64,000 bases of DNA from Tyzzerella sp. (GTDB lineage: Bacteria; Bacillota; Clostridia; Lachnospirales; Lachnospiraceae), in assembly GCA_017465565.1 (NCBI GenBank), contig JAFTWA010000018.1, positions 1 through 64,000 on the forward strand, in the 5' to 3' direction. The position numbers were made by a program, and so were the translations under genes. The notes beneath the pieces are model-generated. The model did not search any database, had not been told where the DNA came from, and saw only the letters and a program-made list of their open reading frames with translations. Each line of letters opens with the position of its first letter. Within the stretch, counting starts at the first letter, position 1. Of this stretch, positions 1 to 64,000 are shown one piece after another.

Positions 1-22
1 CTAATAGGTCGAGGGCATAACC
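1..22 (+). rRNA. 23S rRNA, 3' end only
   Basis: The first 22 bases (CTAATAGGTCGAGGGCATAA and two more) match the conserved terminal helix of Firmicute 23S rRNA; B. subtilis 23S ends with a closely similar GATCGAGGACTTAACC. Everything upstream lies outside the window. No 5S rRNA follows, so the operon runs straight from 23S into tRNAs. The fragment is short, so the call depends on the match plus the tRNA context. Confidence 0.7.
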
Positions 23-134
23 AATGTAGCTGAATACAAAGTAGGAGGCTATACAACGTAATAGGTGATAGGAACAAAAGGAAAGATGGAAAGATAGAAA
101 ATCATGATTTGTGTGTAGTTTTTAAGGTACATTT

Positions 135-208
135 GGCCCGGTGGCTCAGTTGGTTAGAGCGCCGCCCTGTCACGGCGGAGGTCGAGGGTTCGAGTCCCTT
201 CCGGGTCG
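135..208 (+). tRNA. tRNA-Asp (GTC)
   Basis: Acceptor stem GGCCCGG pairs with CCGGGTC, discriminator G. The anticodon arm is CCGCC/GGCGG around loop CTGTCAC, giving anticodon GTC. The T arm carries GGTTCGAGTCC. The 3' CCA is not encoded and must be added by tRNA nucleotidyltransferase. First of seven tRNAs in one operon. Confidence 0.97.
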
Positions 209-225
209 CTTTTTCATTTATATGT

Positions 226-298
226 GGGATCATAGCTCAGCTGGGAGAGCACCTGCCTTACAAGCAGGGGGTCATAGGTTCGAGCCCTATTGGTCCCA
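226..298 (+). tRNA. tRNA-Val (TAC)
   Basis: Acceptor GGGATCA pairs with TGGTCCC, discriminator A. Anticodon stem CCTGC/GCAGG encloses CTTACAA, anticodon TAC. CCA is not encoded. Confidence 0.97.
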
Positions 299-321
299 TT
301 TAATGAATTAATTTTCATTAT

Positions 322-399
322 GCCGATGTGGCACAATTTGTGCTTATTGCACGAAGTGCAATATGAGGCAGGGCAGGCTGATTATAAATCAGCTGCTCA
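322..399 (+). repeat. Degenerate tRNA-Thr-like fragments
   Basis: Bases 322-340 (GCCGATGTGGCACAATTTG) copy the first 19 bases of the functional tRNA-Thr at 409 with about two changes. Bases 368-399 contain GGCTGATTATAAATCAGC, which resembles the anticodon arm of the same tRNA. The intervening D-arm sequence is replaced and no complete cloverleaf forms, so this is read as a decayed duplicate inside the tRNA operon, not a gene. Confidence 0.5.
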
Positions 400-408
400 A
401 AATATTAC

Positions 409-481
409 GCCGATGTGGCTCAATTGGCAGAGCAGCTGATTTGTAATCAGCAGGTTATCGGTTCGAGTCCGATCATCGGCT
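409..481 (+). tRNA. tRNA-Thr (TGT)
   Basis: Acceptor GCCGATG pairs with CATCGGC, discriminator T. Anticodon stem GCTGA/TCAGC encloses TTTGTAA, anticodon TGT. CCA is not encoded. The sequence just upstream holds degenerate pieces of this tRNA. Confidence 0.97.
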
Positions 482-579
482 TGCTGTGAACACTTAACGA
501 GGTGACGAGTTTAGTGTGAACGCACGTCTTGAACCTTAGCGAGGTTTACCGAGTTAAGTTGAAAGACGTTACATTAGTT

Positions 580-661
580 GGATGGGTTCCCGAGTGGCCA
601 AAGGGGGCAGACTGTAAATCTGTTAGCAACGCTTTCGGTGGTTCGAATCCACCTCCATCCA
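580..661 (+). tRNA. tRNA-Tyr (GTA)
   Basis: Class II tRNA with a long variable arm. Acceptor GGATGGG pairs with TCCATCC through one G-U pair; discriminator A. Anticodon stem GCAGA/TCTGT encloses CTGTAAA, anticodon GTA. Confidence 0.97.
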
Positions 662-734
662 TTTAGAAAAACAAGTTTTTTCTGAAAAGGTTGCATATTT
701 CCTTAAAATATGTGTATAATAAATTAGATAGTAA

Positions 735-808
<74 letters not shown>

Positions 809-816
809 TTCTTTTT

Positions 817-889
817 GCCCAGATAGCTCAGTTGGTAGAGCAAGGGACTGAAAATCCCTGTGTCGCTGGTTCGATTCCGGCTCTGGGCA
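817..889 (+). tRNA. tRNA-Phe (GAA)
   Basis: Acceptor GCCCAGA pairs with TCTGGGC, discriminator A. Anticodon stem AGGGA/TCCCT encloses CTGAAAA, anticodon GAA. CCA is not encoded. Confidence 0.97.
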
Positions 890-946
890 TTTGTTGTGTG
901 ATAGACAATCTTATCACATAATAAATGGACAAGCAATTGAATGTAT

Positions 947-1019
947 GGAGCATTAGCTCAGTCGGTAGAGCACTTGACTTTTAATCAAGTTGTCCGGGGT
1001 TCGAATCCCCGATGCTTCA
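947..1019 (+). tRNA. tRNA-Lys (TTT)
   Basis: Acceptor GGAGCAT pairs with ATGCTTC (one G-U), discriminator A. Anticodon stem CTTGA/TCAAG encloses CTTTTAA, anticodon TTT. Last tRNA of the operon, followed directly by a terminator. Confidence 0.97.
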
Positions 1020-1023
1020 TTAT

Positions 1024-1055
1024 AAACATCAGCATATTTTATGTTGATGTTTTTT
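1024..1055 (+). terminator. Terminator of the rRNA-tRNA operon
   Basis: AACATCA pairs with TGATGTT around an AT-rich loop that pairs further (GCATA/TATGT), followed by a T run, immediately after tRNA-Lys. Confidence 0.8.
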
Positions 1056-1137
1056 ATTTTGTAGATATTCCTCAAATTATAATGATATTACATAATATAT
1101 AAAGTATAAAAATGTAGAAAAAATAATATAATTTAAT

Positions 1138-1174
1138 AAAAAATCACTGTTTTTAATAAAAATAGTGATTTTTT
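1138..1174 (+). terminator. Hairpin with T tail upstream of fic
   Basis: AAAAATCACT pairs with AGTGATTTTT across a T/A-rich loop and ends in a T run. It lies between the tRNA operon terminator and the fic promoter and probably insulates fic from rRNA-operon read-through. Confidence 0.65.
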
Positions 1175-1193
1175 GTACTGGAATTGGTATAAT
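1165..1193 (+). promoter_or_regulatory. Predicted fic promoter (extended -10)
   Basis: TATAAT at 1188-1193 is preceded by TG at 1185-1186, an extended -10 element. The -35 position overlaps the terminator T run and is poor. It sits 32 bases upstream of the chosen fic start. Confidence 0.5.
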
Positions 1194-1225
1194 ATTACCA
1201 CAGAAGTAAAAAAGGGGAGATGCAT

Positions 1226-2308
1226 ATGGAACCATACAAGGCAACTAAATTACCAATAGATTATAAGATTGATAAAGAAATGCTTAGATTAATTTCAGAG
1301 GCAAATGAAAAGTATGGAGAATACAAATCCTTGCTTCATACATTGGAGTTTGATTCTAAATATTTTTTGGATTCTGTACTATTGAATGAAAGTTATAAAT
1401 CAACACAGATCGAAGGAACACAAATTTCTCAGGATGAAATGTATTATCTAAAATATATGGAAAAAACGGATGATAACAGAGAAATCCAGAATTTAAAACA
1501 CACAATTGAATTTGCCTATGCCAATATACGTGAAGGGAAAGAAATAAGTATTGGACTGGTAAATGAAATGCATAAAAGGATTCTCGATAGTGTTCGTGGT
1601 GCAGAACGTTCACCAGGACAAATAAGAGTAACTCAAAACTGGATTGGTCCAAGAGGAGTTGGAATTGAAGGAGCTACTTTTGTTCCACCTGTTCCGGAAG
1701 ATGTTCCAGAACTTTTGATTAACTTATATGAATATATGAATGATGAATTTATAGATCCACTTTTAGTTAATGTAGCAATCTCTCATGCTCAATTTGAAAC
1801 TATCCATGCATACAAAGATGGAAATGGAAGATTGGGACGTGCATTAATTCCTGTACAAATGGCGATGTTGGATGAAGAGAAACCTATTTTGTATTTGTCT
1901 GAAATCTTTGAGCTGTATAAGCCGTCTTATCAGAGGAGTTTGATGGAGAGCAGACGAGGCAATATGGCAGGTTTTATAAAATTCTTTTTGCAATGTGTGA
2001 TTGATCAGTGTAACAGCTATATATATAAAATTGAGAAAGTAAAACAAATCTATCGAGAGGATATGAAGAAGATAGAGGTTATAAAAGGGAACTCTGTCTA
2101 TAGAATTATGCCTGTAATTATGCAGCAAATTGTATTTACTAAAAAGGAAGTTCAAGAAGAATCCGGAGTTTCAGTTAATGTCGTTTCTAACATTATAAAT
2201 CAGTTAGTAGGTTTGGGGATTATTGTTCCAGATAGTACCGTTGCTAAAAAAGGATATCGATATCAAAGAATCTACGATGTGTTTGTTGGGATAAAGGAGT
2301 TTATGTAA
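1226..2308 (+). CDS. Fic family protein (putative AMP transferase)
   Basis: The 360-residue protein has the Fic core IHAYKDGNGRLGR with catalytic His194. An N-terminal STQIEG segment (residues 59-64) fits the (S/T)xxxE(G/N) inhibitory helix, so this is a class II, self-inhibited Fic protein expected to AMPylate protein hydroxyls or keep an intramolecular switch. The C-terminal 100 residues look like the winged-helix extension common in this family. ATG at 1226 is chosen over 1220 because GGGGAG at 1214-1219 touches the earlier codon but sits six bases from this one. It stands alone between a terminator and a convergent araC gene. No antitoxin partner is visible. Target unknown. Confidence 0.88.
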   Translation: MEPYKATKLPIDYKIDKEMLRLISEANEKYGEYKSLLHTLEFDSKYFLDSVLLNESYKSTQIEGTQISQDEMYYLKYMEKTDDNREIQNLKHTIEFAYANIREGKEISIGLVNEMHKRILDSVRGAERSPGQIRVTQNWIGPRGVGIEGATFVPPVPEDVPELLINLYEYMNDEFIDPLLVNVAISHAQFETIHAYKDGNGRLGRALIPVQMAMLDEEKPILYLSEIFELYKPSYQRSLMESRRGNMAGFIKFFLQCVIDQCNSYIYKIEKVKQIYREDMKKIEVIKGNSVYRIMPVIMQQIVFTKKEVQEESGVSVNVVSNIINQLVGLGIIVPDSTVAKKGYRYQRIYDVFVGIKEFM

Positions 2309-2340
2309 AAGCAGATAAAGAACAAATATATACTAAAAAG

Positions 2341-2375
2341 GCCAACTGCTAGAAAACTAGTGGTTGGCTTCTTTT
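2341..2375. terminator. Bidirectional terminator between fic and araC
   Basis: A 12-bp stem (GCCAACTGCTAG against CTAGTGGTTGGC, two G-U pairs) with an AAAA loop. T-rich tails lie on both sides, TTCTTTT on plus and CTTTTT on minus, so it can serve both convergent genes. It overlaps the last codons of the araC gene. Confidence 0.8.
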
Positions 2376-3133
2376 GCGTTTTTACAATACCCTCTAGGTG
2401 ATATTCCAAAATGTTTTTTGAATATTTTGGAAAAATGATACAGGTCATCATATCCAACTGAAGTCGCCGCAGTGGAAGGCCGTTCTCCGTATATGGTCAT
2501 TAGTTCCGCAGCTTTGTTAAGACGAACGTTTGCCAAGTATTCGCTTGGAGAAATGCCGGTTCGTTCTGTGAAGATGGTGTAAAAGTAACTGCGATTAAGT
2601 CCTAGACGGTCAGCAATATTTTGTATCGTAATTCCATTGGCATATTCAGACTGCATAATGTGAAGTGCTTTTTCAACGTAGTCAGGTGTGCTTTTGTTGC
2701 GTTCCAAAAGAATGCTGACAAGCTTCCAAATGCAGGATGAGAGATAGGCACTGCGTCCGTTTTCCATTTTACTGCAGGCTTTCATTTTCTCGAAGATTGC
2801 ACCGGCATCAGGGCACGTAATAATTGGATTCTGAAATATCTCCAGATTACTGTCAGTTGTGAAGCCAATCCAGATATAGTGCCAAGGATGTTTTTCATCA
2901 GCTTCATAATAAGTTTCTAAATATGGTGGAATGACGAAGATTTGTCCCGGTCCGACATCATAGGTTTTGCCTTCGCGGGTGAATTTGCCAAATCCGGATA
3001 CAACATAGTGAAGCAGCCAGTGGGTACGAATTGCGGGACCATAATGATGGCTTGGATTGCAGGTGGACCACCCATGCTGAACAGGATTAAAACCTTCATA
3101 TTCGTTATTGATAATGATTTCAGAATGCTCCAT
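2357..3133 (-). CDS. AraC family transcriptional regulator
   Basis: The 258-residue protein has an N-terminal cupin-like sugar-sensing domain (about 20-130) and a C-terminal AraC/XylS double helix-turn-helix (about 160-255). The second HTH has the family signature in GYDDLYHFSKIFKKHFGISP. It is transcribed divergently from the GH36 alpha-galactosidase 143 bases away, so it is probably the activator of that gene in response to an alpha-galactoside such as melibiose or raffinose; the ligand is inferred from the neighbour only. The start has GAGGT six bases upstream. Confidence 0.87.
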   Translation of the reverse strand: MEHSEIIINNEYEGFNPVQHGWSTCNPSHHYGPAIRTHWLLHYVVSGFGKFTREGKTYDVGPGQIFVIPPYLETYYEADEKHPWHYIWIGFTTDSNLEIFQNPIITCPDAGAIFEKMKACSKMENGRSAYLSSCIWKLVSILLERNKSTPDYVEKALHIMQSEYANGITIQNIADRLGLNRSYFYTIFTERTGISPSEYLANVRLNKAAELMTIYGERPSTAATSVGYDDLYHFSKIFKKHFGISPRGYCKNAKEANH

Positions 3134-3276
3134 TTTTTTACCTCGTATTTATGTTTCTATTATCTAACATTATAACAAGTTTTTATAACATAAATCAATT
3201 CTATTATACATGTATTTCTGATAATATTACTGTGAAAATACAGGAGTTATTTTGTGGAAAGGATGATATACGAGAT

Positions 3277-5448
3277 ATGATTTTATTTGAAAATAGCAGT
3301 TTTTATTTAGAAACGAAAAACACAAGTTATGTTATGCGTGTTTTGGATAATAAAGTGTTATCTAACGCTTATTATGGAAAAAAAATTGGAAGATGCAATT
3401 TAAACGCTTTTTCACTCATTAGAGGAATTGGGTATTCTCCTTCAATTGCTCTTGAAGGGAAAAATGTTTCTCCGCTTATGATACCATGGGAGATGCCAAC
3501 TTATGGGCAAGGAAATTTTGGATTGCCAGGTATTTCTGTAATTGGCGCAGATAACCGATTTGTAAATGAGCTTTCTTATGAATCGTACGAAATTATAAAT
3601 GGTAAGCCATCTATAAAGGGTATGCCAAGCTTTGATACGAATGTAGAAGATGTTCAGACTTTGAAGATTACACTTCGCGATAAAGCCTTAAACTATCGTG
3701 TGATTTTATATTATTCGGTATTCGAAAAGGAAGATGTGATTACTCGCCGTACAGAAATTGTGAATATGACTGATGAACAGATTCTAATCAAGTCTGCATC
3801 CAGTGCAGCGATCGAGTTTCAGTCGAAGAAATTCCAGATGACGACACTGAAGGGTTCATGGGCAAGAGAACGCTGGATAGATACTTATGATTTGCATCAG
3901 GGTGTTAATTCCGTAGAGAGTCGAAGAGGGTCTTCAAGTCACCAACTTAACCCGTTTATGGCTTTATCTGAAAAGAACACAACGGAGCATATGGGTGATG
4001 TTTATGGTTTTGCATTGGTGTATAGTGCAGATTTTAAAATTTCTGTAGAAGTGAATGAAGTAGATAGTGTGCGCGTAATCGCTGGTATTAATCCAGAAAA
4101 TTTCTGTTGGAGACTGCAGGCAGGCGAGAGCTTTGAGACGCCAGAGTGTGTACTGACTTATTCGGCAGACGGATTTAATGGAATGTCTCATAATTTCCAC
4201 AATCTTTGCAGAAATCATTTGGGAAAATGTGCAGACAAGAATGTGAAGCATCCGATTGTCATCAACAACTGGGAAGCGACTTATTTTAATTTTAATGATG
4301 AAAAAATCATCGAGTTTATTAAGGCTTGTAAAGGACTTGGAATTGATACGATGGTTTTGGATGATGGCTGGTTTGGACATAGAGATAATGATGATTCTTC
4401 GTTAGGCGACTGGTTTATTGACGAAAAGAAATTTCCAAATGGACTGGAAAAAGTAATTGAAACCTGTAAGAGCCAGGGGATGAACTTTGGTATCTGGTTT
4501 GAGCCTGAAATGATTTCTCGCGATAGCGACTTGTTCCGCGCGCATCCTGACTGGTGTATACACACGGACCTCCGAGAGCCAGTGGAAAGCCGTACCCAGC
4601 TTGTGCTTGATTATAGCAGACAAGAAGTGGTTGATTACATATTTGAAGTAATGGATGATTTCTTATCTAAGAATGACATTTCATATGTGAAATGGGATAT
4701 GAATCGAAATATTACGGATAATGGTTCCAATTGGCTGGGTGAATATCAGGGAGAATTCTCGCACCGAAATATCTTGGGAGTTTATGATTTGGAGAAACGT
4801 CTTACTGAGGCACATCCAGACGTATTCTTTGAGGGCTGTGCAGGCGGCGGTGGAAGAGTCGATTTTGGTATTCTGTATTACATGCCACAGATTTGGACCA
4901 GTGATGATACGGATTCGATAGAGAGACTTCGCATTCAGTATGGAACGAGTCTTGTTTATCCGCCTTCAACTATGTCTGCCCATATTTCGGCGGTGCCAAA
5001 CCACCAGACGGGAAGAATTACACCTTTTAAGTCAAGAAATGATGTAGCTCAGATGTGTAATTTTGGCTATGAATTAAATGTGGCGAAGCTTCCTCAGAAA
5101 GAAATTGAGCAGATTCCGAAGCAGGTGGAAGAACATCGCGGATTGGAACCGTTGATTCAAGATGGAGACTATTATCGTTTGTTAAATCCATTTACGGGAA
5201 AACAATGTGCATGGGAATTGGTAAGTGAGGATAAGAAAAAGGCGTATGTTATGCTGGCTGCAGTAAATATAGCGGGAAACGATACCTCTTATTATGTGAA
5301 GCCAAGAGGATTAAATCCAGAATTCATTTATCAGATAAATGATACGGATATAATTGCTGATGGTGAAACGATTATGAACGTGGGAATTCCAGTTGTGGAA
5401 CCACTCGGAGAATATGAAACAAGAACATTTTATCTTACAAAAATTTAG
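3277..5448 (+). CDS. GH36 alpha-galactosidase
   Basis: This hydrolyses terminal alpha-galactosyl residues from raffinose-family sugars or melibiose, probably in the cytoplasm since no signal peptide is seen. The 723-residue product has the GH36 landmarks: VLDDGWFG, nucleophile Asp474 in KWDMNR, GCAGGGGRVDFG, and acid/base Asp544 in SDDTDSIERL. The 70-residue nucleophile-to-acid spacing matches characterised GH36 enzymes. An open frame extends to 3151, but its first 42 codons are AT-rich noncoding-like sequence, so ATG 3277 is preferred; the ribosome site there is modest (AAAGGA about 12 bases upstream). Length fits the family. The stop codon abuts the giant inverted repeat. Confidence 0.93.
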   Translation: MILFENSSFYLETKNTSYVMRVLDNKVLSNAYYGKKIGRCNLNAFSLIRGIGYSPSIALEGKNVSPLMIPWEMPTYGQGNFGLPGISVIGADNRFVNELSYESYEIINGKPSIKGMPSFDTNVEDVQTLKITLRDKALNYRVILYYSVFEKEDVITRRTEIVNMTDEQILIKSASSAAIEFQSKKFQMTTLKGSWARERWIDTYDLHQGVNSVESRRGSSSHQLNPFMALSEKNTTEHMGDVYGFALVYSADFKISVEVNEVDSVRVIAGINPENFCWRLQAGESFETPECVLTYSADGFNGMSHNFHNLCRNHLGKCADKNVKHPIVINNWEATYFNFNDEKIIEFIKACKGLGIDTMVLDDGWFGHRDNDDSSLGDWFIDEKKFPNGLEKVIETCKSQGMNFGIWFEPEMISRDSDLFRAHPDWCIHTDLREPVESRTQLVLDYSRQEVVDYIFEVMDDFLSKNDISYVKWDMNRNITDNGSNWLGEYQGEFSHRNILGVYDLEKRLTEAHPDVFFEGCAGGGGRVDFGILYYMPQIWTSDDTDSIERLRIQYGTSLVYPPSTMSAHISAVPNHQTGRITPFKSRNDVAQMCNFGYELNVAKLPQKEIEQIPKQVEEHRGLEPLIQDGDYYRLLNPFTGKQCAWELVSEDKKKAYVMLAAVNIAGNDTSYYVKPRGLNPEFIYQINDTDIIADGETIMNVGIPVVEPLGEYETRTFYLTKI

Positions 5449-5493
5449 AGGATGTTGCAAAATTAAAAATCGAAAAATATAATCAAAGATTTC

Positions 5494-5525
5494 AAGCCAT
5501 CACTTTTTATGTGGTGGCTTTTTTG
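5494..5525 (+). terminator. Terminator of the alpha-galactosidase gene (inside left arm)
   Basis: AAGCCATCAC pairs with GTGGTGGCTT around TTTTTAT and runs into TTTTG. Since it lies in the inverted-repeat arm, the same hairpin recurs near 6425-6455 in the opposite direction and can terminate the ECF operon. Confidence 0.85.
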
Positions 5526-6424
5526 CGAGATTCTTACTATATTGCATATAAATTTATGTAAGTATTCTGAAATTTTCCTTATGCAAATTTTTTGCTTTCC
5601 TAAGGAAAATAAATCATTTTTTCAGCCTCTTTTTCATAGATTTTAAGTATTTTTTTCTTTATAGTGAAAAAGTGTTCTTAAAAACCAGCAAATCTGCAAA
5701 AAACGTTAGCGTGGAATATAAGTTTTTCTATATAAGGAAAATCACAAAGTAAAATGTATTTTTAATTCATATTTACTGTCGGGTGAAGTTAGGCCTTCAA
5801 CTGTAAGATTCTCTAAAGTGTCCCATTCTCAAGAAGTTATACACATACTCTAAATGGACTCACAGCCAAAAGCTTCACAGCCTACATATACGTGGAACGA
5901 CATCGAGAGATTCTGTGAAAAGTCTTGCAACTGCAGTTCGAAAAATGTGCAAGCGCGAGAACATGTTTGAGTTTGCGAGTTTGTGAACGCGCTTGCTAAT
6001 ATCATCTTCGAACGCAGTTGCGTAGCCTTTTCCAGAATCTAACGTAAAGTTGTTGCGCGCATATGTAGGCTGTGAAACTTTGTCTGTTTGAGCCGTTTTC
6101 CGTATGTGCTTTTTTGAGAATGAGGACACTAAGAGAAACATAACAGCTTGCAGATAACTTCACCTGACAGTAAATATGAATTAAAAATACATTTTACTTT
6201 GTGATTTTCCTTATATAGAAAAACTTATATTCCACGCTAACGTTTTTTGCAGATTTGCTGGTTTTTAAGAACACTTTTTCGCCATAAAGAAAAAATTACT
6301 TGAAATCTATGAAAAAGAGGCTGAAAAGATGATTTATTTTCCTTAGGAAAGCAAAAATTTTGTATAAGGAAAATTTCAGAATACTTACATAAATTTACAT
6401 GCAATATAGTAAGAATCTCGCAAA

Positions 6425-6455
6425 AAAGCCACCACATAAAAAGTGATGGCTTGAA
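6425..6455 (-). terminator. Terminator of the ECF operon (inside right arm)
   Basis: Mirror copy of the hairpin at 5494-5525 (AAGCCATCAC/GTGGTGGCTT plus T run on the minus strand), about 50 bases beyond the S-component stop codon. Confidence 0.8.
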
Positions 6456-6499
6456 ATCCTTGATTATATTTTTCGATTTTTAATTTTGCAACAGCCTCT

Positions 6500-7006
6500 T
6501 TAAAATTGCATTTTCTTCATTACGCTTGCTAGTGGATGGTATAAAACAAGCATAATGATAAAATTGCCAATTCCATGAACGATATCCCATGGAATTCCTG
6601 CTACCCACCAGCCGAATGCATACTGTAACCCGCTTGTCAAACTCGTGCCGGCAGCACCTATAAAGATATACGGAATCGCGCATAATAGTCCAAACAGAAG
6701 TCCGAACGCTCCTGAAAGGATGCTCCAAGAAAATGCAGAATCCATTTTCTTGAGTAATCTACAAACTATCGCTAAGAGGGGCCATGCATAGAGATACATA
6801 ACCCACCAAAGTCCGAATCCGTAGATAGCTCCTTCTAGCAATATAAAAACTGGTATTGCATAAAATATGTGTTTTCCAAAGTATAGAGAAAACATAATAA
6901 TCCAAAAAGATGTAAGTTCTATATTGGGTGCCCAGGTAAGAGCTGCTTTACATACTTCTATGATTGCAACCATCAAGCCAATTAAAGCAATGTCTTTGGT
7001 TTTCAT
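6500..7006 (-). CDS. ECF transporter S component, probably for cobalamin or a B12 precursor
   Basis: The 168-residue, very hydrophobic protein has about five or six membrane segments and the size of an energy-coupling-factor substrate-binding (S) subunit. It follows the DUF4430 gene by eight bases on the minus strand, and the two share a leader with a cobalamin riboswitch, which points to corrinoid uptake. No ECF ATPase or EcfT gene is nearby, so it should share a housekeeping EcfAAT module. The substrate is inferred from the riboswitch; dimethylbenzimidazole or another B12 precursor is possible. Its stop codon abuts the giant inverted repeat. Confidence 0.75.
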   Translation of the reverse strand: MKTKDIALIGLMVAIIEVCKAALTWAPNIELTSFWIIMFSLYFGKHIFYAIPVFILLEGAIYGFGLWWVMYLYAWPLLAIVCRLLKKMDSAFSWSILSGAFGLLFGLLCAIPYIFIGAAGTSLTSGLQYAFGWWVAGIPWDIVHGIGNFIIMLVLYHPLASVMKKMQF

Positions 7007-7014
7007 AATTTACA

Positions 7015-7416
7015 TTACTCTTTCGTATAAATGATTTGGAAAGCATCGCCGTCTTCAACTGGTTGTTCGTCGATACCGTAGTTGCAGTATTCTTCATTTA
7101 CATAGAAGCTCCAGTAGGAAGCATCCACATTATAGTCTGCTTTTACCCCATTTACTGTATCTATCATCAAGCCGTATTCACTTTCAGAACCAGAGAATTC
7201 TAATCCTTCTGCCTCCTCCATTGCCTGACGTAAGTATTCAGCGTCTGTTTTTAATTCATATACGGTTGACTTCTCTTCGTCATCAATTACTTCGATTGTG
7301 ATTGACTTGCTGCCTTCTACTGGTTTTTCTCTGAAATTGTTCCAGATGAGTGCAAATACAGCAACTAAAACGACAAGCAGAAGAACGCCAACCATTTTCT
7401 TTGTGTTTTTCTTCAT
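7015..7416 (-). CDS. Membrane-anchored DUF4430 protein (probable extracellular corrinoid binder)
   Basis: The 133-residue protein starts with a Lys-rich stretch and one hydrophobic helix (about 9-27), then an extracellular domain ending in YWSFYVNEEYCNYGIDEQPV and DAFQIIYT, the pattern of DUF4430, a domain related to the C-terminal domain of transcobalamin and intrinsic factor. A role in capturing a corrinoid for the adjacent S component follows from that relationship and from the cobalamin riboswitch in its leader. AAAGGAG lies seven bases before the start. No lipobox cysteine is seen, so the helix is probably an anchor or an uncleaved signal. Confidence 0.75.
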   Translation of the reverse strand: MKKNTKKMVGVLLLVVLVAVFALIWNNFREKPVEGSKSITIEVIDDEEKSTVYELKTDAEYLRQAMEEAEGLEFSGSESEYGLMIDTVNGVKADYNVDASYWSFYVNEEYCNYGIDEQPVEDGDAFQIIYTKE

Positions 7417-7550
7417 TGTTTTTCTCCTTTCAATATAGTGTTTTCACAACTCCATCCACAGTTGTATATAAGTGTAGAAGATTGTGGTACACGCAATATT
7501 AAAAGGCGTTTTTATGCTTCAACCAGTTACTCGTGGCTCCACAATATCAT

Positions 7551-7718
7551 TATAGGCAGGTCTTCTGACTTCGTGATCAACATTTTATTTCGTCTTCCCA
7601 GCACATGCCAGTGACATATTGAAATAAAACTCCCATGTTACAGCGACGAGTTCGTGCAGGACTTGCACCTGCTTCCCTTTTCACCAGAGGATATTGGAAA
7701 ATATCTCTGACACCTATC
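7551..7718 (-). promoter_or_regulatory. Cobalamin (B12) riboswitch
   Basis: Read on the minus strand, the leader contains ATAGGTG, then GGGAAGCAGGTGCAAGTCC, then GCTGTAACATGGGAG, and ends GAAGTCAGAAGACCTGCC. These are the conserved blocks of the adenosylcobalamin riboswitch in the right order, including the B12 box. It precedes the DUF4430-ECF S operon by about 135 bases and should repress it when B12 is plentiful. Confidence 0.93.
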
Positions 7719-7741
7719 ATGTTCTATTCACTTCGAGAGTG

Positions 7742-7770
7742 ATTATAGCATGGTTTAATAAAAATGACAA
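7742..7770 (-). promoter_or_regulatory. Promoter of the B12-riboswitch transcript
   Basis: On the minus strand TTGTCA (7770-7765) and TATAAT (7747-7742) are separated by exactly 17 bases, a near-consensus sigma-A promoter. Transcription would begin just upstream of the aptamer. The divergent Abi-like open frame starts ten bases from the -35 box. Confidence 0.85.
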
Positions 7771-7779
7771 TCATTATTA

Positions 7780-8445
7780 ATGAATGATATTACATTTAAT
7801 GAAAAAGAAGATGGATATAATATAGTGAGAAAATACGCCGAGAGTGATTATACTGTTCTTGCAAATCTGTATAAAAACATAGATAATTCGGCAACTTCTG
7901 AACTAATACAAAAATTTCATGAAGACGATCAGAATATTCCTGTTTGGAGTTTTATAGAAACGCTATCTTTTGGTAGGTTTATTGAATTATATAATTATTA
8001 TTACGGAATATATGGAGGAGCGTCATATTCATCATTTTTGGGAAGTATAAAATTTTTAAGAAATGCGGCTGCGCATAATACATGTTTATTGAATTCTATG
8101 CGAAGACCATATGGAATTAAGATAAACAAAAATAAACATATTATGGATTGTTTGGATAAATCAAAGAAGTTTACTACAAGTTTCAAAACCAAAATGGAAA
8201 ATCCAGTAATTCATGATTTCGTTGTATTACTATTTGTTTATTGCGATGTACTAAACACAAGTGCTAATAGATCCATGCGAGAGAAAGGAATGGAAGAAGT
8301 TCGTAAATTGTTTTTTGAAACGATGTTAAGAAAGCAAGAGTATTTTAAGAAAAATGATGTGCTTGTAGAGAATTACAAGTTTATTTGTCAAGTTATAAAT
8401 TACTTGGAAAATTGTAGAAATAAACAAATTTTAAAAAATAATTGA
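7780..8445 (+). pseudogene. 5'-truncated Abi family (AbiD/AbiF-like) gene
   Basis: The 221-residue frame matches the C-terminal two thirds of Abi_2-type abortive-infection proteins: IPVWSFIETLSFGRFIELYNYY, then SIKFLRNAAAHNTCLLNS with the conserved RNxxAHN core. Full-length relatives are usually about 300 residues or more and begin well before this region. Here the first ATG sits ten bases from the riboswitch promoter with no ribosome-binding site, so the N-terminal part and native promoter appear lost by deletion. The frame is otherwise intact, so decay is recent or the fragment is translated weakly. Any phage-defence role is doubtful. Confidence 0.6.
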
Positions 8446-8571
8446 CAGAAATAATAAAATAGGCATATAATATCATCAATGAACGAAAACTATATATGTT
8501 TTCAGCAGAAGCGGTGCCAGCATCAATTCTGTTTTGTTTTGACTAGAAGAACACGGTAGTGTTCTTTTTTT
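8442..8571 (+). ncRNA. Orphan small RNA transcription unit (unassigned)
   Basis: A strong promoter, TTGACA 8442-8447 and TATAAT 8466-8471 with an 18-base spacer, is followed only about 75 bases later by an intrinsic terminator (AAGAACAC/GTGTTCTT, loop GGTA, T run to 8571). The expected transcript of about 95 nt has no open frame. It can form GAAAAC/GTTTTC and CAGAA/TTCTG hairpins. It matches no RNA class I can name. It could be a free small RNA or a decayed leader. Confidence 0.55.
8547..8571 (+). terminator. Terminator of the orphan small RNA
   Basis: AAGAACAC and GTGTTCTT pair around GGTA, followed by seven T. Confidence 0.85.
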
Positions 8572-8609
8572 CATCTCTAAATTAATAAGAGAGAGATGAT
8601 TTTTAATAC

Positions 8610-8637
8610 TTGACAGAAATTTTTATCAGTGTAAAAT
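8610..8637 (+). promoter_or_regulatory. trpS leader promoter
   Basis: TTGACA 8610-8615 and TAAAAT 8632-8637 are separated by 16 bases, upstream of the T-box leader. Confidence 0.75.
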
Positions 8638-8659
8638 GTTAAGTAACTGAATATAAACC

Positions 8660-8890
8660 GTTGATTAAGAGTAGTAATTATAATAGAGAATTCCCAGAGA
8701 GTTGCCGATGGTGTGAAGGCAATATTCAAGTTATAATGAATGGACTTATGAGGGCAGCCCGAAAAGAAATGAGTAGGCGTTGACGGAATATCCTGGCCGT
8801 GACACAGGAAGCGCATGATGGTGCGTAGCTCATTAGGTGGCATACAGAATTTTACTTCTGTCCTTTGAGGGGCAGAAGTTTTTTTATTCC
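8660..8890 (+). promoter_or_regulatory. Trp-specific T-box leader
   Basis: The leader has a stem I region with TGG at 8741-8743 in the ATGAATGGAC specifier position, the codon for tryptophan. The T-box region is TTAGGTGGCATAC and is followed by a terminator. In T-boxes the base after TGG pairs with the tRNA discriminator; here it is C, which fits the G discriminator of tRNA-Trp. Uncharged tRNA-Trp should therefore antiterminate trpS transcription. Confidence 0.9.
8854..8886 (+). terminator. T-box regulated terminator before trpS
   Basis: ACTTCTGTCCT pairs with GGGGCAGAAGT (with G-U pairs) around TTGA and runs into a T tract. Its 5' half is expected to compete with the antiterminator. Confidence 0.88.
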
Positions 8891-8935
8891 TTATGAAACA
8901 CGCAGAGCGCATTATTTTTAAGGAGGAAATTATAG

Positions 8936-9994
8936 ATGGAAAAAATTATTTTAACAGGTGACAGACCAACAGGACAGCTTCACGTGGGACATTATGTGGG
9001 TTCCCTCAGAAGACGTGTAGAGTTACAGAACTCAGGAGAATACGATAAGATTTTTATTATGACTGCAGATGCTCAGGCTTTGACAGACAATTTTGATAAT
9101 CCAGACAAGATTCGCAAGAATATCATGGAGGTTGCACTTGATTACTTGTCAGTAGGATTAGACCCAGCGAAATCGACTTTATTTATTCAATCTCAGATTC
9201 CTGAACTCACGGAGCTGACATTCTATTACATGAATCTTGTTACAGTATCAAGACTACAGAGAAATCCAACTGTGAAATCAGAAATTCAGATGAGAAATTT
9301 CGAAGCAAGTATTCCGGTAGGATTCTTGTGTTATCCAATCAGCCAGGCTGCAGATATTACTGCGTTTAAGGCGACTACTGTTCCAGTTGGAGACGACCAG
9401 CTTCCAATGATTGAACAGACAAGAGAAATTGTTCGTAAATTTAATTCTGTATATGATGAAGTTTTGGTAGAGCCAGACGCGCTTCTTCCAGAAAATGCAG
9501 CTTGTATGAGACTTCCAGGTATTGATGGAAAAGCAAAAATGAGTAAATCTCTTGGCAACTGTATCTATTTGGCAGACGATCCAAAGGAAGTTGAAAAGAA
9601 GATTATGAGTATGTACACAGACCCACTTCATATTCAGGTATCAGATCCTGGACATGTGGAAGGAAATGCAGTATTTACTTACTTAGATGCATTCTGCAAA
9701 CCAGAGCATTTCGAAAGATATTTGCCAGACTATGCAAACCTTGATGAACTGAAAGCTCACTATACAAGAGGTGGTCTTGGTGACGTGAAGATTAAGAGAT
9801 TCCTTAACAAGGTTATGCAGGAAGAATTAGAGCCAATCCGTGCAAGAAGAAAAGAGTATGAAAAGGATATGGCAGCAGTTTATGAAATACTGAAGGCGGG
9901 AAGTGAAACTGCAAGAGCAGCAGCAGCACAGACGCTTGATGAAGTAAAGAAAGCCATGAAGATTGATTACTTCAATGGACAGAGTTTAATTTAG
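8936..9994 (+). CDS. trpS: Tryptophanyl-tRNA synthetase
   Basis: This cytosolic class I enzyme charges tRNA-Trp with tryptophan using ATP. The 352-residue protein shows the HIGH-type motif TGQLHVGH (residues 12-19) and KMSKS (201-205), with [16 protein letters not shown] in the conserved mid-region. Length is typical of the bacterial enzyme. AAGGAGG lies seven bases before the start. It is a single-gene unit controlled by the Trp T-box just upstream and closed by the GC-rich terminator at 10018, one of three dispersed copies of that hairpin in this window. Confidence 0.97.
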
Positions 9995-10073
9995 AAATCC
10001 ATATAGAAAAAAATTAGGCTCTCAGGCCCCGCTTATCTGCAAATCGCGGGGGCTTGAGAGCTTGCTTTTTGTG
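9995..10073 (+). repeat. Dispersed hairpin repeat, copy A (trpS terminator)
   Basis: Starts AAATCCATATAGAAA and continues AATTAGGCTCTCAGGCCCCGC. The stem GCTCTCAGGCCCCGC (10018-10032) pairs with the segment ending at 10061, then TTGCTTTTT. The same module recurs at 26706 and 28136. This copy carries only the first part of the longer repeat. Confidence 0.8.
10018..10071. terminator. Terminator after trpS
   Basis: Strong GC-rich stem (GCTCTC...GAGAGC outer pairs, GGCCCCGC/GCGGGGGC inner) followed by TTGCTTTTT. Confidence 0.88.
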
Positions 10074-10086
10074 TAAGTTATCATCT

Positions 10087-10983
10087 TCACATCTCCGAGG
10101 AATCTTTGAAAAGATTGCTTCTTGACTTTCTATACTCACTTGGGGTCATATTTGTCTTTTTCTTAAAAATATTACAATAATAATGTTCATCTGCAAATCC
10201 AAGGTGATTTGATATGGATTTGATAGAGTGGTTTGTATTTTGCAAAAGCATTTTTGAAAATGCAATTTTACGGTCCAACAGGTATGCATGTGGTGTTTTG
10301 CCGTAATGTTTTTTAAACTCTCGAATAAGTTTTGAGCGAGAGATAAAGAGCTTATTGCAGATTTCGTCAATGGAAATCGAAGAGTCGATTGCTCTGTCTA
10401 GTTCTGACAGTATTTGTTGGGCAATTACGGAACCTTCTACTTTAATTGGTTTTTTCTCTGCCAGCTTCATGAAAATAGAGAACAAGTATGTACTTGCTTG
10501 TCTATAAATCTGGTCATTATAGAGAGAAATCTCTTCCAATTTAAACACATTCTCCATCTCATCAGAGATGTCTGTGTCATGAAACACATAAGTCTGCTTT
10601 AAATCATATTCATTAAAAATATTAAAGAACAGGTCACTTTTAAAATTAATCCAATATTTTTTGAAAGGTTCATCCTTATCCGCATAATACTCATGGGATG
10701 AGCCTGGTTCTAGCAAATAAACATCGTTTGCATTCAGGGTAAATTCTTTCCCATCTACTTTTAAGTACCCTTTCCCAGAAACAATATATTCTAGAATAAA
10801 ATACCTAGAGCTGGTTCTTTGAATATGATAGTTTGGGTTCGGAAAAGTAATGCCAAAGCTTTCAATAGTTAAAGGAACATTTCCCTGACTATAGTATATA
10901 TAAGTCAATACTTCATTTTCTAATCCGGTAAAACCGGAAACGTCTTTTTTTCTAATGTGGTCGAATGTTATATATTTATCCAT
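10087..10983 (-). CDS. AraC family transcriptional regulator of the GH43 operon
   Basis: The 298-residue protein has a cupin-type effector domain (about 50-160, with GKGYLKVDGKEFTL and LLEPGSSHEYY) and an AraC double HTH at about 195-290 (IDEICNKLFISRSKLIREFK and SNHLGFADEHYYCNIFKKK). It is divergent from the GH43 transport and hydrolysis operon across 196 bases that contain repeated GA(A/G)ATTTT(A/T)CCTCAC sites, so it most likely activates that operon on sensing an arabinose- or xylose-type oligosaccharide. One copy of the repeat overlaps its own leader, hinting at autoregulation. Confidence 0.87.
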   Translation of the reverse strand: MDKYITFDHIRKKDVSGFTGLENEVLTYIYYSQGNVPLTIESFGITFPNPNYHIQRTSSRYFILEYIVSGKGYLKVDGKEFTLNANDVYLLEPGSSHEYYADKDEPFKKYWINFKSDLFFNIFNEYDLKQTYVFHDTDISDEMENVFKLEEISLYNDQIYRQASTYLFSIFMKLAEKKPIKVEGSVIAQQILSELDRAIDSSISIDEICNKLFISRSKLIREFKKHYGKTPHAYLLDRKIAFSKMLLQNTNHSIKSISNHLGFADEHYYCNIFKKKTNMTPSEYRKSRSNLFKDSSEM

Positions 10984-10986
10984 AGT

Positions 10987-11100
10987 GAAATTTTACCTCA
11001 CCTCAAAATTAGAGTATAAAACGTATTTTGTCAAGATAAAAAACTCACTTTTGGCAAAAAATTCCACTAAATTATAAATTTAATTGAGATTTTTCCTCAC
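10987..11100. promoter_or_regulatory. Candidate AraC operator pair
   Basis: GAAATTTTACCTCAC (10987-11001) and GAGATTTTTCCTCAC (11086-11100) are direct repeats with 13 of 15 bases identical. They lie in the divergent region between the regulator and the GH43 operon. The spacing of 99 bases would allow looping. AraC proteins usually bind direct repeats. Confidence 0.45.
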
Positions 11101-11179
11101 TTATATGACACATTTATATATTGTTTTATGGAGAGGAGATTGTATAAAATAAAAGAAAATGGTATTAGAAGGAGGATTT

Positions 11180-12076
11180 ATGCTGATTAGAACAAATGTT
11201 ACGGATATCGGTGATCCGTTTGTGATTAATAATGGGAAACAATATTATATGTATGCTACGAGTTTTGATGTGGATGGGTTTAAGGTTTGGAAGTCGGATG
11301 ACTTAAAAAACTGGGAGTGTCTGGGAGTATGTCTTGACCTTAGCGACTCATGGACTTGCCAGGACTATTGGGCTCCTGAAGTAATCTATCACAATGATAA
11401 ATATGTAATGCACTACACAGCTAGACGAAAGAGTGATAAGTCTTTAAGGCTTGGCGTGGCAGTGAGTGAAAGGCCAGAAGGACCGTTTGTAGATGTGCAT
11501 CAAGGACCAATGTTTGATTTTGGGTACGCTTCCATCGATGGACATGTTTTTGTTGATGATGATGGAAGGGCTTATTTCTATTATTCAAAGGACTGTTCGG
11601 AAAATTATGTGGAAGGCATGGGACGTATTTCGGAAGTGTGCGTGTGCGAGATGAGCAGTGACCTGCTAACGCTTGTGGGCGAGCCGGTGACGTTATTTGG
11701 ACCGAGCATGGACTACGATTCTATACAGGTGGGAGACCAGATGTGGAACGAAGCCCCTTATGTATTAAAGCAGGATGGAGTTTACTATCTTACATATTCG
11801 GCGAACTGTTATGCCACAAATGATTACTGTATTTGTCTGGCGAAAGCAAAGCAGCCGATGGGACCTTTCGTGAAGTATGACAGACCAATCATGACCTGCA
11901 AGGATGCGGCGGAAGATTTTGCCGGACCGGGGCACAACGCATTTTTCAGAGATAAGGATGGAGGACTGATGGCTTCCTTCCATATTCAAACGTTTCCGGA
12001 TGCACCGTCACCGAACCGTAAGGCTTGCATTTGTAATGCGGAAATCAAAAATGGAACTATTGTGTTTGAAGTATAA
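11180..12076 (+). CDS. GH43 family glycosidase (intracellular beta-xylosidase or alpha-L-arabinofuranosidase type)
   Basis: A 298-residue five-bladed propeller glycosidase. It carries the GH43 triad: catalytic base Asp12 in IGDPFV, pKa-modulating Asp120 in SIDGHVF, and general acid Glu191 in WNEAPYV. It lacks a signal peptide, so it should act on imported arabino- or xylo-oligosaccharides. An open frame starts at 11159, but ATG 11180 has AAGGAGG five bases upstream and gives the normal N-terminus. First gene of an operon with an ABC importer and two exported hydrolases. GH43 covers several specificities that sequence reading alone cannot separate. Confidence 0.88.
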   Translation: MLIRTNVTDIGDPFVINNGKQYYMYATSFDVDGFKVWKSDDLKNWECLGVCLDLSDSWTCQDYWAPEVIYHNDKYVMHYTARRKSDKSLRLGVAVSERPEGPFVDVHQGPMFDFGYASIDGHVFVDDDGRAYFYYSKDCSENYVEGMGRISEVCVCEMSSDLLTLVGEPVTLFGPSMDYDSIQVGDQMWNEAPYVLKQDGVYYLTYSANCYATNDYCICLAKAKQPMGPFVKYDRPIMTCKDAAEDFAGPGHNAFFRDKDGGLMASFHIQTFPDAPSPNRKACICNAEIKNGTIVFEV

Positions 12077-12090
12077 CAAGGAGGAAGAGT

Positions 12091-13767
12091 ATGAAAAAGA
12101 AAAGTTTAATGGCACTAGGGCTGGCACTGCTCTTAGGACTGACCGCTTGTGGAGGAAGTACGGGCAGCACTGGAAAGCCTAAGAATGACACCGTGACCCT
12201 TCAGTTCTGGGGATGGGGAGACGATGTGGAAGCATCTGTTTTCCAGGAAATCACGGACCAGTTTAACGAGACAGTAGGAAAAGAGAAAAATATTACTGTG
12301 AAATACGTGCAGAAAGCGTCGTCTTCTTATTCCAGTGATACGGCGCTGGCGCTTTCGGGAAACCACACGCCGGACATTGTGTACGTGGAGGATAAATATG
12401 TGAAATCCTGGGCGGACGCAGGTTATTTGGCGCAGTTGGATTCGGGAGAATTCTCGGGATTTGATTTCACCAATGAAAATGGAGAGATGTGGGAAAGCGG
12501 AATCTCAAGATATCGTTTTGACTCAGAAACTGCAACTTCGGATGAGGATGCATCACTGTGGGCACTGCCAAAAGATATCGGTCCGACGGTTCTGTATTAC
12601 AATTCTTCTTATTTAAAGGAATTAGGAATCACGGAAATTTCGGTTGCAGAAGAGGAACTTGACGCCTACAACACGGCAAATGGAACCAGCTATCTGGCGA
12701 AGGGTTATGATGCGGACGCAAGAGTATTTAACAATCGCATTGCCATGGCATGGGACGAGGTTGTGGAGCTGGCGAAAGAGATGCAAAAAATCGATGGATG
12801 TGACTATGGGTACTATAACGAGTGGTGGTATGCATATGGCTGGTCAGTAGGCGGCGACGTAGTTGAGTACATGGATGAAGGATATTACAAGTTCACTTTA
12901 AATGATAAGAGTGCAAATTATATCGTGAAGGACGATGTAGAGTCTGTGGAAATCAATGGAACTACTTACAAAGCAGGCGAACTCATTTCCTATACGGACA
13001 AGGCAGCACTGAAAGATACAGATAAGCAAAATCTCAATGAACTTCCTAGTATGTATGATGCTTTCCTTGAATTTGTTGCACTGACAGCAAAAGAAGGAAG
13101 CGTTGTTGGAACAATGTCGGACGGCACAGACAAGCTCGGATATGGTGTTTCCATGGGAGCAAATTCTCTCGGAACTGCAGACGCAGAGGATTACTTTATT
13201 TCAGGTAAATTCGGCATGTTTGTGGACGGCAGATGGGAAGTGCCTACATTAAGAGAGAATATGTCGGAATCAGACAAATGGGGTGCTGGTTCTTGGAATG
13301 TAGCGCCATTGCCAGTTTATAAAGAATACGATGCAAGTGGAAATGTAACAGTTCACGGCGTGGCAGCAGGCCATTCAGGTTCTGTAGGTCTGGCGATTGC
13401 AGATGGTTCAGAAAATAAGGAAGCAGCATTTGAATTTTTAAAATTTGTAGCTGGCGAAGAAGGGCAGAAGGCACAGTCGCTTGCAGGATTTGCTATTCCA
13501 AATCAGACAGCACTTTCTAACGACGAAGAGATTTTCTTGCAGACATCACAGGATCCAGCCAATGCGATTGTCTTTGTGGAGGCAGCAGCAGTTCAGCGTC
13601 CAGGTGACTGGTGGAGCCTCACGGACTCTTCATGGATTGACGACTGGGCAAACTATCTGAACTACACCGTCAGAGAGAACAAGGCGACGGTAAACGAGAT
13701 GTTTGACAAGTACTACGATGCAACGCAGGAGAAATTATATAAATATACGGGGTATTCGAATGAATAA
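12091..13767 (+). CDS. ABC transporter sugar-binding lipoprotein
   Basis: The 558-residue protein begins with a lipoprotein signal (LLLGLTACGG, lipid-modified Cys20) followed by a family 1-type extracellular solute-binding fold: TLQFWGWGDDVEASVFQEI at the start, TPDIVYVED, and later GKFGMFVDGRWEVP. It would capture an oligosaccharide outside the membrane and deliver it to the two permeases encoded next. At over 550 residues it is longer than typical sugar binders, with an insertion near residues 190-330. AAGGAGG precedes the start. It overlaps the next gene by eight bases, indicating translational coupling. Confidence 0.9.
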   Translation: MKKKSLMALGLALLLGLTACGGSTGSTGKPKNDTVTLQFWGWGDDVEASVFQEITDQFNETVGKEKNITVKYVQKASSSYSSDTALALSGNHTPDIVYVEDKYVKSWADAGYLAQLDSGEFSGFDFTNENGEMWESGISRYRFDSETATSDEDASLWALPKDIGPTVLYYNSSYLKELGITEISVAEEELDAYNTANGTSYLAKGYDADARVFNNRIAMAWDEVVELAKEMQKIDGCDYGYYNEWWYAYGWSVGGDVVEYMDEGYYKFTLNDKSANYIVKDDVESVEINGTTYKAGELISYTDKAALKDTDKQNLNELPSMYDAFLEFVALTAKEGSVVGTMSDGTDKLGYGVSMGANSLGTADAEDYFISGKFGMFVDGRWEVPTLRENMSESDKWGAGSWNVAPLPVYKEYDASGNVTVHGVAAGHSGSVGLAIADGSENKEAAFEFLKFVAGEEGQKAQSLAGFAIPNQTALSNDEEIFLQTSQDPANAIVFVEAAAVQRPGDWWSLTDSSWIDDWANYLNYTVRENKATVNEMFDKYYDATQEKLYKYTGYSNE

Positions 13768-14662
13768 GAAGAAGATAAAGAAAGAAGAAGTGCAGGGAAT
13801 TCTGTTTGCAAACATTCCGCTGTTGGGATTCGTTATCTTTGGATTAATTCCCCTGATTTTATCGGTTTACCTTTCTTTTCACACCTTCAAAGGCTTGCGT
13901 TTAAACAGCGCAGTCTTTGTGGGATTTGAAAATTTTAAGACCATATTGCAGGATGAATTGTTCTACAAGGCTTTGGGCAACACAGGATACGTTCTGCTTT
14001 CCTGTGTGGTCTCGCTGATTCTATCTCTGATTATCAGTGGATTAATTGCAACGGACGTAAAGGGAGCCAAAGGATTCAAAGCAGTATATTTTGTTCCATA
14101 TGTGTGCTCCATGGTAGCAATCACCTTTATGTGGAAATGGATTTACGATTACAACTACGGAGTTTTGAACTCCACGTTAATAGAATGGGGCTGGATTAGC
14201 GAGCCAATTGACTGGCTTGGTTCCGCAGATTTTTACAGAGCGGCCATGTTTGTGTTGCTGGTGTGGAGTTCCATGGGCTTTAATATTATTTTGCTGACGG
14301 CAGCTCTCATCAATGTACCGAGAGACTTGTACGAGGCAGCATCTATCGACGGGGCGAGCGGGCTGAAACAATTTTTCAAAATTACCATTCCGCTGATTTC
14401 GCCGACCATGTTCTATCTGCTGATTATGGGACTCATCAATTCCCTGCAGGAATTCACGCGGTTCCAAGTTATGACGCCGGATGGAGGACCGGATTATCAG
14501 GGACTCACGGTAGTATTTTATCTGTATAAGAAGCTGTTCAACGCTTCCGGAGGTTCCGATTTGGGCGTAGCCACAGCGGTCGGCTGGATTATTGCAGTGC
14601 TGATTAGTGCGGTAACCTTTGTGAACTTCAAATTGCAGAGGAAGTGGGTGAATTATGATTAA
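13760..14662 (+). CDS. ABC sugar transporter permease (MalF/UgpA type)
   Basis: The 300-residue protein has six predicted membrane segments and the EAA loop EAASIDGASGLKQFFKITIP, which contacts the ATPase. It forms a heterodimer with the next gene product. The frame is open from 13703, but ATG 13760 overlaps the upstream stop (ATGAATAA) and starts the normal N-terminus MNKKKIKKEEVQG. The stop again overlaps the next start. No ATPase gene lies in the operon, so a shared MsmX-like ATPase encoded elsewhere is expected, as is common in Firmicutes. Confidence 0.92.
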   Translation: MNKKKIKKEEVQGILFANIPLLGFVIFGLIPLILSVYLSFHTFKGLRLNSAVFVGFENFKTILQDELFYKALGNTGYVLLSCVVSLILSLIISGLIATDVKGAKGFKAVYFVPYVCSMVAITFMWKWIYDYNYGVLNSTLIEWGWISEPIDWLGSADFYRAAMFVLLVWSSMGFNIILLTAALINVPRDLYEAASIDGASGLKQFFKITIPLISPTMFYLLIMGLINSLQEFTRFQVMTPDGGPDYQGLTVVFYLYKKLFNASGGSDLGVATAVGWIIAVLISAVTFVNFKLQRKWVNYD

Positions 14663-15509
14663 AAAAAATAAAAAGACAATCATCCGCAAGGGGCTGATTT
14701 ATTTTGGATTAATCCTATATGCACTTTTTGTACTATTTCCTTTTGCGATTATGCTGATATCTTCTTTCAAACACAAAGAAGAGACGATAGGAGCATTTAC
14801 CTGGCTTCCGCAATTGGGAGTAACGATTCGTGGTTACCTGAATGCCTTTGAAAAGGTCGCATCCTCCACCTCAATTGTGGAAGGCTTCTTTAACACCTTG
14901 TGGATTATCATCCCGCCGACGATTATCGGGCTTTTGGTGTCTTCACTCTCGGCGTATGCTTTTGCAAAAATGCGTTTCAGAGGGAAGAATGTGATGTTTG
15001 GACTTCTCATTGCGACGATGATGGTTCCGGGGATTGTGACACTGGTTCCTTCCTATATTATATGGGACTACTTGGGAGTGACCGTAAATGCGCCATTTCT
15101 TCCGCTCATGATTCCGGGAATGTTTGGCGCGGCGGCCTGTGTATTTTTCATGAGACAGGCATTTTATGCCATTCCAGATTCCATTATAGAGGCAGCAAAA
15201 ATCGACGGACTTGGTCCATTCCAATGCTTTGTCCGCATTGTGCTGCCACTTTCTAAGCCGGCACTTCTGGCACAGGGAATCCTGGGATTTGTAGGCGGAT
15301 ACAATGACTATTTTGGACCACTTATTTATTTAAAGTCAGATTATCAGACACTGCAGATTGCAGTTTCGGTATTCTCTGATCGGTATTCGGGAGACTGGCC
15401 AAGTATTTTGGCGGCAAACGTAATTGCAATTATTCCGACCGTTTTAATCTATATATTTGCACAGAAATATTTTATTGAAGGTATTACTGCGGGAGGTGAA
15501 AAGGGTTAA
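14655..15509 (+). CDS. ABC sugar transporter permease (MalG/UgpE type)
   Basis: A 284-residue inner-membrane permease with six hydrophobic segments and the EAA loop EAAKIDGLGPFQCFVRIVLP. It starts inside the preceding permease gene (eight-base overlap) and its TAA shares an A with the ATG of the next gene, so translation of the transporter and the following GH43 ectoenzyme is tightly coupled. Partner of the permease at 13760. Confidence 0.92.
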   Translation: MIKKNKKTIIRKGLIYFGLILYALFVLFPFAIMLISSFKHKEETIGAFTWLPQLGVTIRGYLNAFEKVASSTSIVEGFFNTLWIIIPPTIIGLLVSSLSAYAFAKMRFRGKNVMFGLLIATMMVPGIVTLVPSYIIWDYLGVTVNAPFLPLMIPGMFGAAACVFFMRQAFYAIPDSIIEAAKIDGLGPFQCFVRIVLPLSKPALLAQGILGFVGGYNDYFGPLIYLKSDYQTLQIAVSVFSDRYSGDWPSILAANVIAIIPTVLIYIFAQKYFIEGITAGGEKG

Positions 15510-18500
15510 TGAAAAAGAAAAAACTATGGCTTGCTATAGCAGCGGTAGTTGTTGTGGCAGCAGCATTGGCAATCGGTATTTTCTTATGGGGAAATGGCGA
15601 CGATGTTTTGGTAGACGGCCCATCGGAACTGTTTTATGAAAATGAATTATCGACCATAGGTGCCGACCCTGATGTAATCTACATAACGGAAGGTGAGGAT
15701 GCAGGTTATTATTACATGTATATTACCTCTGATGAACTTCACGGCGCAGGATTTCTGGCATACAAGTCCAAAGATTTGGCGAATTGGGTGTGCGCAGGAG
15801 TGGCGTTAAAGCCTGAGGGAAATTATGATGAGGCAACTGGATATACAACGGTTTCCTATGCTTTCTCAAATCATTGGGCACCGGAAGTAATCTATGATGA
15901 AGAGACAAAACTTTATTATATGTTCTATACGGCAAATAGGTACGATACCAGCTTTGAATCTGGAACTAATTTCTATGGAGATATTGCAGTTTCTGAGTCG
16001 CCGGCGGGACCATTTGTTCAATACAACGAGTATCTGGGGAAAGAACCAGTTGTGATTGATGCAGAAAAGAAAATATTGTCTTATGAACCAGTTTTTGATT
16101 TTGCAAAAATGTCACCGGACCATCCGTTGTATGAAACGGCATCGAATGGATATATGAAGGTGATTGATTTAAATCCTTTTGAGGACCCTAAGACGGGCAA
16201 AAAGTATATGTACTTTTGTCACGATTTGGGGAAAGCCATGGCCATATCAGAATCCAATATTTATGTGATGGAACTCAATGACGACTATACTGCAAATTAT
16301 AATGAGGTATATCGTCTCACAAGTCCAAATCAATATACATTGGATGCAGAGGTTTCCAGTGAACTGAACGAAGGAAGTGTAAACGAAGCTCCTTATATGG
16401 TCTACAACGAGGAAGCAGATTTATATTATCTGTTATATTCTGCAAATTCCTATAATCAGAAGACTTACTCAGTCAGAGTGGCAGTGGGTGAAACTCCTAC
16501 AGGGTCTTTTCGGAAATTATCTCAGGATGAAGGCGGATTCTTATTATACGCGGAGAGCCATTGGACCTGGGCGTCTGGTACAGGACACTGTAGTGTGGTG
16601 AACAAAAACGGCCAAGATTACATTATTTATCATGCACATCAGGACCGTGTAAACGGTAACTCTACGAGAGGAATCGCTATAGATGAATTAAATTGGACAA
16701 CGAATGATGCTGGAACACTGGTGCCAGTAGCAAATGGTCCTTCTTATTCCTTTATGCCACTGACTACATATCAATATGGGAATGTGGCAACAGAGGCAAG
16801 CGTTCAGGCGACGGGGCTTCTTAATGAGGCGGATGCTTCATATCTAAACGATAAGCTTATCGCTTACCACGACGTTTCGTTTATAAAAGAGACAATTTTC
16901 GATGGCGGTGAAGCTACGGTTACTCTGGAATTTGAGGAAGCACAGCCAGTTTCTGGACTTGCAATCTACAATAGCCACGACTATGACTATATGTTTAGTA
17001 ATATTAGTTCGGTGAAGTTAATTCTTGAAAATGGGAAAAAGGTAACGTATAAAGACCTGGCATTTGACTGGGAGAAATATTACACCGAGGATGGCGCCGT
17101 GATTCCAGGAGGCTCTGTGGCGTTAGAATTCGATGAGAAGAATGTAAAATCCATTGAAATTCAAATGCCGGCTATGGATATGGAGTATGCGATCTCTGAA
17201 ATTGTTGTGCTGGCAAGACGGGATAACCAGCCAGAACTAGAAGATATCAAGGATGAGGACGACTGGAAGCTGGAGGTTCCAGAGGACGATACGGTAACTT
17301 TTGATGGAAAGGTAAGTGCCAAGGAGTATGCGGGAGAAAAGATCTCTTTCTCAGATACCAACGGCGTAACCATGACCATGTATTCGAAAATGGCGGAGGA
17401 CGGTATTTTCTTTGGTTTCCATTCGAACGATACGAACATCTATGTAAATCCTGAGCAGGAAATTTTCCAGAATACTTCGGTAGAGATTCAGCTTGGGAAA
17501 GGCGGCACAGAGAAGCTGAGTGCAAACGTGATTCAGGTCCGCTATGGGCTTGACGGTTCTACGGAAGGATGGATTGGTGTCAATTCGACCGAGAATTATG
17601 AATATATTCGAACCTACATTGATACTGTCAGCAAAGTACATATTTATGGGGAATTAAATTCTTCAGAATGTAAGGGTTATGATGTAGAGGCTTATATTCC
17701 ATACAGTGAATTGAATTTGGAAGAAAAGCCTGACAGTTTGATTTGTGCTCCTTCTTTCAACACAAGGAAGGATTATGATGCGTCAGGAAGAACCACTTGG
17801 ACCATGATGGTAGGTTCGTCTTTCCAGGATCCGACTTCGTGGTATCGAATCGATGCCGATGGACAGACGGTGATGACGGACGGATTTAGTGTGAAGGATG
17901 AAAAAATCAGTCAGAGTGGCGGTTCTAACCAGTTCTACTACTTTGGTGATGAATTGTCAGATGCATATTATGTAAATGTGGATATTAATGTAGGAGACAT
18001 TTTAAATAACGATGCCTATCCGAAATTCGGTGTGGTATCAAAATCACTAGATTCCATGCTGGCCTACTATTTTGACATTGCAGGCGGCAAGTATAATTCC
18101 ATAGGCAGAGTGGCCGCCCGCACCACAGAGTTTGTAGGAACAAGCTGGGAATGGGAGACGAATTCCAGCAAGACTTTCGGCGTGAAGGCAGGCACAGGAC
18201 TCTCTATGGATGAGTCTGTCAATGTGGAACTGATTTGTTATGAGGATGAGATAGTTATGTTAGTTAATGGCAGATTTGTACTGGGTGATGTGGACGTAAA
18301 AGGATTGGAGGAAGGTTCCATTCCAGGGCTCTTCTTCTTTAATACAGAAGCAGAGATTACGGTAAATGTCTATGAGACGGAGAAGAAGAATGTAAAGGAT
18401 TATATTTCTTCGTATTTGCCAGAAGTGGAACTGGATGCGGACCTTGGCGACTGGAATTTGGACGAGACGCTTCTGGGAAGCGAGACGGATGAAACTAACG

Positions 18501-18952
18501 GCAATAAGATGAGTGTATATGCGCACCGAACGGACATGGGCGTATACCTGGCATATGAGGTGGAGCACCATTATCAGCCGAGAGTTTATATGTGGAACGA
18601 AGGCACGGATGAGCGCGGCGTCTGGTACTACAACACCAATGGCGAGTTCTGGATTAATGATGAACACTTTGCATGTACGGCATTTGGCGACAGTGGTTAT
18701 GTTTTAAAAGCTATGAAGACGACAGAGGACATGACAACTGGAGTCTATACAACGGTGATAGAAGCCTTTGTGCCGGACGAAGTGATAAACAGCGATACGG
18801 TTAACGTAGGTTTGGCGTTCAAGACCTGCGACAAGGATTATACAGATGTCGGAGAGATTACGGACAATGCCATGAAATTCCATGGTGACCCATGGTGGTA
18901 TTTAAGTGGTCATTTCCCGACGGACTTAAACAAAAGATTCATTTTGGAATAG
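15509..18952 (+). CDS. Membrane-anchored multidomain GH43 glycosidase with carbohydrate-binding domains
   Basis: A 1147-residue surface enzyme. Order seen: Lys-rich start and single membrane helix (about 5-27); GH43 propeller (about 45-420) with Asp53 in GADPD, Asp220 in VIDLNPF and Glu293 in VNEAPYM; an F5/8-type beta-sandwich (about 430-570); a CBM9-like/DOMON domain (about 590-770); a concanavalin-like module (about 785-925) of the type repeated in the next gene; and a second CBM9-like domain (about 945-1147). No LPXTG or SLH motif is present, so the N-terminal helix is the anchor. It would release arabinose- or xylose-containing products at the cell surface for the importer encoded just upstream. 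Confidence 0.85.
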   Translation: MKKKKLWLAIAAVVVVAAALAIGIFLWGNGDDVLVDGPSELFYENELSTIGADPDVIYITEGEDAGYYYMYITSDELHGAGFLAYKSKDLANWVCAGVALKPEGNYDEATGYTTVSYAFSNHWAPEVIYDEETKLYYMFYTANRYDTSFESGTNFYGDIAVSESPAGPFVQYNEYLGKEPVVIDAEKKILSYEPVFDFAKMSPDHPLYETASNGYMKVIDLNPFEDPKTGKKYMYFCHDLGKAMAISESNIYVMELNDDYTANYNEVYRLTSPNQYTLDAEVSSELNEGSVNEAPYMVYNEEADLYYLLYSANSYNQKTYSVRVAVGETPTGSFRKLSQDEGGFLLYAESHWTWASGTGHCSVVNKNGQDYIIYHAHQDRVNGNSTRGIAIDELNWTTNDAGTLVPVANGPSYSFMPLTTYQYGNVATEASVQATGLLNEADASYLNDKLIAYHDVSFIKETIFDGGEATVTLEFEEAQPVSGLAIYNSHDYDYMFSNISSVKLILENGKKVTYKDLAFDWEKYYTEDGAVIPGGSVALEFDEKNVKSIEIQMPAMDMEYAISEIVVLARRDNQPELEDIKDEDDWKLEVPEDDTVTFDGKVSAKEYAGEKISFSDTNGVTMTMYSKMAEDGIFFGFHSNDTNIYVNPEQEIFQNTSVEIQLGKGGTEKLSANVIQVRYGLDGSTEGWIGVNSTENYEYIRTYIDTVSKVHIYGELNSSECKGYDVEAYIPYSELNLEEKPDSLICAPSFNTRKDYDASGRTTWTMMVGSSFQDPTSWYRIDADGQTVMTDGFSVKDEKISQSGGSNQFYYFGDELSDAYYVNVDINVGDILNNDAYPKFGVVSKSLDSMLAYYFDIAGGKYNSIGRVAARTTEFVGTSWEWETNSSKTFGVKAGTGLSMDESVNVELICYEDEIVMLVNGRFVLGDVDVKGLEEGSIPGLFFFNTEAEITVNVYETEKKNVKDYISSYLPEVELDADLGDWNLDETLLGSETDETNGNKMSVYAHRTDMGVYLAYEVEHHYQPRVYMWNEGTDERGVWYYNTNGEFWINDEHFACTAFGDSGYVLKAMKTTEDMTTGVYTTVIEAFVPDEVINSDTVNVGLAFKTCDKDYTDVGEITDNAMKFHGDPWWYLSGHFPTDLNKRFILE

Positions 18953-18964
18953 GAGGTGCCGAGA

Positions 18965-21900
18965 ATGAACGAAGGAAACAGAGAAAAGAAGAAAATCCTT
19001 TTACTGCTTTTACTGTTACTTCTACTGATAGGAGCGGTCGTTGGTATCTTTCTGGGCCTAAATAAAAGAGATAAGGGCGAGAAAGTATATCAAATCACGA
19101 TTCTTGAGAGCGCGCATGGAAGTGTGGAGGCAAATCAGTATGAGGCAAAGGCAGGCGAGGAGATTGTTTTAACAGTCGCTCCGGACGAGGGTTACGAGCT
19201 TAGCTCGCTGACTGTAAACGGAGAAAAGAGTGAGACCACTTTTAAGATGCCGGCGGAGGATGTAAAGGTTCTGGCGAAATTTGCTCTGATTACGGATGAA
19301 GAGGAAGCCGCTAACGAAGGTGAGAATTTCGGTTCCAGCGAAGGATATGTTACGACGGAAGGAGTGGATTTGTCCCATGACAATGGCGATGAGCCATATA
19401 TCTCGGTAGTGGCGGGCGGTCCTCAGTATGCCTATGTAAAGGATGTGTATACTGAGCAACTGATGTTTGAGGCTACCTTTAAGGTAAAGGAAATCTTTAA
19501 CGAAGACGAATATCCAAAATTCGGTATCATGATTAATGGAACAACAGAGATGGTCAAATTCTACGTGGATTTGAAGACTGACCTGACTTGCGAGAGTGTA
19601 GGTGTTGTTCACCAGCCGACGGGAGGAGAGGATGACTGGACAAATGCATACAGCAAATCTATCTCTAAATTGAATTTGGCTGAAGATGATGTCACATTAA
19701 AACTGGTACGAGATGGAGAAAACTATTATTTCTATGTAAATGATGTACTCGTACTATGTGAAAAAGGTGCACTTAACGATGAAAAGACGGCAGTGGGTGT
19801 ATTTTCATTCAACACAGCGATGGATGTATCTGATTACAGTTGCCTGACAGGCACAGATGTTAAATCAGAGATTACACAGGCAAAGAAGGACAGCTATCCA
19901 TTAATGGGCGATTTCTTTGGCAAATCTGGTTCGTACATCTCCAGCGATGTAATTGATTTTAGTACAGACCATGGCAAAAATTCATCACTTGTACTGGATG
20001 CGAAGAAGGGTACACCGCTCTATACCTATATCAACGATTTCACATCGAAACAGTTTTACTTTGAAACTGAGGTAAAGGTGAGCGATATTTTAAGCAACGA
20101 AAACTATCCAAAATTTGGTCTTCTGGTTCAGGATTCCAAGGAAATGGTGAAGTTTTATCTGGATACGAGTACCGAAAAACAAGTGACACAGGCAGGGGTT
20201 GTGCACCAGCTTACCGGAAAAGAGGATGACTGGGCAAATCAAAGCACAGCTTTACTGAGCAAGAAGCTGAATTTGAGCAAGGATACTGTGAAATTGGCGT
20301 TGCTTAGAAATGGCACAGCTTATTATTTCTATGTAAATGATGAACTGATTCTGGCAGGAAACGATTTGACAAGTCAGTCTGGCGTGGCAGGTGTGTTCTC
20401 TTTCGGAACAACACTGACGCTTACGAACTATAAGCTGGTTAAGAGCGGAAGTGAATACAATGCATTGCTGAAGGAAGCGAGAGCAGAGGCAGAGCTTTCC
20501 GATACATTTAAATTGACACAAAACTACTTTGCGGAGACGGAAAATGGAGTATACAAACTGTCTACCAACTCTGCGGATGAAAGCAAAGTGGACGATGTAA
20601 TGCTTTCGGGCAGCGTGCTGAAGGCGGCTTATTACAGTATCAAAGGAAAACTGACCTTAAGTGGTGCAGAGGACTGGGCACAGGCAAGAATCCTCATTTC
20701 TTCCGATGAGAAGAATGAATATGTGATTGCGCTGGAGCAGACGGGCAAGAATCAGTATCAGATTTTCACCATGTCAAAAGACAATGAAGGTTCCTGGAAC
20801 GACTGGAGACTGATTGAAAGCGCAGCACTAAACGGCAACAGAAACAGCATTGATTTTGAAGTCGTTGTAAATGGCGATAAGATTTATTTCTTAGTTGATG
20901 ATGAAATCTGCTATACCAGTGACCGGGTTGATATGACGGAAAGCACTGTGAAGTTCTCAAGCTATAAAAAGGCAACGACTACAGTGGAAAATCTCGATGG
21001 AGAAGTGTTTGATAGTCAGAAGGCCGTAGAGGCGTATTTGGCGACCAAGAGCGAGAAGGCTTATGAGACACAATTCCAGTCACAAATGAACGCTCTATAT
21101 CAAGAATATTTTGTGAAAAATGATTGTGCAGGTCATGGAGGAACATTGCTTCTTGGTTCTTCTACAATTGACTTTTGGGATAACTGGGAGACACAGACAG
21201 GCTTAACCAATTATGTAAACGGCTATAATGTAGGTGTCGGCGGTACAACTGCGGAGGACTGGTTATATGCATATGATAAATTAATCAAGCCTTTTGGAGC
21301 GGACAGATTTGTTATCTTTGTCGGAGGAAATGATGTCAGTGTATGGGGTGACAGTGGTGAGGAAGTCACAGAACATTTAAGAGAACTGTTCACAAAAATC
21401 CATGAAGATTTTCCAGATTCAGAAATCTACTATATCTATTCTCTGCCTACTCCAAGTGCATATGTGAACGGCAGCTATGTGAATACAAAGTATGGAGAAT
21501 TGATAGAAGGTGAAAAGGCATTATGTAAGGAACTTGCCTTTGTAGAGGGCATCGATACATTTGATTTATTGGTAACAGAAGATAAATTGAATTCTAATAC
21601 AGAATTGTTCCGCGAAGATAACATTCATATGAATACCGAAGGTTACCGGATATGGTCCGATTATCTGTATGACGTGATTTTCAAAGGCGAGACCTTTGGT
21701 GTGACAGTGAGAGACGGTGTATATTATAAGACAACCAATGGAATTGAATTAATAAATGATGTTGGCAATGATGCAACCGTCGAATTCTTTGGAACGTCAC
21801 CAAGATATGCTTATCTCAATGATATATATACAGAACAGTTCTATTTTGAGACCGATGTGGAACTGACAGGACTTTTGACGGATGATTATCCAAAACTCGG

Positions 21901-24900
21901 TCTGCTTGTAAATGGCGAGACGGAGATGGTGAAGTTCTATCTGGATATCAATAAAAATAATATGCAGGTATCACAGGTCGGCGTGGTTCATCAGGCTACA
22001 GGCGGAGATGATGACTGGGCAAACCAGAAGGTGCAGGTACTGGAAGAAACTTTAGATTTGAGCAAGAGTTCTGTAAAACTTGCAGTCTTGAGAGATGGCC
22101 AGACCTATTACTTCTATATTAATGACAAACTAGTGACCATCGGTGAAAGTTTAACCGACGAAAATGGCGCAGTAGGTGTATTCTCTTTCAACGCTGTAAT
22201 GACATTGAGTAATTACAGGGTCGCGAAAGAAGGTGGCGAATACGAGGCGTTGTTAAGTGCAGCGAAAGTGGATGCGGAAGAATACTGGTCATACAGTTTA
22301 ACCACTAATTATTTTGCTGAGACAACAGAAGATGTATATACCCTTACTACTAATTCGGCGGATGAAAGCAAAGTCGACGATGTGAAGCATGCTGGAAATG
22401 TACTTCGAGAAACTTACTACAGTGTGAAAGGAACCTTGACTTTGACAGATGCGGAAAATTGGTCGCAGGCGCGACTTCTTATTTCTGCTGATGAAAAGAA
22501 TGAGCACTTCATTGCACTGGAGCAAACGGCAACAGACAAGTACCAAATTTTCACGATGTCGAAGAATAATGAAACAGGCTGGAATGATTGGAGATTGATT
22601 GAAAGTGCAGCGTTAAATGGCGACAGAAACAGCATTGATTTCGAAGTGATTGTAAATGGTGATAAGATTTACTTCTTAATTGATGATGAAATCTGTTATA
22701 TCAGCGAGAGAGTTTCTATGGCGGAGAGTACAGTGAAATTTTCAAGTTATAAAAATGCAACTACAACCGTAGAAAATCTTGACGGTCAGGTGTTTGATAG
22801 CCAAGAAGCTGTGGAGGACTATCTGGCAACAAAGAATGAGAAGCCTTATGAGACACAGTATGAGGCTCGGATAAATGCGTTATACAATGAATATTTCGTA
22901 GAACATGATTGTGCAGGTCAAGGAGGAACGTTGCTTCTCGGTTCTTCTACGATTGACTTCTGGGATAACTGGGAGGCACAGACAGGCTTAACCAACTATG
23001 TAAATGGCTATAATGTAGGTATCGGCGGCACAACTACAGAGGATTGGTTATATGCATATGATAAATTAATCAAGCCTTTTGGAGCGGACAGATTTGTTAT
23101 CTTTGTTGGAGGAAATGATGTTAGTGTATGGGGTGACAGTGGTGAGGAAGTCGCAGAACATTTAAAAGAACTGTTCATAAAAATCCATACTGATTTTCCA
23201 GATTCAGAAATCTATTATATCTATTCTCTGCCTACACCAAACGCATATGTGAACGGCAGCTATGTGAATACAAAGTATGGAGAATTGATAGAAGGTGAAA
23301 AGGCGTTATGTGAGGAACTTGCCTTTGTAGAGGGTATCGATACATTTGATTTGTTGGTAACGGAAGATAAACTAAATTCTAATACAGAATTGTTCCGCAC
23401 AGATAACATTCATATGAATACTGAAGGATATGAGGTGTGGTCAGCTTACCTGTATGATCTCATTTTCAAGGGAGAGTTCTGGGGAAATGTAAATAGTTAC
23501 TCTACAAGTTCAGGTGTTGATTTGTCATATGACACTGGAGCAAATACAGGAACTGTATCCGTATATACTTCGGGAACAAAGCATGTTTATGTACAGGATT
23601 TTTATGAGTCGGAATTTTATTTGGAAACGAAGATTCATGTAAACGAAATCTTTAACGACGACCAATGGCCAAAATTCGGTTTGTTCGTAAGAGATGGTTC
23701 ACTGAAGGTTAACTTCTATGTGGATATGAAGACGGACTTAACCTCTGTCCGAGTGGGTAGAATGAATTCTGTTAATGGCAGTGATGATTGGACAACTTCT
23801 GAATCTGTTGCTGTCTCAGATATGAGCTTTTCGGGTGATGGAGAATATATCACTCTTGGTGTGTTAAAGGATGGAAAATATCTACACTTCTTTGTAGACG
23901 GACAGCATGCAATATCCTATGAAAGCAGTTTGGAAGGTAAAGTTGCAGCTGGTGTATTTGGGTTTAATACGGGTATGGAATTGAAAGAATACTATATTGA
24001 CCAGACAGAGACAACAAAGGAAGCAATGAAGAAACTATTGCCACGTTACGGACAAACAATAAATGGTAATGGAAGTAATATTGATTCGATACAGTATGAT
24101 GCAGATACAGATACAATTTCTATCAATATGGCAGATTCTAACAGTAGAACAAGAGCTGCGTTGTATGAAAATGGAGTACCAGTTCAAGGAACAAGTTTTG
24201 CGGTTACAGGACACATAAAGATTGAAAACACAAAAGCATCAGGAAGTGCGGCAAGTAAGGTGGAATTCCAAGTTGGTAAAAGCACGGGTAATTTTGTTAA
24301 GATGTTGGTATATCGTTACCAGACAAGTTCGACAAAAAATAATAGTGTATATGTAGAGGGCGCTGATTCTAATAAAGGTGGTGCATTTAAGGCTGGATAT
24401 GCTATGGAAAATGCTGATGGAACATTCTCTCTCTCATCTAGTAAACAAAATAATCTTGCAGAAGGCGATCCGTATGAAGTAGATTATAAGGTAATCTATG
24501 AAAATGGAACGGTATATTTAGTGCTTGACGGAGAGTTAGTATATCGATATGAAGGATCTTATGCGGAACTGGAATACAGTTTCGGAGTGACACAATACGC
24601 AGATGTTACTTGGACCAATACAGAAGTGGTTTATGATGAAAATGAGGTTGCTGTGCTGGCAGACCCTTATCGACTTCAGAAAGGAGAAGAAGTTACGTTA
24701 ACCACAAATAATTTCTCTTGTAACGAAATATCTGGAATCTACTCGCTGGAAACAAGTGAACACAAAACAGATACTGTCCAAAGAAATAGTACAATCTTAA
24801 ATGAGACGTACTATAGAATTGGCGGAACAATTATTAATAATTCAGATACCGCATGGGCACAAAGCGAAATCACTGTAAAAGCAGATGATACACATGCAGT

Positions 24901-26686
24901 CAGATTCGTACTGGAAAGAACAGACAAAGGCTATTATCAGATATTTACAGAAAATAATTTTGAGAATGATAACTGGCAAGACTGGACGTGTATTATTAAC
25001 CCGAATAATAAGACTACCAAGGTGAAAAATTTTGACATAGTAGTCATCAAGGACAAGATTTATCTGTTGATTAACGATCAGATTTATTACAGCGCAGAAT
25101 ATGCGGGAATCTTTGAGACAAGTTATGTGACCATAGGTGGGCAGAATGTTTCTATGAAAGTTTCCGCACTGAATGCCACAGTCTTTGAAGACAAGGCGGC
25201 GGCAACCGAGTATATTGAATCCAAAGAAGAATATGCTTACGTATCTGCCTACAAAAATACAATTAACAATAAATACAACGCATATTTTGGAACGGGTAAC
25301 ACAACGGTCACAGGAGGAACTTTATTGCTCGGAAGTTCTACTATTGATTATTGGGGAAACACAAAATATTGTGGTGCATATGATTGGGAAACTATGACAG
25401 GACTTGTAGATGGCGTTAACGGTTATAATGTGGGAATTGGAGGAACAATTGCGGAAGACTGGTTATACGCATATGATAAGTTGATTGCACCGTTTGACGC
25501 ATCTAGATTTGTTATTTTCTTAGGAGGAAACAATATTAGTGTCAATGACGATTCGGGTTTATACACGGCAGGAAAACTTACAGAACTGTTAGAGAAAATT
25601 CACGAGAATCATCCGGATGCGGAAATTTATTATATTTATTCTCAGCCTACACCTAATTCTTATGCAAATGGCGTTCGTAAGAGCGGCATTGCGGAACTGA
25701 TAAACGAAATGAAAGAATACTGTAACAACAATGATTGGGTCACAGGAGTAGATACGTTTGATGTTTTGACAACCGAGGATGGATTGAATCCAAAGGATGG
25801 AATCTGGAAGGCGGATAATGTGCACATGAATGAAGAGGGATATCGCATATGGAGCGAGTATCTTCGAGACATTATATTTAAATACGATGTGACGACCACA
25901 GGCATAGGTAATCTGTCTCTGGGAGCGCAGGCAGGCGGAACAAAGGTGACAATTGATTTAAGCGACAGTCAATACGATACATTGACGTCTAATCCAAACT
26001 TCTATATCGAAGTGCAGGTTGCACGTGATGGAAGCATGGTTGATGTAGAGAAGAATGGAAAGATTTACACATTTACCATGCCGGGAGAAGAAATTATTGT
26101 GAGTGGAAAGTATTATGAAATCATAGGATTGTCTTCTCTTGGAAATGGAAACTTAGCAGGCATTGAGCAGGATCCACAAAATGGAACAATTAAAATTACT
26201 TCTACGAACAATAACACGCGTTATCGTGGAACAGTCTATATGGGTAATGAAGAAGTGGGTGGAAAGAACTTTACTTTTACAGCACATCTGAAAGGGGAAA
26301 ATCTTGCTACTAGTGGAGAAATTGCAAGTAAAATAGAAATGCAGTTGTGGAGTAAAAATACAGCAGGAACGGATTTGCTCCATTATTGTCGCGTTAATAT
26401 TTATCGTCATCCGACCAACAACAGTATTTATACGAGAGGATCAGTGGATACGAAAATAGGTTCCACAAATGCAAGTACATATGATGGAACGTCGGAGTTT
26501 GAAGCAGATATTAAAATTGTGGTAACAGACGGAGTTGGAAAATTTTACTTAAAGATACAAGGAGAAACAGACTACACACTTGTTTATACACATAGTGTGA
26601 ATTTTGAAACTGACGCCTATGTGTCATTGGGAGCACAGTATGCAACGGTGACATTCTCTAACATGGTATGGACACAAGGAGAATAG
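18965..26686 (+). CDS. Giant membrane-anchored protein with three SGNH esterase domains
   Basis: A 2573-residue ectoprotein with a leucine-rich N-terminal membrane helix (about 10-32). An InlB-type beta repeat (about 42-106) is followed by modules: concanavalin-like folds (about 125-296, 320-498, 920-1098, 1508-1678, 1690-1900), a second module type (about 514-698, 1108-1295, 1905-2098), and three SGNH hydrolases (about 721-910, 1316-1505, 2115-2305). Each SGNH unit keeps GSS (nucleophiles Ser733, Ser1328, Ser2125), an N-V-G-x-GGT block, GGN, and DN(I/V)HMN. They should act as carbohydrate deacetylases beside the GH43 enzymes. ATG 18965 is chosen over GTG 18956 because AGGAGG at 18951-18956 overlaps the latter. 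Residues of the first two units are a 595-residue tandem duplication. Last gene of the operon. Confidence 0.83.
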   Translation: MNEGNREKKKILLLLLLLLLLIGAVVGIFLGLNKRDKGEKVYQITILESAHGSVEANQYEAKAGEEIVLTVAPDEGYELSSLTVNGEKSETTFKMPAEDVKVLAKFALITDEEEAANEGENFGSSEGYVTTEGVDLSHDNGDEPYISVVAGGPQYAYVKDVYTEQLMFEATFKVKEIFNEDEYPKFGIMINGTTEMVKFYVDLKTDLTCESVGVVHQPTGGEDDWTNAYSKSISKLNLAEDDVTLKLVRDGENYYFYVNDVLVLCEKGALNDEKTAVGVFSFNTAMDVSDYSCLTGTDVKSEITQAKKDSYPLMGDFFGKSGSYISSDVIDFSTDHGKNSSLVLDAKKGTPLYTYINDFTSKQFYFETEVKVSDILSNENYPKFGLLVQDSKEMVKFYLDTSTEKQVTQAGVVHQLTGKEDDWANQSTALLSKKLNLSKDTVKLALLRNGTAYYFYVNDELILAGNDLTSQSGVAGVFSFGTTLTLTNYKLVKSGSEYNALLKEARAEAELSDTFKLTQNYFAETENGVYKLSTNSADESKVDDVMLSGSVLKAAYYSIKGKLTLSGAEDWAQARILISSDEKNEYVIALEQTGKNQYQIFTMSKDNEGSWNDWRLIESAALNGNRNSIDFEVVVNGDKIYFLVDDEICYTSDRVDMTESTVKFSSYKKATTTVENLDGEVFDSQKAVEAYLATKSEKAYETQFQSQMNALYQEYFVKNDCAGHGGTLLLGSSTIDFWDNWETQTGLTNYVNGYNVGVGGTTAEDWLYAYDKLIKPFGADRFVIFVGGNDVSVWGDSGEEVTEHLRELFTKIHEDFPDSEIYYIYSLPTPSAYVNGSYVNTKYGELIEGEKALCKELAFVEGIDTFDLLVTEDKLNSNTELFREDNIHMNTEGYRIWSDYLYDVIFKGETFGVTVRDGVYYKTTNGIELINDVGNDATVEFFGTSPRYAYLNDIYTEQFYFETDVELTGLLTDDYPKLGLLVNGETEMVKFYLDINKNNMQVSQVGVVHQATGGDDDWANQKVQVLEETLDLSKSSVKLAVLRDGQTYYFYINDKLVTIGESLTDENGAVGVFSFNAVMTLSNYRVAKEGGEYEALLSAAKVDAEEYWSYSLTTNYFAETTEDVYTLTTNSADESKVDDVKHAGNVLRETYYSVKGTLTLTDAENWSQARLLISADEKNEHFIALEQTATDKYQIFTMSKNNETGWNDWRLIESAALNGDRNSIDFEVIVNGDKIYFLIDDEICYISERVSMAESTVKFSSYKNATTTVENLDGQVFDSQEAVEDYLATKNEKPYETQYEARINALYNEYFVEHDCAGQGGTLLLGSSTIDFWDNWEAQTGLTNYVNGYNVGIGGTTTEDWLYAYDKLIKPFGADRFVIFVGGNDVSVWGDSGEEVAEHLKELFIKIHTDFPDSEIYYIYSLPTPNAYVNGSYVNTKYGELIEGEKALCEELAFVEGIDTFDLLVTEDKLNSNTELFRTDNIHMNTEGYEVWSAYLYDLIFKGEFWGNVNSYSTSSGVDLSYDTGANTGTVSVYTSGTKHVYVQDFYESEFYLETKIHVNEIFNDDQWPKFGLFVRDGSLKVNFYVDMKTDLTSVRVGRMNSVNGSDDWTTSESVAVSDMSFSGDGEYITLGVLKDGKYLHFFVDGQHAISYESSLEGKVAAGVFGFNTGMELKEYYIDQTETTKEAMKKLLPRYGQTINGNGSNIDSIQYDADTDTISINMADSNSRTRAALYENGVPVQGTSFAVTGHIKIENTKASGSAASKVEFQVGKSTGNFVKMLVYRYQTSSTKNNSVYVEGADSNKGGAFKAGYAMENADGTFSLSSSKQNNLAEGDPYEVDYKVIYENGTVYLVLDGELVYRYEGSYAELEYSFGVTQYADVTWTNTEVVYDENEVAVLADPYRLQKGEEVTLTTNNFSCNEISGIYSLETSEHKTDTVQRNSTILNETYYRIGGTIINNSDTAWAQSEITVKADDTHAVRFVLERTDKGYYQIFTENNFENDNWQDWTCIINPNNKTTKVKNFDIVVIKDKIYLLINDQIYYSAEYAGIFETSYVTIGGQNVSMKVSALNATVFEDKAAATEYIESKEEYAYVSAYKNTINNKYNAYFGTGNTTVTGGTLLLGSSTIDYWGNTKYCGAYDWETMTGLVDGVNGYNVGIGGTIAEDWLYAYDKLIAPFDASRFVIFLGGNNISVNDDSGLYTAGKLTELLEKIHENHPDAEIYYIYSQPTPNSYANGVRKSGIAELINEMKEYCNNNDWVTGVDTFDVLTTEDGLNPKDGIWKADNVHMNEEGYRIWSEYLRDIIFKYDVTTTGIGNLSLGAQAGGTKVTIDLSDSQYDTLTSNPNFYIEVQVARDGSMVDVEKNGKIYTFTMPGEEIIVSGKYYEIIGLSSLGNGNLAGIEQDPQNGTIKITSTNNNTRYRGTVYMGNEEVGGKNFTFTAHLKGENLATSGEIASKIEMQLWSKNTAGTDLLHYCRVNIYRHPTNNSIYTRGSVDTKIGSTNASTYDGTSEFEADIKIVVTDGVGKFYLKIQGETDYTLVYTHSVNFETDAYVSLGAQYATVTFSNMVWTQGE

Positions 26687-26731
26687 AATTTGTAATGTGC
26701 CATAGTGAAATTCCATATAGAAATTAATTAG

Positions 26732-26783
26732 GCTCTCGGGCCCCGGTTTTCGCGAATGAGTGGGGCTCGGGAGCTTACTTTTT
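26732..26783 (+). terminator. Terminator of the GH43-SGNH operon
   Basis: First hairpin of repeat copy B: GCTCTCGGGCCCC pairs with GGGGCTCGGGAGC and is followed by TTACTTTTT. Confidence 0.82.
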
Positions 26784-26872
26784 CTGTATATGGCAAAAAT
26801 GGCCCCAAAATGCCGTTTTTTGCCATTTTCGGTGCCGTGGAGATGAAAAAAATTGCTAGACCCCGGATTACT

Positions 26873-26929
26873 CAAAAAAATAGTAACAACTTGTAGGCCG
26901 CTTCTTTTGGCAGTCATTAAGTTGTTACT
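26873..26929 (-). terminator. Terminator of the Rpn gene
   Basis: Minus-strand AGTAACAACTT pairs with AAGTTGTTACT and is followed by a run of seven T. It lies 16 bases beyond the Rpn stop codon. Confidence 0.75.
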
Positions 26930-26944
26930 ATATCTGCGTCATTA

Positions 26945-27775
26945 TCAATTGTGCTGTTTGGTTACTTTTTCATAAATCTCTTGTAATGTTTCGTCACTTA
27001 GTGAGGGGAGGGAGACTTTGACGATTTCATAACTCACTCCATTTTCAAAGAGTGTCGTTGCAATGTTTCTTTGATCTTCTTCTTTACTTTTCATTATTCT
27101 CATATAGGCTAATGACACCTCCGCATCTTTCTTTACATCCTCCACTATCTCATGGATTTCTTTCAGAGTATCATTTTGAGCATTTTCTGACTTTGTATCT
27201 TTCATATAATGGAGCAAGTCACGGAGTTCCTTTGTGGGATTTCCCTCGGTTCCATTTACATACAGAAAAATCGTCGTCGCACCATCATCATATGGCATAT
27301 CCGGTTCTTCCACACAACCATTGCGAATCGTATAAACCATACGATTGAGTCCGAATGGGTCATAGGAGGTAATCATAATCACAATTACATCTTTGAGCTT
27401 CTGATAATCTGTTCCACTCTCCAGACTTCCTACATCAATCTTAGAATGATAGAAACGCACTCTTCTAGGTAACGCTTCCACCTCTTCTTTGTCATCGCCC
27501 TGGTCTGGTTCGATATCACATATCGTAGCTTCCTCGTGATACGTTTCCCCGTCAAATTCTTCTTCCAGATAAACATCTAATCTGGCACCGTGTTTGTCTG
27601 TATCACTGCCATAATAGACCTTCTGAGGCACAATCTTTAATTTTTTAAAGTCTTTACCCAAAATGATTTTTAATAGTTTCTTGCTGAATTTCTGTCCATG
27701 TTTCGGATGATTCACGATTGTGAATATCAGAAAATCGTCGAGCAAATTCAGCTCTTCAAGTTTTCTTCTGTGCAT
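26945..27775 (-). CDS. Rpn family PD-(D/E)XK nuclease (recombination-promoting nuclease, transposase_31-like)
   Basis: A 276-residue protein with the Rpn/TIGR01784 pattern: N-terminal LLDDFLIFTIVNHP, then the nuclease core GARLDVYLEEE (metal-binding Asp) followed by ATICDIEPDQ (the D/ExE part), LPRRVRFYHSKIDVGSL, and a charged coiled C-terminus ending ITKVTKQHN-like (EKVTKQHN). Rpn proteins are DNA endonucleases that promote RecA-independent recombination and are spread as multigene families. The second ATG (27775) is preferred over 27781 because AAAGGAG sits eight bases before it and only two from the first. A decayed copy of its 3' end lies 1.4 kb away with the same flanking repeat. Confidence 0.82.
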   Translation of the reverse strand: MHRRKLEELNLLDDFLIFTIVNHPKHGQKFSKKLLKIILGKDFKKLKIVPQKVYYGSDTDKHGARLDVYLEEEFDGETYHEEATICDIEPDQGDDKEEVEALPRRVRFYHSKIDVGSLESGTDYQKLKDVIVIMITSYDPFGLNRMVYTIRNGCVEEPDMPYDDGATTIFLYVNGTEGNPTKELRDLLHYMKDTKSENAQNDTLKEIHEIVEDVKKDAEVSLAYMRIMKSKEEDQRNIATTLFENGVSYEIVKVSLPSLSDETLQEIYEKVTKQHN

Positions 27776-27781
27776 ACGCAT

Positions 27782-28020
27782 AACTCCTTTCCTATGATGA
27801 CGAAAGCAGTCACGTATGCTGAAATTTCTTTCCTTTCCGCTGCTTCCGCCATGTTTTTATGTTCATATGGGGGATTAGCAACCGAATGGTTAAGAACTTT
27901 CCCAGATATGTACTCTTATTATAGTTCTATTAAGAATATTTGTCAATTGATTCGGTCGTAAAATGATAGGAAGGAAATTTGAATGAGTGATGAAAAACAG
28001 AAATGCAGACAGGCGATAGT
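27782..28020. other. Intergenic region upstream of Rpn and the small open frame
   Basis: No gene is seen. AAGGAAATTTGAATGAGTGA at 27971-27990 nearly repeats the sequence at the end of the small HTH gene (29741-29760), suggesting a remnant of a duplicated gene end. A 13-codon frame starting at 27983 overlaps the next small frame by ATGA. Confidence 0.4.
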
Positions 28021-28113
28021 ATGAACATAGTACTTTGTCTTGCAACACTGTGCGTGGCAGTCCCTGGTATCATTTTCTCTGTAAGAGCAAAAAGAAAGAT
28101 TCGAGTTAGATAG
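28021..28113 (+). CDS. Possible 30-residue single-pass membrane peptide
   Basis: The frame encodes MNIVLCLATLCVAVPGIIF followed by SVRAKRKIRVR: one hydrophobic helix and a strongly basic tail, the layout of many small membrane peptides, including type I toxins and small stress proteins. A 13-codon frame at 27983 with a good ribosome site ends in an ATGA overlap with this start, so translation could be coupled. No relative is recognised and the ribosome site of its own is weak. Could be a chance frame. Confidence 0.35.
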   Translation: MNIVLCLATLCVAVPGIIFSVRAKRKIRVR

Positions 28114-28135
28114 ACCAATTAATGTTATTAGGTCA

Positions 28136-28458
28136 AAAATTCCATATGGAAATTAATTAGGCTCTCAGGCCCCGCTTTTTGCGAATGAGTGGGGCTCGGG
28201 AGCTTGCTTTTTTCTATATATGGAAAATATGGCACAAAAATGGTGTTTTTTGGATGTTTTTGGTGCCGTAGAGACGAAAAAAATTGTATAGGCCCCGGAT
28301 TACTCAAAAAAAATAGTAACAACTTGCGGACTGCGACCGTCTTCAGGTTGTTACTTTATCTACGCCATTATCAAGTGTGCTGTTCGGTTACTTTTCATCA
28401 TTCTCATATAGGCTAATGACAACTCCACGTTCAATTTTCGTCTTTCTGTTGCCTCAAT
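28136..28458. repeat. Dispersed hairpin repeat, copy C, with Rpn gene remnant
   Basis: Same order as copy B: ATTCCATATGGAAATTAATT, GC-rich hairpin with T run (28161-28213), GGTGCCGTAGAGACGAAAAAA, CCCCGGATTACTCAAAAAAA, then AGTAACAACTT and its partner at about 28342-28352, then sequence matching the Rpn 3' coding end. The copy has clearly diverged from B. Confidence 0.82.
28364..28458 (-). pseudogene. Remnant of an Rpn family gene
   Basis: On the minus strand, bases 28458-28400 translate to residues like IEATERRKLNVELSLAYMRMMKS, matching the SLAYMRIMKSK region of the intact Rpn gene. They join directly to a segment matching its last codons (GTAACCGAACAGCACA against GTAACCAAACAGCACA). About 30 residues between these are deleted and everything upstream is missing. 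The breakpoint lies just before the RhuM promoter. Confidence 0.75.
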
Positions 28459-28463
28459 GAAAA

Positions 28464-28514
28464 TACACATTGCGTACTCTGGAAAAAGGTATTATAATTA
28501 ATACACAATGTGTA
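28464..28514 (+). promoter_or_regulatory. RhuM-Fic promoter with paired palindromic operators
   Basis: TTGCGT (28470-28475) and TATAAT (28493-28498) are 17 bases apart. TACACAATGTGTA (28502-28514) is a perfect palindrome over the start region, and a two-mismatch version TACACATTGCGTA (28464-28476) covers the -35 box. The same arrangement recurs at 29488-29538. Confidence 0.75.
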
Positions 28515-28557
28515 ACAACTGGAAGAATTAATATGATGAATTAAGGAGGATTTACAG

Positions 28558-29475
28558 ATGAAGAATGAAATAATTATTTTTGAAACAGAAGATAAGAGTG
28601 TTTCTTTGCCAGTGACGATGGAGAATGAAACAGTGTGGTTAACACAAGCTCAAATGGTAAGTTTATTTCAAAGAGATGTGTCTGTTATTTCAAGACATGT
28701 TAAAAATGTATTTAAGGAAGGTGAGGTGGATGAAAAAAGCAATTTGCATTTTTTGCAAATTGCAAATTCAGATAAGCCAGTTGCGTACTATAGTTTAGAC
28801 GTAATCATCTCCGTTGGTTATCGAGTGAAATCACAACGCGGGGTTGAATTTCGCAAATGGGCAAATAAAGTTTTGAAGGAATACATCATGCAAGGTTATG
28901 CAGTCAATAATAATCGTATCAAGCAACTCGGAGAAGTGATACGAATTATGAAACGTACAGAAAATGAATTAGATAGCAAGCAAGTTCTGTCTGTGATTGA
29001 GAAATATAATACTGCGTTAGATTTATTAGACTCATATGATCACCAAAACATGGAACGGCCAAGAGGAAATGAGGCTATTTACACTCTTACTTACGAAGAA
29101 TGCAAAGATGTAATTGAAAGCATGAGATTTGGTAACGAATCCGAACTATTTGGGAAAGAAAAAGACGATTCCTTTAAAGGTAGTATTGGAAATATATATC
29201 AGTCATTTGCTGGACAGGAGATTTATGAATCGTTAGAGGAGAAAGCCGCAAATCTATTGTATTTTGTTACAAAGAATCATAGTTTTTTAGATGGAAATAA
29301 AAGAATCGCTGCAACAATGTTTTTATACTTTTTAGATAAGAATAAGGTTCTTTTTGTTGATGGAAAGAAGATGATAGAAGATTCTACGTTGGTTGCGCTT
29401 ACGATTATGATAGCGGAATCAAAGCCAGAAGAAAAAGAAATGATGATTAGCGTGGTTATGAATTGTATGAACTAA
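28558..29475 (+). CDS. RhuM family protein with C-terminal Fic/Doc domain
   Basis: The 305-residue protein has a RhuM-type N-terminal region (about 5-125, TVWLTQAQMVSLFQRDVSVI and YYSLDVIISVGYRVKSQRG, DNA-binding-like). Its C-terminal Doc-type Fic domain has the motif HSFLDGNKR (His241). The NKR ending is that of Doc, the Phd-Doc toxin that phosphorylates EF-Tu, and not the AMPylating GNGR form. AAGGAGG lies seven bases before the start. Its promoter has the same paired palindromic operators as the small HTH gene that follows, so the two probably form one autoregulated toxin-like module. Function and target are inferred from the family. Confidence 0.85.
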   Translation: MKNEIIIFETEDKSVSLPVTMENETVWLTQAQMVSLFQRDVSVISRHVKNVFKEGEVDEKSNLHFLQIANSDKPVAYYSLDVIISVGYRVKSQRGVEFRKWANKVLKEYIMQGYAVNNNRIKQLGEVIRIMKRTENELDSKQVLSVIEKYNTALDLLDSYDHQNMERPRGNEAIYTLTYEECKDVIESMRFGNESELFGKEKDDSFKGSIGNIYQSFAGQEIYESLEEKAANLLYFVTKNHSFLDGNKRIAATMFLYFLDKNKVLFVDGKKMIEDSTLVALTIMIAESKPEEKEMMISVVMNCMN

Positions 29476-29487
29476 TTAGATTAAAAA

Positions 29488-29538
29488 TACACATTGTGTG
29501 TTTGAAAGAAGGGTGTTATAATTAATGCACAACGTGTA
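29488..29538 (+). promoter_or_regulatory. HTH gene promoter with paired palindromic operators
   Basis: TTGTGT (29494-29499) and TATAAT (29517-29522) are 17 bases apart. TACACATTGTGTG (29488-29500) and TGCACAACGTGTA (29526-29538) flank the promoter exactly as in the copy at 28464-28514. Confidence 0.75.
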
Positions 29539-29559
29539 ATAATTGAGAGGATTGATACG

Positions 29560-29751
29560 ATGGATTGTAGTAAAAAGATAAAAGAGTTAAGAGAAAGCAC
29601 TGGGATGAATAGAAAGGAATTTTGTGATTATTTCCAGATACCGTATCGGACGGTTACGGAGTGGGAGCGTGATAATAGGCATGCACCTGAGTATGTGTTG
29701 CGGCTGTTAGAGTATTATATTCGAATGGAGAAGTTGACAAAGGAAGTTTGA
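29560..29751 (+). CDS. Small helix-turn-helix protein (candidate regulator of the RhuM-Fic module)
   Basis: This 63-residue protein is almost entirely a helix-turn-helix: KIKELRESTGMNRKEFCDYF then IPYRTVTEWERDNRHAPEYV. The layout resembles XRE-type or Fic-associated antitoxin HTH proteins. It has its own promoter whose operators copy those of the RhuM-Fic gene 84 bases upstream, so it is the natural candidate to bind TACACAATGTGTA and repress both. GAGAGG precedes the start. The protein is too short to name its family with certainty. Confidence 0.75.
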   Translation: MDCSKKIKELRESTGMNRKEFCDYFQIPYRTVTEWERDNRHAPEYVLRLLEYYIRMEKLTKEV

Positions 29752-29782
29752 ATGAGTGATGAAAAAGACTTTAATTATAAAA

Positions 29783-29816
29783 GCAACTTTTCCTGATTAA
29801 AGTACCGAAAAGTTGC
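29783..29816 (+). terminator. Possible terminator hairpin after the HTH gene
   Basis: GCAACTTTTC pairs with GAAAAGTTGC around a 14-base loop. The tail AATTTCAAAA lacks a proper T run, so termination is uncertain. Confidence 0.4.
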
Positions 29817-29844
29817 AATTTCAAAATAGAAAAGGATGATAGAA

Positions 29845-30111
29845 TTGAATTACACATATATTCTGGAGTGTAAGGATGGCACCTTTTATACAGGATGGAC
29901 CAACGATCTGGAAAAACGTCTGAAGAATCATAACGATGGCAAGGGCGCAAAGTATACCAAGGCTAGGCTTCCCGTATCCTTGGTGTATTATGAGGAATTT
30001 CAGACCAAGGAAGATGCAATGAGTCGTGAATATGCAATAAAACATATGACAAGAAAAGAAAAAAGTAGCCTTATTAGTGCATACAGAGGAATTGGCATTG
30101 AAAAAAATTGA
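29845..30111 (+). CDS. GIY-YIG domain protein (YhbQ/UPF0213 type)
   Basis: An 88-residue single-domain GIY-YIG protein: NYTYILECKDGTFYTGWTN, then KRLKNHNDGKGAKYTKARLP and the conserved YYEEF segment with Glu. Stand-alone proteins of this group are small nuclease-like proteins of uncertain role. TTG 29845 is chosen as start because AAAGGA (29831-29836) lies eight bases before it and relatives begin MNYTYILEC. ATG 29836 would overlap that ribosome site. It sits in the accessory island beside an AAA-DUF4143 gene. Confidence 0.85.
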   Translation: MNYTYILECKDGTFYTGWTNDLEKRLKNHNDGKGAKYTKARLPVSLVYYEEFQTKEDAMSREYAIKHMTRKEKSSLISAYRGIGIEKN

Positions 30112-30147
30112 ATAGAATAATATTTCCGAGAATATAATAAAGATACC

Positions 30148-30224
30148 TTGCGCATGATTATTAAATTTTGTATAATTTAGTTTGCGTACTATATGGGTGA
30201 TAACGAGAAAATACTTTGCGTACT
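30148..30224 (+). promoter_or_regulatory. Promoter and direct repeats upstream of the AAA gene
   Basis: TTGCGC (30148-30153) and TATAAT (30171-30176) have a 17-base spacer. TTTGCGTACT occurs at 30181-30190 and 30215-30224, 34 bases apart, downstream of the -10. The core TTGCGTACT also occurs in the RhuM-Fic operator region (28470-28478). Confidence 0.65.
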
Positions 30225-30244
30225 GTAGAAAGGGGATTGGATAT

Positions 30245-31606
30245 ATGGAGATTAAAAGAAAAATATATGATAAAATTTTGGCGTGGAAACAAAGTTGCAA
30301 TGGCAAAAAGGCTCTTTTAATCGAAGGTGCCAGAAGAATTGGAAAATCTACTGTTGCAGAGGAGATTGGGAAAAATGAATATAAGTCTTATGTGAATATT
30401 GATTTTAACAAAGCAAGCAAAAAAGTATTGGATAGTTTTGATGATATGACCAATCTGGATATTTTCTTTCAAACGATATCTTTGGAGTACAATGTAAGAT
30501 TGTATCCGAGAGAGTCTTTGATTATTTTTGATGAAATTCAAAAATTCCCAAAAGCGAGACAAGCAATCAAATATTTGGTGGCAGATGGACGTTATGATTT
30601 CATTGAAACAGGTTCTTTAATATCAATTAAGGAAAATGTGGAAGATATTACATTGCCATCAGAAGAACGAAAAATCAAAATGTACCCAGTTGATTTTGAA
30701 GAATTCATGGTTTATATGAATGAAGAAATTTTGCTTGAATATATTGCAGAATGTTATGAGAAGAAAAAACCGTTAGAACAGAAAATGCATATGAAAGCGA
30801 TGCATTTGTTTAAGGAGTATATGTTGGTTGGAGGTATGCCTCAAGCAATAGTGGCGTTTGCAAAAAATGGCCGTGATTTTGCTGCAGCAGATGTTGAAAA
30901 ACGTGATATTATCGGATTATATCGAGATGATATAAAGAAGGCGGCAAAACGATATAATTCAAGAGTTTCAGCATTATTTGAGAATATACCCGCATATTTG
31001 TCGACACATGAAAAGAAAGTTGTATTGAAGGACATTGAAGTAGGGGCAAGTTTTGATAGATACGATGAACCATTGTTTTGGTTGGATGATTCAATGATTT
31101 GCAATTTGTGTTATAAATGCAATGATCCCAATGTTGGGTTTGCACTTAATAAAAATGATTCGGCTGTCAAGTGCTATATGGGGGATACGGGACTTCTAGT
31201 TAGCTTGGCGTTCAGCGAGAATGAAATCACAGATAGCCAGCTTTATAAACAAATTATGAATGATAGACTTTCATTGAATGAGGGAATGATTTATGAGAAT
31301 GCCATTTCACAGATGATATCTGCAAAAGGACGAAAATTATATTTTTATACTCGTTATAGCGAAGAGAAACATCGGAATGACATTGAAATTGACTTTTTAC
31401 TGTCTAATGAAAGTAAGACCAATTTCAGAGTTTTTCCGATAGAGGTCAAGTCTTCTAAAAACTACACAACTACTTCGCTGGGGAGATTTAAGGAGATGTT
31501 TGGTAAGAAAATAGCGTCACAATATATTATTCATCCTAAAAATCTGATTGTAGAGGGTGATATCATAAAGATACCACCATATATGTTTGGAGTAGCATTT
31601 AAATAA
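30245..31606 (+). CDS. AAA family ATPase with DUF4143 domain
   Basis: A 453-residue protein with Walker A EGARRIGKST, Walker B SLIIFDEIQ, and a C-terminal DUF4143 region whose EIDFLL and FPIEVKSSK segments form a PD-(D/E)XK-like nuclease core. This architecture is abundant in gut bacteria and usually has no assigned function. It is suspected to belong to defence or stress systems. An open frame extends upstream to 30182, but ATG 30245 has AAAGGGG nine bases before it and directly starts the domain. It ends in a long hairpin shared with the next gene leader. Confidence 0.83.
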   Translation: MEIKRKIYDKILAWKQSCNGKKALLIEGARRIGKSTVAEEIGKNEYKSYVNIDFNKASKKVLDSFDDMTNLDIFFQTISLEYNVRLYPRESLIIFDEIQKFPKARQAIKYLVADGRYDFIETGSLISIKENVEDITLPSEERKIKMYPVDFEEFMVYMNEEILLEYIAECYEKKKPLEQKMHMKAMHLFKEYMLVGGMPQAIVAFAKNGRDFAAADVEKRDIIGLYRDDIKKAAKRYNSRVSALFENIPAYLSTHEKKVVLKDIEVGASFDRYDEPLFWLDDSMICNLCYKCNDPNVGFALNKNDSAVKCYMGDTGLLVSLAFSENEITDSQLYKQIMNDRLSLNEGMIYENAISQMISAKGRKLYFYTRYSEEKHRNDIEIDFLLSNESKTNFRVFPIEVKSSKNYTTTSLGRFKEMFGKKIASQYIIHPKNLIVEGDIIKIPPYMFGVAFK

Positions 31607-31615
31607 AGTTGTGAT

Positions 31616-31675
31616 TCACCCTTTGATTTTTTAGCACATATTATATAGTGTTATAAATCAAAGGGTGATTTTTTT
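31616..31675 (+). terminator. Terminator-like hairpin abutting the SOD start codon
   Basis: TCACCCTTTGATTT (31616-31629) pairs perfectly with AAATCAAAGGGTGA (31655-31668) and is followed by seven T, then directly by ATG 31676. It is a normal terminator for the AAA gene. Its right half is also the only sequence resembling a ribosome-binding site for the SOD gene. Confidence 0.75.
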
Positions 31676-32158
31676 ATGATAGGAAAAGAAAGACATTTTG
31701 TTTCTATTTTAAGTAGACTGCCACATGCAGTGGCAATAGTAAAGGGCAGTGAGGACTATGAAAATGTTATCGGGATTGTAAAATTTTATCAGACTGACCG
31801 AGGAGTTCTCGTGGCAGCGGAGGTAACAGGACTCCCATATTTGCCAGGAAGCTGCGAGCATTTTGTGTTCGGATTTCATATTCATGAAGGAACAGATTGT
31901 AGTGGGAATGAGGGGGATGTATTTGCAGGGTCCATGATGCATTATAATCCGAATAAGTGTCCGCATCCGCGTCATGCCGGGGATTTACCACCACTGTTGG
32001 GGAATAGGGGATATGCATTTACTATTTTTCTGACGAATCGGTTTGTTGTGGATGAGGTGATTGGAAGAACGGTGATTATACATGCATCACCAGATGATTT
32101 TAAGACACAGCCTTCGGGAAACTCAGGAGAGAAGATAGCGTGTGGAGTGATACGGTAA
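31676..32158 (+). CDS. Cu/Zn superoxide dismutase family protein
   Basis: The 160-residue protein aligns with the SOD fold: FGFHIHEGTDCSG (copper ligands in FHIH), MHYNP (bridging His), CPHPRHAGDLP (zinc His residues and Asp), and VIIHASPDDF (last copper His). All metal ligands are present. The active-site Arg near the C-terminus is replaced, as GNSGEKIACGVI has Glu-Lys where most enzymes have x-Arg. It has no signal peptide, unusual for the secreted or periplasmic bacterial Cu/Zn enzymes. It could detoxify superoxide or be a catalytically altered relative. The start codon lies just after a terminator hairpin. Confidence 0.82.
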   Translation: MIGKERHFVSILSRLPHAVAIVKGSEDYENVIGIVKFYQTDRGVLVAAEVTGLPYLPGSCEHFVFGFHIHEGTDCSGNEGDVFAGSMMHYNPNKCPHPRHAGDLPPLLGNRGYAFTIFLTNRFVVDEVIGRTVIIHASPDDFKTQPSGNSGEKIACGVIR

Positions 32159-32168
32159 AAGGTGAACG

Positions 32169-32210
32169 ACCTCAACTACTTGACATATGTCAAGTAGTTG
32201 GGGTTTAATT
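32169..32210 (+). terminator. Terminator after SOD
   Basis: CTCAACTACTTGACAT continues into its near-perfect complement (centre 32186/32187), a stem of about 18 bp, followed by TTTAATTTT. Confidence 0.75.
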
Positions 32211-32242
32211 TTAATATAGAAAGTATTTTTATAAAAAGTAGT

Positions 32243-32273
32243 TGACTGTAAAGTTTCTTTATACCTTAAAATA
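32243..32273 (+). promoter_or_regulatory. MerR-type promoter with 19-base spacer
   Basis: TTGACT (32243-32248) and TAAAAT (32268-32273) are separated by 19 bases, the long spacer typical of MerR-activated promoters. The spacer holds the imperfect dyad GTAAAG...CTTTATAC. It lies 28 bases upstream of the MerR-RDD start, implying autoregulation. Confidence 0.6.
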
Positions 32274-32300
32274 ACGATACCAGAAGAAGGGGGTATCAGC

Positions 32301-33719
32301 ATGACGATAAAAGAAATTGAAGCCCGTTCTGGAATGACAAGGGCAAACATTAGATTTTATGAAACAGAAGGGTTGCTATCTCCGAAGAGAAATGAGAATG
32401 GATATAGGGATTATTCGGAAGAGGATTTGAATATCTTAATGAGGATCAAACTTCTACGAACGTTAAATATTTCTCTGGAGGAAATTAAGGCGATTCATAA
32501 TAAAGAACATGAATTAGAAGAAGTTCTGGAAAAGCATGTCAAAGAGCTGGAGACAGAGAAGGAGCACATTGAGCAGTCTCAGAATGTCTGCAGGATTATG
32601 AGAGATAATCGGGTGCAATATGAGACTTTGGATGCGAGATATTATCTGGATACGATGGAGGCAAAGGATACTAAGGCAGTTTATGACAAGAAGGAAGACG
32701 TTATTCCAAAACTCCGTGCACCATGGAGACGATATTTTGCAAGAACCTTAGATTTGGCCATTTATTCCACTATATGGAATATAATTCTTACATTGGTTTT
32801 CAGAGTAAATATTTTCAATATGGGCAATGCAGGAGACCTATTAAGTTTTATTTTTATCCACGTTCTAGTTTTGCTGATAGAACCGTTATTATTATCTAAA
32901 TTTGGCACGACAATAGGGAAAGCAATATTTGGTCTGTATGTAACGGATTTTGGCAGAGATAAATTGTCCTATAGAGAAGCATCATATAGAACGATAATGG
33001 TGTTGTGGAAAGGCCTGGGATTTAACCTTCCAATTTATGCTTATATTCGGTTGTGGAAAAGCTATTTCACATTGATGCATGATACCGCTGCGTTAGAGTG
33101 GGAGGATGAGTCTGTTATAGTATTGCGTGACAAGAAAAAATGGCGCATATTTGCTTATGCAGGAATGCGTTTAGTGCTGGTTGCAGTGTTGCAATTATCG
33201 CTGATCATTGCGGCAACCCCAAAAAATCGTGGAGATATTACGGTTGCTGAGTTTTGTGAAAATTATAATCAGCTTGCAAGTTATTACGATTTAGAACTGC
33301 GTAAACAGTTTGACAGCGAAGGAAATTGGACGGATCCGCTGGATACATATTTCGCGGACGTGGAGGGTGGACCAGAGTTTGTTTTTATAGAAGAAAATGG
33401 AAAGATGACCGGAATGAGTTTTACTGTGGAAAACGACAATGATTATTATTCATTTTCCGACTATAATAATATAGCGGCCATATCTACCATGGCATTTGTA
33501 GGCGCACAGGAAGATGCCGGTTTGATTTCTGTCCGTGTAGTCGAAAGAGTGATAGATATCATGAACAACCCGTATGAGGATTTTGAATATACAGAATGTG
33601 GGGTTAAAGTAAAATGCCACATAGAATATAGAGGATATTCTTATTCAGACACATATAATATGCTGTGGAATGGTATGGGAGAACAATCATTTTATATGAA
33701 ATTTTCGATGGAAAAGTAA
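32301..33719 (+). CDS. MerR-type regulator fused to an RDD membrane domain
   Basis: A 472-residue protein in three parts. An N-terminal MerR helix-turn-helix and dimerisation helix (TIKEIEARSGMTRANIRFYE, SEEDLNILMRIKLLRTLNIS, coiled coil to about 105) comes first. An RDD-type membrane domain follows (about 138-310, RYFARTLDLAIYSTIWNI with the family Arg-Asp pair, SKFGTTIGKAIFGLYV). Last is an extracytoplasmic C-terminal domain of about 150 residues after a final membrane helix. This suggests a membrane-tethered one-component sensor whose DNA-binding end regulates its own promoter. Signal unknown. GGGGG precedes the start. It is flanked by terminators and stands alone. Confidence 0.82.
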   Translation: MTIKEIEARSGMTRANIRFYETEGLLSPKRNENGYRDYSEEDLNILMRIKLLRTLNISLEEIKAIHNKEHELEEVLEKHVKELETEKEHIEQSQNVCRIMRDNRVQYETLDARYYLDTMEAKDTKAVYDKKEDVIPKLRAPWRRYFARTLDLAIYSTIWNIILTLVFRVNIFNMGNAGDLLSFIFIHVLVLLIEPLLLSKFGTTIGKAIFGLYVTDFGRDKLSYREASYRTIMVLWKGLGFNLPIYAYIRLWKSYFTLMHDTAALEWEDESVIVLRDKKKWRIFAYAGMRLVLVAVLQLSLIIAATPKNRGDITVAEFCENYNQLASYYDLELRKQFDSEGNWTDPLDTYFADVEGGPEFVFIEENGKMTGMSFTVENDNDYYSFSDYNNIAAISTMAFVGAQEDAGLISVRVVERVIDIMNNPYEDFEYTECGVKVKCHIEYRGYSYSDTYNMLWNGMGEQSFYMKFSMEK

Positions 33720-33724
33720 AATAA

Positions 33725-33760
33725 CCCGACTGCTTAGTTATTCAAGCAGTCGGGATTTTT
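33725..33760. terminator. Bidirectional terminator between merR-RDD and pgmB
   Basis: CCCGACTGCTT pairs with AAGCAGTCGGG around a nine-base loop and is followed by ATTTTTT on the plus strand. The two genes converge on it. Confidence 0.85.
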
Positions 33761-34410
33761 TAACACATTTTTAAAATATCTTCTGGCATAAGACCATCAA
33801 ATCCTGTAATCCAGGCATCTGCTTCTGGAAGATTTTCTTTGCTTCCGACACCGATTGCTTTCATGCAGCCACGGTGAGCAGCTTCAATTCCTGCAAACGA
33901 ATCCTCGAAAACGATACAGTCTTCTGGAGCCAGTGAAAGCGCCTCGGCACCTTTTAAGAATACTTCTGGGTCTGGCTTTGCGGCAGACACGGAAGTCCCG
34001 TCTATAATCGCATCAAGCAAGTCCATTAAGTCAAGCTTTTCTAAGATAAAGACAGCATTTTTACTTGCTGAACCAAGAGCGGTTGGAATCCCAGCAGTCT
34101 TGGCAGCTTCTAAAAATGTTCGTACACCTGGAAGTACTTCATCTTTCTCCAATTTTTCTAAATATGTTTTGTAAAGATTATTTTTCTTTGTACAATAGAA
34201 TTCTTTTTCTTCATCTGTCATTGTGCGGTTGCCAATTTCCAAAATGATTTCAAAAGATTGAAGGCGGCTCACACCTTTTAAACGTTCGTTGTCTTCAATT
34301 GTAAAAGGTATCTGAAGTTCTTCAGCGAGTGCCTTCCATGCTAAAAAGTGATATTTGGCAGTGTCGACAATAACACCGTCTAAATCAAAAATAAATCCTT
34401 TTTTGTTCAT
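33760..34410 (-). CDS. pgmB: Beta-phosphoglucomutase
   Basis: This HAD-superfamily enzyme converts beta-glucose-1-phosphate into glucose-6-phosphate in the cytosol. The 216-residue protein starts with FIFDLDGVIVDTA (nucleophile and acid/base Asp of the DxD motif) and contains KGVSRLQSFE, GSASKNA and KPDPEVFLKGAE, all typical of beta-PGM. The seventh-codon-downstream ATG (34410) is used because GGAGG lies five bases before it; the longer frame begins at 34431 without one. Its natural partner is the GH65 inverting phosphorylase at 49555, which produces beta-glucose-1-phosphate. The operon between them is divergent from this gene. Confidence 0.92.
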   Translation of the reverse strand: MNKKGFIFDLDGVIVDTAKYHFLAWKALAEELQIPFTIEDNERLKGVSRLQSFEIILEIGNRTMTDEEKEFYCTKKNNLYKTYLEKLEKDEVLPGVRTFLEAAKTAGIPTALGSASKNAVFILEKLDLMDLLDAIIDGTSVSAAKPDPEVFLKGAEALSLAPEDCIVFEDSFAGIEAAHRGCMKAIGVGSKENLPEADAWITGFDGLMPEDILKMC

Positions 34411-34466
34411 ATTTTCCTCCGAATTTGTCATAAAGGTTTATAGCAAATACAGAGGGGGAAAATGAA

Positions 34467-35291
34467 TTATTTATTTGTTTTGTCGTGTGCGTTGTTCTTC
34501 AAGTTCAGTTGGGCATACTGCTTTGGCGAAAACTTATAGTAGTCCTTAAAAGCTCTTGAAAAGCTGGCGATATCGGAGTATCCAACCATCAAACTTGCCT
34601 GAGCTACTGTATAATTTTGTAGAATCAGATTACGGGCTGCCTGAAGACGAGTGTTGGTCCAGTAGGATTTGATGGATATCCCAGTGAACTGCTTGAAAAT
34701 ACGGCTTAGATAGCAGCGGTTCAAGTGCAGATAGTCCGCCAATTGATTTACATTCATCGTTGCATAATGACTGTGTATCATCTGACAGGCCTGTTCCACA
34801 TACTCTTCCGCTTTTTTATAGCTAGGAAGCGTTTCTGTATTCATCTGCTTCATTCGAAAAAGAAATTCCCATATATAAGAAAGCAATAGCGGCTCTAATG
34901 GAAAATTTTCCTTTTTGTTACAGTTTGCAATCTTCAAAAACAGGTTCTCAAGATTCTTGGCAGGAAATACATCCTGACAATGTAGTTCTGGCAAATCTAA
35001 ATTAGAACGGAAACCAATCCAGATGTATGTCCAAGGGTTCAGGACATCAGCTTGGAGCTGAAAGGTTTCACCCGGGCGAAGGATGAACGCCTCCTTGGTG
35101 TGTACTGGAAATTCCTTTCCATCTTTATAGACCATACCACAGCCGTTAAGAACATATTGTACGGTATAACTGTCTCGACATGTAGGTTCAAAGCTCCAGC
35201 CAGGAGCACACTGTTGATAACCGGCACGGACAGGAATAATATCGTTAGCCGGAATTGGGGTTACAGTAAAACGGTCAACTAATTTTTTCAT
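34467..35291 (-). CDS. AraC family transcriptional regulator of the second glycan locus
   Basis: A 274-residue protein with a cupin-like effector domain (about 20-120: YTVQYVLNGCGMVYKDGKEF, FILRPGETFQL) and an AraC double HTH (about 170-262: VNQLADYLHLNRCYLSRIFK, MVGYSDIASFSRAFKDYYKFSP). It lies between pgmB on the same strand and the divergent GDPD-ABC-EEP operon. Three copies of a GTCAC-containing site occur in the 223-base divergent region. It most likely activates both sides on sensing the imported glycan product. Confidence 0.88.
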   Translation of the reverse strand: MKKLVDRFTVTPIPANDIIPVRAGYQQCAPGWSFEPTCRDSYTVQYVLNGCGMVYKDGKEFPVHTKEAFILRPGETFQLQADVLNPWTYIWIGFRSNLDLPELHCQDVFPAKNLENLFLKIANCNKKENFPLEPLLLSYIWEFLFRMKQMNTETLPSYKKAEEYVEQACQMIHSHYATMNVNQLADYLHLNRCYLSRIFKQFTGISIKSYWTNTRLQAARNLILQNYTVAQASLMVGYSDIASFSRAFKDYYKFSPKQYAQLNLKNNAHDKTNK

Positions 35292-35315
35292 TTTTTCACC
35301 TAAAATAAGTTGAAT

Positions 35316-35471
35316 TTGTCACGAAAATTTTTTGCAAGTCACATTATATCAAAAAATAGTGACGGTTTGCAATAGTTTTTTTTAAAAAATCTTGCAATAA
35401 TGTGATTGTAAAGGGAAAAACGGGCTCCAAAATTTACCAAAAAGTTACTTTGTTGTCACGAAACATTTTGC
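35316..35471. promoter_or_regulatory. Candidate AraC sites in the divergent control region
   Basis: TTGTCACGAAAATTTTTTGC (35316-35335) and TTGTCACGAAACATTTTGC (35453-35471) are direct repeats. A third, inverted and weaker copy reads GTCACTATTTTTTG on the minus strand at 35350-35363. The right copy lies 44 bases before the GDPD start. Confidence 0.5.
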
Positions 35472-35514
35472 TTAGGGGAATTTGGACAGGAAAAAGAAGA
35501 GGGAGAAAATGAGA

Positions 35515-36345
35515 ATGAAACTTGACAATGCTTTGCAAAAGGCAAGACGAGAAAAGGGTGTGCTGATAGCCGCTCATCGTGGTGTATCAGGTGGAAACAT
35601 TCCTTTTAACACAATGAAGGCATTTGATGCCGCTTTGTGTCAGGGAGCAGATATTCTGGAAACAGATATTACTGCCAGTGCGGATGGAACATTATTTATT
35701 TTTCATCCAAAGCAAGAAGTAAATCATTTGAATCTCAACATTCATTTGGAAGAGATGACGGGGGAAGAGGTTAAGAAACTCCGGTATGTCAATTTTGACA
35801 ATGCACCAACGGAATACGGACTTCCTACATTAGATGATTTTCTTGAGGCATACAAGAATCGCTGTATCATTAATCTTGACCATGCATGGGATGACCTTCC
35901 ACAGGTTCTGGAAGCAGTCAGACGCCATGGAATGGAAGAACAGATTTTGATGAAAACACCTGCGAAATTAGGGTATGCAAAAATTATTGAAGAATTGGCA
36001 CCTAACATAATGTACATGCCGATTTTGAAAGAGAAAGACGAGTTTTCTGAGGTCCTTGAGAGGATGAATATTAATTTCGTGGGGTCCGAATTAGTATTTA
36101 AGACAGAAGATTCACCATTGGTGCAGCCGGAATATATTGAGCGAGAACATAAAAAAGGTCGTCTTTTATGGGCAAATTCGCTTTTGTATTCTTACAAGTC
36201 ACAGCTTAGTGCTGGGCACACAGATGATATTGCTGTAGCAGGCGATCCGGATTACGGATGGGGATGGTTAATCGATAGAGGATTTGACATTATCCAGACA
36301 GATTGGGTGATGCCGCTGCATCATTATATATCAAACAAAAAATAA
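35515..36345 (+). CDS. Glycerophosphodiester phosphodiesterase family protein (cytosolic)
   Basis: The 276-residue protein has the GDPD signature: AAHRGVSGG (catalytic His-Arg), ADILETDI (metal Glu and Asp) and FHPKQE (second His). GDPD enzymes split glycerophosphodiesters into glycerol-3-phosphate and an alcohol. It lacks a signal peptide, so it acts after uptake. Being first in an operon with an ABC importer, it probably opens a phosphodiester in the imported compound. ATG 35515 is preferred over ATG 35509 and TTG 35482 because GAGGGAG ends nine bases upstream. The C-terminus (GWGWLIDRGFDIIQTDWV) matches the closing strand of the GDPD barrel. Confidence 0.87.
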   Translation: MKLDNALQKARREKGVLIAAHRGVSGGNIPFNTMKAFDAALCQGADILETDITASADGTLFIFHPKQEVNHLNLNIHLEEMTGEEVKKLRYVNFDNAPTEYGLPTLDDFLEAYKNRCIINLDHAWDDLPQVLEAVRRHGMEEQILMKTPAKLGYAKIIEELAPNIMYMPILKEKDEFSEVLERMNINFVGSELVFKTEDSPLVQPEYIEREHKKGRLLWANSLLYSYKSQLSAGHTDDIAVAGDPDYGWGWLIDRGFDIIQTDWVMPLHHYISNKK

Positions 36346-36360
36346 AGGAGGAGAAACATT

Positions 36361-38058
36361 ATGAAAACAAAAAAACTTTTGGCATTGTTGTTAGCGGGCT
36401 GTATGGTATTTGGCATTGCAGGATGCGGAAATGGGTCTAAGGAAAAGGAAAACGACAAGAAAGACAGTCATGTATCTGCAGAAGTACCTGATTATATTAA
36501 CATGGACAGCCAGCTTCCTATCGTAAAAGAAGGAACAGATGTCACATTAGAGGTAATGATTGTTAATGGACCATTGTATTCTAACTTAGACAGTATCAAA
36601 GATGTGTATTTTACACAAGCCTATGAGGAAAAGACTGGCGTTAAGATTGAGTGGACAGAAGTATCTTCAGATGCGTTCGATGATCAATTAGCACTTCGTC
36701 TTACAAAAGGTGATTTACCGGATGTCATTTTAAAAGGTGGAGTATCTAACTCTTCACAATTGAAATATGGTGAACAAGGATATTTCTTAAACCTTATGGA
36801 AAATGGTATGTTAGAAACTTTTGCGCCTAACTACTGGGCTTTGAGCAAAGAATATCCTGAAATCTTATCAGCATCTATGACTCCAGATGGTTCAGTGTAT
36901 TCACTTGGTATGGTAAGAAACTCGACAGGTTCTACCGTTGCAAGTAAGCTTTTCTTTAATCAGAACTGGCTCAGCAAAGTTGGACTCAGCGTGCCAACAA
37001 CATCGGATGAATTCTACAATGTGTTGAAAGCATTCAAGAACAATGACCCTAACGGAAATGGTAGAGCAGATGAAATCGGTCTCTATATCAAGCCAGACCA
37101 TTTACAATATGTAACATTTGGTATGTTCGGAATCGGTAACAGAGGACGAAACAACAGTTACATCGACTGGGATGCAAAAAGTGAATCCGTTCGTTATTTC
37201 CCTGCGACAGAAGAATTCCGTGATTGGGTAGAATGGGTTAGCAAGATGTATCAAGAAGGTTTAATCAACAAAGAATACTTTGACTTTACAGAAAGTAACC
37301 TTGGTAACTACATCAATAACGACACATGTGGTGTATTTGCTTACACAAACTTATGTATGATTGGCGAAGAAACACAACAGAAATTCACATATCTCGATGG
37401 TGCTATGACAGGTCCAGATGGGGCAAAGGACTACTACGGAGTTAACAGTATTGGTTCAACAGGTTCATTTATCATTACAACAGCATGTGAATATCCAGAA
37501 GTAGCACTTCGCTGGGCAGACTATTTCTACTGTGATGAAGGTTCATTATTCTTCTATTTTGGAGATGAAGGTGTAACCTACGATGCATTAGATGATGGTA
37601 CATACAAATATAACGATACCGTTTTAGCTGATTATCATTCAGGCGCAGATTCATTTGACGGATGTGCTACACGTGTAAGCTTGTACGGATATGGAAATAC
37701 ACCAACAATGACAAAGGTTCCTTACAACGCAGCAGACGACAACAAGGGTATCGCACTTGAGGCAGCAAACGCACTTATCGAAGACTGCGCAAACGCATGG
37801 CCAGAGTTTACATTTACAACTCAAGAACAAAGAATTATCGAAGATAGCAAGGGCGACCTTGACGCATACGTTGGTTCCATGAGAGATGCCTGGATTATGG
37901 GAACACAGCCATTAGATGACAATACATGGAGTCAATTCTTAAAGACAATTGAAAACATGGGTGTTCAAGATGTCTTAGAAGTGTACGAAGCAGCTTTGGA
38001 AAGAGCTTATGAAAATGGTTTTAAAGAAGGATACCATACATTAAATGAATTTGAATAG
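36361..38058 (+). CDS. ABC transporter substrate-binding lipoprotein (LipO/LplA type)
   Basis: A 565-residue lipoprotein with signal ending IAGC (Cys22). The mature protein resembles the large solute-binding proteins paired with LplB/YtcP permeases: VTLEVMIVNGPLY at the start, GDLPDVIL, and NDPNGNGRADEIGLY, a calcium-loop-like insert common in this group. It would capture an oligosaccharide or glycoside and hand it to the two permeases downstream. AAGGAGG precedes the start, 16 bases after the GDPD gene. Confidence 0.9.
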   Translation: MKTKKLLALLLAGCMVFGIAGCGNGSKEKENDKKDSHVSAEVPDYINMDSQLPIVKEGTDVTLEVMIVNGPLYSNLDSIKDVYFTQAYEEKTGVKIEWTEVSSDAFDDQLALRLTKGDLPDVILKGGVSNSSQLKYGEQGYFLNLMENGMLETFAPNYWALSKEYPEILSASMTPDGSVYSLGMVRNSTGSTVASKLFFNQNWLSKVGLSVPTTSDEFYNVLKAFKNNDPNGNGRADEIGLYIKPDHLQYVTFGMFGIGNRGRNNSYIDWDAKSESVRYFPATEEFRDWVEWVSKMYQEGLINKEYFDFTESNLGNYINNDTCGVFAYTNLCMIGEETQQKFTYLDGAMTGPDGAKDYYGVNSIGSTGSFIITTACEYPEVALRWADYFYCDEGSLFFYFGDEGVTYDALDDGTYKYNDTVLADYHSGADSFDGCATRVSLYGYGNTPTMTKVPYNAADDNKGIALEAANALIEDCANAWPEFTFTTQEQRIIEDSKGDLDAYVGSMRDAWIMGTQPLDDNTWSQFLKTIENMGVQDVLEVYEAALERAYENGFKEGYHTLNEFE

Positions 38059-38069
38059 GGAGGCGCGCT

Positions 38070-39038
38070 ATGAACAAGGAAAAAGCCTCTTTAGGAATAA
38101 GATTCAAAAAGAAACTTCAAGATGAAGCGCACTTATGGAAACGGTCTCTGGGAAGATACTGGCAGTTATACTTACTTTTAATTCCAGTAGTTTTAAACTT
38201 CGTAATCTTCCATTATGTTCCAATGGGCGGAATCCAGATTGCCTTTAAGAATTTTACAATTAGTGAAGGAGTCTGGGGAAGTGCATGGGCTGGATTTGAA
38301 CATTTTCAGCGTTTCTTTAGTGCATATAATTTCTGGCAGATTTTGGGCAACACGCTGATTCTCAGTGTAGTCAGCCTGGCGTTTTCATTTCCGCTCAGTA
38401 TTTGTTTGGCGCTTGTGTTAAATGAAATTCAGCACAAGAAATTAAACAGCACACTTCAAACAATTTTCTTCGTTCCACACTTTGTGTCTACGGTAGTAGT
38501 TGTTGGTATGCTGCAGGCATTCCTGTCACCAGAGTCAGGTATTGTTAACATCCTGCTTATGAAACTGGGTGTGATTCAGGAAGGAATTTATTTTACAAGA
38601 TTGGAAGAATGGTTCCGGCCAATGTACATCATCTCAGGTTTGTGGCAAAACATGGGCTGGAATGCAGCCATTTATTTATCAGCACTGACTGCAATCGACC
38701 CAGAATTATATGACGCGGCGGCAGTAGATGGTGCAAATAAATGGAAACAGCTGACACGCATTACAATACCTTGTATATGGCCAACCATCGTCATTCAATT
38801 GATTTTGAAGGTGGGACATATCATGAGCGTAGGATACGAAAAGGTATTGCTCATGCAGACATCGACAAACCTGGGTGTGTCACAGATTATATCTACTTTC
38901 GTTTACGAAAAAGGTATTTCTTCGCAACAATATGACTATGCGACAGCCATTGGTTTGTTTAACTCCGTAATCAATCTGATTGTGCTTCTGGTTGTAAACC
39001 GTATTGCTAAGAAGCGCAGCGAAGTCAGTCTGTTCTAA
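38070..39038 (+). CDS. ABC transporter permease, LplB type
   Basis: A 322-residue permease with about six membrane segments. It has the LplB-type opening LYLLLIPVVLNFVIFHYVPMG, and its EAA loop carries DAAAVDGANKWKQLTRITIP. It pairs with the YtcP-type permease encoded next. No ATPase gene is present in the operon, so a shared ATPase is expected. Start ATG 38070 follows GGGAGGCG. Confidence 0.93.
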   Translation: MNKEKASLGIRFKKKLQDEAHLWKRSLGRYWQLYLLLIPVVLNFVIFHYVPMGGIQIAFKNFTISEGVWGSAWAGFEHFQRFFSAYNFWQILGNTLILSVVSLAFSFPLSICLALVLNEIQHKKLNSTLQTIFFVPHFVSTVVVVGMLQAFLSPESGIVNILLMKLGVIQEGIYFTRLEEWFRPMYIISGLWQNMGWNAAIYLSALTAIDPELYDAAAVDGANKWKQLTRITIPCIWPTIVIQLILKVGHIMSVGYEKVLLMQTSTNLGVSQIISTFVYEKGISSQQYDYATAIGLFNSVINLIVLLVVNRIAKKRSEVSLF

Positions 39039-39050
39039 GGAGGGTAAGTC

Positions 39051-39935
39051 ATGAGAAAAAGAAGAAAGAAATTTAACAGTAATACAGCGTATACCATTAT
39101 CGTATACACGATTGCAATCGTATCTGCAATTGTATGGCTGTATCCACTGGTGTTTGTAGTAAGTGCTTCCTTTAGTAGTCCAGAAGAGTTGTTGTCAGGA
39201 AATGTATTTTTGTTGCCAAAAGGATTCAACCTGGATGCTTACAAATATGTTTTCCAGAATAAAGACATTATGACTGGTTATAGAAACACGATTTTTTATT
39301 CGGTTGTAGGTACTTTGTATAACATGATTCTTACTGTTTTTGCAGCATATCCATTATCGAAAAAAGATATGAAGGGACAAACACTTTTAACAGTAATGAT
39401 TACCTTTACCATGTTTTTTGGAGGCGGTATGATTCCGGTTTACTTGAACCTGAATAACTTAGGACTCCTTGATACACCATGGGTAATGTTTGTTCCATCA
39501 GCAATCAGTGCAACAAACTTCATTATTATGAGAAACTACTTTACGCATTCGATTTCAGGCGAACTTTTGGAAGCGGCTCATATGGAAGGGGCGTCACAGC
39601 TTCAGATTTTACGAAAAATTGTACTTCCATTGTCCACACCAATCTTAGGTGTAATCACTATTTACTATATGGCAGGACACTGGAATGCATACTTTAGTGC
39701 GTTGATTTATTTGTCAGATGAAAATCTCATGCCATTACAGATTTTCTTGAGAAGAATCTTAATCATGGGTGGTATGGAAGGTATGTCAACCGGAAGCAGT
39801 ATGACCGACTCACTGATATATGAAAGCTTGAAATATGCGATTATCGTGGTTTCTACATTACCAATGTTAATTGGTTACCTGTTAGTTCAAAAATCATTCA
39901 AGAAGGGTATTATGATGGGATCCCTGAAAGGATAA
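39051..39935 (+). CDS. ABC transporter permease, YtcP type
   Basis: A 294-residue carbohydrate permease of the YtcP/MalG side, with FGGGMIPVYLNLNNLGLLDT and an EAA-type loop EAAHMEGASQLQILRKIVLP, ending in FKKGIMMGSLKG, the usual C-terminus of this group. Second membrane subunit of the importer; AGGAGGG lies before the start. Confidence 0.93.
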   Translation: MRKRRKKFNSNTAYTIIVYTIAIVSAIVWLYPLVFVVSASFSSPEELLSGNVFLLPKGFNLDAYKYVFQNKDIMTGYRNTIFYSVVGTLYNMILTVFAAYPLSKKDMKGQTLLTVMITFTMFFGGGMIPVYLNLNNLGLLDTPWVMFVPSAISATNFIIMRNYFTHSISGELLEAAHMEGASQLQILRKIVLPLSTPILGVITIYYMAGHWNAYFSALIYLSDENLMPLQIFLRRILIMGGMEGMSTGSSMTDSLIYESLKYAIIVVSTLPMLIGYLLVQKSFKKGIMMGSLKG

Positions 39936-39944
39936 GGAGGAGCT

Positions 39945-40892
39945 ATGAAGAAATTAATAAGTTTATTACTAATTTGTGCAATGTTAGGTCTGACAGCATG
40001 TGGAAATGGAGCAGAAGATACTGATCCAGATACAGATGATAAAGTAGAGAATGAAGCTGGGGATGATAAGGATTCAGAAGTGAAAGACTGGGATTCTTAT
40101 GAAAATCAAATCAGAGTTCTGTGCTACAACATTTTCTACAAGGATGTTGCAGACCGAAGCGAAAATATTCAAGATTTAATCTTGCAAAATGACCCGGATG
40201 TACTGATGTTACAAGAAGTCAGTGTAGACTGGATTCCATATTTGCAAAGCTTTATGAGTGAAAATGGATATAGCTACTATGGTTATGGACGTTACGGTGG
40301 AGAACTTTCTGCATCTGATTTACAGAGCGGAGACCAATTTACACCGGTATTATGGAAAACTGATAAATATGACCTGAAAGACAGTGGCCATTTCTGGTTA
40401 TCTTCAACACCAGAAAATTATTCAGCAGCATGGTTAGACGGAACAGTCAGCAAATATCCAAGATGCGTCAACTGGGTAATCCTTCAGGATAAAGAGACTG
40501 GCGGAGAATTTATGGCAGTTAGTATCCACACAGACCCAGAAAGCGAACAAGTAAGAACAAATTCTAGCAATCTTGCAGTTGAGATGGTAAATGAAATCCG
40601 TGGTGAAAGACCAGCAATCATTGCCGGAGACTGGAACATGAAACTTACAGATGATGCTTACCTTGCTGTAACAGAGGGCGGCTATCCAGATGTTCGTATG
40701 ATTGCAGAAGAAGCTGATCTTGGCGGTTCATTCAATGCATGGGGCGAACGTGCAGATGATAATTTTGCATTTGGCGATCATATTTTCGTATCAGATAATA
40801 TGGCAGCAAAAACGTTTGAAGTGGTAGATGATTATTACGATGGAGTGCACATCTCAGATCATAATCCACTTTTCACAGAGTTATATTACTAA
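39945..40892 (+). CDS. Exported EEP-family phosphodiesterase (lipoprotein)
   Basis: A 315-residue lipoprotein (LTAC, Cys19) with an acidic linker (about 22-48) and an endonuclease/exonuclease/phosphatase domain. Catalytic-site motifs are VLCYNIF (Asn), MLQEVS (metal Glu), VSIHTDP (His), AGDWNM (Asp-Asn) and ISDHNP (His). The family includes DNases, sphingomyelinases and sugar- or inositol-phosphate phosphatases. In this sugar-uptake setting a phosphodiester or phosphoester on a glycan is the likely target, at the outer face of the membrane. Its catalytic domain is closely similar to the cytosolic protein at 48719. Confidence 0.85.
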   Translation: MKKLISLLLICAMLGLTACGNGAEDTDPDTDDKVENEAGDDKDSEVKDWDSYENQIRVLCYNIFYKDVADRSENIQDLILQNDPDVLMLQEVSVDWIPYLQSFMSENGYSYYGYGRYGGELSASDLQSGDQFTPVLWKTDKYDLKDSGHFWLSSTPENYSAAWLDGTVSKYPRCVNWVILQDKETGGEFMAVSIHTDPESEQVRTNSSNLAVEMVNEIRGERPAIIAGDWNMKLTDDAYLAVTEGGYPDVRMIAEEADLGGSFNAWGERADDNFAFGDHIFVSDNMAAKTFEVVDDYYDGVHISDHNPLFTELYY

Positions 40893-40916
40893 AAGACATA
40901 AGGAGGGAGGATTCTT

Positions 40917-43900
40917 ATGAGTAACAAAGAAGGGAAAGCAGTAGAAGCTGCAAAGAAGTTTGACTTCAAGAAAAATAAGAAGACAGTTCTTATCATCCTT
41001 GGAATCATTATTGCATTGCTTGCAATCGGCCTTGGCTTTTGCGCAAAAGCTACTGTTTCACCGGGCGAACTCGCTCGCCGTTTAGAGGCAGACGGTTCAG
41101 ATACAATCGTTGTTAATGGAACAGTGAAGATTGATGAGCCTCTGGTTGTCAACGGAGATAAGAAAATTACTGGTAACGGAAAAATTGTTCTTGTTGGTAA
41201 ATTGGCTGGAGAATGGCCGGATGATGGCAAGAAGAACAATTCTTGGGGAATGGGCTGTGCAAGCTTAAGTCTGGAGGATACAGACGGAATGTCTGCGATT
41301 CTCAATGTGAGTGACGGCTCTACATTAGCTCTCAGTGATTCTGTATCAGTAGACGCAGCAGGAAAGGCAAATGCAGTTCTTGTTGCTGACGGCGGAAAGC
41401 TCATTGTAGACGGTAAAGCTACAATCGAAAATGGACGCTACGCAAACGTTGTTGTGAAAGAAAACGGGGTAGCAGAACTGAAAGGTGGAAGTGTCAAAGA
41501 TGGTAAGGTTTATGGCATTATCAACTATGGAACCTTAAACATCAGTGGCGGTGAACATTCTGGGGCTGAGGCAGTCGTTTACAACATGGGAACAGTAAAC
41601 CAGAATGGTGGTACAGTTGCAGGTGCAACAGTACATAACGTGTATGTAGCAGCAGGTACTTTTACAATGACAGGCGGAACCAATGAAGGTGCGGCAAAGG
41701 ATGGTGTCAGTGTACAAAAGGGTGCTGCAGCAGAAATCAAAGATGGTGAAATTAAAAACTGTGTTCACGGATTATGTAATAACGGTGAACTCACAGCGGA
41801 CGATGTAACATTAAGCGAATGCGGTATCATGAACTATAAGACAGGTGTCTTAACATTAAATGGTACTACAGTAGATACGGCAGCTGTATATTGTCTTGCA
41901 AATAACGGCGGACAAGTGAAAGCAAAAAATTTCACAGCAAAGAAATGTGATACTTGTGCAGTATACAACTTTGCAGGTGATATGGAACTTACAGATTTAA
42001 CGGTCTCTGGAAGCCGTGATGGAAACATTGCAAATGGCGGTGGTAACCTCACAGTTAACGGGGCAATGTTAGAAAAATGTCGTGATAAATCCATTGTAGT
42101 TGCCAATGGTAAGGCAGTATTTAATGATGTAACACTTGCTGGTACATCAAGAGAAAAATACGGCGTATATGTATACGGCGGCGAATGTTACATGACAGAC
42201 GGAACTCTTTACGATATCAGTTCTACCGCATTTAAGGTTGATACTGGCGGATATGTGGAAGCGAAAAACATTTCTATGAAGGATATCGCTCAAATCGCTT
42301 TCCGTGCTGATGGCGGCAAGATTCTTGCTGAGGGAGTTACGGTAGAAACACTTGGAAGCCATGCTATTTACAACATGGAAGGTGAAATCACTTTGATTAA
42401 TGCAAAAATCAAAGGCGTAGACAAGAACGTTATTCAGCAAAAAGGCGGAACGACTACATTTAAGCAGGTGGAAGCAGAGGAAATCGGCAACCACGGTGCA
42501 TATATCGAACTTGGTAGTGTAACACTGGAAGAAAGTACTTTCAAAAATATGGAAGGAAACGGTATCTATCTGGTAGAAGGTGAAAACGAGGCTGCTTTAA
42601 TCGATTTCACACTGGATGGTACAGGAAAACAAGGTATTAACAACTCATCAAAGGTTACAATTGATGGTTTAACCGTAAAGAATGCAGCGCAAAATGGTAT
42701 CTTTAACAAAGAAAATGCCACGATTACTGCAAAAGATGTTGTTATTACAGGCGTTGGAGAACACGGTATTAACAACTACAACACAATGACGGTAGAAAAA
42801 GCTGAAATCAGTAATACTGGAAAAGGTTCAAACGGTCTCCAAAACAAAGGAACTCTTACTATCAAAGATGTTTCTGTAGAAAGCAGTAAAAACCATGGGG
42901 TATACAACACAGGAACAATCAAAGGTTCTTCATTAGATATCAAAGATGTAAAACAAAATGGTGTTTACAATAACAAAGGCACATTTAACGTTTCCAAGGT
43001 GAGCGTAGATGGTGCTGGCGAACATGGTCTTAACAATGCAGACAGCATGACAGTTTCAAATGTTACTGTTAATGACACAGGCAAAGGAAAGAACAGTATT
43101 CAGAACTCAGGTACTTTAAGCATCACTACAGCAACTTTGAAAAACTCAAAGAACCACGGTATCTACAATACTGGAAAGATTTCAGGAAAAGATGTAACTG
43201 TTACAAACGCAGGTGAAAACGGTGTTTACAATGCTGAAAAGGGAACAATTGATGCCATCAAAGGACTTGTAGTTAGTGGAACAGGAAGTCATGGTATTAA
43301 CAACGATGCAAAATTGGTAGTTTCAGATGTAACAATTTCGAATACTGGAAAAGACAAAAACGGTATTCAAAATGCAGGCACAGCTGATATTACAACAGCA
43401 ACTGTAACTGGCTCAAAGAACCATGGTATCTACAACAGTGGCAAGCTTTCGGGAACAGATATTACAGTTACAAAACCAGCCGGCAATGGTATTTACAACA
43501 ATGGTGGTACAGTAGATAAAATTGTTGGTCTGACAGTAAAAAATGCGGGAGACCAAGGCGTAAATAACAACAGCAAATTTGCAGCTGCTAATGTTAACAT
43601 TAGTGGAACTACCAAAAATGGTGTTTACAATAACGGTGGAACTGCAACAATCAACAAGTTAGAGGTTGCAAATACTGGTGAACACGGTGTGAGCAATTCA
43701 GGAACTATGACACTTAAGAATGCTGACATCAGCACTCCTGGTGCAGGCAAGAATGGTATCCAGAATACTGGAACTATTACAACGAGTGCAGTAGTTGTAG
43801 ACAAATCACCAAACCATGGTGTTTACAACAATGGTACATTCAATGCTGCTGGCAAACTCACAGTTACAAATGCTGATGTAAACGGTATTTACAACTATGA

Positions 43901-46286
43901 AGGTAAAATGACTGCAGCAACTGTAGAAATCAGTGCTACAGGAAGCCATGGTGTAAATAACTCTGGTAAAATTGAAATCGCGGCAATTCAAGTAACAAAG
44001 GCTGGAGATAACAGTATTCAGAATAGTGGAGATATGACTGTAAAAGCAGCGACTCTCACAGATTCTGGAAAACACGGTCTGTACAATGGTAAAACACTCT
44101 ATGGAGAAAACATTGCTATCACAAACGCTGGCGACTTAGCTCTCAGTAACAGTGGAGATATGGAAATCCATGGACTAGAAACTATAGGTACAGCAAATAA
44201 AGCAATTTATAACAGTGGCTATGCAGAAATTTACAAAGCTACTATTGATGGTACAAGTGTTGATAACGTATCAAATTCAACTGCCCAATACTTAGTCGAT
44301 AATAATGGTGGTGTATTAGACTTTACTGATACAACACTTAAGAATGCAAAAGGAACTGCACTTCACAACCGTGGAAATGCAGCGACAAGCGTAACGAACG
44401 TAATCATTAATACAGCTGGAAACTACGGAACATTCGTAGAAGGTGGTTCAAGCCTTTCAGGTGATGGTTTGGAAATCAACAACATTACAAAAGGTATTGA
44501 CGGAGCCGAAGGAATGCCAATTAAGAATGCTGGTAAGATAACAATGTTAGACCATGTAACTATTGGTGCGGATGACCCGGCAGTGACAGGTAGTGAAACA
44601 GAAGTTTCTACAACATTAAAAAACATTGAAAACAATGCAATTGTAAATGATGCTGCAACAGCAAGCTACTCAGGTTATGACCTAGTAATTAACAATGCAA
44701 CAGCAGGATGCGCAATTTACAACAAAGGTATTGTATGGGTAACAGACTTTGCGGCGACAAATCCAAAGGACGGTATTGTTTCTCGTTACGATGGTTGGGC
44801 TACAATGTCAGGAAACGTGTCTATTACAAATGCAAGCAGAAACCCAATCACTACATACGGTAATGAAAGCAAGGGTTACGACAATGGTGTTGAATTAACA
44901 TCAGGTTCAACTATGACAATTGATGGTGCGGCCAGCCATGCTATCAACAATAAGGGTTCGTTCCTTGCGGCAGCAGATACAAACATTAGTATTAAGAATG
45001 TTGTTGGTCAAAATATCAATGCTATTAATAACAATAAAGGAACTATGACGTTGGGTAATGTTTCTGTAGATAATGTACAGGTAACAATCTCTATGTACGA
45101 TAGCTCAACGATTAATAGTAACTCAGGTAATGCTATCCAGACAAGCGGTTCATTGGAGTTAAATGGTAATGCAGTTATCTCGAATATTTACACATTGCCG
45201 GCAAACAACAAGACAGACAATTCAAACAGCTCTGGTGTAGTTGTTAAAAATGGTGGAAGCATTACAGGTTCAGGAAGCATTACTGTAAATGGTAATGGAA
45301 CAAAAGAAATTGATGGCACAACATACCAAGGTGTATTCAATGGTATTTTTACAACAAAATGCACAATTGACATCGATGGAGATATCACTGTAGATACAGC
45401 TAAAAATCAAGGTATTTATGTTGCAGATGCAAATGCGAGGGTAGATGCAAGAAATATCTCAATAAGTAATATTAGTGCAGGACACGGTATTAATATAAAT
45501 AATACATCTGGTCAATTAAATGCAAGTGGAGATATTACTATAAATACAGTTAAACAACGTGGTATTAGCAATACTCAAGGTGGAGAAATTACAGCAGTAA
45601 ACATCAGTGTAACAGGGGCTGAAACTATTGGTATTAACCAAGGCGGTGGTGGAAAAATCACCGTAAGTGGAAAAGTTCAAGTTACAAATTCTACAGAAGA
45701 AGGAATTAGTATGGGCGGTTCTACGCTTACAGCAGCGAACATCATCGTAACCAATGCTGGAAAAGATGGTATTCTTAACAAGGGAACTATTGGTGGTGAT
45801 GGTATAGGAAATATAATCGTTGATATGCAAAATACAGGAACATATGGTATTCACAACAATGGTGGAACGATTAAAGTTGCAAGTGTGTCAGTAAGTAATA
45901 CAAAAGATATTGCTATTTTAATGGAAGGCAGTGCAACATTACAAGCAGACGAGGTGAGCGTTGATACGGTTGCTAGTGGTAAGCAGGGAGTTCAACTCAA
46001 TCATGCCAACACACTTACTGTAACACGTATGACAATTAACAATAACAATAATAAAAATGGTCTGAGATTGTATAATAAAAATAGCAATCCAACAGTTACG
46101 ATTGGTACTTTAATTGTAAAGAATTGTGATGAATATGCTCTTGCAGCAGATCAACAGGACATTACAAATACAAATTTAAATATCACATTGCTTCAGCATT
46201 ATAATTGTGGCTCTAGCAAAGACGGTGTCGTTGTACACAGCAAAGTTAAGAGTGGTATTGGAAGTATAGAAGAATTAACACAATAG
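40917..46286 (+). CDS. Giant membrane-anchored right-handed beta-helix protein
   Basis: A 1789-residue protein with a Lys-rich N-terminus, one membrane helix (about 25-43) and a very long Asn/Gly-rich parallel beta-helix. Rungs recur as NHGVYN, GEHGINN, NGIQN and NGVYNN. In the middle third (about residues 620-1080) they form a four-rung super-repeat of about 87 residues (SKNHG motifs start at 42885, 43146 and 43413). No LPXTG, SLH or recognised lyase catalytic residues are seen. It may be a polysaccharide-binding stalk, adhesin or lyase-like enzyme on the cell surface. It lies between exported EEP phosphodiesterase genes in one operon. Confidence 0.78.
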   Translation: MSNKEGKAVEAAKKFDFKKNKKTVLIILGIIIALLAIGLGFCAKATVSPGELARRLEADGSDTIVVNGTVKIDEPLVVNGDKKITGNGKIVLVGKLAGEWPDDGKKNNSWGMGCASLSLEDTDGMSAILNVSDGSTLALSDSVSVDAAGKANAVLVADGGKLIVDGKATIENGRYANVVVKENGVAELKGGSVKDGKVYGIINYGTLNISGGEHSGAEAVVYNMGTVNQNGGTVAGATVHNVYVAAGTFTMTGGTNEGAAKDGVSVQKGAAAEIKDGEIKNCVHGLCNNGELTADDVTLSECGIMNYKTGVLTLNGTTVDTAAVYCLANNGGQVKAKNFTAKKCDTCAVYNFAGDMELTDLTVSGSRDGNIANGGGNLTVNGAMLEKCRDKSIVVANGKAVFNDVTLAGTSREKYGVYVYGGECYMTDGTLYDISSTAFKVDTGGYVEAKNISMKDIAQIAFRADGGKILAEGVTVETLGSHAIYNMEGEITLINAKIKGVDKNVIQQKGGTTTFKQVEAEEIGNHGAYIELGSVTLEESTFKNMEGNGIYLVEGENEAALIDFTLDGTGKQGINNSSKVTIDGLTVKNAAQNGIFNKENATITAKDVVITGVGEHGINNYNTMTVEKAEISNTGKGSNGLQNKGTLTIKDVSVESSKNHGVYNTGTIKGSSLDIKDVKQNGVYNNKGTFNVSKVSVDGAGEHGLNNADSMTVSNVTVNDTGKGKNSIQNSGTLSITTATLKNSKNHGIYNTGKISGKDVTVTNAGENGVYNAEKGTIDAIKGLVVSGTGSHGINNDAKLVVSDVTISNTGKDKNGIQNAGTADITTATVTGSKNHGIYNSGKLSGTDITVTKPAGNGIYNNGGTVDKIVGLTVKNAGDQGVNNNSKFAAANVNISGTTKNGVYNNGGTATINKLEVANTGEHGVSNSGTMTLKNADISTPGAGKNGIQNTGTITTSAVVVDKSPNHGVYNNGTFNAAGKLTVTNADVNGIYNYEGKMTAATVEISATGSHGVNNSGKIEIAAIQVTKAGDNSIQNSGDMTVKAATLTDSGKHGLYNGKTLYGENIAITNAGDLALSNSGDMEIHGLETIGTANKAIYNSGYAEIYKATIDGTSVDNVSNSTAQYLVDNNGGVLDFTDTTLKNAKGTALHNRGNAATSVTNVIINTAGNYGTFVEGGSSLSGDGLEINNITKGIDGAEGMPIKNAGKITMLDHVTIGADDPAVTGSETEVSTTLKNIENNAIVNDAATASYSGYDLVINNATAGCAIYNKGIVWVTDFAATNPKDGIVSRYDGWATMSGNVSITNASRNPITTYGNESKGYDNGVELTSGSTMTIDGAASHAINNKGSFLAAADTNISIKNVVGQNINAINNNKGTMTLGNVSVDNVQVTISMYDSSTINSNSGNAIQTSGSLELNGNAVISNIYTLPANNKTDNSNSSGVVVKNGGSITGSGSITVNGNGTKEIDGTTYQGVFNGIFTTKCTIDIDGDITVDTAKNQGIYVADANARVDARNISISNISAGHGININNTSGQLNASGDITINTVKQRGISNTQGGEITAVNISVTGAETIGINQGGGGKITVSGKVQVTNSTEEGISMGGSTLTAANIIVTNAGKDGILNKGTIGGDGIGNIIVDMQNTGTYGIHNNGGTIKVASVSVSNTKDIAILMEGSATLQADEVSVDTVASGKQGVQLNHANTLTVTRMTINNNNNKNGLRLYNKNSNPTVTIGTLIVKNCDEYALAADQQDITNTNLNITLLQHYNCGSSKDGVVVHSKVKSGIGSIEELTQ

Positions 46287-46298
46287 GAGGGGAAATAA

Positions 46299-48614
46299 AT
46301 GAAAAAATCAGTAAAAGTAATTTTAATTTCAGCGTTGCTTCTGATAGGAATTATTTCCTTTCAGTTAATAGCAGGTGCAAATGATGACCTTATTGACAAT
46401 AAATACGGTCAAGGGTTTAACGGGTATACTTCTGACGAAGGTCAGATTCGTACCTCAGATTATATTTCCTCAACAGAAATTGCTGTGGCAGCAGGCGAAA
46501 CCGTATGGTTTGGTCCATGTGAAGAAACTCAATATTTCCATTTGGTAGGTTTTGATGCAGATGGAAACGCCGTGACAGATAAAGTTAGAGGAAAAGAGTT
46601 AGAAGTAGTAGATACCTTCAGCAACGGACTCGTTATTTACAAGTACAAAGTGCCAAGCGGTGTGGCTAAGCTTATATTCTCAGCACCAGCTTCACTTGCT
46701 GAGGTATACACAGTGTCAAAAGCAGAGTTCAGCTGTCTCAGTTGGGATGCCCACTGGACAAAGAAAGGTTTCCAGACATCAGACTATGTAGGACAAAGCA
46801 GTTTCTACAAAGTAGCTGATGGTAAAGTAATCTATTTTGGAGCTATTACGAAAGAGGATGCATTAGCTTCTGTAACATACGATGAAAATGCCAACAAGAT
46901 TGGAACAATCAATGCAAGTGATTTGAAATTAGTAGAATCATTCGGCGGAGATTATGGAATTTATTGCTACACAGCAAACGATTCAAGTGTGAAGTATGTT
47001 CAGGTTCCATATGATACTGATTATGAACAATACTATACATATCTTCAGAAAGCGGAAGCTCTTTCAGACGAAGCAGTTATCGAATACTTTATTTCAACAT
47101 TTGGTATTCAAAGACCATTGTCTTCTACAGTGCAGGCACTGGCAGGAAAGAGTGCATTATTCGTAGGTGACTCTATCACATTTGGGGCAAGAGACCGCGC
47201 AAAGATTTATAAGTACGGTGGATGGGCAGGACGTATTGGATACTTCTGTGACATGGATGTTCTTAATAATGGTGTATCAGGTGCATGTATCACTAAGGCG
47301 CGTATAGAATCACACAGTGAAAAACACTATATTTACAATAACTTAGTTGCTGCAAAAGGTAATAAGTATGATTATGTCATTATGCATGGTTTGTTTAATG
47401 ACGCCAGCATCTCTGTAGATGTCAATGAATTTGCTACAGAGTTAACATTGTTGTTTGACACAGCAAAAGCACAGCATCCAGAAGCAACATTGGGATATAT
47501 TGTAAACTTTGAAACAGAACGTGCTGTAGACCAAGCACCATATGTGGATAAGGCTATCGAAATTTGTAAAGCTAAGGGTATCGAATACCTTGATTTATAC
47601 CACAATTCAACATTTGATGTAGAGTTTGATGATGGCTTACATCCGAGCTCAGCAGGATATGACAGCATGTACACAATCGTGGCAAACTGGATGGCTAAGC
47701 TTGGCAAAGGAAGCAGCACAGACACAACGACGTCATCAGCTAAGGTGATGAGCTATAACGTATACTATGACACAGGTGATACGAGAGTAACAAACAGACT
47801 TCAGAAGGTTGCTGCTGTTATCACAGCGCAGAATCCAGATATTCTTATGTTACAAGAAGCTTGTACAGGCAGCCAGGGATGGGTACCACAGATTATAGCT
47901 TATGCAGAACAAAATGGATATGGATACTATGGATTTGCACACAAAGCAGATAAAGGTATTGACAGCAGTGCTGCAGATAAGGACACAACAACGGCAGGTG
48001 GCAGCGAAGGAGAGATGACTCCAATTCTTTGGAAAACAAGTAAATATAACCTTGTGAAGAAAGGTCATTTCTGGGCATCGGCTACTCCAAATGTGGCTGG
48101 TTCTGAGAACTGGACAGTAGGCGGCAATACAATTAATAGTGGATATCCACGTTGTATCAGTTGGGTAATCTTAGAGGATAAAGCAACGGGAGAAGAACTC
48201 TTAGTAGTAAACTACCATGCGGCTCCAGATAAAGATGGAAAAGATAATACACTTATCCGTAATTTGACAGCTCAGCTTGTAGTTGAAAAGATTTCAGAAA
48301 TTCAAACAGCTAATAGTTATCCAGCAACAATCCTTGGTGGAGACCTCAATATGGCAGATGGTTCAACAGCATATACAACAATTACTGGTAATGGTTACCA
48401 GGATATTTGTAAGGCGGCAGATGAATCTGATAACTGTGGTTCATACAATGCCTGGGAGCGTACAGACCGCTCAAAATATGCAAAAGGTGATTACTTATTT
48501 ATGGACGAAGGAACAACTTCTTCTTCATACAAGGTAATTGATGATATTGATCCAGATAATGCAAATATGCATGTATCAGACCATAGCCCAATTATGGCGA
48601 TAGTTAATTATTAG
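46299..48614 (+). CDS. Exported SGNH hydrolase fused to an EEP phosphodiesterase
   Basis: A 771-residue protein with an N-terminal signal peptide or anchor (about 6-26). A beta-rich region of about 250 residues is followed by an SGNH hydrolase (about 285-465: FVGDSITFGAR, NNGVSGA, GLFNDAS, DDGLHPSS) and a C-terminal EEP domain (about 485-771: VMSYNVYY, MLQEAC, VNYHAAP, GGDLNM, VSDHSP). It could remove an ester group and cleave a phosphodiester on the same substrate. The EEP domain is a more distant relative of those at 39945 and 48719. A hairpin follows the stop codon. Confidence 0.86.
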   Translation: MKKSVKVILISALLLIGIISFQLIAGANDDLIDNKYGQGFNGYTSDEGQIRTSDYISSTEIAVAAGETVWFGPCEETQYFHLVGFDADGNAVTDKVRGKELEVVDTFSNGLVIYKYKVPSGVAKLIFSAPASLAEVYTVSKAEFSCLSWDAHWTKKGFQTSDYVGQSSFYKVADGKVIYFGAITKEDALASVTYDENANKIGTINASDLKLVESFGGDYGIYCYTANDSSVKYVQVPYDTDYEQYYTYLQKAEALSDEAVIEYFISTFGIQRPLSSTVQALAGKSALFVGDSITFGARDRAKIYKYGGWAGRIGYFCDMDVLNNGVSGACITKARIESHSEKHYIYNNLVAAKGNKYDYVIMHGLFNDASISVDVNEFATELTLLFDTAKAQHPEATLGYIVNFETERAVDQAPYVDKAIEICKAKGIEYLDLYHNSTFDVEFDDGLHPSSAGYDSMYTIVANWMAKLGKGSSTDTTTSSAKVMSYNVYYDTGDTRVTNRLQKVAAVITAQNPDILMLQEACTGSQGWVPQIIAYAEQNGYGYYGFAHKADKGIDSSAADKDTTTAGGSEGEMTPILWKTSKYNLVKKGHFWASATPNVAGSENWTVGGNTINSGYPRCISWVILEDKATGEELLVVNYHAAPDKDGKDNTLIRNLTAQLVVEKISEIQTANSYPATILGGDLNMADGSTAYTTITGNGYQDICKAADESDNCGSYNAWERTDRSKYAKGDYLFMDEGTTSSSYKVIDDIDPDNANMHVSDHSPIMAIVNY

Positions 48615-48621
48615 AAATTAT

Positions 48622-48653
48622 TTCCACCATGGCAAGTTTTTGCCGTGGTGGAG
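48622..48653 (+). other. Intercistronic hairpin without T tail
   Basis: TTCCACCATGGCAA pairs with TTGCCGTGGTGGAG, a stem of about 14 bp. No T run follows, so it is more likely an mRNA processing or 3'-stabilising structure between exported and cytosolic genes of the operon than a terminator. Confidence 0.5.
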
Positions 48654-48718
48654 TGATTCCGCTTTATTTAATCTGAATAGCCCGGAATCTTTGAAGGGAC
48701 AAGGAGGAATTGAAAAAG

Positions 48719-49525
48719 ATGTTAGGCAAGTATAAAAATAAAGTCAACCTAATGTGTTACAACATCTTCTATAAAGACGTAGCGGAAAGAAGCCCAAATA
48801 TACAAGATTTAATCTTAAAAAATGATCCAGATGTGTTGCTGCTTCAAGAGGTCAGTGTTGACTGGATTCCATATTTGCATGCTTTTATGTCAGAAAATGG
48901 TTATAGCTACTACGGCTATGGACGTCATGGCAATGAAATGAGTGGGTCTGGTTTTGATGACAGAGAACAATTTACACCAATTTTGTGGAAAACAGACAAA
49001 TTTGATTTGAAAGATAGTGGACATTTTTGGCTGTCTTCAACCCCAGAGGTTTATTCGTCGGATTGGGCAGATGGAACTACCAGTAAATTTCCAAGATGTG
49101 TCAACTGGGTAATTCTTCATGATAAGAACACAGGTGGGGAATTCATGGCATTGTGCATTCACACAGACCCAGAAAGTGGCGATGTGAGAACAAAGTCAAG
49201 CAATCTGACGGTGGAAATGGTAGATAGAATTCGTGGAAAACTGCCTATGGCTATGGGTGGAGACTGGAACATGCTACTGGAAGACGAGGCTTATCGTGCA
49301 GTAGTAGAAGGTGGTTATCCAGATGTGCGTTTCACAGCAGAAAAAGCTATGAAAGGCGGCTCGTTCAATGCATGGGGTAAACGTACAGAAGAAAATTTTG
49401 CATATGGAGACCACATTTTTGTTTCAAAAAACGTGGCAGCAGAGAGCTTTGAAGTGGTGGATGATTGTTATGAGGGTGTACATATCTCTGACCATTGTCC
49501 GCTCAAAACAGTTTTATACTATTAA
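48719..49525 (+). CDS. Cytosolic EEP-family phosphodiesterase
   Basis: A 268-residue protein consisting almost only of an EEP domain: LMCYNIF, LLQEVSVDW, LCIHTDP, GGDWNM and ISDHCP hold the catalytic residues. Long stretches are identical to the lipoprotein at 39945, but the signal peptide and acidic linker are absent, so it works inside the cell. ATG 48719 is chosen over TTG 48710, since AAGGAGG at 48701-48707 is too close to the latter. It follows a hairpin and precedes the GH65 phosphorylase, placing it with the intracellular steps. Confidence 0.86.
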   Translation: MLGKYKNKVNLMCYNIFYKDVAERSPNIQDLILKNDPDVLLLQEVSVDWIPYLHAFMSENGYSYYGYGRHGNEMSGSGFDDREQFTPILWKTDKFDLKDSGHFWLSSTPEVYSSDWADGTTSKFPRCVNWVILHDKNTGGEFMALCIHTDPESGDVRTKSSNLTVEMVDRIRGKLPMAMGGDWNMLLEDEAYRAVVEGGYPDVRFTAEKAMKGGSFNAWGKRTEENFAYGDHIFVSKNVAAESFEVVDDCYEGVHISDHCPLKTVLYY

Positions 49526-49554
49526 ATTACTTTAAGGAAAGGAATTGTTATGCT

Positions 49555-51798
49555 ATGAGAGACTGGATGTTAATAGAATCTGGTTTTCAAAAAGAATATG
49601 TTCGCAAATATGAATCCATTATGAGCATGGGAAATGGATACATGGGAGTACGTGCGACCACGGAAGAAAGTTACGAACGAGCAATTCGTTATACTTTAGT
49701 AGCTGGAACATTTGATGCAAAGGAAGATGAAAATACGACTGAGCTTCCGAATGCAGCAGACACGACGGCCCTTTTTGTGACAGTGAATGGGATTCCATTG
49801 CATTTAACACAGGAAAATACAGAAAACTATCAGCGCAGCTTATCGTTATCCGATGGATTGTTAAAGAGAAGCTTTGTATGGAGTCCGAGTTCAGGGCTGC
49901 GTTTGGAGTTCTGCTCAGAACGTTTTGTTTCGTTAAAAGAGCTTCATGTATTGGGACATAGGATGTCCATTAAGGTGCTGGAAGGCTGTGGAACACTGGA
50001 ACTTCAAAGCGGCATTCTCGGAGGAGACCGTTATGGTTCCCCACATTTTACTGCAATGCAGGGACAAGAGCAGGATGGGATTATGCAATATGCAGAGACC
50101 ACTCATGAAAGCAATATTACGTTTGTGACTAGTGCAACAGTAGATGCATGGATGAGAGATAAAGACGGCATTGAAACTCCGATAGATATGACAATTGACG
50201 CAGAAAAAGAACGTGTCATGTCATCCTGCAGAGTCGTTTTTGAAGAGGGACAGGAGTTTCATTTGGAGAAACTTTGCAGAATTGCAACCACTAGAGACAA
50301 AGATTTCGAACTGGCAAGCGAAAATGTAAGTAAGTGGGGAAGAGATTTGCTTCTGCATCGCGAAAAAGAGGAGATGGAAAAGCTCCGCATAAGAGGCTAT
50401 GAAAAGACTTGGAAGCTTTCACAGGATTGCTGGAAAGAACTGTGGAGTGAAAAGGATGTTATCATTTCTGGCGAAAAAGAAAATGCGGAGTATGACCAGC
50501 TCGCAGTACGATTTGCTATTTATCATCTGACAATCATGGCGCCACTCCACGATAACCGTATGAATATCGGGGCAAAAGGATTGTCTGGCAAAGGATATTA
50601 CGGGCATACCTTCTGGGATACAGAAATTTATATGCTTCCATACTATGCTTGGGAGAATCCGAAGGGTGCCCGTTCCTTATTAGAATATCGCTATCTTTGT
50701 CTGGACAGTGCGAGAGAAAATGCACGGGAAAGTGGATTTGAAGGCGCAAAATATCCTTGGGAAGCAGCCTGGATTACAGATGGTGACACCTGTCCGAAGA
50801 AGCATTTTACACAGTATGAACTTCATGTTACGGCTGACGTGGCTTATGGTATTTACTACTATTATGAAATTACACATGATATAGATTTTATGAGGAAATA
50901 TGGCTGTGAGATTCTGTTTGAGACGGCTCAGTTCTGGAGATCCCGACTAGAATATAATGCAGAAAAGGATGTCTATGAAATCCGTAATGTAATAGGTCCA
51001 GACGAATTTACCCACGAGGCAAATAATAATGCGTATACTAATTATTTAGCTCATCTGAATTTGAAATTTGCAATCGAGTGGAAGGAGCGTCTCCAGAGAG
51101 ATTATCCAGAGGACTATGAGCGTTTGAATGAGAAGTTGAATCTGGGAGGAAGAATGAAAGGCTGGCTGGAAGGACGCGATAAGTTGGTGCTTCCTGTGCC
51201 AAATGAAGACAATATTCTTCCACAGGATGACGACTATATGACACTTCCTGAAATAGACCTAAGTATCTACAGGAGAAAAGAGAAGAAGCTTCGAGTGGAT
51301 TATCCATATCCTGTATACACAAGATTAAAGGTGTCAAAACAGGCAGATGTAATGAATCTCTTCTTATTATTAGAGGAACTCTTCACAGACGAGGTAAAGC
51401 GTGCTAGCCTGGCTTACTATGAGCCATTCTGTGTACATGAATCTTCTCTCAGCCTGTGTGCTTATTCTATGCTGGCAGCTGACTGTGGTGAAAATAAGAA
51501 GGCATATGAACTATTTGTAGGAGCAAGAGATATTGATTTAAAACTGAAAAATGACTCCGACCATGGAATTCATGCAGCATCCCTTGGCGGTATCTGGCAG
51601 TGCTGTGTACTGGGATTCGCAGGGGTTCGTATGTGTGGCGGTAAACTCCGTATCAGACCAAATCTTCCAAAGCATTGGGAGAGCGTGAAGTTCCGAATGT
51701 GGTGGAGAGGAAGTCAGCTTGAAGTGACAGTCACAAAGGACAATGTGGCATATGAAGTGCTTCAGGGATCACACATAGTGGAAATAGAAACAAAATAA
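49555..51798 (+). CDS. GH65 disaccharide phosphorylase (maltose/kojibiose/glucosylglycerol phosphorylase family)
   Basis: A 747-residue cytosolic enzyme with an N-terminal beta-sandwich and an (alpha/alpha)6 catalytic barrel. The general acid is Glu484 in NVIGPDEFTHEANNNAYTNY, close to its place in characterised family members, and VHESSLSLCAYSML supplies the phosphate-binding site. GH65 phosphorylases invert configuration, releasing beta-glucose-1-phosphate from an alpha-glucoside; the pgmB gene in the same locus converts that product. Known specificities include maltose, trehalose, kojibiose, nigerose and 2-O-alpha-glucosylglycerol, which cannot be separated here. ATG 49555 gives the usual MRDWMLIESGF start; the upstream frame overlaps the previous gene. 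A terminator follows. Confidence 0.9.
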   Translation: MRDWMLIESGFQKEYVRKYESIMSMGNGYMGVRATTEESYERAIRYTLVAGTFDAKEDENTTELPNAADTTALFVTVNGIPLHLTQENTENYQRSLSLSDGLLKRSFVWSPSSGLRLEFCSERFVSLKELHVLGHRMSIKVLEGCGTLELQSGILGGDRYGSPHFTAMQGQEQDGIMQYAETTHESNITFVTSATVDAWMRDKDGIETPIDMTIDAEKERVMSSCRVVFEEGQEFHLEKLCRIATTRDKDFELASENVSKWGRDLLLHREKEEMEKLRIRGYEKTWKLSQDCWKELWSEKDVIISGEKENAEYDQLAVRFAIYHLTIMAPLHDNRMNIGAKGLSGKGYYGHTFWDTEIYMLPYYAWENPKGARSLLEYRYLCLDSARENARESGFEGAKYPWEAAWITDGDTCPKKHFTQYELHVTADVAYGIYYYYEITHDIDFMRKYGCEILFETAQFWRSRLEYNAEKDVYEIRNVIGPDEFTHEANNNAYTNYLAHLNLKFAIEWKERLQRDYPEDYERLNEKLNLGGRMKGWLEGRDKLVLPVPNEDNILPQDDDYMTLPEIDLSIYRRKEKKLRVDYPYPVYTRLKVSKQADVMNLFLLLEELFTDEVKRASLAYYEPFCVHESSLSLCAYSMLAADCGENKKAYELFVGARDIDLKLKNDSDHGIHAASLGGIWQCCVLGFAGVRMCGGKLRIRPNLPKHWESVKFRMWWRGSQLEVTVTKDNVAYEVLQGSHIVEIETK

Positions 51799-51800
51799 CA

Positions 51801-51843
51801 AAAAAAGTAACAGACTCGTCAAAAGATGAGTCTGTTACTTTTA
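51801..51843 (+). terminator. Terminator of the second glycan operon
   Basis: AGTAACAGACTCGTC pairs with GATGAGTCTGTTACT around AAAA (one G-U) and is followed by TTTTA. Confidence 0.85.
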
Positions 51844-51889
51844 TGGCATGAGCAAAGAGCGTGGTTCAGGGTGAATGTGAAAGTGAGTG

Positions 51890-51922
51890 ATTCACGGACA
51901 AAATACGTGCAATTCACGGACA
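51890..51922 (+). promoter_or_regulatory. Candidate LytTR regulator operator upstream of agrB
   Basis: ATTCACGGACA occurs twice as an exact direct repeat (51890-51900 and 51912-51922), 22 bases apart from start to start, about two helical turns. LytTR response regulators such as AgrA bind such spaced direct repeats. The site lies 55 bases before the agrB start. Confidence 0.65.
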
Positions 51923-51976
51923 TGTAAAAATTGTAAACAAAGACTTATGTACACTCATGACAAGGAGGAAAAAGAT

Positions 51977-52561
51977 ATGCTGAATAAAATATCACGTAAA
52001 ATGACTTCGGGATTGATCAAATATGTGAAAGATGTTAGGTATGACGAGGAAGTTTATGTATATGGATTTGAATTAGTAATTTCTACAGTTTTATGTTGGA
52101 TAGCAATTATTATTAATGCGTTTTTATTATCAGATGTGATGTCGGGAATTGTGTTTATAATTGTTTTTTCATCATTGAGAATATTTGCAGGTGGGTATCA
52201 TGCCGATTCCTATATAAAGTGTTTTCTGATGAGCAACGCCTTTTTTGTTTTTTTAATGATGTTAAAAGGATTGTTATCAGGTATACATATTTTAGTGTGG
52301 TGGGGAGTGTTTTTGATGTGCGTAGGATATATTGGTCAAAATGCACCAATTATTAATCCCAAGCAGCCAATAGGAGAAAATAAAAAGAAGTTGTGTAAAA
52401 AGAATATAAGATACGTGTTGGGAATTGATGTTTTGGTTATTTTTGTGTATACAATTTTAAATCAAAAAATGGCAAATATGGCAATATTAAGTATTGCACT
52501 AGTGGCAGTGCTTATGCTGATTTCAAATAATCATAAAAATACGAGTAGAAAGGAGGTCTAA
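51977..52561 (+). CDS. agrB: AgrB-like peptide-processing membrane protease
   Basis: AgrB cysteine proteases cut the AgrD precursor at its C-terminal side and cyclise the signalling peptide in the membrane. The 194-residue protein has catalytic His75 in AGGYHADS and Cys82 in YIKCFLMSN; the seven-residue spacing equals that of S. aureus AgrB. Several membrane helices follow. An open frame runs from 51887, but ATG 51977 has AAGGAGG eight bases before it and starts the typical N-terminus. The agrD gene begins five bases after the stop. Confidence 0.92.
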   Translation: MLNKISRKMTSGLIKYVKDVRYDEEVYVYGFELVISTVLCWIAIIINAFLLSDVMSGIVFIIVFSSLRIFAGGYHADSYIKCFLMSNAFFVFLMMLKGLLSGIHILVWWGVFLMCVGYIGQNAPIINPKQPIGENKKKLCKKNIRYVLGIDVLVIFVYTILNQKMANMAILSIALVAVLMLISNNHKNTSRKEV

Positions 52562-52565
52562 GTTT

Positions 52566-52670
52566 ATGAATTTGCTAGCAAGATGTATTGAGATGTTTGC
52601 GGTATATGGAGCAAATTGTGCTTCGATTTGTATGTCATACCAACCAAAACTTCCAAAGTCTTTAATGTAA
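52566..52670 (+). CDS. agrD: AgrD-like cyclic autoinducer precursor peptide
   Basis: A 34-residue precursor. The amphipathic leader MNLLARCIEMFAVYGAN is followed by a core CASICMSY and the recognition tail QPKLPKSLM, which matches the (Y/H)(Q/E)PKxP tail of clostridial AgrD peptides. GGAGG lies ten bases before the ATG and the gene follows agrB directly. By the position of the QP motif the peptide should end at Ser24, which would make the ring start at Ser20 (a lactone). Cys18 or Cys22 could instead form a ring of unusual size. A terminator follows, so agrBD may be separable from the genes downstream. Confidence 0.88.
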   Translation: MNLLARCIEMFAVYGANCASICMSYQPKLPKSLM

Positions 52671-52671
52671 G

Positions 52672-52703
52672 AAATCGCATCTATTTAGTTAGATGCGATT
52701 TTT
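52672..52703 (+). terminator. Terminator after agrD
   Basis: AAATCGCATCTA pairs with TAGATGCGATTT around TTTAGT and continues into T residues. Confidence 0.85.
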
Positions 52704-52724
52704 ACGTGGACATAATAAAGGAAA

Positions 52725-53336
52725 ATGAGGACAGATAAAAAAGAAAAGCTTTTATTAGCGTACAATATAGCTAGATATTACGATATGAGGTCTATGTGTA
52801 TGTATGATGAGAAAGATAATCAATATGTTGAAGCTATCAAATTGGCGGCAGGAGGAGTGCAGTACAGAAACTTATCTGTAAAAAAAACATTAATAGAAGC
52901 CGTGGAGCAATTACACTTGTTTTATAAAAATTCGTTAGAGAAAAAATATTTAGAAGTTGCAAAATTATTTATTCAAGCTTATTTAGAGTTGGGGTTTTCA
53001 TATCAAGAGGGAGAGCACGTATTTAGTGTGATTCTGGATGAGTTGGGAGAATGCCGCGAGGTAGAATATTCTAAAAAAATCTATGTGGAAAGAAGGATTA
53101 AACTCAATAAATCTCAGGTTAGGAGTATGATTAAGAGATGGCCAGCGTCTCCGCATCAAACAATAAAAATAGAAGAGGTGGTTGAGGATATTATCAATAA
53201 AGTAAAGAGCAAAGCAATAGGAATTTATTATTATGAATGCGCAGTAACAAAAGATGTATACGAATTAGTAATAAATGAAAATGAAGTTTTCTTTCATGAT
53301 TTGAAAAGAGGTGTCTTTTTCACTTTATTACAGTAA
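52725..53336 (+). CDS. Unknown protein encoded in the agr locus
   Basis: The 203-residue, charged, probably cytosolic protein is not recognised. It has no signal peptide or membrane helix. It is helix-rich (KKTLIEAVEQLHLFYKNSLE, EVVEDIINKVKSKAIGIYYY) and has an IKRWPASPHQTIKIEEV segment near residue 140. It lies between the agrD terminator and the response regulator, 38 bases before the latter, so it is probably co-transcribed with agrA and agrC or reads through from agrBD. A role in modulating the quorum signal is possible only by position. AAAGGA lies just before the start. Confidence 0.7.
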   Translation: MRTDKKEKLLLAYNIARYYDMRSMCMYDEKDNQYVEAIKLAAGGVQYRNLSVKKTLIEAVEQLHLFYKNSLEKKYLEVAKLFIQAYLELGFSYQEGEHVFSVILDELGECREVEYSKKIYVERRIKLNKSQVRSMIKRWPASPHQTIKIEEVVEDIINKVKSKAIGIYYYECAVTKDVYELVINENEVFFHDLKRGVFFTLLQ

Positions 53337-53373
53337 AGAAATTTGATATAATCGTAGCAAGGAGGAATGGTAT

Positions 53374-54093
53374 ATGATACACATTGCAATCTGTGAAGAT
53401 GAAAAAAAGGTGCTCGAGGAGTTACGTAATAAGGTTAACGATTTTCTTGAGAAAGATAAAATTATAGCTAAAGTAGAGGTATATTCACAGAGCAGAATGT
53501 TACTCTATGATATTCAAGAGGGGAAACATTTTGATTTGATTTTGAGCGATATTGAAATGCCAGGTATTGATGGAATGAGATTGGCTGAAAATATAAAAAA
53601 ATATCTATCAGAAGTCCTTATCATTTTTATCACGTCGCACTTAAAATATGCAATAGATGCATTCGAGTTATCTATTTTCAGATATGTTCCGAAAGATTCT
53701 ATCGCAGCTAGGTTGCAAGTTGCATTGGGTGATGCTGTGAAAATAATTAACTTGCAAAAAGATGAATTTTATGTAATTGAAACATTAAGTAGGTTGGAAA
53801 AAATTCCATATAAGAACATCGTGTACATACAACGTCAAGGTAAAAATAGCATTTTTTATTTGACGGATAATACTTCAACAAAAATTCGAAAAAGTTTATC
53901 TCAGTTATACGGTGAATTTAATCAAGAAGATTTTGCATATATTGACCGAGGAACTATAGTAAATTTGGCGCATATTCTAACTATTGTAGAGGGGAATGTT
54001 AGAATGACAAACGGAGAATGCTTGTATTCGAGCCAAACGAGGATAGAAGAGATAAAAAACAAAATGAACACATTTTGGAGAAAGAATCTATGA
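53374..54093 (+). CDS. agrA: LytTR-type response regulator (AgrA-like)
   Basis: A 239-residue regulator with a receiver domain (phosphoacceptor Asp59 in LILSDIEMPGIDG, conserved Thr/Ser in FITSH, Lys in VPKDS) and a LytTR DNA-binding domain (about 135-235: NIVYIQRQGKNSIFYLT, YIDRGTIVNLAHI). It should be phosphorylated by the kinase encoded by the overlapping next gene and bind spaced direct repeats such as those upstream of agrB. AAGGAGG precedes the start. Its TGA overlaps the kinase ATG (ATGA). Confidence 0.92.
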   Translation: MIHIAICEDEKKVLEELRNKVNDFLEKDKIIAKVEVYSQSRMLLYDIQEGKHFDLILSDIEMPGIDGMRLAENIKKYLSEVLIIFITSHLKYAIDAFELSIFRYVPKDSIAARLQVALGDAVKIINLQKDEFYVIETLSRLEKIPYKNIVYIQRQGKNSIFYLTDNTSTKIRKSLSQLYGEFNQEDFAYIDRGTIVNLAHILTIVEGNVRMTNGECLYSSQTRIEEIKNKMNTFWRKNL

Positions 54094-55403
54094 ATATAGT
54101 ATATAAGTTGGTAGATTTTATAGCCTCTTATATAGAACTTTTTGTTCTATATGAGATATACGCCGAATTATTCGCAAAAAATATTCGTAAGAAAAATATT
54201 CTGAGCATAAAAATTTTAGCTACAGTTGTAGGAGCTATAATGGTTGCTATATGTAATCATGTGTCGATTTTTTCATATTTCACAATGATTATGGGTGCAG
54301 TTTATATGAGTATTTCAGCATTACTTTTATTCAAGATAAATTGGATTCCTTTATTTTCTGTGGCGAGCTTTTATATTTTGTGCTTAAGTTATTTCGATTT
54401 TTTCATAATTTCACTATTTTCATATATATGGAGAGATGAGAATATTATGGCAACGCTTTCTGTTCAGGGGTTGCCAAGGTTATTTTTTATCTTGACTGTA
54501 AAGACATTATGGATCATATTTTTCTGGCTGTGTAAAGATTATATTAAAGTTTTTCAAAAAAAAGTCAAACGTATGTATTTTGTTCTCATACTTTCGATAG
54601 TAGGATTTTGTGGATTTACTTTTTTGGTAGAACAAACATGCAATATGCTTAATTATTCTTTAACTGGAGTATGGCTTGCAATGGTACTCGGATTAGCTTT
54701 TTTCATTTTTATTACATATTTCTTGATTGTAAGGCAGGAAGAAAAAAATAAACTACATATTGAGACTATGAGAAGCGAATTGCTAGAAGAGAAATATGAA
54801 TCTATTCAGAAAATATATTCAAGTAATGCAAAACTATATCATGATATGAACAATCATTTGAATGTATTGTATCAACTGCTTGATGATGAGAATACAGAAA
54901 AGGCTAAAGAATATATAAAAGAAATTGGACAACCTATTAAAAGGTTATCAAAAACTGTATGGACAGGAGAAGAGGTTGTAGATGCAGTAATAAAAAGTAA
55001 GGTTGAGATAATGAAGGAAAAAGATATTGAATATGAGATCAATGCTGAATTTCCTGATAATTCAAACATAGCACAACATGATATGTGTACAATACTTGCT
55101 AATTTGTTGGATAACGCAATAGAAGCAACGAGTAAATTAGAAGATAACAGAAGAATCTCATTGACAATCCGTAACATAAACCAGTTTCTTGTCCTAAAGG
55201 TGTCAAACACGTGTATTTATATTAATCAACAATTTGATTCCCTGCCGAAGACAACAAAGGATAACAAACAGTTACATGGTTGGGGGCTTCCGAGTGTGTT
55301 GGCTGCGGTAAAAAAATACAATGGAACGATGGAATGTTTCAGTGTGGAAAATGAATTTACAGTATCTATTATGATGTTTTGGGAAACTGTGAAAACTAAA
55401 TAG
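54090..55403 (+). CDS. agrC: Sensor histidine kinase (AgrC-like)
   Basis: A 437-residue membrane kinase: six or so N-terminal membrane helices (about 1-205), a coiled linker, a dimerisation and phosphoacceptor helix with His251 in LYHDMNNHLNVLYQL, and a GHKL ATPase domain (NLLDNAIEATSK N-box, HGWGLPSVLAAVKKYNGTM G-box). This matches HPK10/AgrC kinases that sense cyclic peptides. An upstream open frame from 54018 lies within agrA; ATG 54090 with ATGA overlap is the natural start. A terminator closes the locus. Confidence 0.9.
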   Translation: MNIVYKLVDFIASYIELFVLYEIYAELFAKNIRKKNILSIKILATVVGAIMVAICNHVSIFSYFTMIMGAVYMSISALLLFKINWIPLFSVASFYILCLSYFDFFIISLFSYIWRDENIMATLSVQGLPRLFFILTVKTLWIIFFWLCKDYIKVFQKKVKRMYFVLILSIVGFCGFTFLVEQTCNMLNYSLTGVWLAMVLGLAFFIFITYFLIVRQEEKNKLHIETMRSELLEEKYESIQKIYSSNAKLYHDMNNHLNVLYQLLDDENTEKAKEYIKEIGQPIKRLSKTVWTGEEVVDAVIKSKVEIMKEKDIEYEINAEFPDNSNIAQHDMCTILANLLDNAIEATSKLEDNRRISLTIRNINQFLVLKVSNTCIYINQQFDSLPKTTKDNKQLHGWGLPSVLAAVKKYNGTMECFSVENEFTVSIMMFWETVKTK

Positions 55404-55417
55404 AGTATTAAAAAGAT

Positions 55418-55453
55418 AAACTGGAATTAGATTAGAGCTAATTCCAGTTTTTG
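55418..55453 (+). terminator. Terminator of the agrA-agrC transcript
   Basis: AAACTGGAATTAG pairs with CTAATTCCAGTTT around a seven-base loop and continues into TTG. Confidence 0.85.
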
Positions 55454-55555
55454 TGAGTAATGCATATTTATACCAACAATATGATTGGTTGTATATTCCA
55501 GTAGAACAGCACGCCATTCCGCTTCAAACTGCATGTATGCAGTTAATGTTTAAAT

Positions 55556-56413
55556 TTAAGATTTTCTCATGTCGCGACCATTACATTCAAGGCGGTATGC
55601 CTTGGATGTCATCCTGCTAAGGCAGGCATCAGCATAGGTGTTGTCTTTGAATAAGTCCCACCATTTGATGACTGGAAGCTGAGATACTATCATCGTAGAC
55701 TTTTTACAGTCCCTTGTTTCAATGATTTCAAAACTTATAGAAGCCCTTTCCTCGTATGTTTTCGTGCGCTGGAAGCCCATCGTCTATAATAAGCACCGTC
55801 TTTTTCATTGACTTCTTTATAGTAAAGGTGTTTGGGTCTCATATGACTGTCCTCAGTAATATATTTTGGAAAGTCTTTGTAGGACCTCTTATGCTTACAG
55901 ATCAATCGATTATATTGATCACAAATGCGAATCTCTGACACTGTTGCCTTAACGATTGCAGATTTTCCGCAATGAGTATAAACTACAGAATAGTAGTGGT
56001 TATCATACTCGATGTGGTAGTTATCAGGGATTCTTGTGACAGTTTTGTAATCGCATACCATGAAATTTCCGCCTGGCAGTGGTTTTAAACATGGGTTATC
56101 TTCTTTGTATTCGAGCCAACAGAATGCAACATTTACTTTGCTACCTTTGGCATGAATACGGTCATAATAAGTTTGGAAGTCTGGCAAAGGAATTGTTTTT
56201 CTCTGAAGATTTTCAGGAGGATAAAACATCATTTCTACCTGAGCAGGCTCCATAGTTTTTAATTGCTCCAGTGAAAAACCTTGAAGCCTTGAAGCGTTTG
56301 AGAATGAGCTGAACGGTACCATAACCGATATGATAACGGTTCTGAATTACCTTTAGGGCACATTTATTCTGGCGCATTTGAATTACGCCAATAATAGTGT
56401 TGTAGTCTTGCAT
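55556..56413 (-). pseudogene. IS21 family remnant (istA and istB, internally deleted)
   Basis: On the minus strand an IstA start (MQDYNTIIGVIQMRQNKCAL) reads to KRFKAS, where an extra base near 56293 shifts the frame into GFSLEQLKTMEPAQVEMMFY. The DDE integrase core is then missing, and the frame resumes with the Mu-type C-terminal domain (YHIEYDNHYYSVVYTHCGKS). This fuses to the last third of IstB (EIIETRDCKKSTMIVSQLP, MTSKAYRLECNG). Both genes are therefore inactive. AAAGGAGG precedes the IstA start. The inverted repeat TTTCGTAGT/ACTACGAAA near 56420-56460 may mark the element end. Confidence 0.82.
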
Positions 56414-56421
56414 GATACACA

Positions 56422-57000
56422 TGCCTCCTTTCGTAGTTCATATTTTTTGACTACGAAAAAACTATAACACAATTAAATATATAAGCAGTTTAAAACGGAA
56501 TTACGTGCAGTTTTACTGGAATATGCAAAATAGTAGAATTGTCTGAAAAAAAGATGAGCAGATGATCTTTTCATCAGAAAATATGAAGTTTTCAATGGTT
56601 CACGTATACATATTTGATGATTATGGCGATTGGATAGAAATGCATCGAGGCAAAACAGAAGAGAACCCAATTTCAAAAAATGCCATTTTTTATGCAGATG
56701 TACAGGTAGAATAGCGTGTGATAAAAGAGAGGAAGATGTTTGGTTTATTTGGGATAGCAAGCATCTTTTTTAGTGCATTTGATTCTCTATTTTACTTGTG
56801 GAAAGAAATAATTTGAAGGACAAATTTGTAATCAATCAAGGACATTATAAATTAATGAGAGTGTTACTAGTTATAATGAAATTAAGAAAAACAAGCTGTG
56901 ATGAGGTGAAAAGCAGTTCAAAGAAAAACGGAGAGGGGTGAGTCCGATGGCTAAGGAAGATGAAGTGAAAAATTTAGTACAGAAGGTAGGAGGTATAATT
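56422..57000. other. Gene-poor region downstream of the IS21 remnant
   Basis: Apart from one 43-codon frame (56583-56714) nothing is supported here. TTTTCTTTC-type and A-rich stretches precede the secreted-protein gene, whose TAGGAGGT ribosome site is at 56985-56992. A GTG-led frame from 56938 is in frame with that gene but lacks a better start. Confidence 0.4.
56583..56714 (+). CDS. Possible 43-residue open frame, perhaps a gene remnant
   Basis: Encodes MVHVYIFDDYGDWIEMHRGK-type sequence after an initial MKFS, with acidic and aromatic residues of protein-like composition. No ribosome-binding site and no recognised relative. It may be the tail of a gene disrupted by the neighbouring IS21 element. 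Confidence 0.25.
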   Translation: MKFSMVHVYIFDDYGDWIEMHRGKTEENPISKNAIFYADVQVE

Positions 57001-57552
57001 ATGAAAAAATTATTTAAAGCGAAAATTACTGCAAGTGTTTTGATGGCAACTTTATTCTTTCAAATATTTTCAATTAACTCTTTCGCTATGACATCGCAAG
57101 AATCACCAAAAAACTTGACGGATATTACTTTGGAAGCTAATGAAGAAACACAAGTTCAAGAAGTGCAAATTGATTCATCCAACACGAGAGTCGTGGATGA
57201 GAATAGGATTTATTATACAGAAGAGTTTACGACAGTAGCTACAAACGACGGAAATGGAGTTATGTTCAATTTTGAAGTGAGATATATTTGGTCTGTTGAC
57301 GGGAGAAGTCCTAGTAATTCATTGGCAATTGAAAGCGTGAAGGTAATAGATGATACTTCATATGTGACGGTTGTTAGATCTGATGGTCCAAGTATTACTA
57401 AAACACTTAATGCAGCAAAGAGCCAAGGAATTTGTTCAGTGACTAAGGGATATCTAACTTTGGGCGGATATTACAACATATATCAATATGCGACATTAAC
57501 TTACCAAGGAAACGCATATTTTGACGATGATTTTCGACAAACTGCTGGCTAA
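57001..57552 (+). CDS. Secreted protein of unknown function
   Basis: A 183-residue protein with a clear signal peptide (MKKLFKAKITASVLMATLFF, cleavage probably after NSFA near residue 29). The mature part is beta-rich and acidic with no cysteine pair and no known motif (YYTEEFTTVATNDGNG, YIWSVDGRSPSNSLAIESV). TAGGAGGT lies eight bases before the start. It sits just downstream of the agr locus and IS remnant with a lipoprotein gene following by 47 bases, so the two may be co-transcribed. Quorum-regulated secretion is possible from position alone. Confidence 0.72.
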   Translation: MKKLFKAKITASVLMATLFFQIFSINSFAMTSQESPKNLTDITLEANEETQVQEVQIDSSNTRVVDENRIYYTEEFTTVATNDGNGVMFNFEVRYIWSVDGRSPSNSLAIESVKVIDDTSYVTVVRSDGPSITKTLNAAKSQGICSVTKGYLTLGGYYNIYQYATLTYQGNAYFDDDFRQTAG

Positions 57553-57599
57553 TTTTCATGAGAAGGATGTTTGGGAAATAGAATATGGGGTGGTTCAAG

Positions 57600-58613
57600 A
57601 TGAAAAAGATAGCAATGTTAACGTTAGTTGCAGTAATTGTTTGCAGTGTATTAGTTGGATGTAATAATAGTGAGAAAAATGAGTTTTTAGATAAAACGAG
57701 CTCTATTGTTTCTAATAATAATATGAATCATTTGACATCAGAGGATGAGGAATTTGTTTATTTTATAGATACTATGACTGTGAAAAAAATAGATAAAAGC
57801 AATCATTCAGTAGAAGATATTTATGAATTTGAAGATATTTATAACTTGGTTAGTGTTTTTGAATGTTTTGAAGACAGATTGTATTTTATCACACATGAGG
57901 GTGATTTTATTTCTATGGATACAGATGGAGAAAATCTTATTAAATCGTCGTTCTCATTGGATAGCTCGGAATTATTGGAGTATAATTCACCTGTTCCACA
58001 ACCTTATGTTCATGGAAAAAATCTGTATTTTCTAGTTGAAGGTGGAGTTTCTGTCTATCGCGTGGAACCAGATACACTGGCTCTCGAACTTGTAGATTCA
58101 CAAATCGAAAATCAGTATGTCTCATCAGATAATACTGTTTTTACAAAGAAGATAGAGAATGAATTGGGGAGACTTTATGTAACCCCACAAAATGGTGACA
58201 CAACGTTGTTTTCTTCTGAAGATGAAAGTGTAATATTAACCCATGTGAATTTTACAAACTCCTATGTATTTTATACGGCGTTTAAATTTGACGATCCAAA
58301 TGATATTGATTTGGATGATTTGGATTCTCTTAATCTATATCGAGTTGACTTGGATGGAAAGAATAAAGTACTGATTCGAGAATTCGAGTTGTATAATGAC
58401 AATGCAAATATTAAATTTGATAATGAATACATATATTTGAGTATTAGTGATGTTGAATACTTGAAAATAAATAAGGAAACTTTGGAAGAAACTAATATAT
58501 TATCTGTAATGAAAAAAGTTGGAAATGGTTATGAAATTTCGGATGGAAAAATTTTTGAGTTCGGGAAAGATTACTGTGTCGACATTAATAGTGGTGAAAA
58601 GATAGCATTTTAA
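57600..58613 (+). CDS. Lipoprotein with DUF5050-like beta-propeller repeats
   Basis: A 337-residue lipoprotein (signal ending LVGC, Cys21). The mature domain has repeating EFVYFIDTMTVKKIDKSNHS, DRLYFITHEGDFISMDTDGE and LYRVDLDGKNK units, the pattern of DUF5050-type propellers found in Clostridia surface proteins. Function unknown; a binding or scaffolding role is typical for such folds. ATG 57600 follows GGGGTGG by seven bases, and the earlier in-frame ATG at 57585 lacks one. Confidence 0.72.
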   Translation: MKKIAMLTLVAVIVCSVLVGCNNSEKNEFLDKTSSIVSNNNMNHLTSEDEEFVYFIDTMTVKKIDKSNHSVEDIYEFEDIYNLVSVFECFEDRLYFITHEGDFISMDTDGENLIKSSFSLDSSELLEYNSPVPQPYVHGKNLYFLVEGGVSVYRVEPDTLALELVDSQIENQYVSSDNTVFTKKIENELGRLYVTPQNGDTTLFSSEDESVILTHVNFTNSYVFYTAFKFDDPNDIDLDDLDSLNLYRVDLDGKNKVLIREFELYNDNANIKFDNEYIYLSISDVEYLKINKETLEETNILSVMKKVGNGYEISDGKIFEFGKDYCVDINSGEKIAF

Positions 58614-59129
58614 TGTATCAACTTTGAGTTGTTCTCCGATGTAATTAAAAAGGGACTTAAGTTACAATAAAGGAGTTATCTCGGTTGCAAAAGTATTTCC
58701 TTTAGGACATGAGAGCATGTGGTTCTTATATGGTTCTAAAATCTTCAATAACCTCAAATAATATGCCTAAAATGAATGAAATTAGCCAAAAAACACAATA
58801 TAGATAAGAAGAAAAACCTTAAATTTATCTCTTTCGAAACGTGAAGGTGGACATACAGCACTTTCGAGTCGGCGCGGCGTAATGCTAATCAAACGGCGAA
58901 TCCCGCAATCCTTGAGAAATTGAGGGTTGCGGTTTCTTTTTGTGAGGAAAGGAATAGCGAACATAAAGAAAGAAGGGGCTGTCGAGAAATAGGGTTTTAG
59001 TGAAAACTCGGATATGATCAGATGCAACAAATTGTAACAAGGTTGCTCACTTTAGTTGCTTTTAGATCAAAGCAAAATAGAATATTCTAAGAATATAAAT
59101 AAACACAAATAAGAAAGAGGTACATAGGA
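58614..59129. other. Intergenic region with a terminator and no supported gene
   Basis: The 516 bases hold a terminator at 58903-58942 and a promoter-like AT-rich stretch before the next gene. A plus-strand frame just before the terminator (about 58803-58922) has protein-like sequence (SKREGGHTALSSRRG) without a start and may be a gene remnant. No intact gene is seen. Confidence 0.4.
58903..58942 (+). terminator. Terminator hairpin
   Basis: CCGCAATCC pairs with GGGTTGCGG (one G-U) around TTGAGAAATTGA and is followed by TTTCTTTTT. It probably ends the transcript from the lipoprotein gene or from a lost gene. Confidence 0.75.
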
Positions 59130-59539
59130 ATGAGAAGTATTATTAAAAGATTATTACTATTAGTATGTGTAATGTGTTTGGTCTTTTGCGGATCATTGAC
59201 TGCTATGGCAAAAGAAAATTCACAAAATGAAGTAGCTTATATAACTATTGAACCTGTGAATTTAAATTCTCGTATAGCAGCTGGGACATATAAAATAACA
59301 CATGAAGTTCCTAATGCATGGAAAGGTTCGTTCTATGCAACTATATCCGCAAACAAATTCACTTCAGTTTATTCTCCAGAAGCCTCTGCGCTGAGGGGAG
59401 TGTATCGGATTACTATTTAGTGGAGGATTCTTCTACACAAGCTACTTTGCATATAAAGTGGAGAAGTACGATTATCACATACGATACAGGTTTTGAGGCT
59501 TGGATTGAGAATGGTTCTTTGTACACAAAGAAGAGATAA
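59130..59539 (+). pseudogene. Secreted small protein gene with a G-run frameshift
   Basis: Frame 1 gives a signal peptide (MRSIIKRLLLLVCVMCLVFC, cleavage near TAMA) and NSRIAAGTYKITHEVPNAWK, GSFYATISANKFTSVYS, then meets a stop at 59418-59420. The adjacent frame continues the same fold as VSDYYLVEDSSTQATLHIKW and ends GSLYTKKR at 59539. One extra G in the GGGG run at 59395-59398 would restore a product of about 136 residues. It resembles small secreted proteins of Clostridia with an AGTYKI core. Either a recent mutation, a slippage-controlled gene or a sequencing error. Confidence 0.68.
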
Positions 59540-60016
59540 TTATTCCACTTGCTCAATGGTTGTTGAACCAGGAGAGCTCCAGTAGTTGACTTCAATAAAT
59601 GTATTGTGGATTCCAACTAGTAAAAAAATAACGGTAATAAAGATAAACAATTTGCAGAATTTGTTTTTTCTGTGAATGAATAAATAACTAATCGTAAATA
59701 GCGCTGCACCAATAGAAATAAAAGGAAGTACTGTGGAAGCAATCGTAGCAAAGATTAACAAAACAGCGTTGATGTATGTATGATTTGCCAATGATATTTC
59801 TGTAGCAGAAGTTGATTGGCTTGATTTAAAAGAGGTCAATTCATCAAGTGAAACATTATATAAAACGGAGAGCTGCTTCAAGGTTTCAATATCTGGAACG
59901 GTTTTTCCAGTCTCCCAACGAGAAATAGCCTGGCGAGATACATGTAGTTTTTCGGCAAGAGCATTTTGGGATAGATTATTAGATTTTCTTAATTCGAGTA
60001 GTTTTTGACTTAGCAT
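59540..60016 (-). CDS. XRE family regulator with membrane segments
   Basis: A 158-residue protein with an N-terminal XRE helix-turn-helix (residues about 3-58: KLLELRKSNNLSQNALAEKL, VSRQAISRWETGKTVPDIET) and two or three C-terminal membrane helices (NAVLLIFATIASTVLPFISI, FIFITVIFLLVGI). Such membrane-tethered XRE proteins probably sense envelope or small-molecule signals. ATG 60016 is chosen over 60028 because AGGTG lies between them, five bases from the later codon. It converges on the frameshifted secreted gene, ending at the next base, and is divergent from the lipoprotein gene at 60159. Confidence 0.83.
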   Translation of the reverse strand: MLSQKLLELRKSNNLSQNALAEKLHVSRQAISRWETGKTVPDIETLKQLSVLYNVSLDELTSFKSSQSTSATEISLANHTYINAVLLIFATIASTVLPFISIGAALFTISYLFIHRKNKFCKLFIFITVIFLLVGIHNTFIEVNYWSSPGSTTIEQVE

Positions 60017-60158
60017 GACACACCTCATAGGATTTTTAATTTATTTTATCGTAAATGATGGTTTTGTTCAAGAATCATATTAATTGAAATAGTATAAAAG
60101 TTTGTTTATAATAATTATAGTAAATCAGATATCTACAAGGGAAGAAGGTGAAGGTGGA

Positions 60159-61499
60159 ATGAAGAAGACATGTATATTACTCAGTGTTGTATTACTTGCG
60201 GCTAGTTTGTTCGGTTGTACAAAGCCTCAAATTACTATTAATGAAGATTATCAAGGACCTAATTTTCCACTGAGTTTTGTTGCAGAAACAGAAGGAATAA
60301 TAGCTGAACGTGAAATAACAGTAGATTATTCGGATTACAAGTATCCAACTACAGAGGGTCAGGATGGCAATAGAAAGGTTAAGATTAATGACAAATATGT
60401 TCTTACAAATATAACGAACGAAGATATTGCCGCAGAGCTTGCGTATGGTTTTGTTGGTGATTACAGTACTGATTTGTCTATGATTTCACAGATTAAAATT
60501 GATGGAACCTTGGTGGATAGTGAGCTGGTTTTTGGTAGAAGTCCACTTCGTTATGGTGTCGACTTAAAGAATCGAGAAGGATATGAACAACTTTTAGAAG
60601 GAGGCACCTATAGGGATGAGGCTTTTGATTCAGTAGCAAATGTTCCGGTATTCTCTGAAAACGCACATGTATATAGGATTAAAAGTGTAGCATACGGAGA
60701 AAAAAATAAGAATAGTCAATTACCATATGGTAGGATTTCTTTTACGTTTGATTCTGCTAAAACAGAGGTCTATTCGTGGGGATTTAATGAATGTAAGGAG
60801 GAAAATGGTTCAGTTATCATGGGATTTAGTGTCCCTACGATAGGAACAGATGGCTTTGGGAATGATAAATATTTAATTGCTGTTGGTGACGAACTACAGA
60901 TAAATAATATTAAATATTATAAGAATAGTAATTCGATGCAAGAAATCGACAACTTTACGTTGGAAGTAGAAGAATATGACTGTAGTTTTGACGAAATACT
61001 AGAAGAAGTTGTAGTTGATAAGAAGGATGATGCTAAGGTATTGACCTGGGGTACGAATTACATATACAGCAAACTAAAAACAGAGCAAATTCTGACAGTA
61101 GGCAAGCAGTATATTGCAGATATGAGAGAGTTAAATATTGAGACGGAATACCCAGTTCTAGATTTAGAGAGTTATATGTTTAATATGTACGGAGATTCTC
61201 GCGTAAGTTATCAAACATTACAAACAATTATTCCTGCAAACAGAAGCATAGAGTTATCATTTGAATATGAGAAATATACCGGAATTAAAATCATCGACGG
61301 AATTGGTTATGATGGTTTGGAAATTATGACTACATTAGGAACTAATATCGAATTCAGAAATCAGATGTTAAAGGTTGTAGGGTTGGATCATTCCATCATC
61401 AGTGAACATACTTCTGATGAAAAAATAAAAAAAGGGCAGTATGAAGTAGCAATGACAGAGGATTATTATTCTATTTATTTAGAAACAGCAGGAAAGTAG
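60159..61499 (+). CDS. Lipoprotein of unknown function
   Basis: A 446-residue lipoprotein (MKKTCILLSVVLLAASLFGC, Cys20). The mature part is acidic and beta-rich, with no motif I recognise (VEEYDCSFDEILEEVVVDKK, YISK-like segments absent). An open frame begins at 60102 but ATG 60159 starts the signal peptide and has AAGAAGGTG eight bases upstream. It is divergent from the XRE membrane regulator (142 bases), which may control it. It is followed by the second long inverted repeat. Confidence 0.7.
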   Translation: MKKTCILLSVVLLAASLFGCTKPQITINEDYQGPNFPLSFVAETEGIIAEREITVDYSDYKYPTTEGQDGNRKVKINDKYVLTNITNEDIAAELAYGFVGDYSTDLSMISQIKIDGTLVDSELVFGRSPLRYGVDLKNREGYEQLLEGGTYRDEAFDSVANVPVFSENAHVYRIKSVAYGEKNKNSQLPYGRISFTFDSAKTEVYSWGFNECKEENGSVIMGFSVPTIGTDGFGNDKYLIAVGDELQINNIKYYKNSNSMQEIDNFTLEVEEYDCSFDEILEEVVVDKKDDAKVLTWGTNYIYSKLKTEQILTVGKQYIADMRELNIETEYPVLDLESYMFNMYGDSRVSYQTLQTIIPANRSIELSFEYEKYTGIKIIDGIGYDGLEIMTTLGTNIEFRNQMLKVVGLDHSIISEHTSDEKIKKGQYEVAMTEDYYSIYLETAGK

Positions 61500-61577
61500 T
61501 ACTTTAAAATAATAAAATCATATGCTACAATATGCGTAGCTAAAAAGGATATAAGTGTCAAGATTGACACCAAAATG

Positions 61578-62040
61578 AAACCCCATGAGCGGCCACTCAA
61601 TGTCATTAAGTTAAGGAAACGTTCTAGCTACAATGACTAAAAACAATCAAATTATAATCAGAGATATTAATCCACTGCATCGTTTGATGTGGTGGATTTT
61701 TACTTGGATAAAAAATTGAGATTTTCCATATACGATATTTTTGCAGCTCCATGGAGAAAAATCTCCTAATCTTCATGAAATTCCTTTGATTTTTCGCTCC
61801 ATTTTTCCTTATGCGAAAAAAATATTCCTGGATACCAACAGATTTGCCCAAAGTATATGCATAGAGCGACATTTTTAGTCCATATGGAAAATCTCAATTT
61901 TTTATCCAAGTAAAAACCCACCACATCAAAAACGATGCATTGGATTAGTATCTCTGATTATAATTTGATTGTTTTTTAGTCATTGTAGCCAGAATGTTTC
62001 CTTAACTTAATGACATTGAGTGGCCAACTCATGGGGTTTC
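61578..62040. repeat. Second long inverted repeat (about 155-bp arms)
   Basis: The left arm 61578-61732 (GAAACCCCATGAG... to ...GATTTTCCATAT) and right arm 61882-62040 are reverse complements with roughly eight differences and small indels. The 149-base centre is A/T-rich and non-coding. Each arm contains a terminator-like hairpin (CCACTGCATC/GATGTGGTGG plus T tail). It lies between the lipoprotein gene and the OFA transporter. Like the element at 5448, it looks like a palindromic mobile-element derivative, though the two share no clear sequence identity. Confidence 0.82.
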
Positions 62041-62125
62041 TGCTCTCTTTACGGTAGAGCATCCGTTTGGGCTAATTGCCGCGGTCCTCTCTGTTGCCAG
62101 AGTAGGTGCGACAACATAGCTATTG
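62041..62125. other. Structured non-coding segment upstream of the OFA gene
   Basis: More GC-rich than its surroundings, with three adjacent hairpins: TGCTCT/AGAGCA, GGC/GCC within CCG...CGG, and CTCTG/CAGAG. On the minus strand the last loop reads GCAA, a GNRA tetraloop. I cannot match it to a riboswitch class. It directly abuts the inverted repeat. Confidence 0.4.
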
Positions 62126-62153
62126 TATTGTGAATGATTCGATAATTTAAGAA

Positions 62154-62182
62154 TTGCAATTACTACTTTTTTGTGGTAAAAT
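62154..62182 (+). promoter_or_regulatory. Predicted OFA transporter promoter
   Basis: TTGCAA (62154-62159) and TAAAAT (62177-62182) are separated by 17 bases, 72 bases before the start codon. Confidence 0.6.
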
Positions 62183-62253
62183 ATTTTGTGGAAATTTTGA
62201 CAAAAAATTAACACAATTACGTTAAAGACAAATTCAGAAAGGACATTAGAGTC

Positions 62254-63570
62254 ATGGGGGAAAACAAAAAAACTGGTGGATGGCGCACCAACAAATGGAT
62301 TAGAGCAGCAATTCCAGCATTATTACTTCACTGCAGTATCGGTACCGTTTACTGCTGGTCAATTTTCAGTCAAGAAATCGCAGATTACATAGGATTTTCA
62401 AAGGGTGCTACAGAGTGGGCATTCAGCTTCGCAATTTTCTTTTTAGGGATGTCGGCTGCATTCTTAGGAAACGTTGTTGAAAAAGATATTCATAAATCTT
62501 CACTAATTGCAACTGTTTGTTTTGCAGTAGGTATGGCTGGTACAGGTGCATTCATCTGGTACGGCGGTATGAATAAAGGAAGCATCGTAGCATTACTTGG
62601 TATTTATTTATGTTATGGTTTGATTATGGGTATTGGTCTTGGTACAGGATATCTTTCACCTGTTAAGACATTAATGCTTTGGTTTGCAGATAGAAAAGGT
62701 CTCGCAACAGGTCTTGCAGTAGCAGGATTTGGTGCAGCAAAAGCAATCGCTAGTCCAATTATGCAGGCTATGCTTAGCGGACTTGGAGAAGGCGGAATTT
62801 ATAAAATGTTCTTCATTCTTGCAGTTGTTTACTTTGTAATGATGTTCGTTGGACATTTATTATTAAAGAAACCAGAAGGATGGCATGAACCACAGAAAAA
62901 AGAAAAAGGTCAAGGAATCTTAGATGTTATTAAGACAAAACCAATTATGAACTACGTTGGTATTTGGTTAATGTTCTATATTAATATTACATGTGGTCTT
63001 GCTCTTATTTCACAGGAAAAAATGATTGTGAAATGTCTTGGACTTGCAAGCTTTGTAGGTATCATTTCAACTGTTTCAGCAATTTTCAATGCAGCAGGAC
63101 GCCTTGGTCTTTCTGCAATGGCTGATAAAATGAAAGATAGAAATACAATTTACAAGATTATTTTTGCTGTATCAATTGTATTTACAGCTCTTGTAATTGT
63201 GACAGGTGGTATTAAGAATGGCGCTGGCAATATGGGACTTATCGTTCTCGTTCTTGCACTTATCATGCTTGTAAATGCTGGATACGGCGGAGGTTTCTCT
63301 AACGTGCCAACATTACTTTCTGACCAATACGGAATGGGAAGCATCAGTGCACTCCACGGTATTACATTATCAGCTTGGGGATTTGCTGGTCTTACAGGAA
63401 ATCAATTAGCTAACTGGATTGTACAGAATTTTGGTCAAGAAGTTGAAGTTGCAGGAAATATGGTAAACCCAGTAGGTTACCAGACAGTGCTTTATGTAAC
63501 ACTTGCACTTTACATTGTTGCACTTGTTTTAAGCATGGTATTCGTAAAACCAGTAAATAAAGAAAAATAG
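62254..63570 (+). CDS. MFS transporter, OFA (oxalate/formate antiporter) family
   Basis: A 438-residue protein with 12 predicted membrane segments. It has the OFA hallmarks: GTVYCWSIFSQEI near the N-terminus, GIGLGTGYLSPVKTLMLWFA in the first half and GRLGLSAMADKM in the second. Members exchange oxalate/formate or carry other monocarboxylates, and the substrate cannot be read from sequence. AAAGGA lies about 11 bases before the ATG. It stands alone between a promoter and a terminator. Confidence 0.88.
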   Translation: MGENKKTGGWRTNKWIRAAIPALLLHCSIGTVYCWSIFSQEIADYIGFSKGATEWAFSFAIFFLGMSAAFLGNVVEKDIHKSSLIATVCFAVGMAGTGAFIWYGGMNKGSIVALLGIYLCYGLIMGIGLGTGYLSPVKTLMLWFADRKGLATGLAVAGFGAAKAIASPIMQAMLSGLGEGGIYKMFFILAVVYFVMMFVGHLLLKKPEGWHEPQKKEKGQGILDVIKTKPIMNYVGIWLMFYINITCGLALISQEKMIVKCLGLASFVGIISTVSAIFNAAGRLGLSAMADKMKDRNTIYKIIFAVSIVFTALVIVTGGIKNGAGNMGLIVLVLALIMLVNAGYGGGFSNVPTLLSDQYGMGSISALHGITLSAWGFAGLTGNQLANWIVQNFGQEVEVAGNMVNPVGYQTVLYVTLALYIVALVLSMVFVKPVNKEK

Positions 63571-63575
63571 AAATC

Positions 63576-63621
63576 AAAACCAAGTTTGGAAATAAAAATT
63601 TTCAGGCTTGGTTTTATTTTT
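63576..63621 (+). terminator. Terminator of the OFA gene
   Basis: AAAACCAAG pairs with CTTGGTTTT across a 22-base AT-rich loop, followed by ATTTTTG. Confidence 0.75.
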
Positions 63622-63622
63622 G

Positions 63623-63651
63623 TTGTACGATAACATATTTTAATGTATAAT
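63623..63651 (+). promoter_or_regulatory. Predicted carB promoter
   Basis: TTGTAC (63623-63628) and TATAAT (63646-63651) with a 17-base spacer, 46 bases before the carB start. Confidence 0.7.
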
Positions 63652-63697
63652 GTATAAGATAAGTCTATCAAGATTTAAAAATAGGAGGAAAAAAGAT

Positions 63698-64000
63698 ATG
63701 TCACAAAGAAAAGACATTCACAAAGTACTGATTATTGGTTCAGGTCCTATTATTATTGGACAGGCATGTGAATTTGACTACTCAGGTACTCAAGCATGTA
63801 AAGCCCTTAGAAATTTAGGTTATGAAATTGTGTTAGTAAACTCAAACCCTGCCACAATTATGACAGACCCTGAGATTGCTGACGTTACTTATATTGAGCC
63901 ACTTAATGTGGAGCGCCTTGAGCAAATCATTGCAAAGGAAAGACCAGATGCATTACTTCCAAACTTAGGAGGACAATCAGGTCTTAATTTATGTTCAGAA
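63698..64000 (+). CDS. carB: Carbamoyl-phosphate synthase large subunit, 5' end
   Basis: The frame runs off the window after 101 codons. It reads [20 protein letters not shown], then [38 protein letters not shown] and [12 protein letters not shown], the invariant N-terminus of CarB. The enzyme makes carbamoyl phosphate from bicarbonate, ammonia from glutamine and two ATP for pyrimidine and arginine synthesis. AGGAGG lies nine bases before the ATG. Its own promoter precedes it and no carA gene is adjacent upstream, so the two subunits are either unlinked or carA lies elsewhere. Confidence 0.95.

Follow-up and report, generated by a model that had tools for sequence, protein, structure and literature searches.

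A candidate operon of Tyzzerella for the catabolism of a phosphoester-bearing alpha-(1->2)-glucoside

The locus analysed here lies between positions 33760 and 51798 of a 64,000-nucleotide stretch of Tyzzerella sp. DNA (the window), where profile matches recovered all the parts listed in the original prediction. On the minus strand, pgmB (33760..34431) encodes a predicted beta-phosphoglucomutase, converting beta-Glc-1-P into Glc-6-P (TIGR01990 bPGM equivalog, 235 bits with a cut-off of 189.4; 88% identical orthologue). It is accompanied by the gene of an AraC-family regulator (34467..35291, minus strand; PF12833 and PF02311; 86% identical orthologue), divergent to the operon. A 22-nt block at 35429..35450 (plus strand), identical in both species carrying the locus and present once in the window, lies 5´ of the first operon gene and is a candidate regulator site.

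All of the remaining features are on the plus strand. The first gene encodes a cytosolic GDPD-family protein with a DUF4996 domain and a divergent motif (35515..36345; PF03009, 57 bits; PF16387, 81 bits; nearest solved structure 3i10). It is followed by the components of an ABC importer: a solute-binding lipoprotein of the AlgQ type (36361..38058; PF01547; AlgQ1 3vlu, E 3e-44), permease A (38070..39038; PF00528; 87% identical orthologue) and permease B (39051..39935; PF00528; 92% identical orthologue). Three phosphoesterase domains of the EEP family (PF03372) are encoded downstream: EEP1 (39945..40892), matched to PDB 3g6s and 4c1r by both sequence and fold; EEP2, fused to an SGNH esterase (PF13472 Lipase_GDSL_2) in a secreted or anchored protein (46299..48614; 67% identical orthologue); and EEP3 (48719..49525), 73% identical to EEP1. 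Between EEP1 and the SGNH–EEP2 fusion lies the gene of a giant right-handed beta-helix protein (40917..46286; orthologue of 2038 aa), with a weak match to PF13229 Beta_helix (29.5 bits, cut-off 25.9). A predicted N-terminal membrane anchor (hydropathy 3.05 at residue 24) is present in this protein, in which no LPXTG-like motif was found. The last gene encodes a GH65 alpha-glucoside phosphorylase (49555..51798; PF03632, PF03636 and PF03633), assigned to the kojibiose type, with a shortened loop 3, from its best solved match (3wiq), its site residues and a tree.

The likely true starts of GDPD (35515), EEP3 (48719) and GH65 (49555) were chosen by eye from ribosome-binding sites and orthologues. 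From GDPD to GH65, the intergenic gaps measure 9–29 bases, with the exception of 104 bases ahead of EEP3, where a strong hairpin (48616..48658; −25.5 kcal/mol) could be a processing or attenuation point. A terminator-like hairpin with a TTTT end (51803..51842; −26.3 kcal/mol) follows GH65. The start region of EEP1 is lipoprotein-like and that of SGNH–EEP2 signal-like, while EEP3, GDPD and GH65 have no such start. This distribution agrees with the cell compartments originally proposed for the different steps, and the idea of a dedicated importer operon, bringing together phosphoesterases, an esterase and GH65/pgmB phosphorolysis in one locus, was likewise borne out.

A survey of gene-set conservation, suggested with the original prediction, found the 11 genes again, with their order unchanged, in a second Tyzzerella metagenome-assembled genome, with different genes downstream. 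Since this order recurs in a second species and the dN/dS of each gene falls between 0.03 and 0.22, a sign of purifying selection, the locus is more than a chance arrangement. It is carried by two of the ten genomes of the genus (G000 and G553, the latter taken as the same genome as G200 because of identical coordinates). A third genome of the genus was rejected as a carrier: its match is confined to the SGNH part, and in the two stretches concerned pgmB and the remaining enzyme and importer genes are all missing, leaving a weak AraC-family match. No orthologous locus was found outside the genus, either by an EEP1 scan of genome contigs, which returned a close relative and, as its only other locus, a weak match in Blastocatellia, or in class samples of 391 genomes. 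In these samples, the best EEP from elsewhere scored 173 bits, compared with 427–531 for the copies of the locus itself, and the best GDPD 269, compared with 639. A non-orthologous locus combining EEP, SGNH, GDPD and an importer does occur in another genus. Outside the locus, GDPD and EEP seldom occur together: of 23 EEP loci fetched, one has a GDPD, and four have permeases like those described here. At a further locus, L026, the profile scan gave no EEP, the gene being absent from the list of open reading frames (probably dropped for overlapping a longer one), while another search places one there. Literature searches, with most subscription papers outside their reach, listed no operon of this kind.

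The EEP core residues (N, QE, H, GD.N, D and SDH) are intact in all three copies. Among solved structures, EEP1 and EEP2 are most closely related to 3g6s, which has no named function, and to 4c1r/3mpr, the latter titled mannosyl-6-phosphatase (BT3783 of Bacteroides thetaiotaomicron), which shares the EEP fold (TM ~0.78), the core residues and ~28% identity. BT3783 differs in coming from another phylum, and the Tyzzerella locus has one EEP copy fused to SGNH and one without a signal. The fold search used a model with a pLDDT of 78.7; the model of the 444 residues comprising the N-terminal and SGNH parts of SGNH–EEP2 was useless (pLDDT 45). The nearest functionally named solved relative of the EEPs (4c1r) is a sugar-6-phosphate monoesterase rather than a diesterase, and because of this resemblance the EEPs may be sugar-phosphate monoesterases; their proposed role as phosphodiesterases was not established.

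The GDPD protein matches its family profile, but its motif departs from the usual one at two residues. H21, R22, G23, E49, D51, H64 and D122 are invariant in seven homologues, including the catalytic-type His, Glu and Asp. However, ENT/ENS reads FNT, with Phe at a position where 14 of the 17 aligned rows have Glu, and HD reads HP, with Pro where 15 of the 17 have Asp. The full motif set is carried by most GDPDs of this genome; this protein keeps HRG, ExD and His, with ENT/ENS and HD altered. In its subfamily, HD is lost in all seven rows and the Glu of ENT/ENS in six. GlpQ/GDPD glycerophosphodiesterases, among which GlpQ-type teichoic acid hydrolases exist, share the PF03009 domain and the HRG, ExD and His residues; the protein described here is distinguished by FNT, HP, the DUF4996 domain and the lack of a signal. 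A phosphodiester in the substrate is inferred.

The relationship of the EEPs to 3g6s and the mannosyl-6-phosphatase, together with the loss of these GDPD residues, suggests an alternative in which the EEPs act, like BT3783, as sugar-phosphate monoesterases and a sugar-1-phosphate or another non-glycerol diester is cut by the divergent GDPD. The substrate would then be a phosphorylated exopolysaccharide, or a fungal or host glycan, with alpha-1,2-glucose and no glycerol. This is possible but rather unlikely: neither a mannosidase nor any other glycosidase besides GH65 was found in the operon, and the specificity of BT3783 cannot be transferred to the EEPs because the identity is only ~28%.

In GH65, the general acid Glu (GPDE) and the phosphate-site His and Ser-Ser (GIHAAS and HESS) are kept in alignment with 3wiq, and the phosphate-binding Lys was assigned by numbering to CsKP K330 of GAKG. 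The composition of this site is described in the accessible text of PMC8626586, and the residue roles in that of PMC8537180 and PMC8626586. Kojibiose phosphorylases are characterized by the motifs WET (CsKP 391, 392 and 417) and EEAPxx (64, 392, 394 and 402) (PMC8537180). The kojibiose-type residues W391, E392, A394 and E64 are present in GH65, while P402 and T417 stand beside a 13-column gap and their assignment depends on the alignment. This gap marks loop 3, in which the orthologues of both species lack 13 alignment columns that are present in 18 clostridial relatives; because of this shortening, the acceptor of GH65 may differ from that of kojibiose phosphorylases.

The original prediction had pointed to 2-O-alpha-glucosylglycerol phosphorylase (GGP), whose substrate here would be glucosylglycerol derived from poly(glycerol phosphate) with alpha-glucosyl decoration. 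GGP (4ktp) is also a GH65 phosphorylase and the second-best distinct solved match, and both enzymes have Cys-Pro followed by HF..(W/Y)..H around and past loop 3. However, its score is lower (298 versus 381 bits), its loop 3 is long, and at position 392 it has Ile where GH65 has the Glu of kojibiose phosphorylases, the kojibiose-type W–E pair being kept. Such an activity is therefore improbable, and kojibiose (alpha-1,2) phosphorylase appears to be the better fit from the residues.

Related GH65 genes were examined in 18 neighbourhoods of 11–20 kb, drawn from 31 other genomes of the order with a GH65 match. Permeases and pgmB accompany them in 13 of the 18, whereas neither GDPD nor EEP was found in any by phmmer or family profiles. 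The profiles, which recover the genes known to lie at each of six control loci, were applied because phmmer had missed an EEP (locus L105) that Pfam found. Since GDPD and EEP are missing from all 18, they are specific additions to the Tyzzerella locus. Clostridial operons with a kojibiose-phosphorylase-like GH65, a MalFG-type importer and pgmB share with it the catalytic and phosphate-site residues, W391/E392, pgmB and an ABC importer, but differ from it in the GDPD and EEPs, the AraC regulator, the AlgQ-type importer and the shortened loop 3. These operons, and the use of branched dextran reported for Bacteroidota in the accessible text of PMC10316084, would favour ordinary uptake of kojibiose or of a glucan with alpha-1,2 branches, the phosphoesterases being additions that scavenge phosphate. 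This is very doubtful given that three EEPs, a GDPD and an SGNH domain share one operon, two of these enzymes lacking a signal, that no dextranase was found in the operon, and that the regulator is AraC and the importer of the AlgQ type. The nucleic-acid enzymes TDP2 and CNOT6L, lower in the EEP fold search, might indicate extracellular nucleases with GH65 serving a separate function, which is highly improbable because both sequence and fold place the EEPs nearest to 3g6s and the mannosyl-6-phosphatase, a signal is lacking in EEP3, and a sugar importer is co-operonic in both species.

Close homologues of the GDPD have an ABC importer within 10 kb in four of five other loci, the fifth lying 3.7 kb from an EEP. 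This genome has 16 GDPD genes, the highest number among 100 genomes of the family, and 12 of them adjoin glycan or importer genes. The proximity of GDPD genes to permeases within the genome was tried at three distances. It is at chance level at 5 kb (2 of 16, P 0.75) and 10 kb (6 of 16, P 0.31); at 15 kb it reaches 12 of 16 (P 0.005), and the clustering, significant at that distance alone, was set aside as too weak for a general proof. As a separate hint, a glycerol-3-phosphate-dehydrogenase-like gene occurs beside GDPD; such genes number 11 in 5 of the 100 genomes, and at least three adjoin a GDPD.

The preferred reading, to which we give a probability of roughly one half, is an operon under AraC control, so far seen in this genus alone, that would degrade a phosphoester-bearing alpha-(1->2)-glucoside, with kojibiosyl-/glucosyl-glycerol-phosphate teichoic acid as the leading substrate class. 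Gene content, conservation, signal-like starts and residue signatures are what was observed; the activities, the sequence of steps, the function of the beta-helix protein and the substrate are inferred. Weighing against this reading are the monoesterase nearest to the EEPs, the two altered GDPD residues, the shortened loop 3, the rarity of GDPD–EEP pairs, the weak clustering of GDPD genes with permeases, the failure to find a glycosidase other than GH65 in the operon, and the recovery of the locus from two genomes only. Extracellularly, the lipoprotein EEP1 and SGNH–EEP2 would strip off phosphate or ester groups, and the anchored beta-helix protein might hold or present the polymer. The oligomer would be carried in by the importer, whose binding protein is closest to AlgQ1/AlgQ2, which bind anionic oligosaccharide. 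Inside, GDPD and EEP3 would free glycerol phosphate or phosphate, GH65 would split the alpha-1,2-glucosyl bond with phosphate, and the resulting beta-Glc-1-P would be converted into Glc-6-P by PgmB. A possible substrate is poly(6-kojibiosyl-alpha1-glycerol 3-phosphate). Kojibiosyl-glycerol-phosphate teichoic acid, a published polymer (PMC9396385 and PMC4205086), offers a bond for each main enzyme as predicted here; the teichoic acid source originally suggested is unproven but stays a candidate in this more precise form.

A more specific version is put forward tentatively: kojibiosyl-glycerol-phosphate wall polymers of neighbouring Gram-positives could be the substrate of a dedicated phosphorolytic pathway, with GH65 loop 3 remodelled for a glycerol- or phosphate-bearing acceptor, as part of a lineage-wide expansion of GDPD-carrying loci for glycerophosphate-decorated glycans. 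If true, one defined operon would allow a gut bacterium to use other bacteria's teichoic acids as food, with the glycosidic-bond energy conserved in a sugar phosphate. It would also add a new acceptor specificity to GH65 and suggest a reason for the many GDPD genes of this genome, most of which adjoin glycan or importer genes.

The locus at 33760–51798 spans 11 genes, from pgmB to GH65, and the gene set described in the original prediction proved right, with every named part recovered by Pfam and NCBIfam. These comprise pgmB, AraC, a GDPD with DUF4996, a solute-binding protein, two permeases, three EEP (PF03372) domains (EEP1, EEP2 fused to SGNH, and EEP3), SGNH, a beta-helix protein and GH65. 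The arrangement is read as a single operon from which AraC and pgmB diverge, because the gaps from GDPD to GH65 are short (9–29 bases, except 104 before EEP3), the genes are preceded by ribosome-binding-site-like stretches, and a hairpin of −26 kcal/mol with TTTT at its end lies 3′ of GH65. EEP1 has a lipoprotein-like N-terminus by the lipobox criterion, and SGNH–EEP2 has a signal-like start; no signal- or lipoprotein-like start is present in EEP3, GDPD or GH65. The beta-helix protein carries a strong hydrophobic N-terminal anchor, and a search of it for an LPXTG-like motif found none.

A search of genome contigs with EEP1 revealed RGIG4687, a closely related Tyzzerella sp. MAG of roe deer rectal origin, in which all 11 genes are present in identical order and orientation; the locus occurs in 2 of the 10 genus genomes. 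The genes after GH65 differ, judging by ORF sizes and first residues. Amino-acid identity is 83–92% in 8 of the 11 proteins and lower in GH65 (79%), the beta-helix protein (69%) and SGNH–EEP2 (67%). The dN/dS ratios (0.03–0.22 per gene, NG86) are rough, since dS is at least 1 in 10 of the 11 genes. The two species share an identical 22-nt block upstream of GDPD. RGIG4687 also has a second GH65 copy, which is split and truncated (L040:3374-4741 and after).

The best solved match of GH65 is the kojibiose phosphorylase 3wiq (381 bits), followed by the glucosylglycerol phosphorylase 4ktp (298 bits) and the maltose phosphorylase 1h54 (282). PMC8537180 gives WET and EEAPxx as the marks of kojibiose phosphorylases. 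The window GH65 retains W391, E392, A394 and E64 (kojibiose phosphorylase CsKP numbering, verified against the printed chain), while P402 and T417 are positions beside an alignment gap. Since its general acid and phosphate-site residues are retained, the enzyme should be a phosphorylase; this predicted phosphorolysis differs from the activity of FjGH65A, a hydrolase according to PMC8626586. In loop 3, 13 alignment columns are missing from both orthologues but present in 18 clostridial relatives and, bar small gaps, in 3wiq and 4ktp; the loop is likewise short in 1h54 and 6w0p, and in two clostridial rows that are more distant. In the tree, the window protein and its orthologue form a long branch (1.22) within a 20-row clostridial clade (99/97), which 3wiq and 4ktp adjoin via long branches, a placement that the program warns may be false. 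Given the loop shortening and the tree position, the +1 site is probably altered from the kojibiose phosphorylase norm.

The closest folds to the EEP structure model (pLDDT 78.7, six sequences) are 3g6s, 3mpr and 4c1r (whose title names it as mannosyl-6-phosphatase Bt3783), with human nocturnin and TDP2 ranking after them; sequence searches with EEP1 and EEP2 agree. The core residues, which we take to be catalytic, are kept across 14 aligned members, save one Asn in locus L030. In GDPD the HRG, Glu-x-Asp and His elements are intact, but FNT stands in place of the ENT or ENS seen in 14 of 17 rows, and HP in place of the HD seen in 15 of 17. The phosphodiesterases originally proposed are well supported as putative phosphoester enzymes by the EEP fold and core residues and the GDPD motifs; in view of the mannosyl-6-phosphatase likeness, FNT and HP, the bonds they cleave may be either diesters or monoesters.

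Elsewhere, permeases and pgmB resembling those of the operon lie near GH65 in 13 of 18 neighbourhoods (11–20 kb each). A GH65 match is present in 31 other genomes of the order, and the 18 sampled comprise G088 and all but one of the 18 top scorers. Neither phmmer nor a profile search found GDPD or EEP in any of the 18; the profiles were built from our own alignments and, in each of six control loci, picked up the genes already known there. EEP relatives occur near similar permeases in 4 of 11 loci from the family and in 0 of 12 from the class, the latter drawn from 9 of the 11 class genomes with a match. Among these 23 EEP loci, GDPD is present only in L024 (contig C17 of G030, from another genus), where EEP, SGNH (GxDLY), an FAD-oxidoreductase, GDPD and an ABC importer make an independent, non-orthologous counterpart of the window locus. 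Close homologues of GDPD are encoded by 5 of 391 genomes of the class, a number that counts the own genome. Besides the window's, there are five such loci: four have an ABC importer ≤10 kb away, and in the remaining one an EEP lies at a distance of 3.7 kb. Against a base rate of at most 0.29, as measured in the own genome, importer proximity in four of five is suggestive, not strong.

The own genome holds 16 PF03009 GDPD genes at 16 places, the most of 100 family genomes, followed by 14 (G030, which has three EEPs), 8 and 7, with none in 24. By a raw count from reading neighbours, 12 of the 16 lie no more than about four genes away from a CAZyme, an SGNH, a protein of Gfo/Idh or xylose-isomerase-like type, or an importer; the CAZymes include GH43, GH3, GH106, GH2, GH30 and GH13. 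The other four, on contigs C40, C13 and C38 and at C17:65084, have no such neighbours. GDPD–permease proximity in this genome is not significant at 10 kb. Two paralogous loci, L149 and L153 (contigs C27 and C15), read GH43–GH3–GDPD–G3P-dehydrogenase-like–SGNH. Seven G3P-dehydrogenase-like genes were seen in the genome, two adjoining GDPD and three ABC permeases. As in the window locus, giant proteins lie near GDPD genes in L150, L155 and L158 (1711 and 2459 aa, beta-helix; 2919 aa, no clear Pfam fold).

A second importer locus lies at 11159–26686, its two permeases (14075–15476) confirmed by profile matches; by eye from translation it includes proteins resembling GH43 and, at 2576 aa, a membrane-anchored protein in which SGNH-like stretches recur. 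A protein with RhuM and Fic domains (28558–29475) is encoded near a Cu/Zn superoxide dismutase gene (31676–32158). Directly downstream of the operon, 51887–55403 encodes AgrB (Pfam), followed by a LytTR-type regulator and a GHKL-type kinase; with these two genes recognized by eye, this is a predicted agr-like peptide signalling system.

The kojibiose-type GH65, phosphoesterases and SGNH point to a candidate substrate in which a polymer carries both alpha-1,2-glucose and phosphate. Two papers describe such groups: Lactiplantibacillus plantarum TUA 5099L makes poly(6-kojibiosyl-alpha1-glycerol 3-phosphate) (PMC9396385), and native Enterococcus faecalis lipoteichoic acid carries alpha-kojibiosyl groups (PMC4205086). 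The TUA 5099L polymer, as described there, would offer a bond each for a sugar-6-phosphate esterase, a glycerol-phosphate diesterase and a kojibiose phosphorylase, which is an argument and not a test. The original reading, a pathway for phosphodiester-decorated glycans, is partly supported and sharpened, its substrate staying a candidate. The locus is a glycoside-phosphorylase uptake operon, of a known kind, with an unusual phosphoesterase complement.
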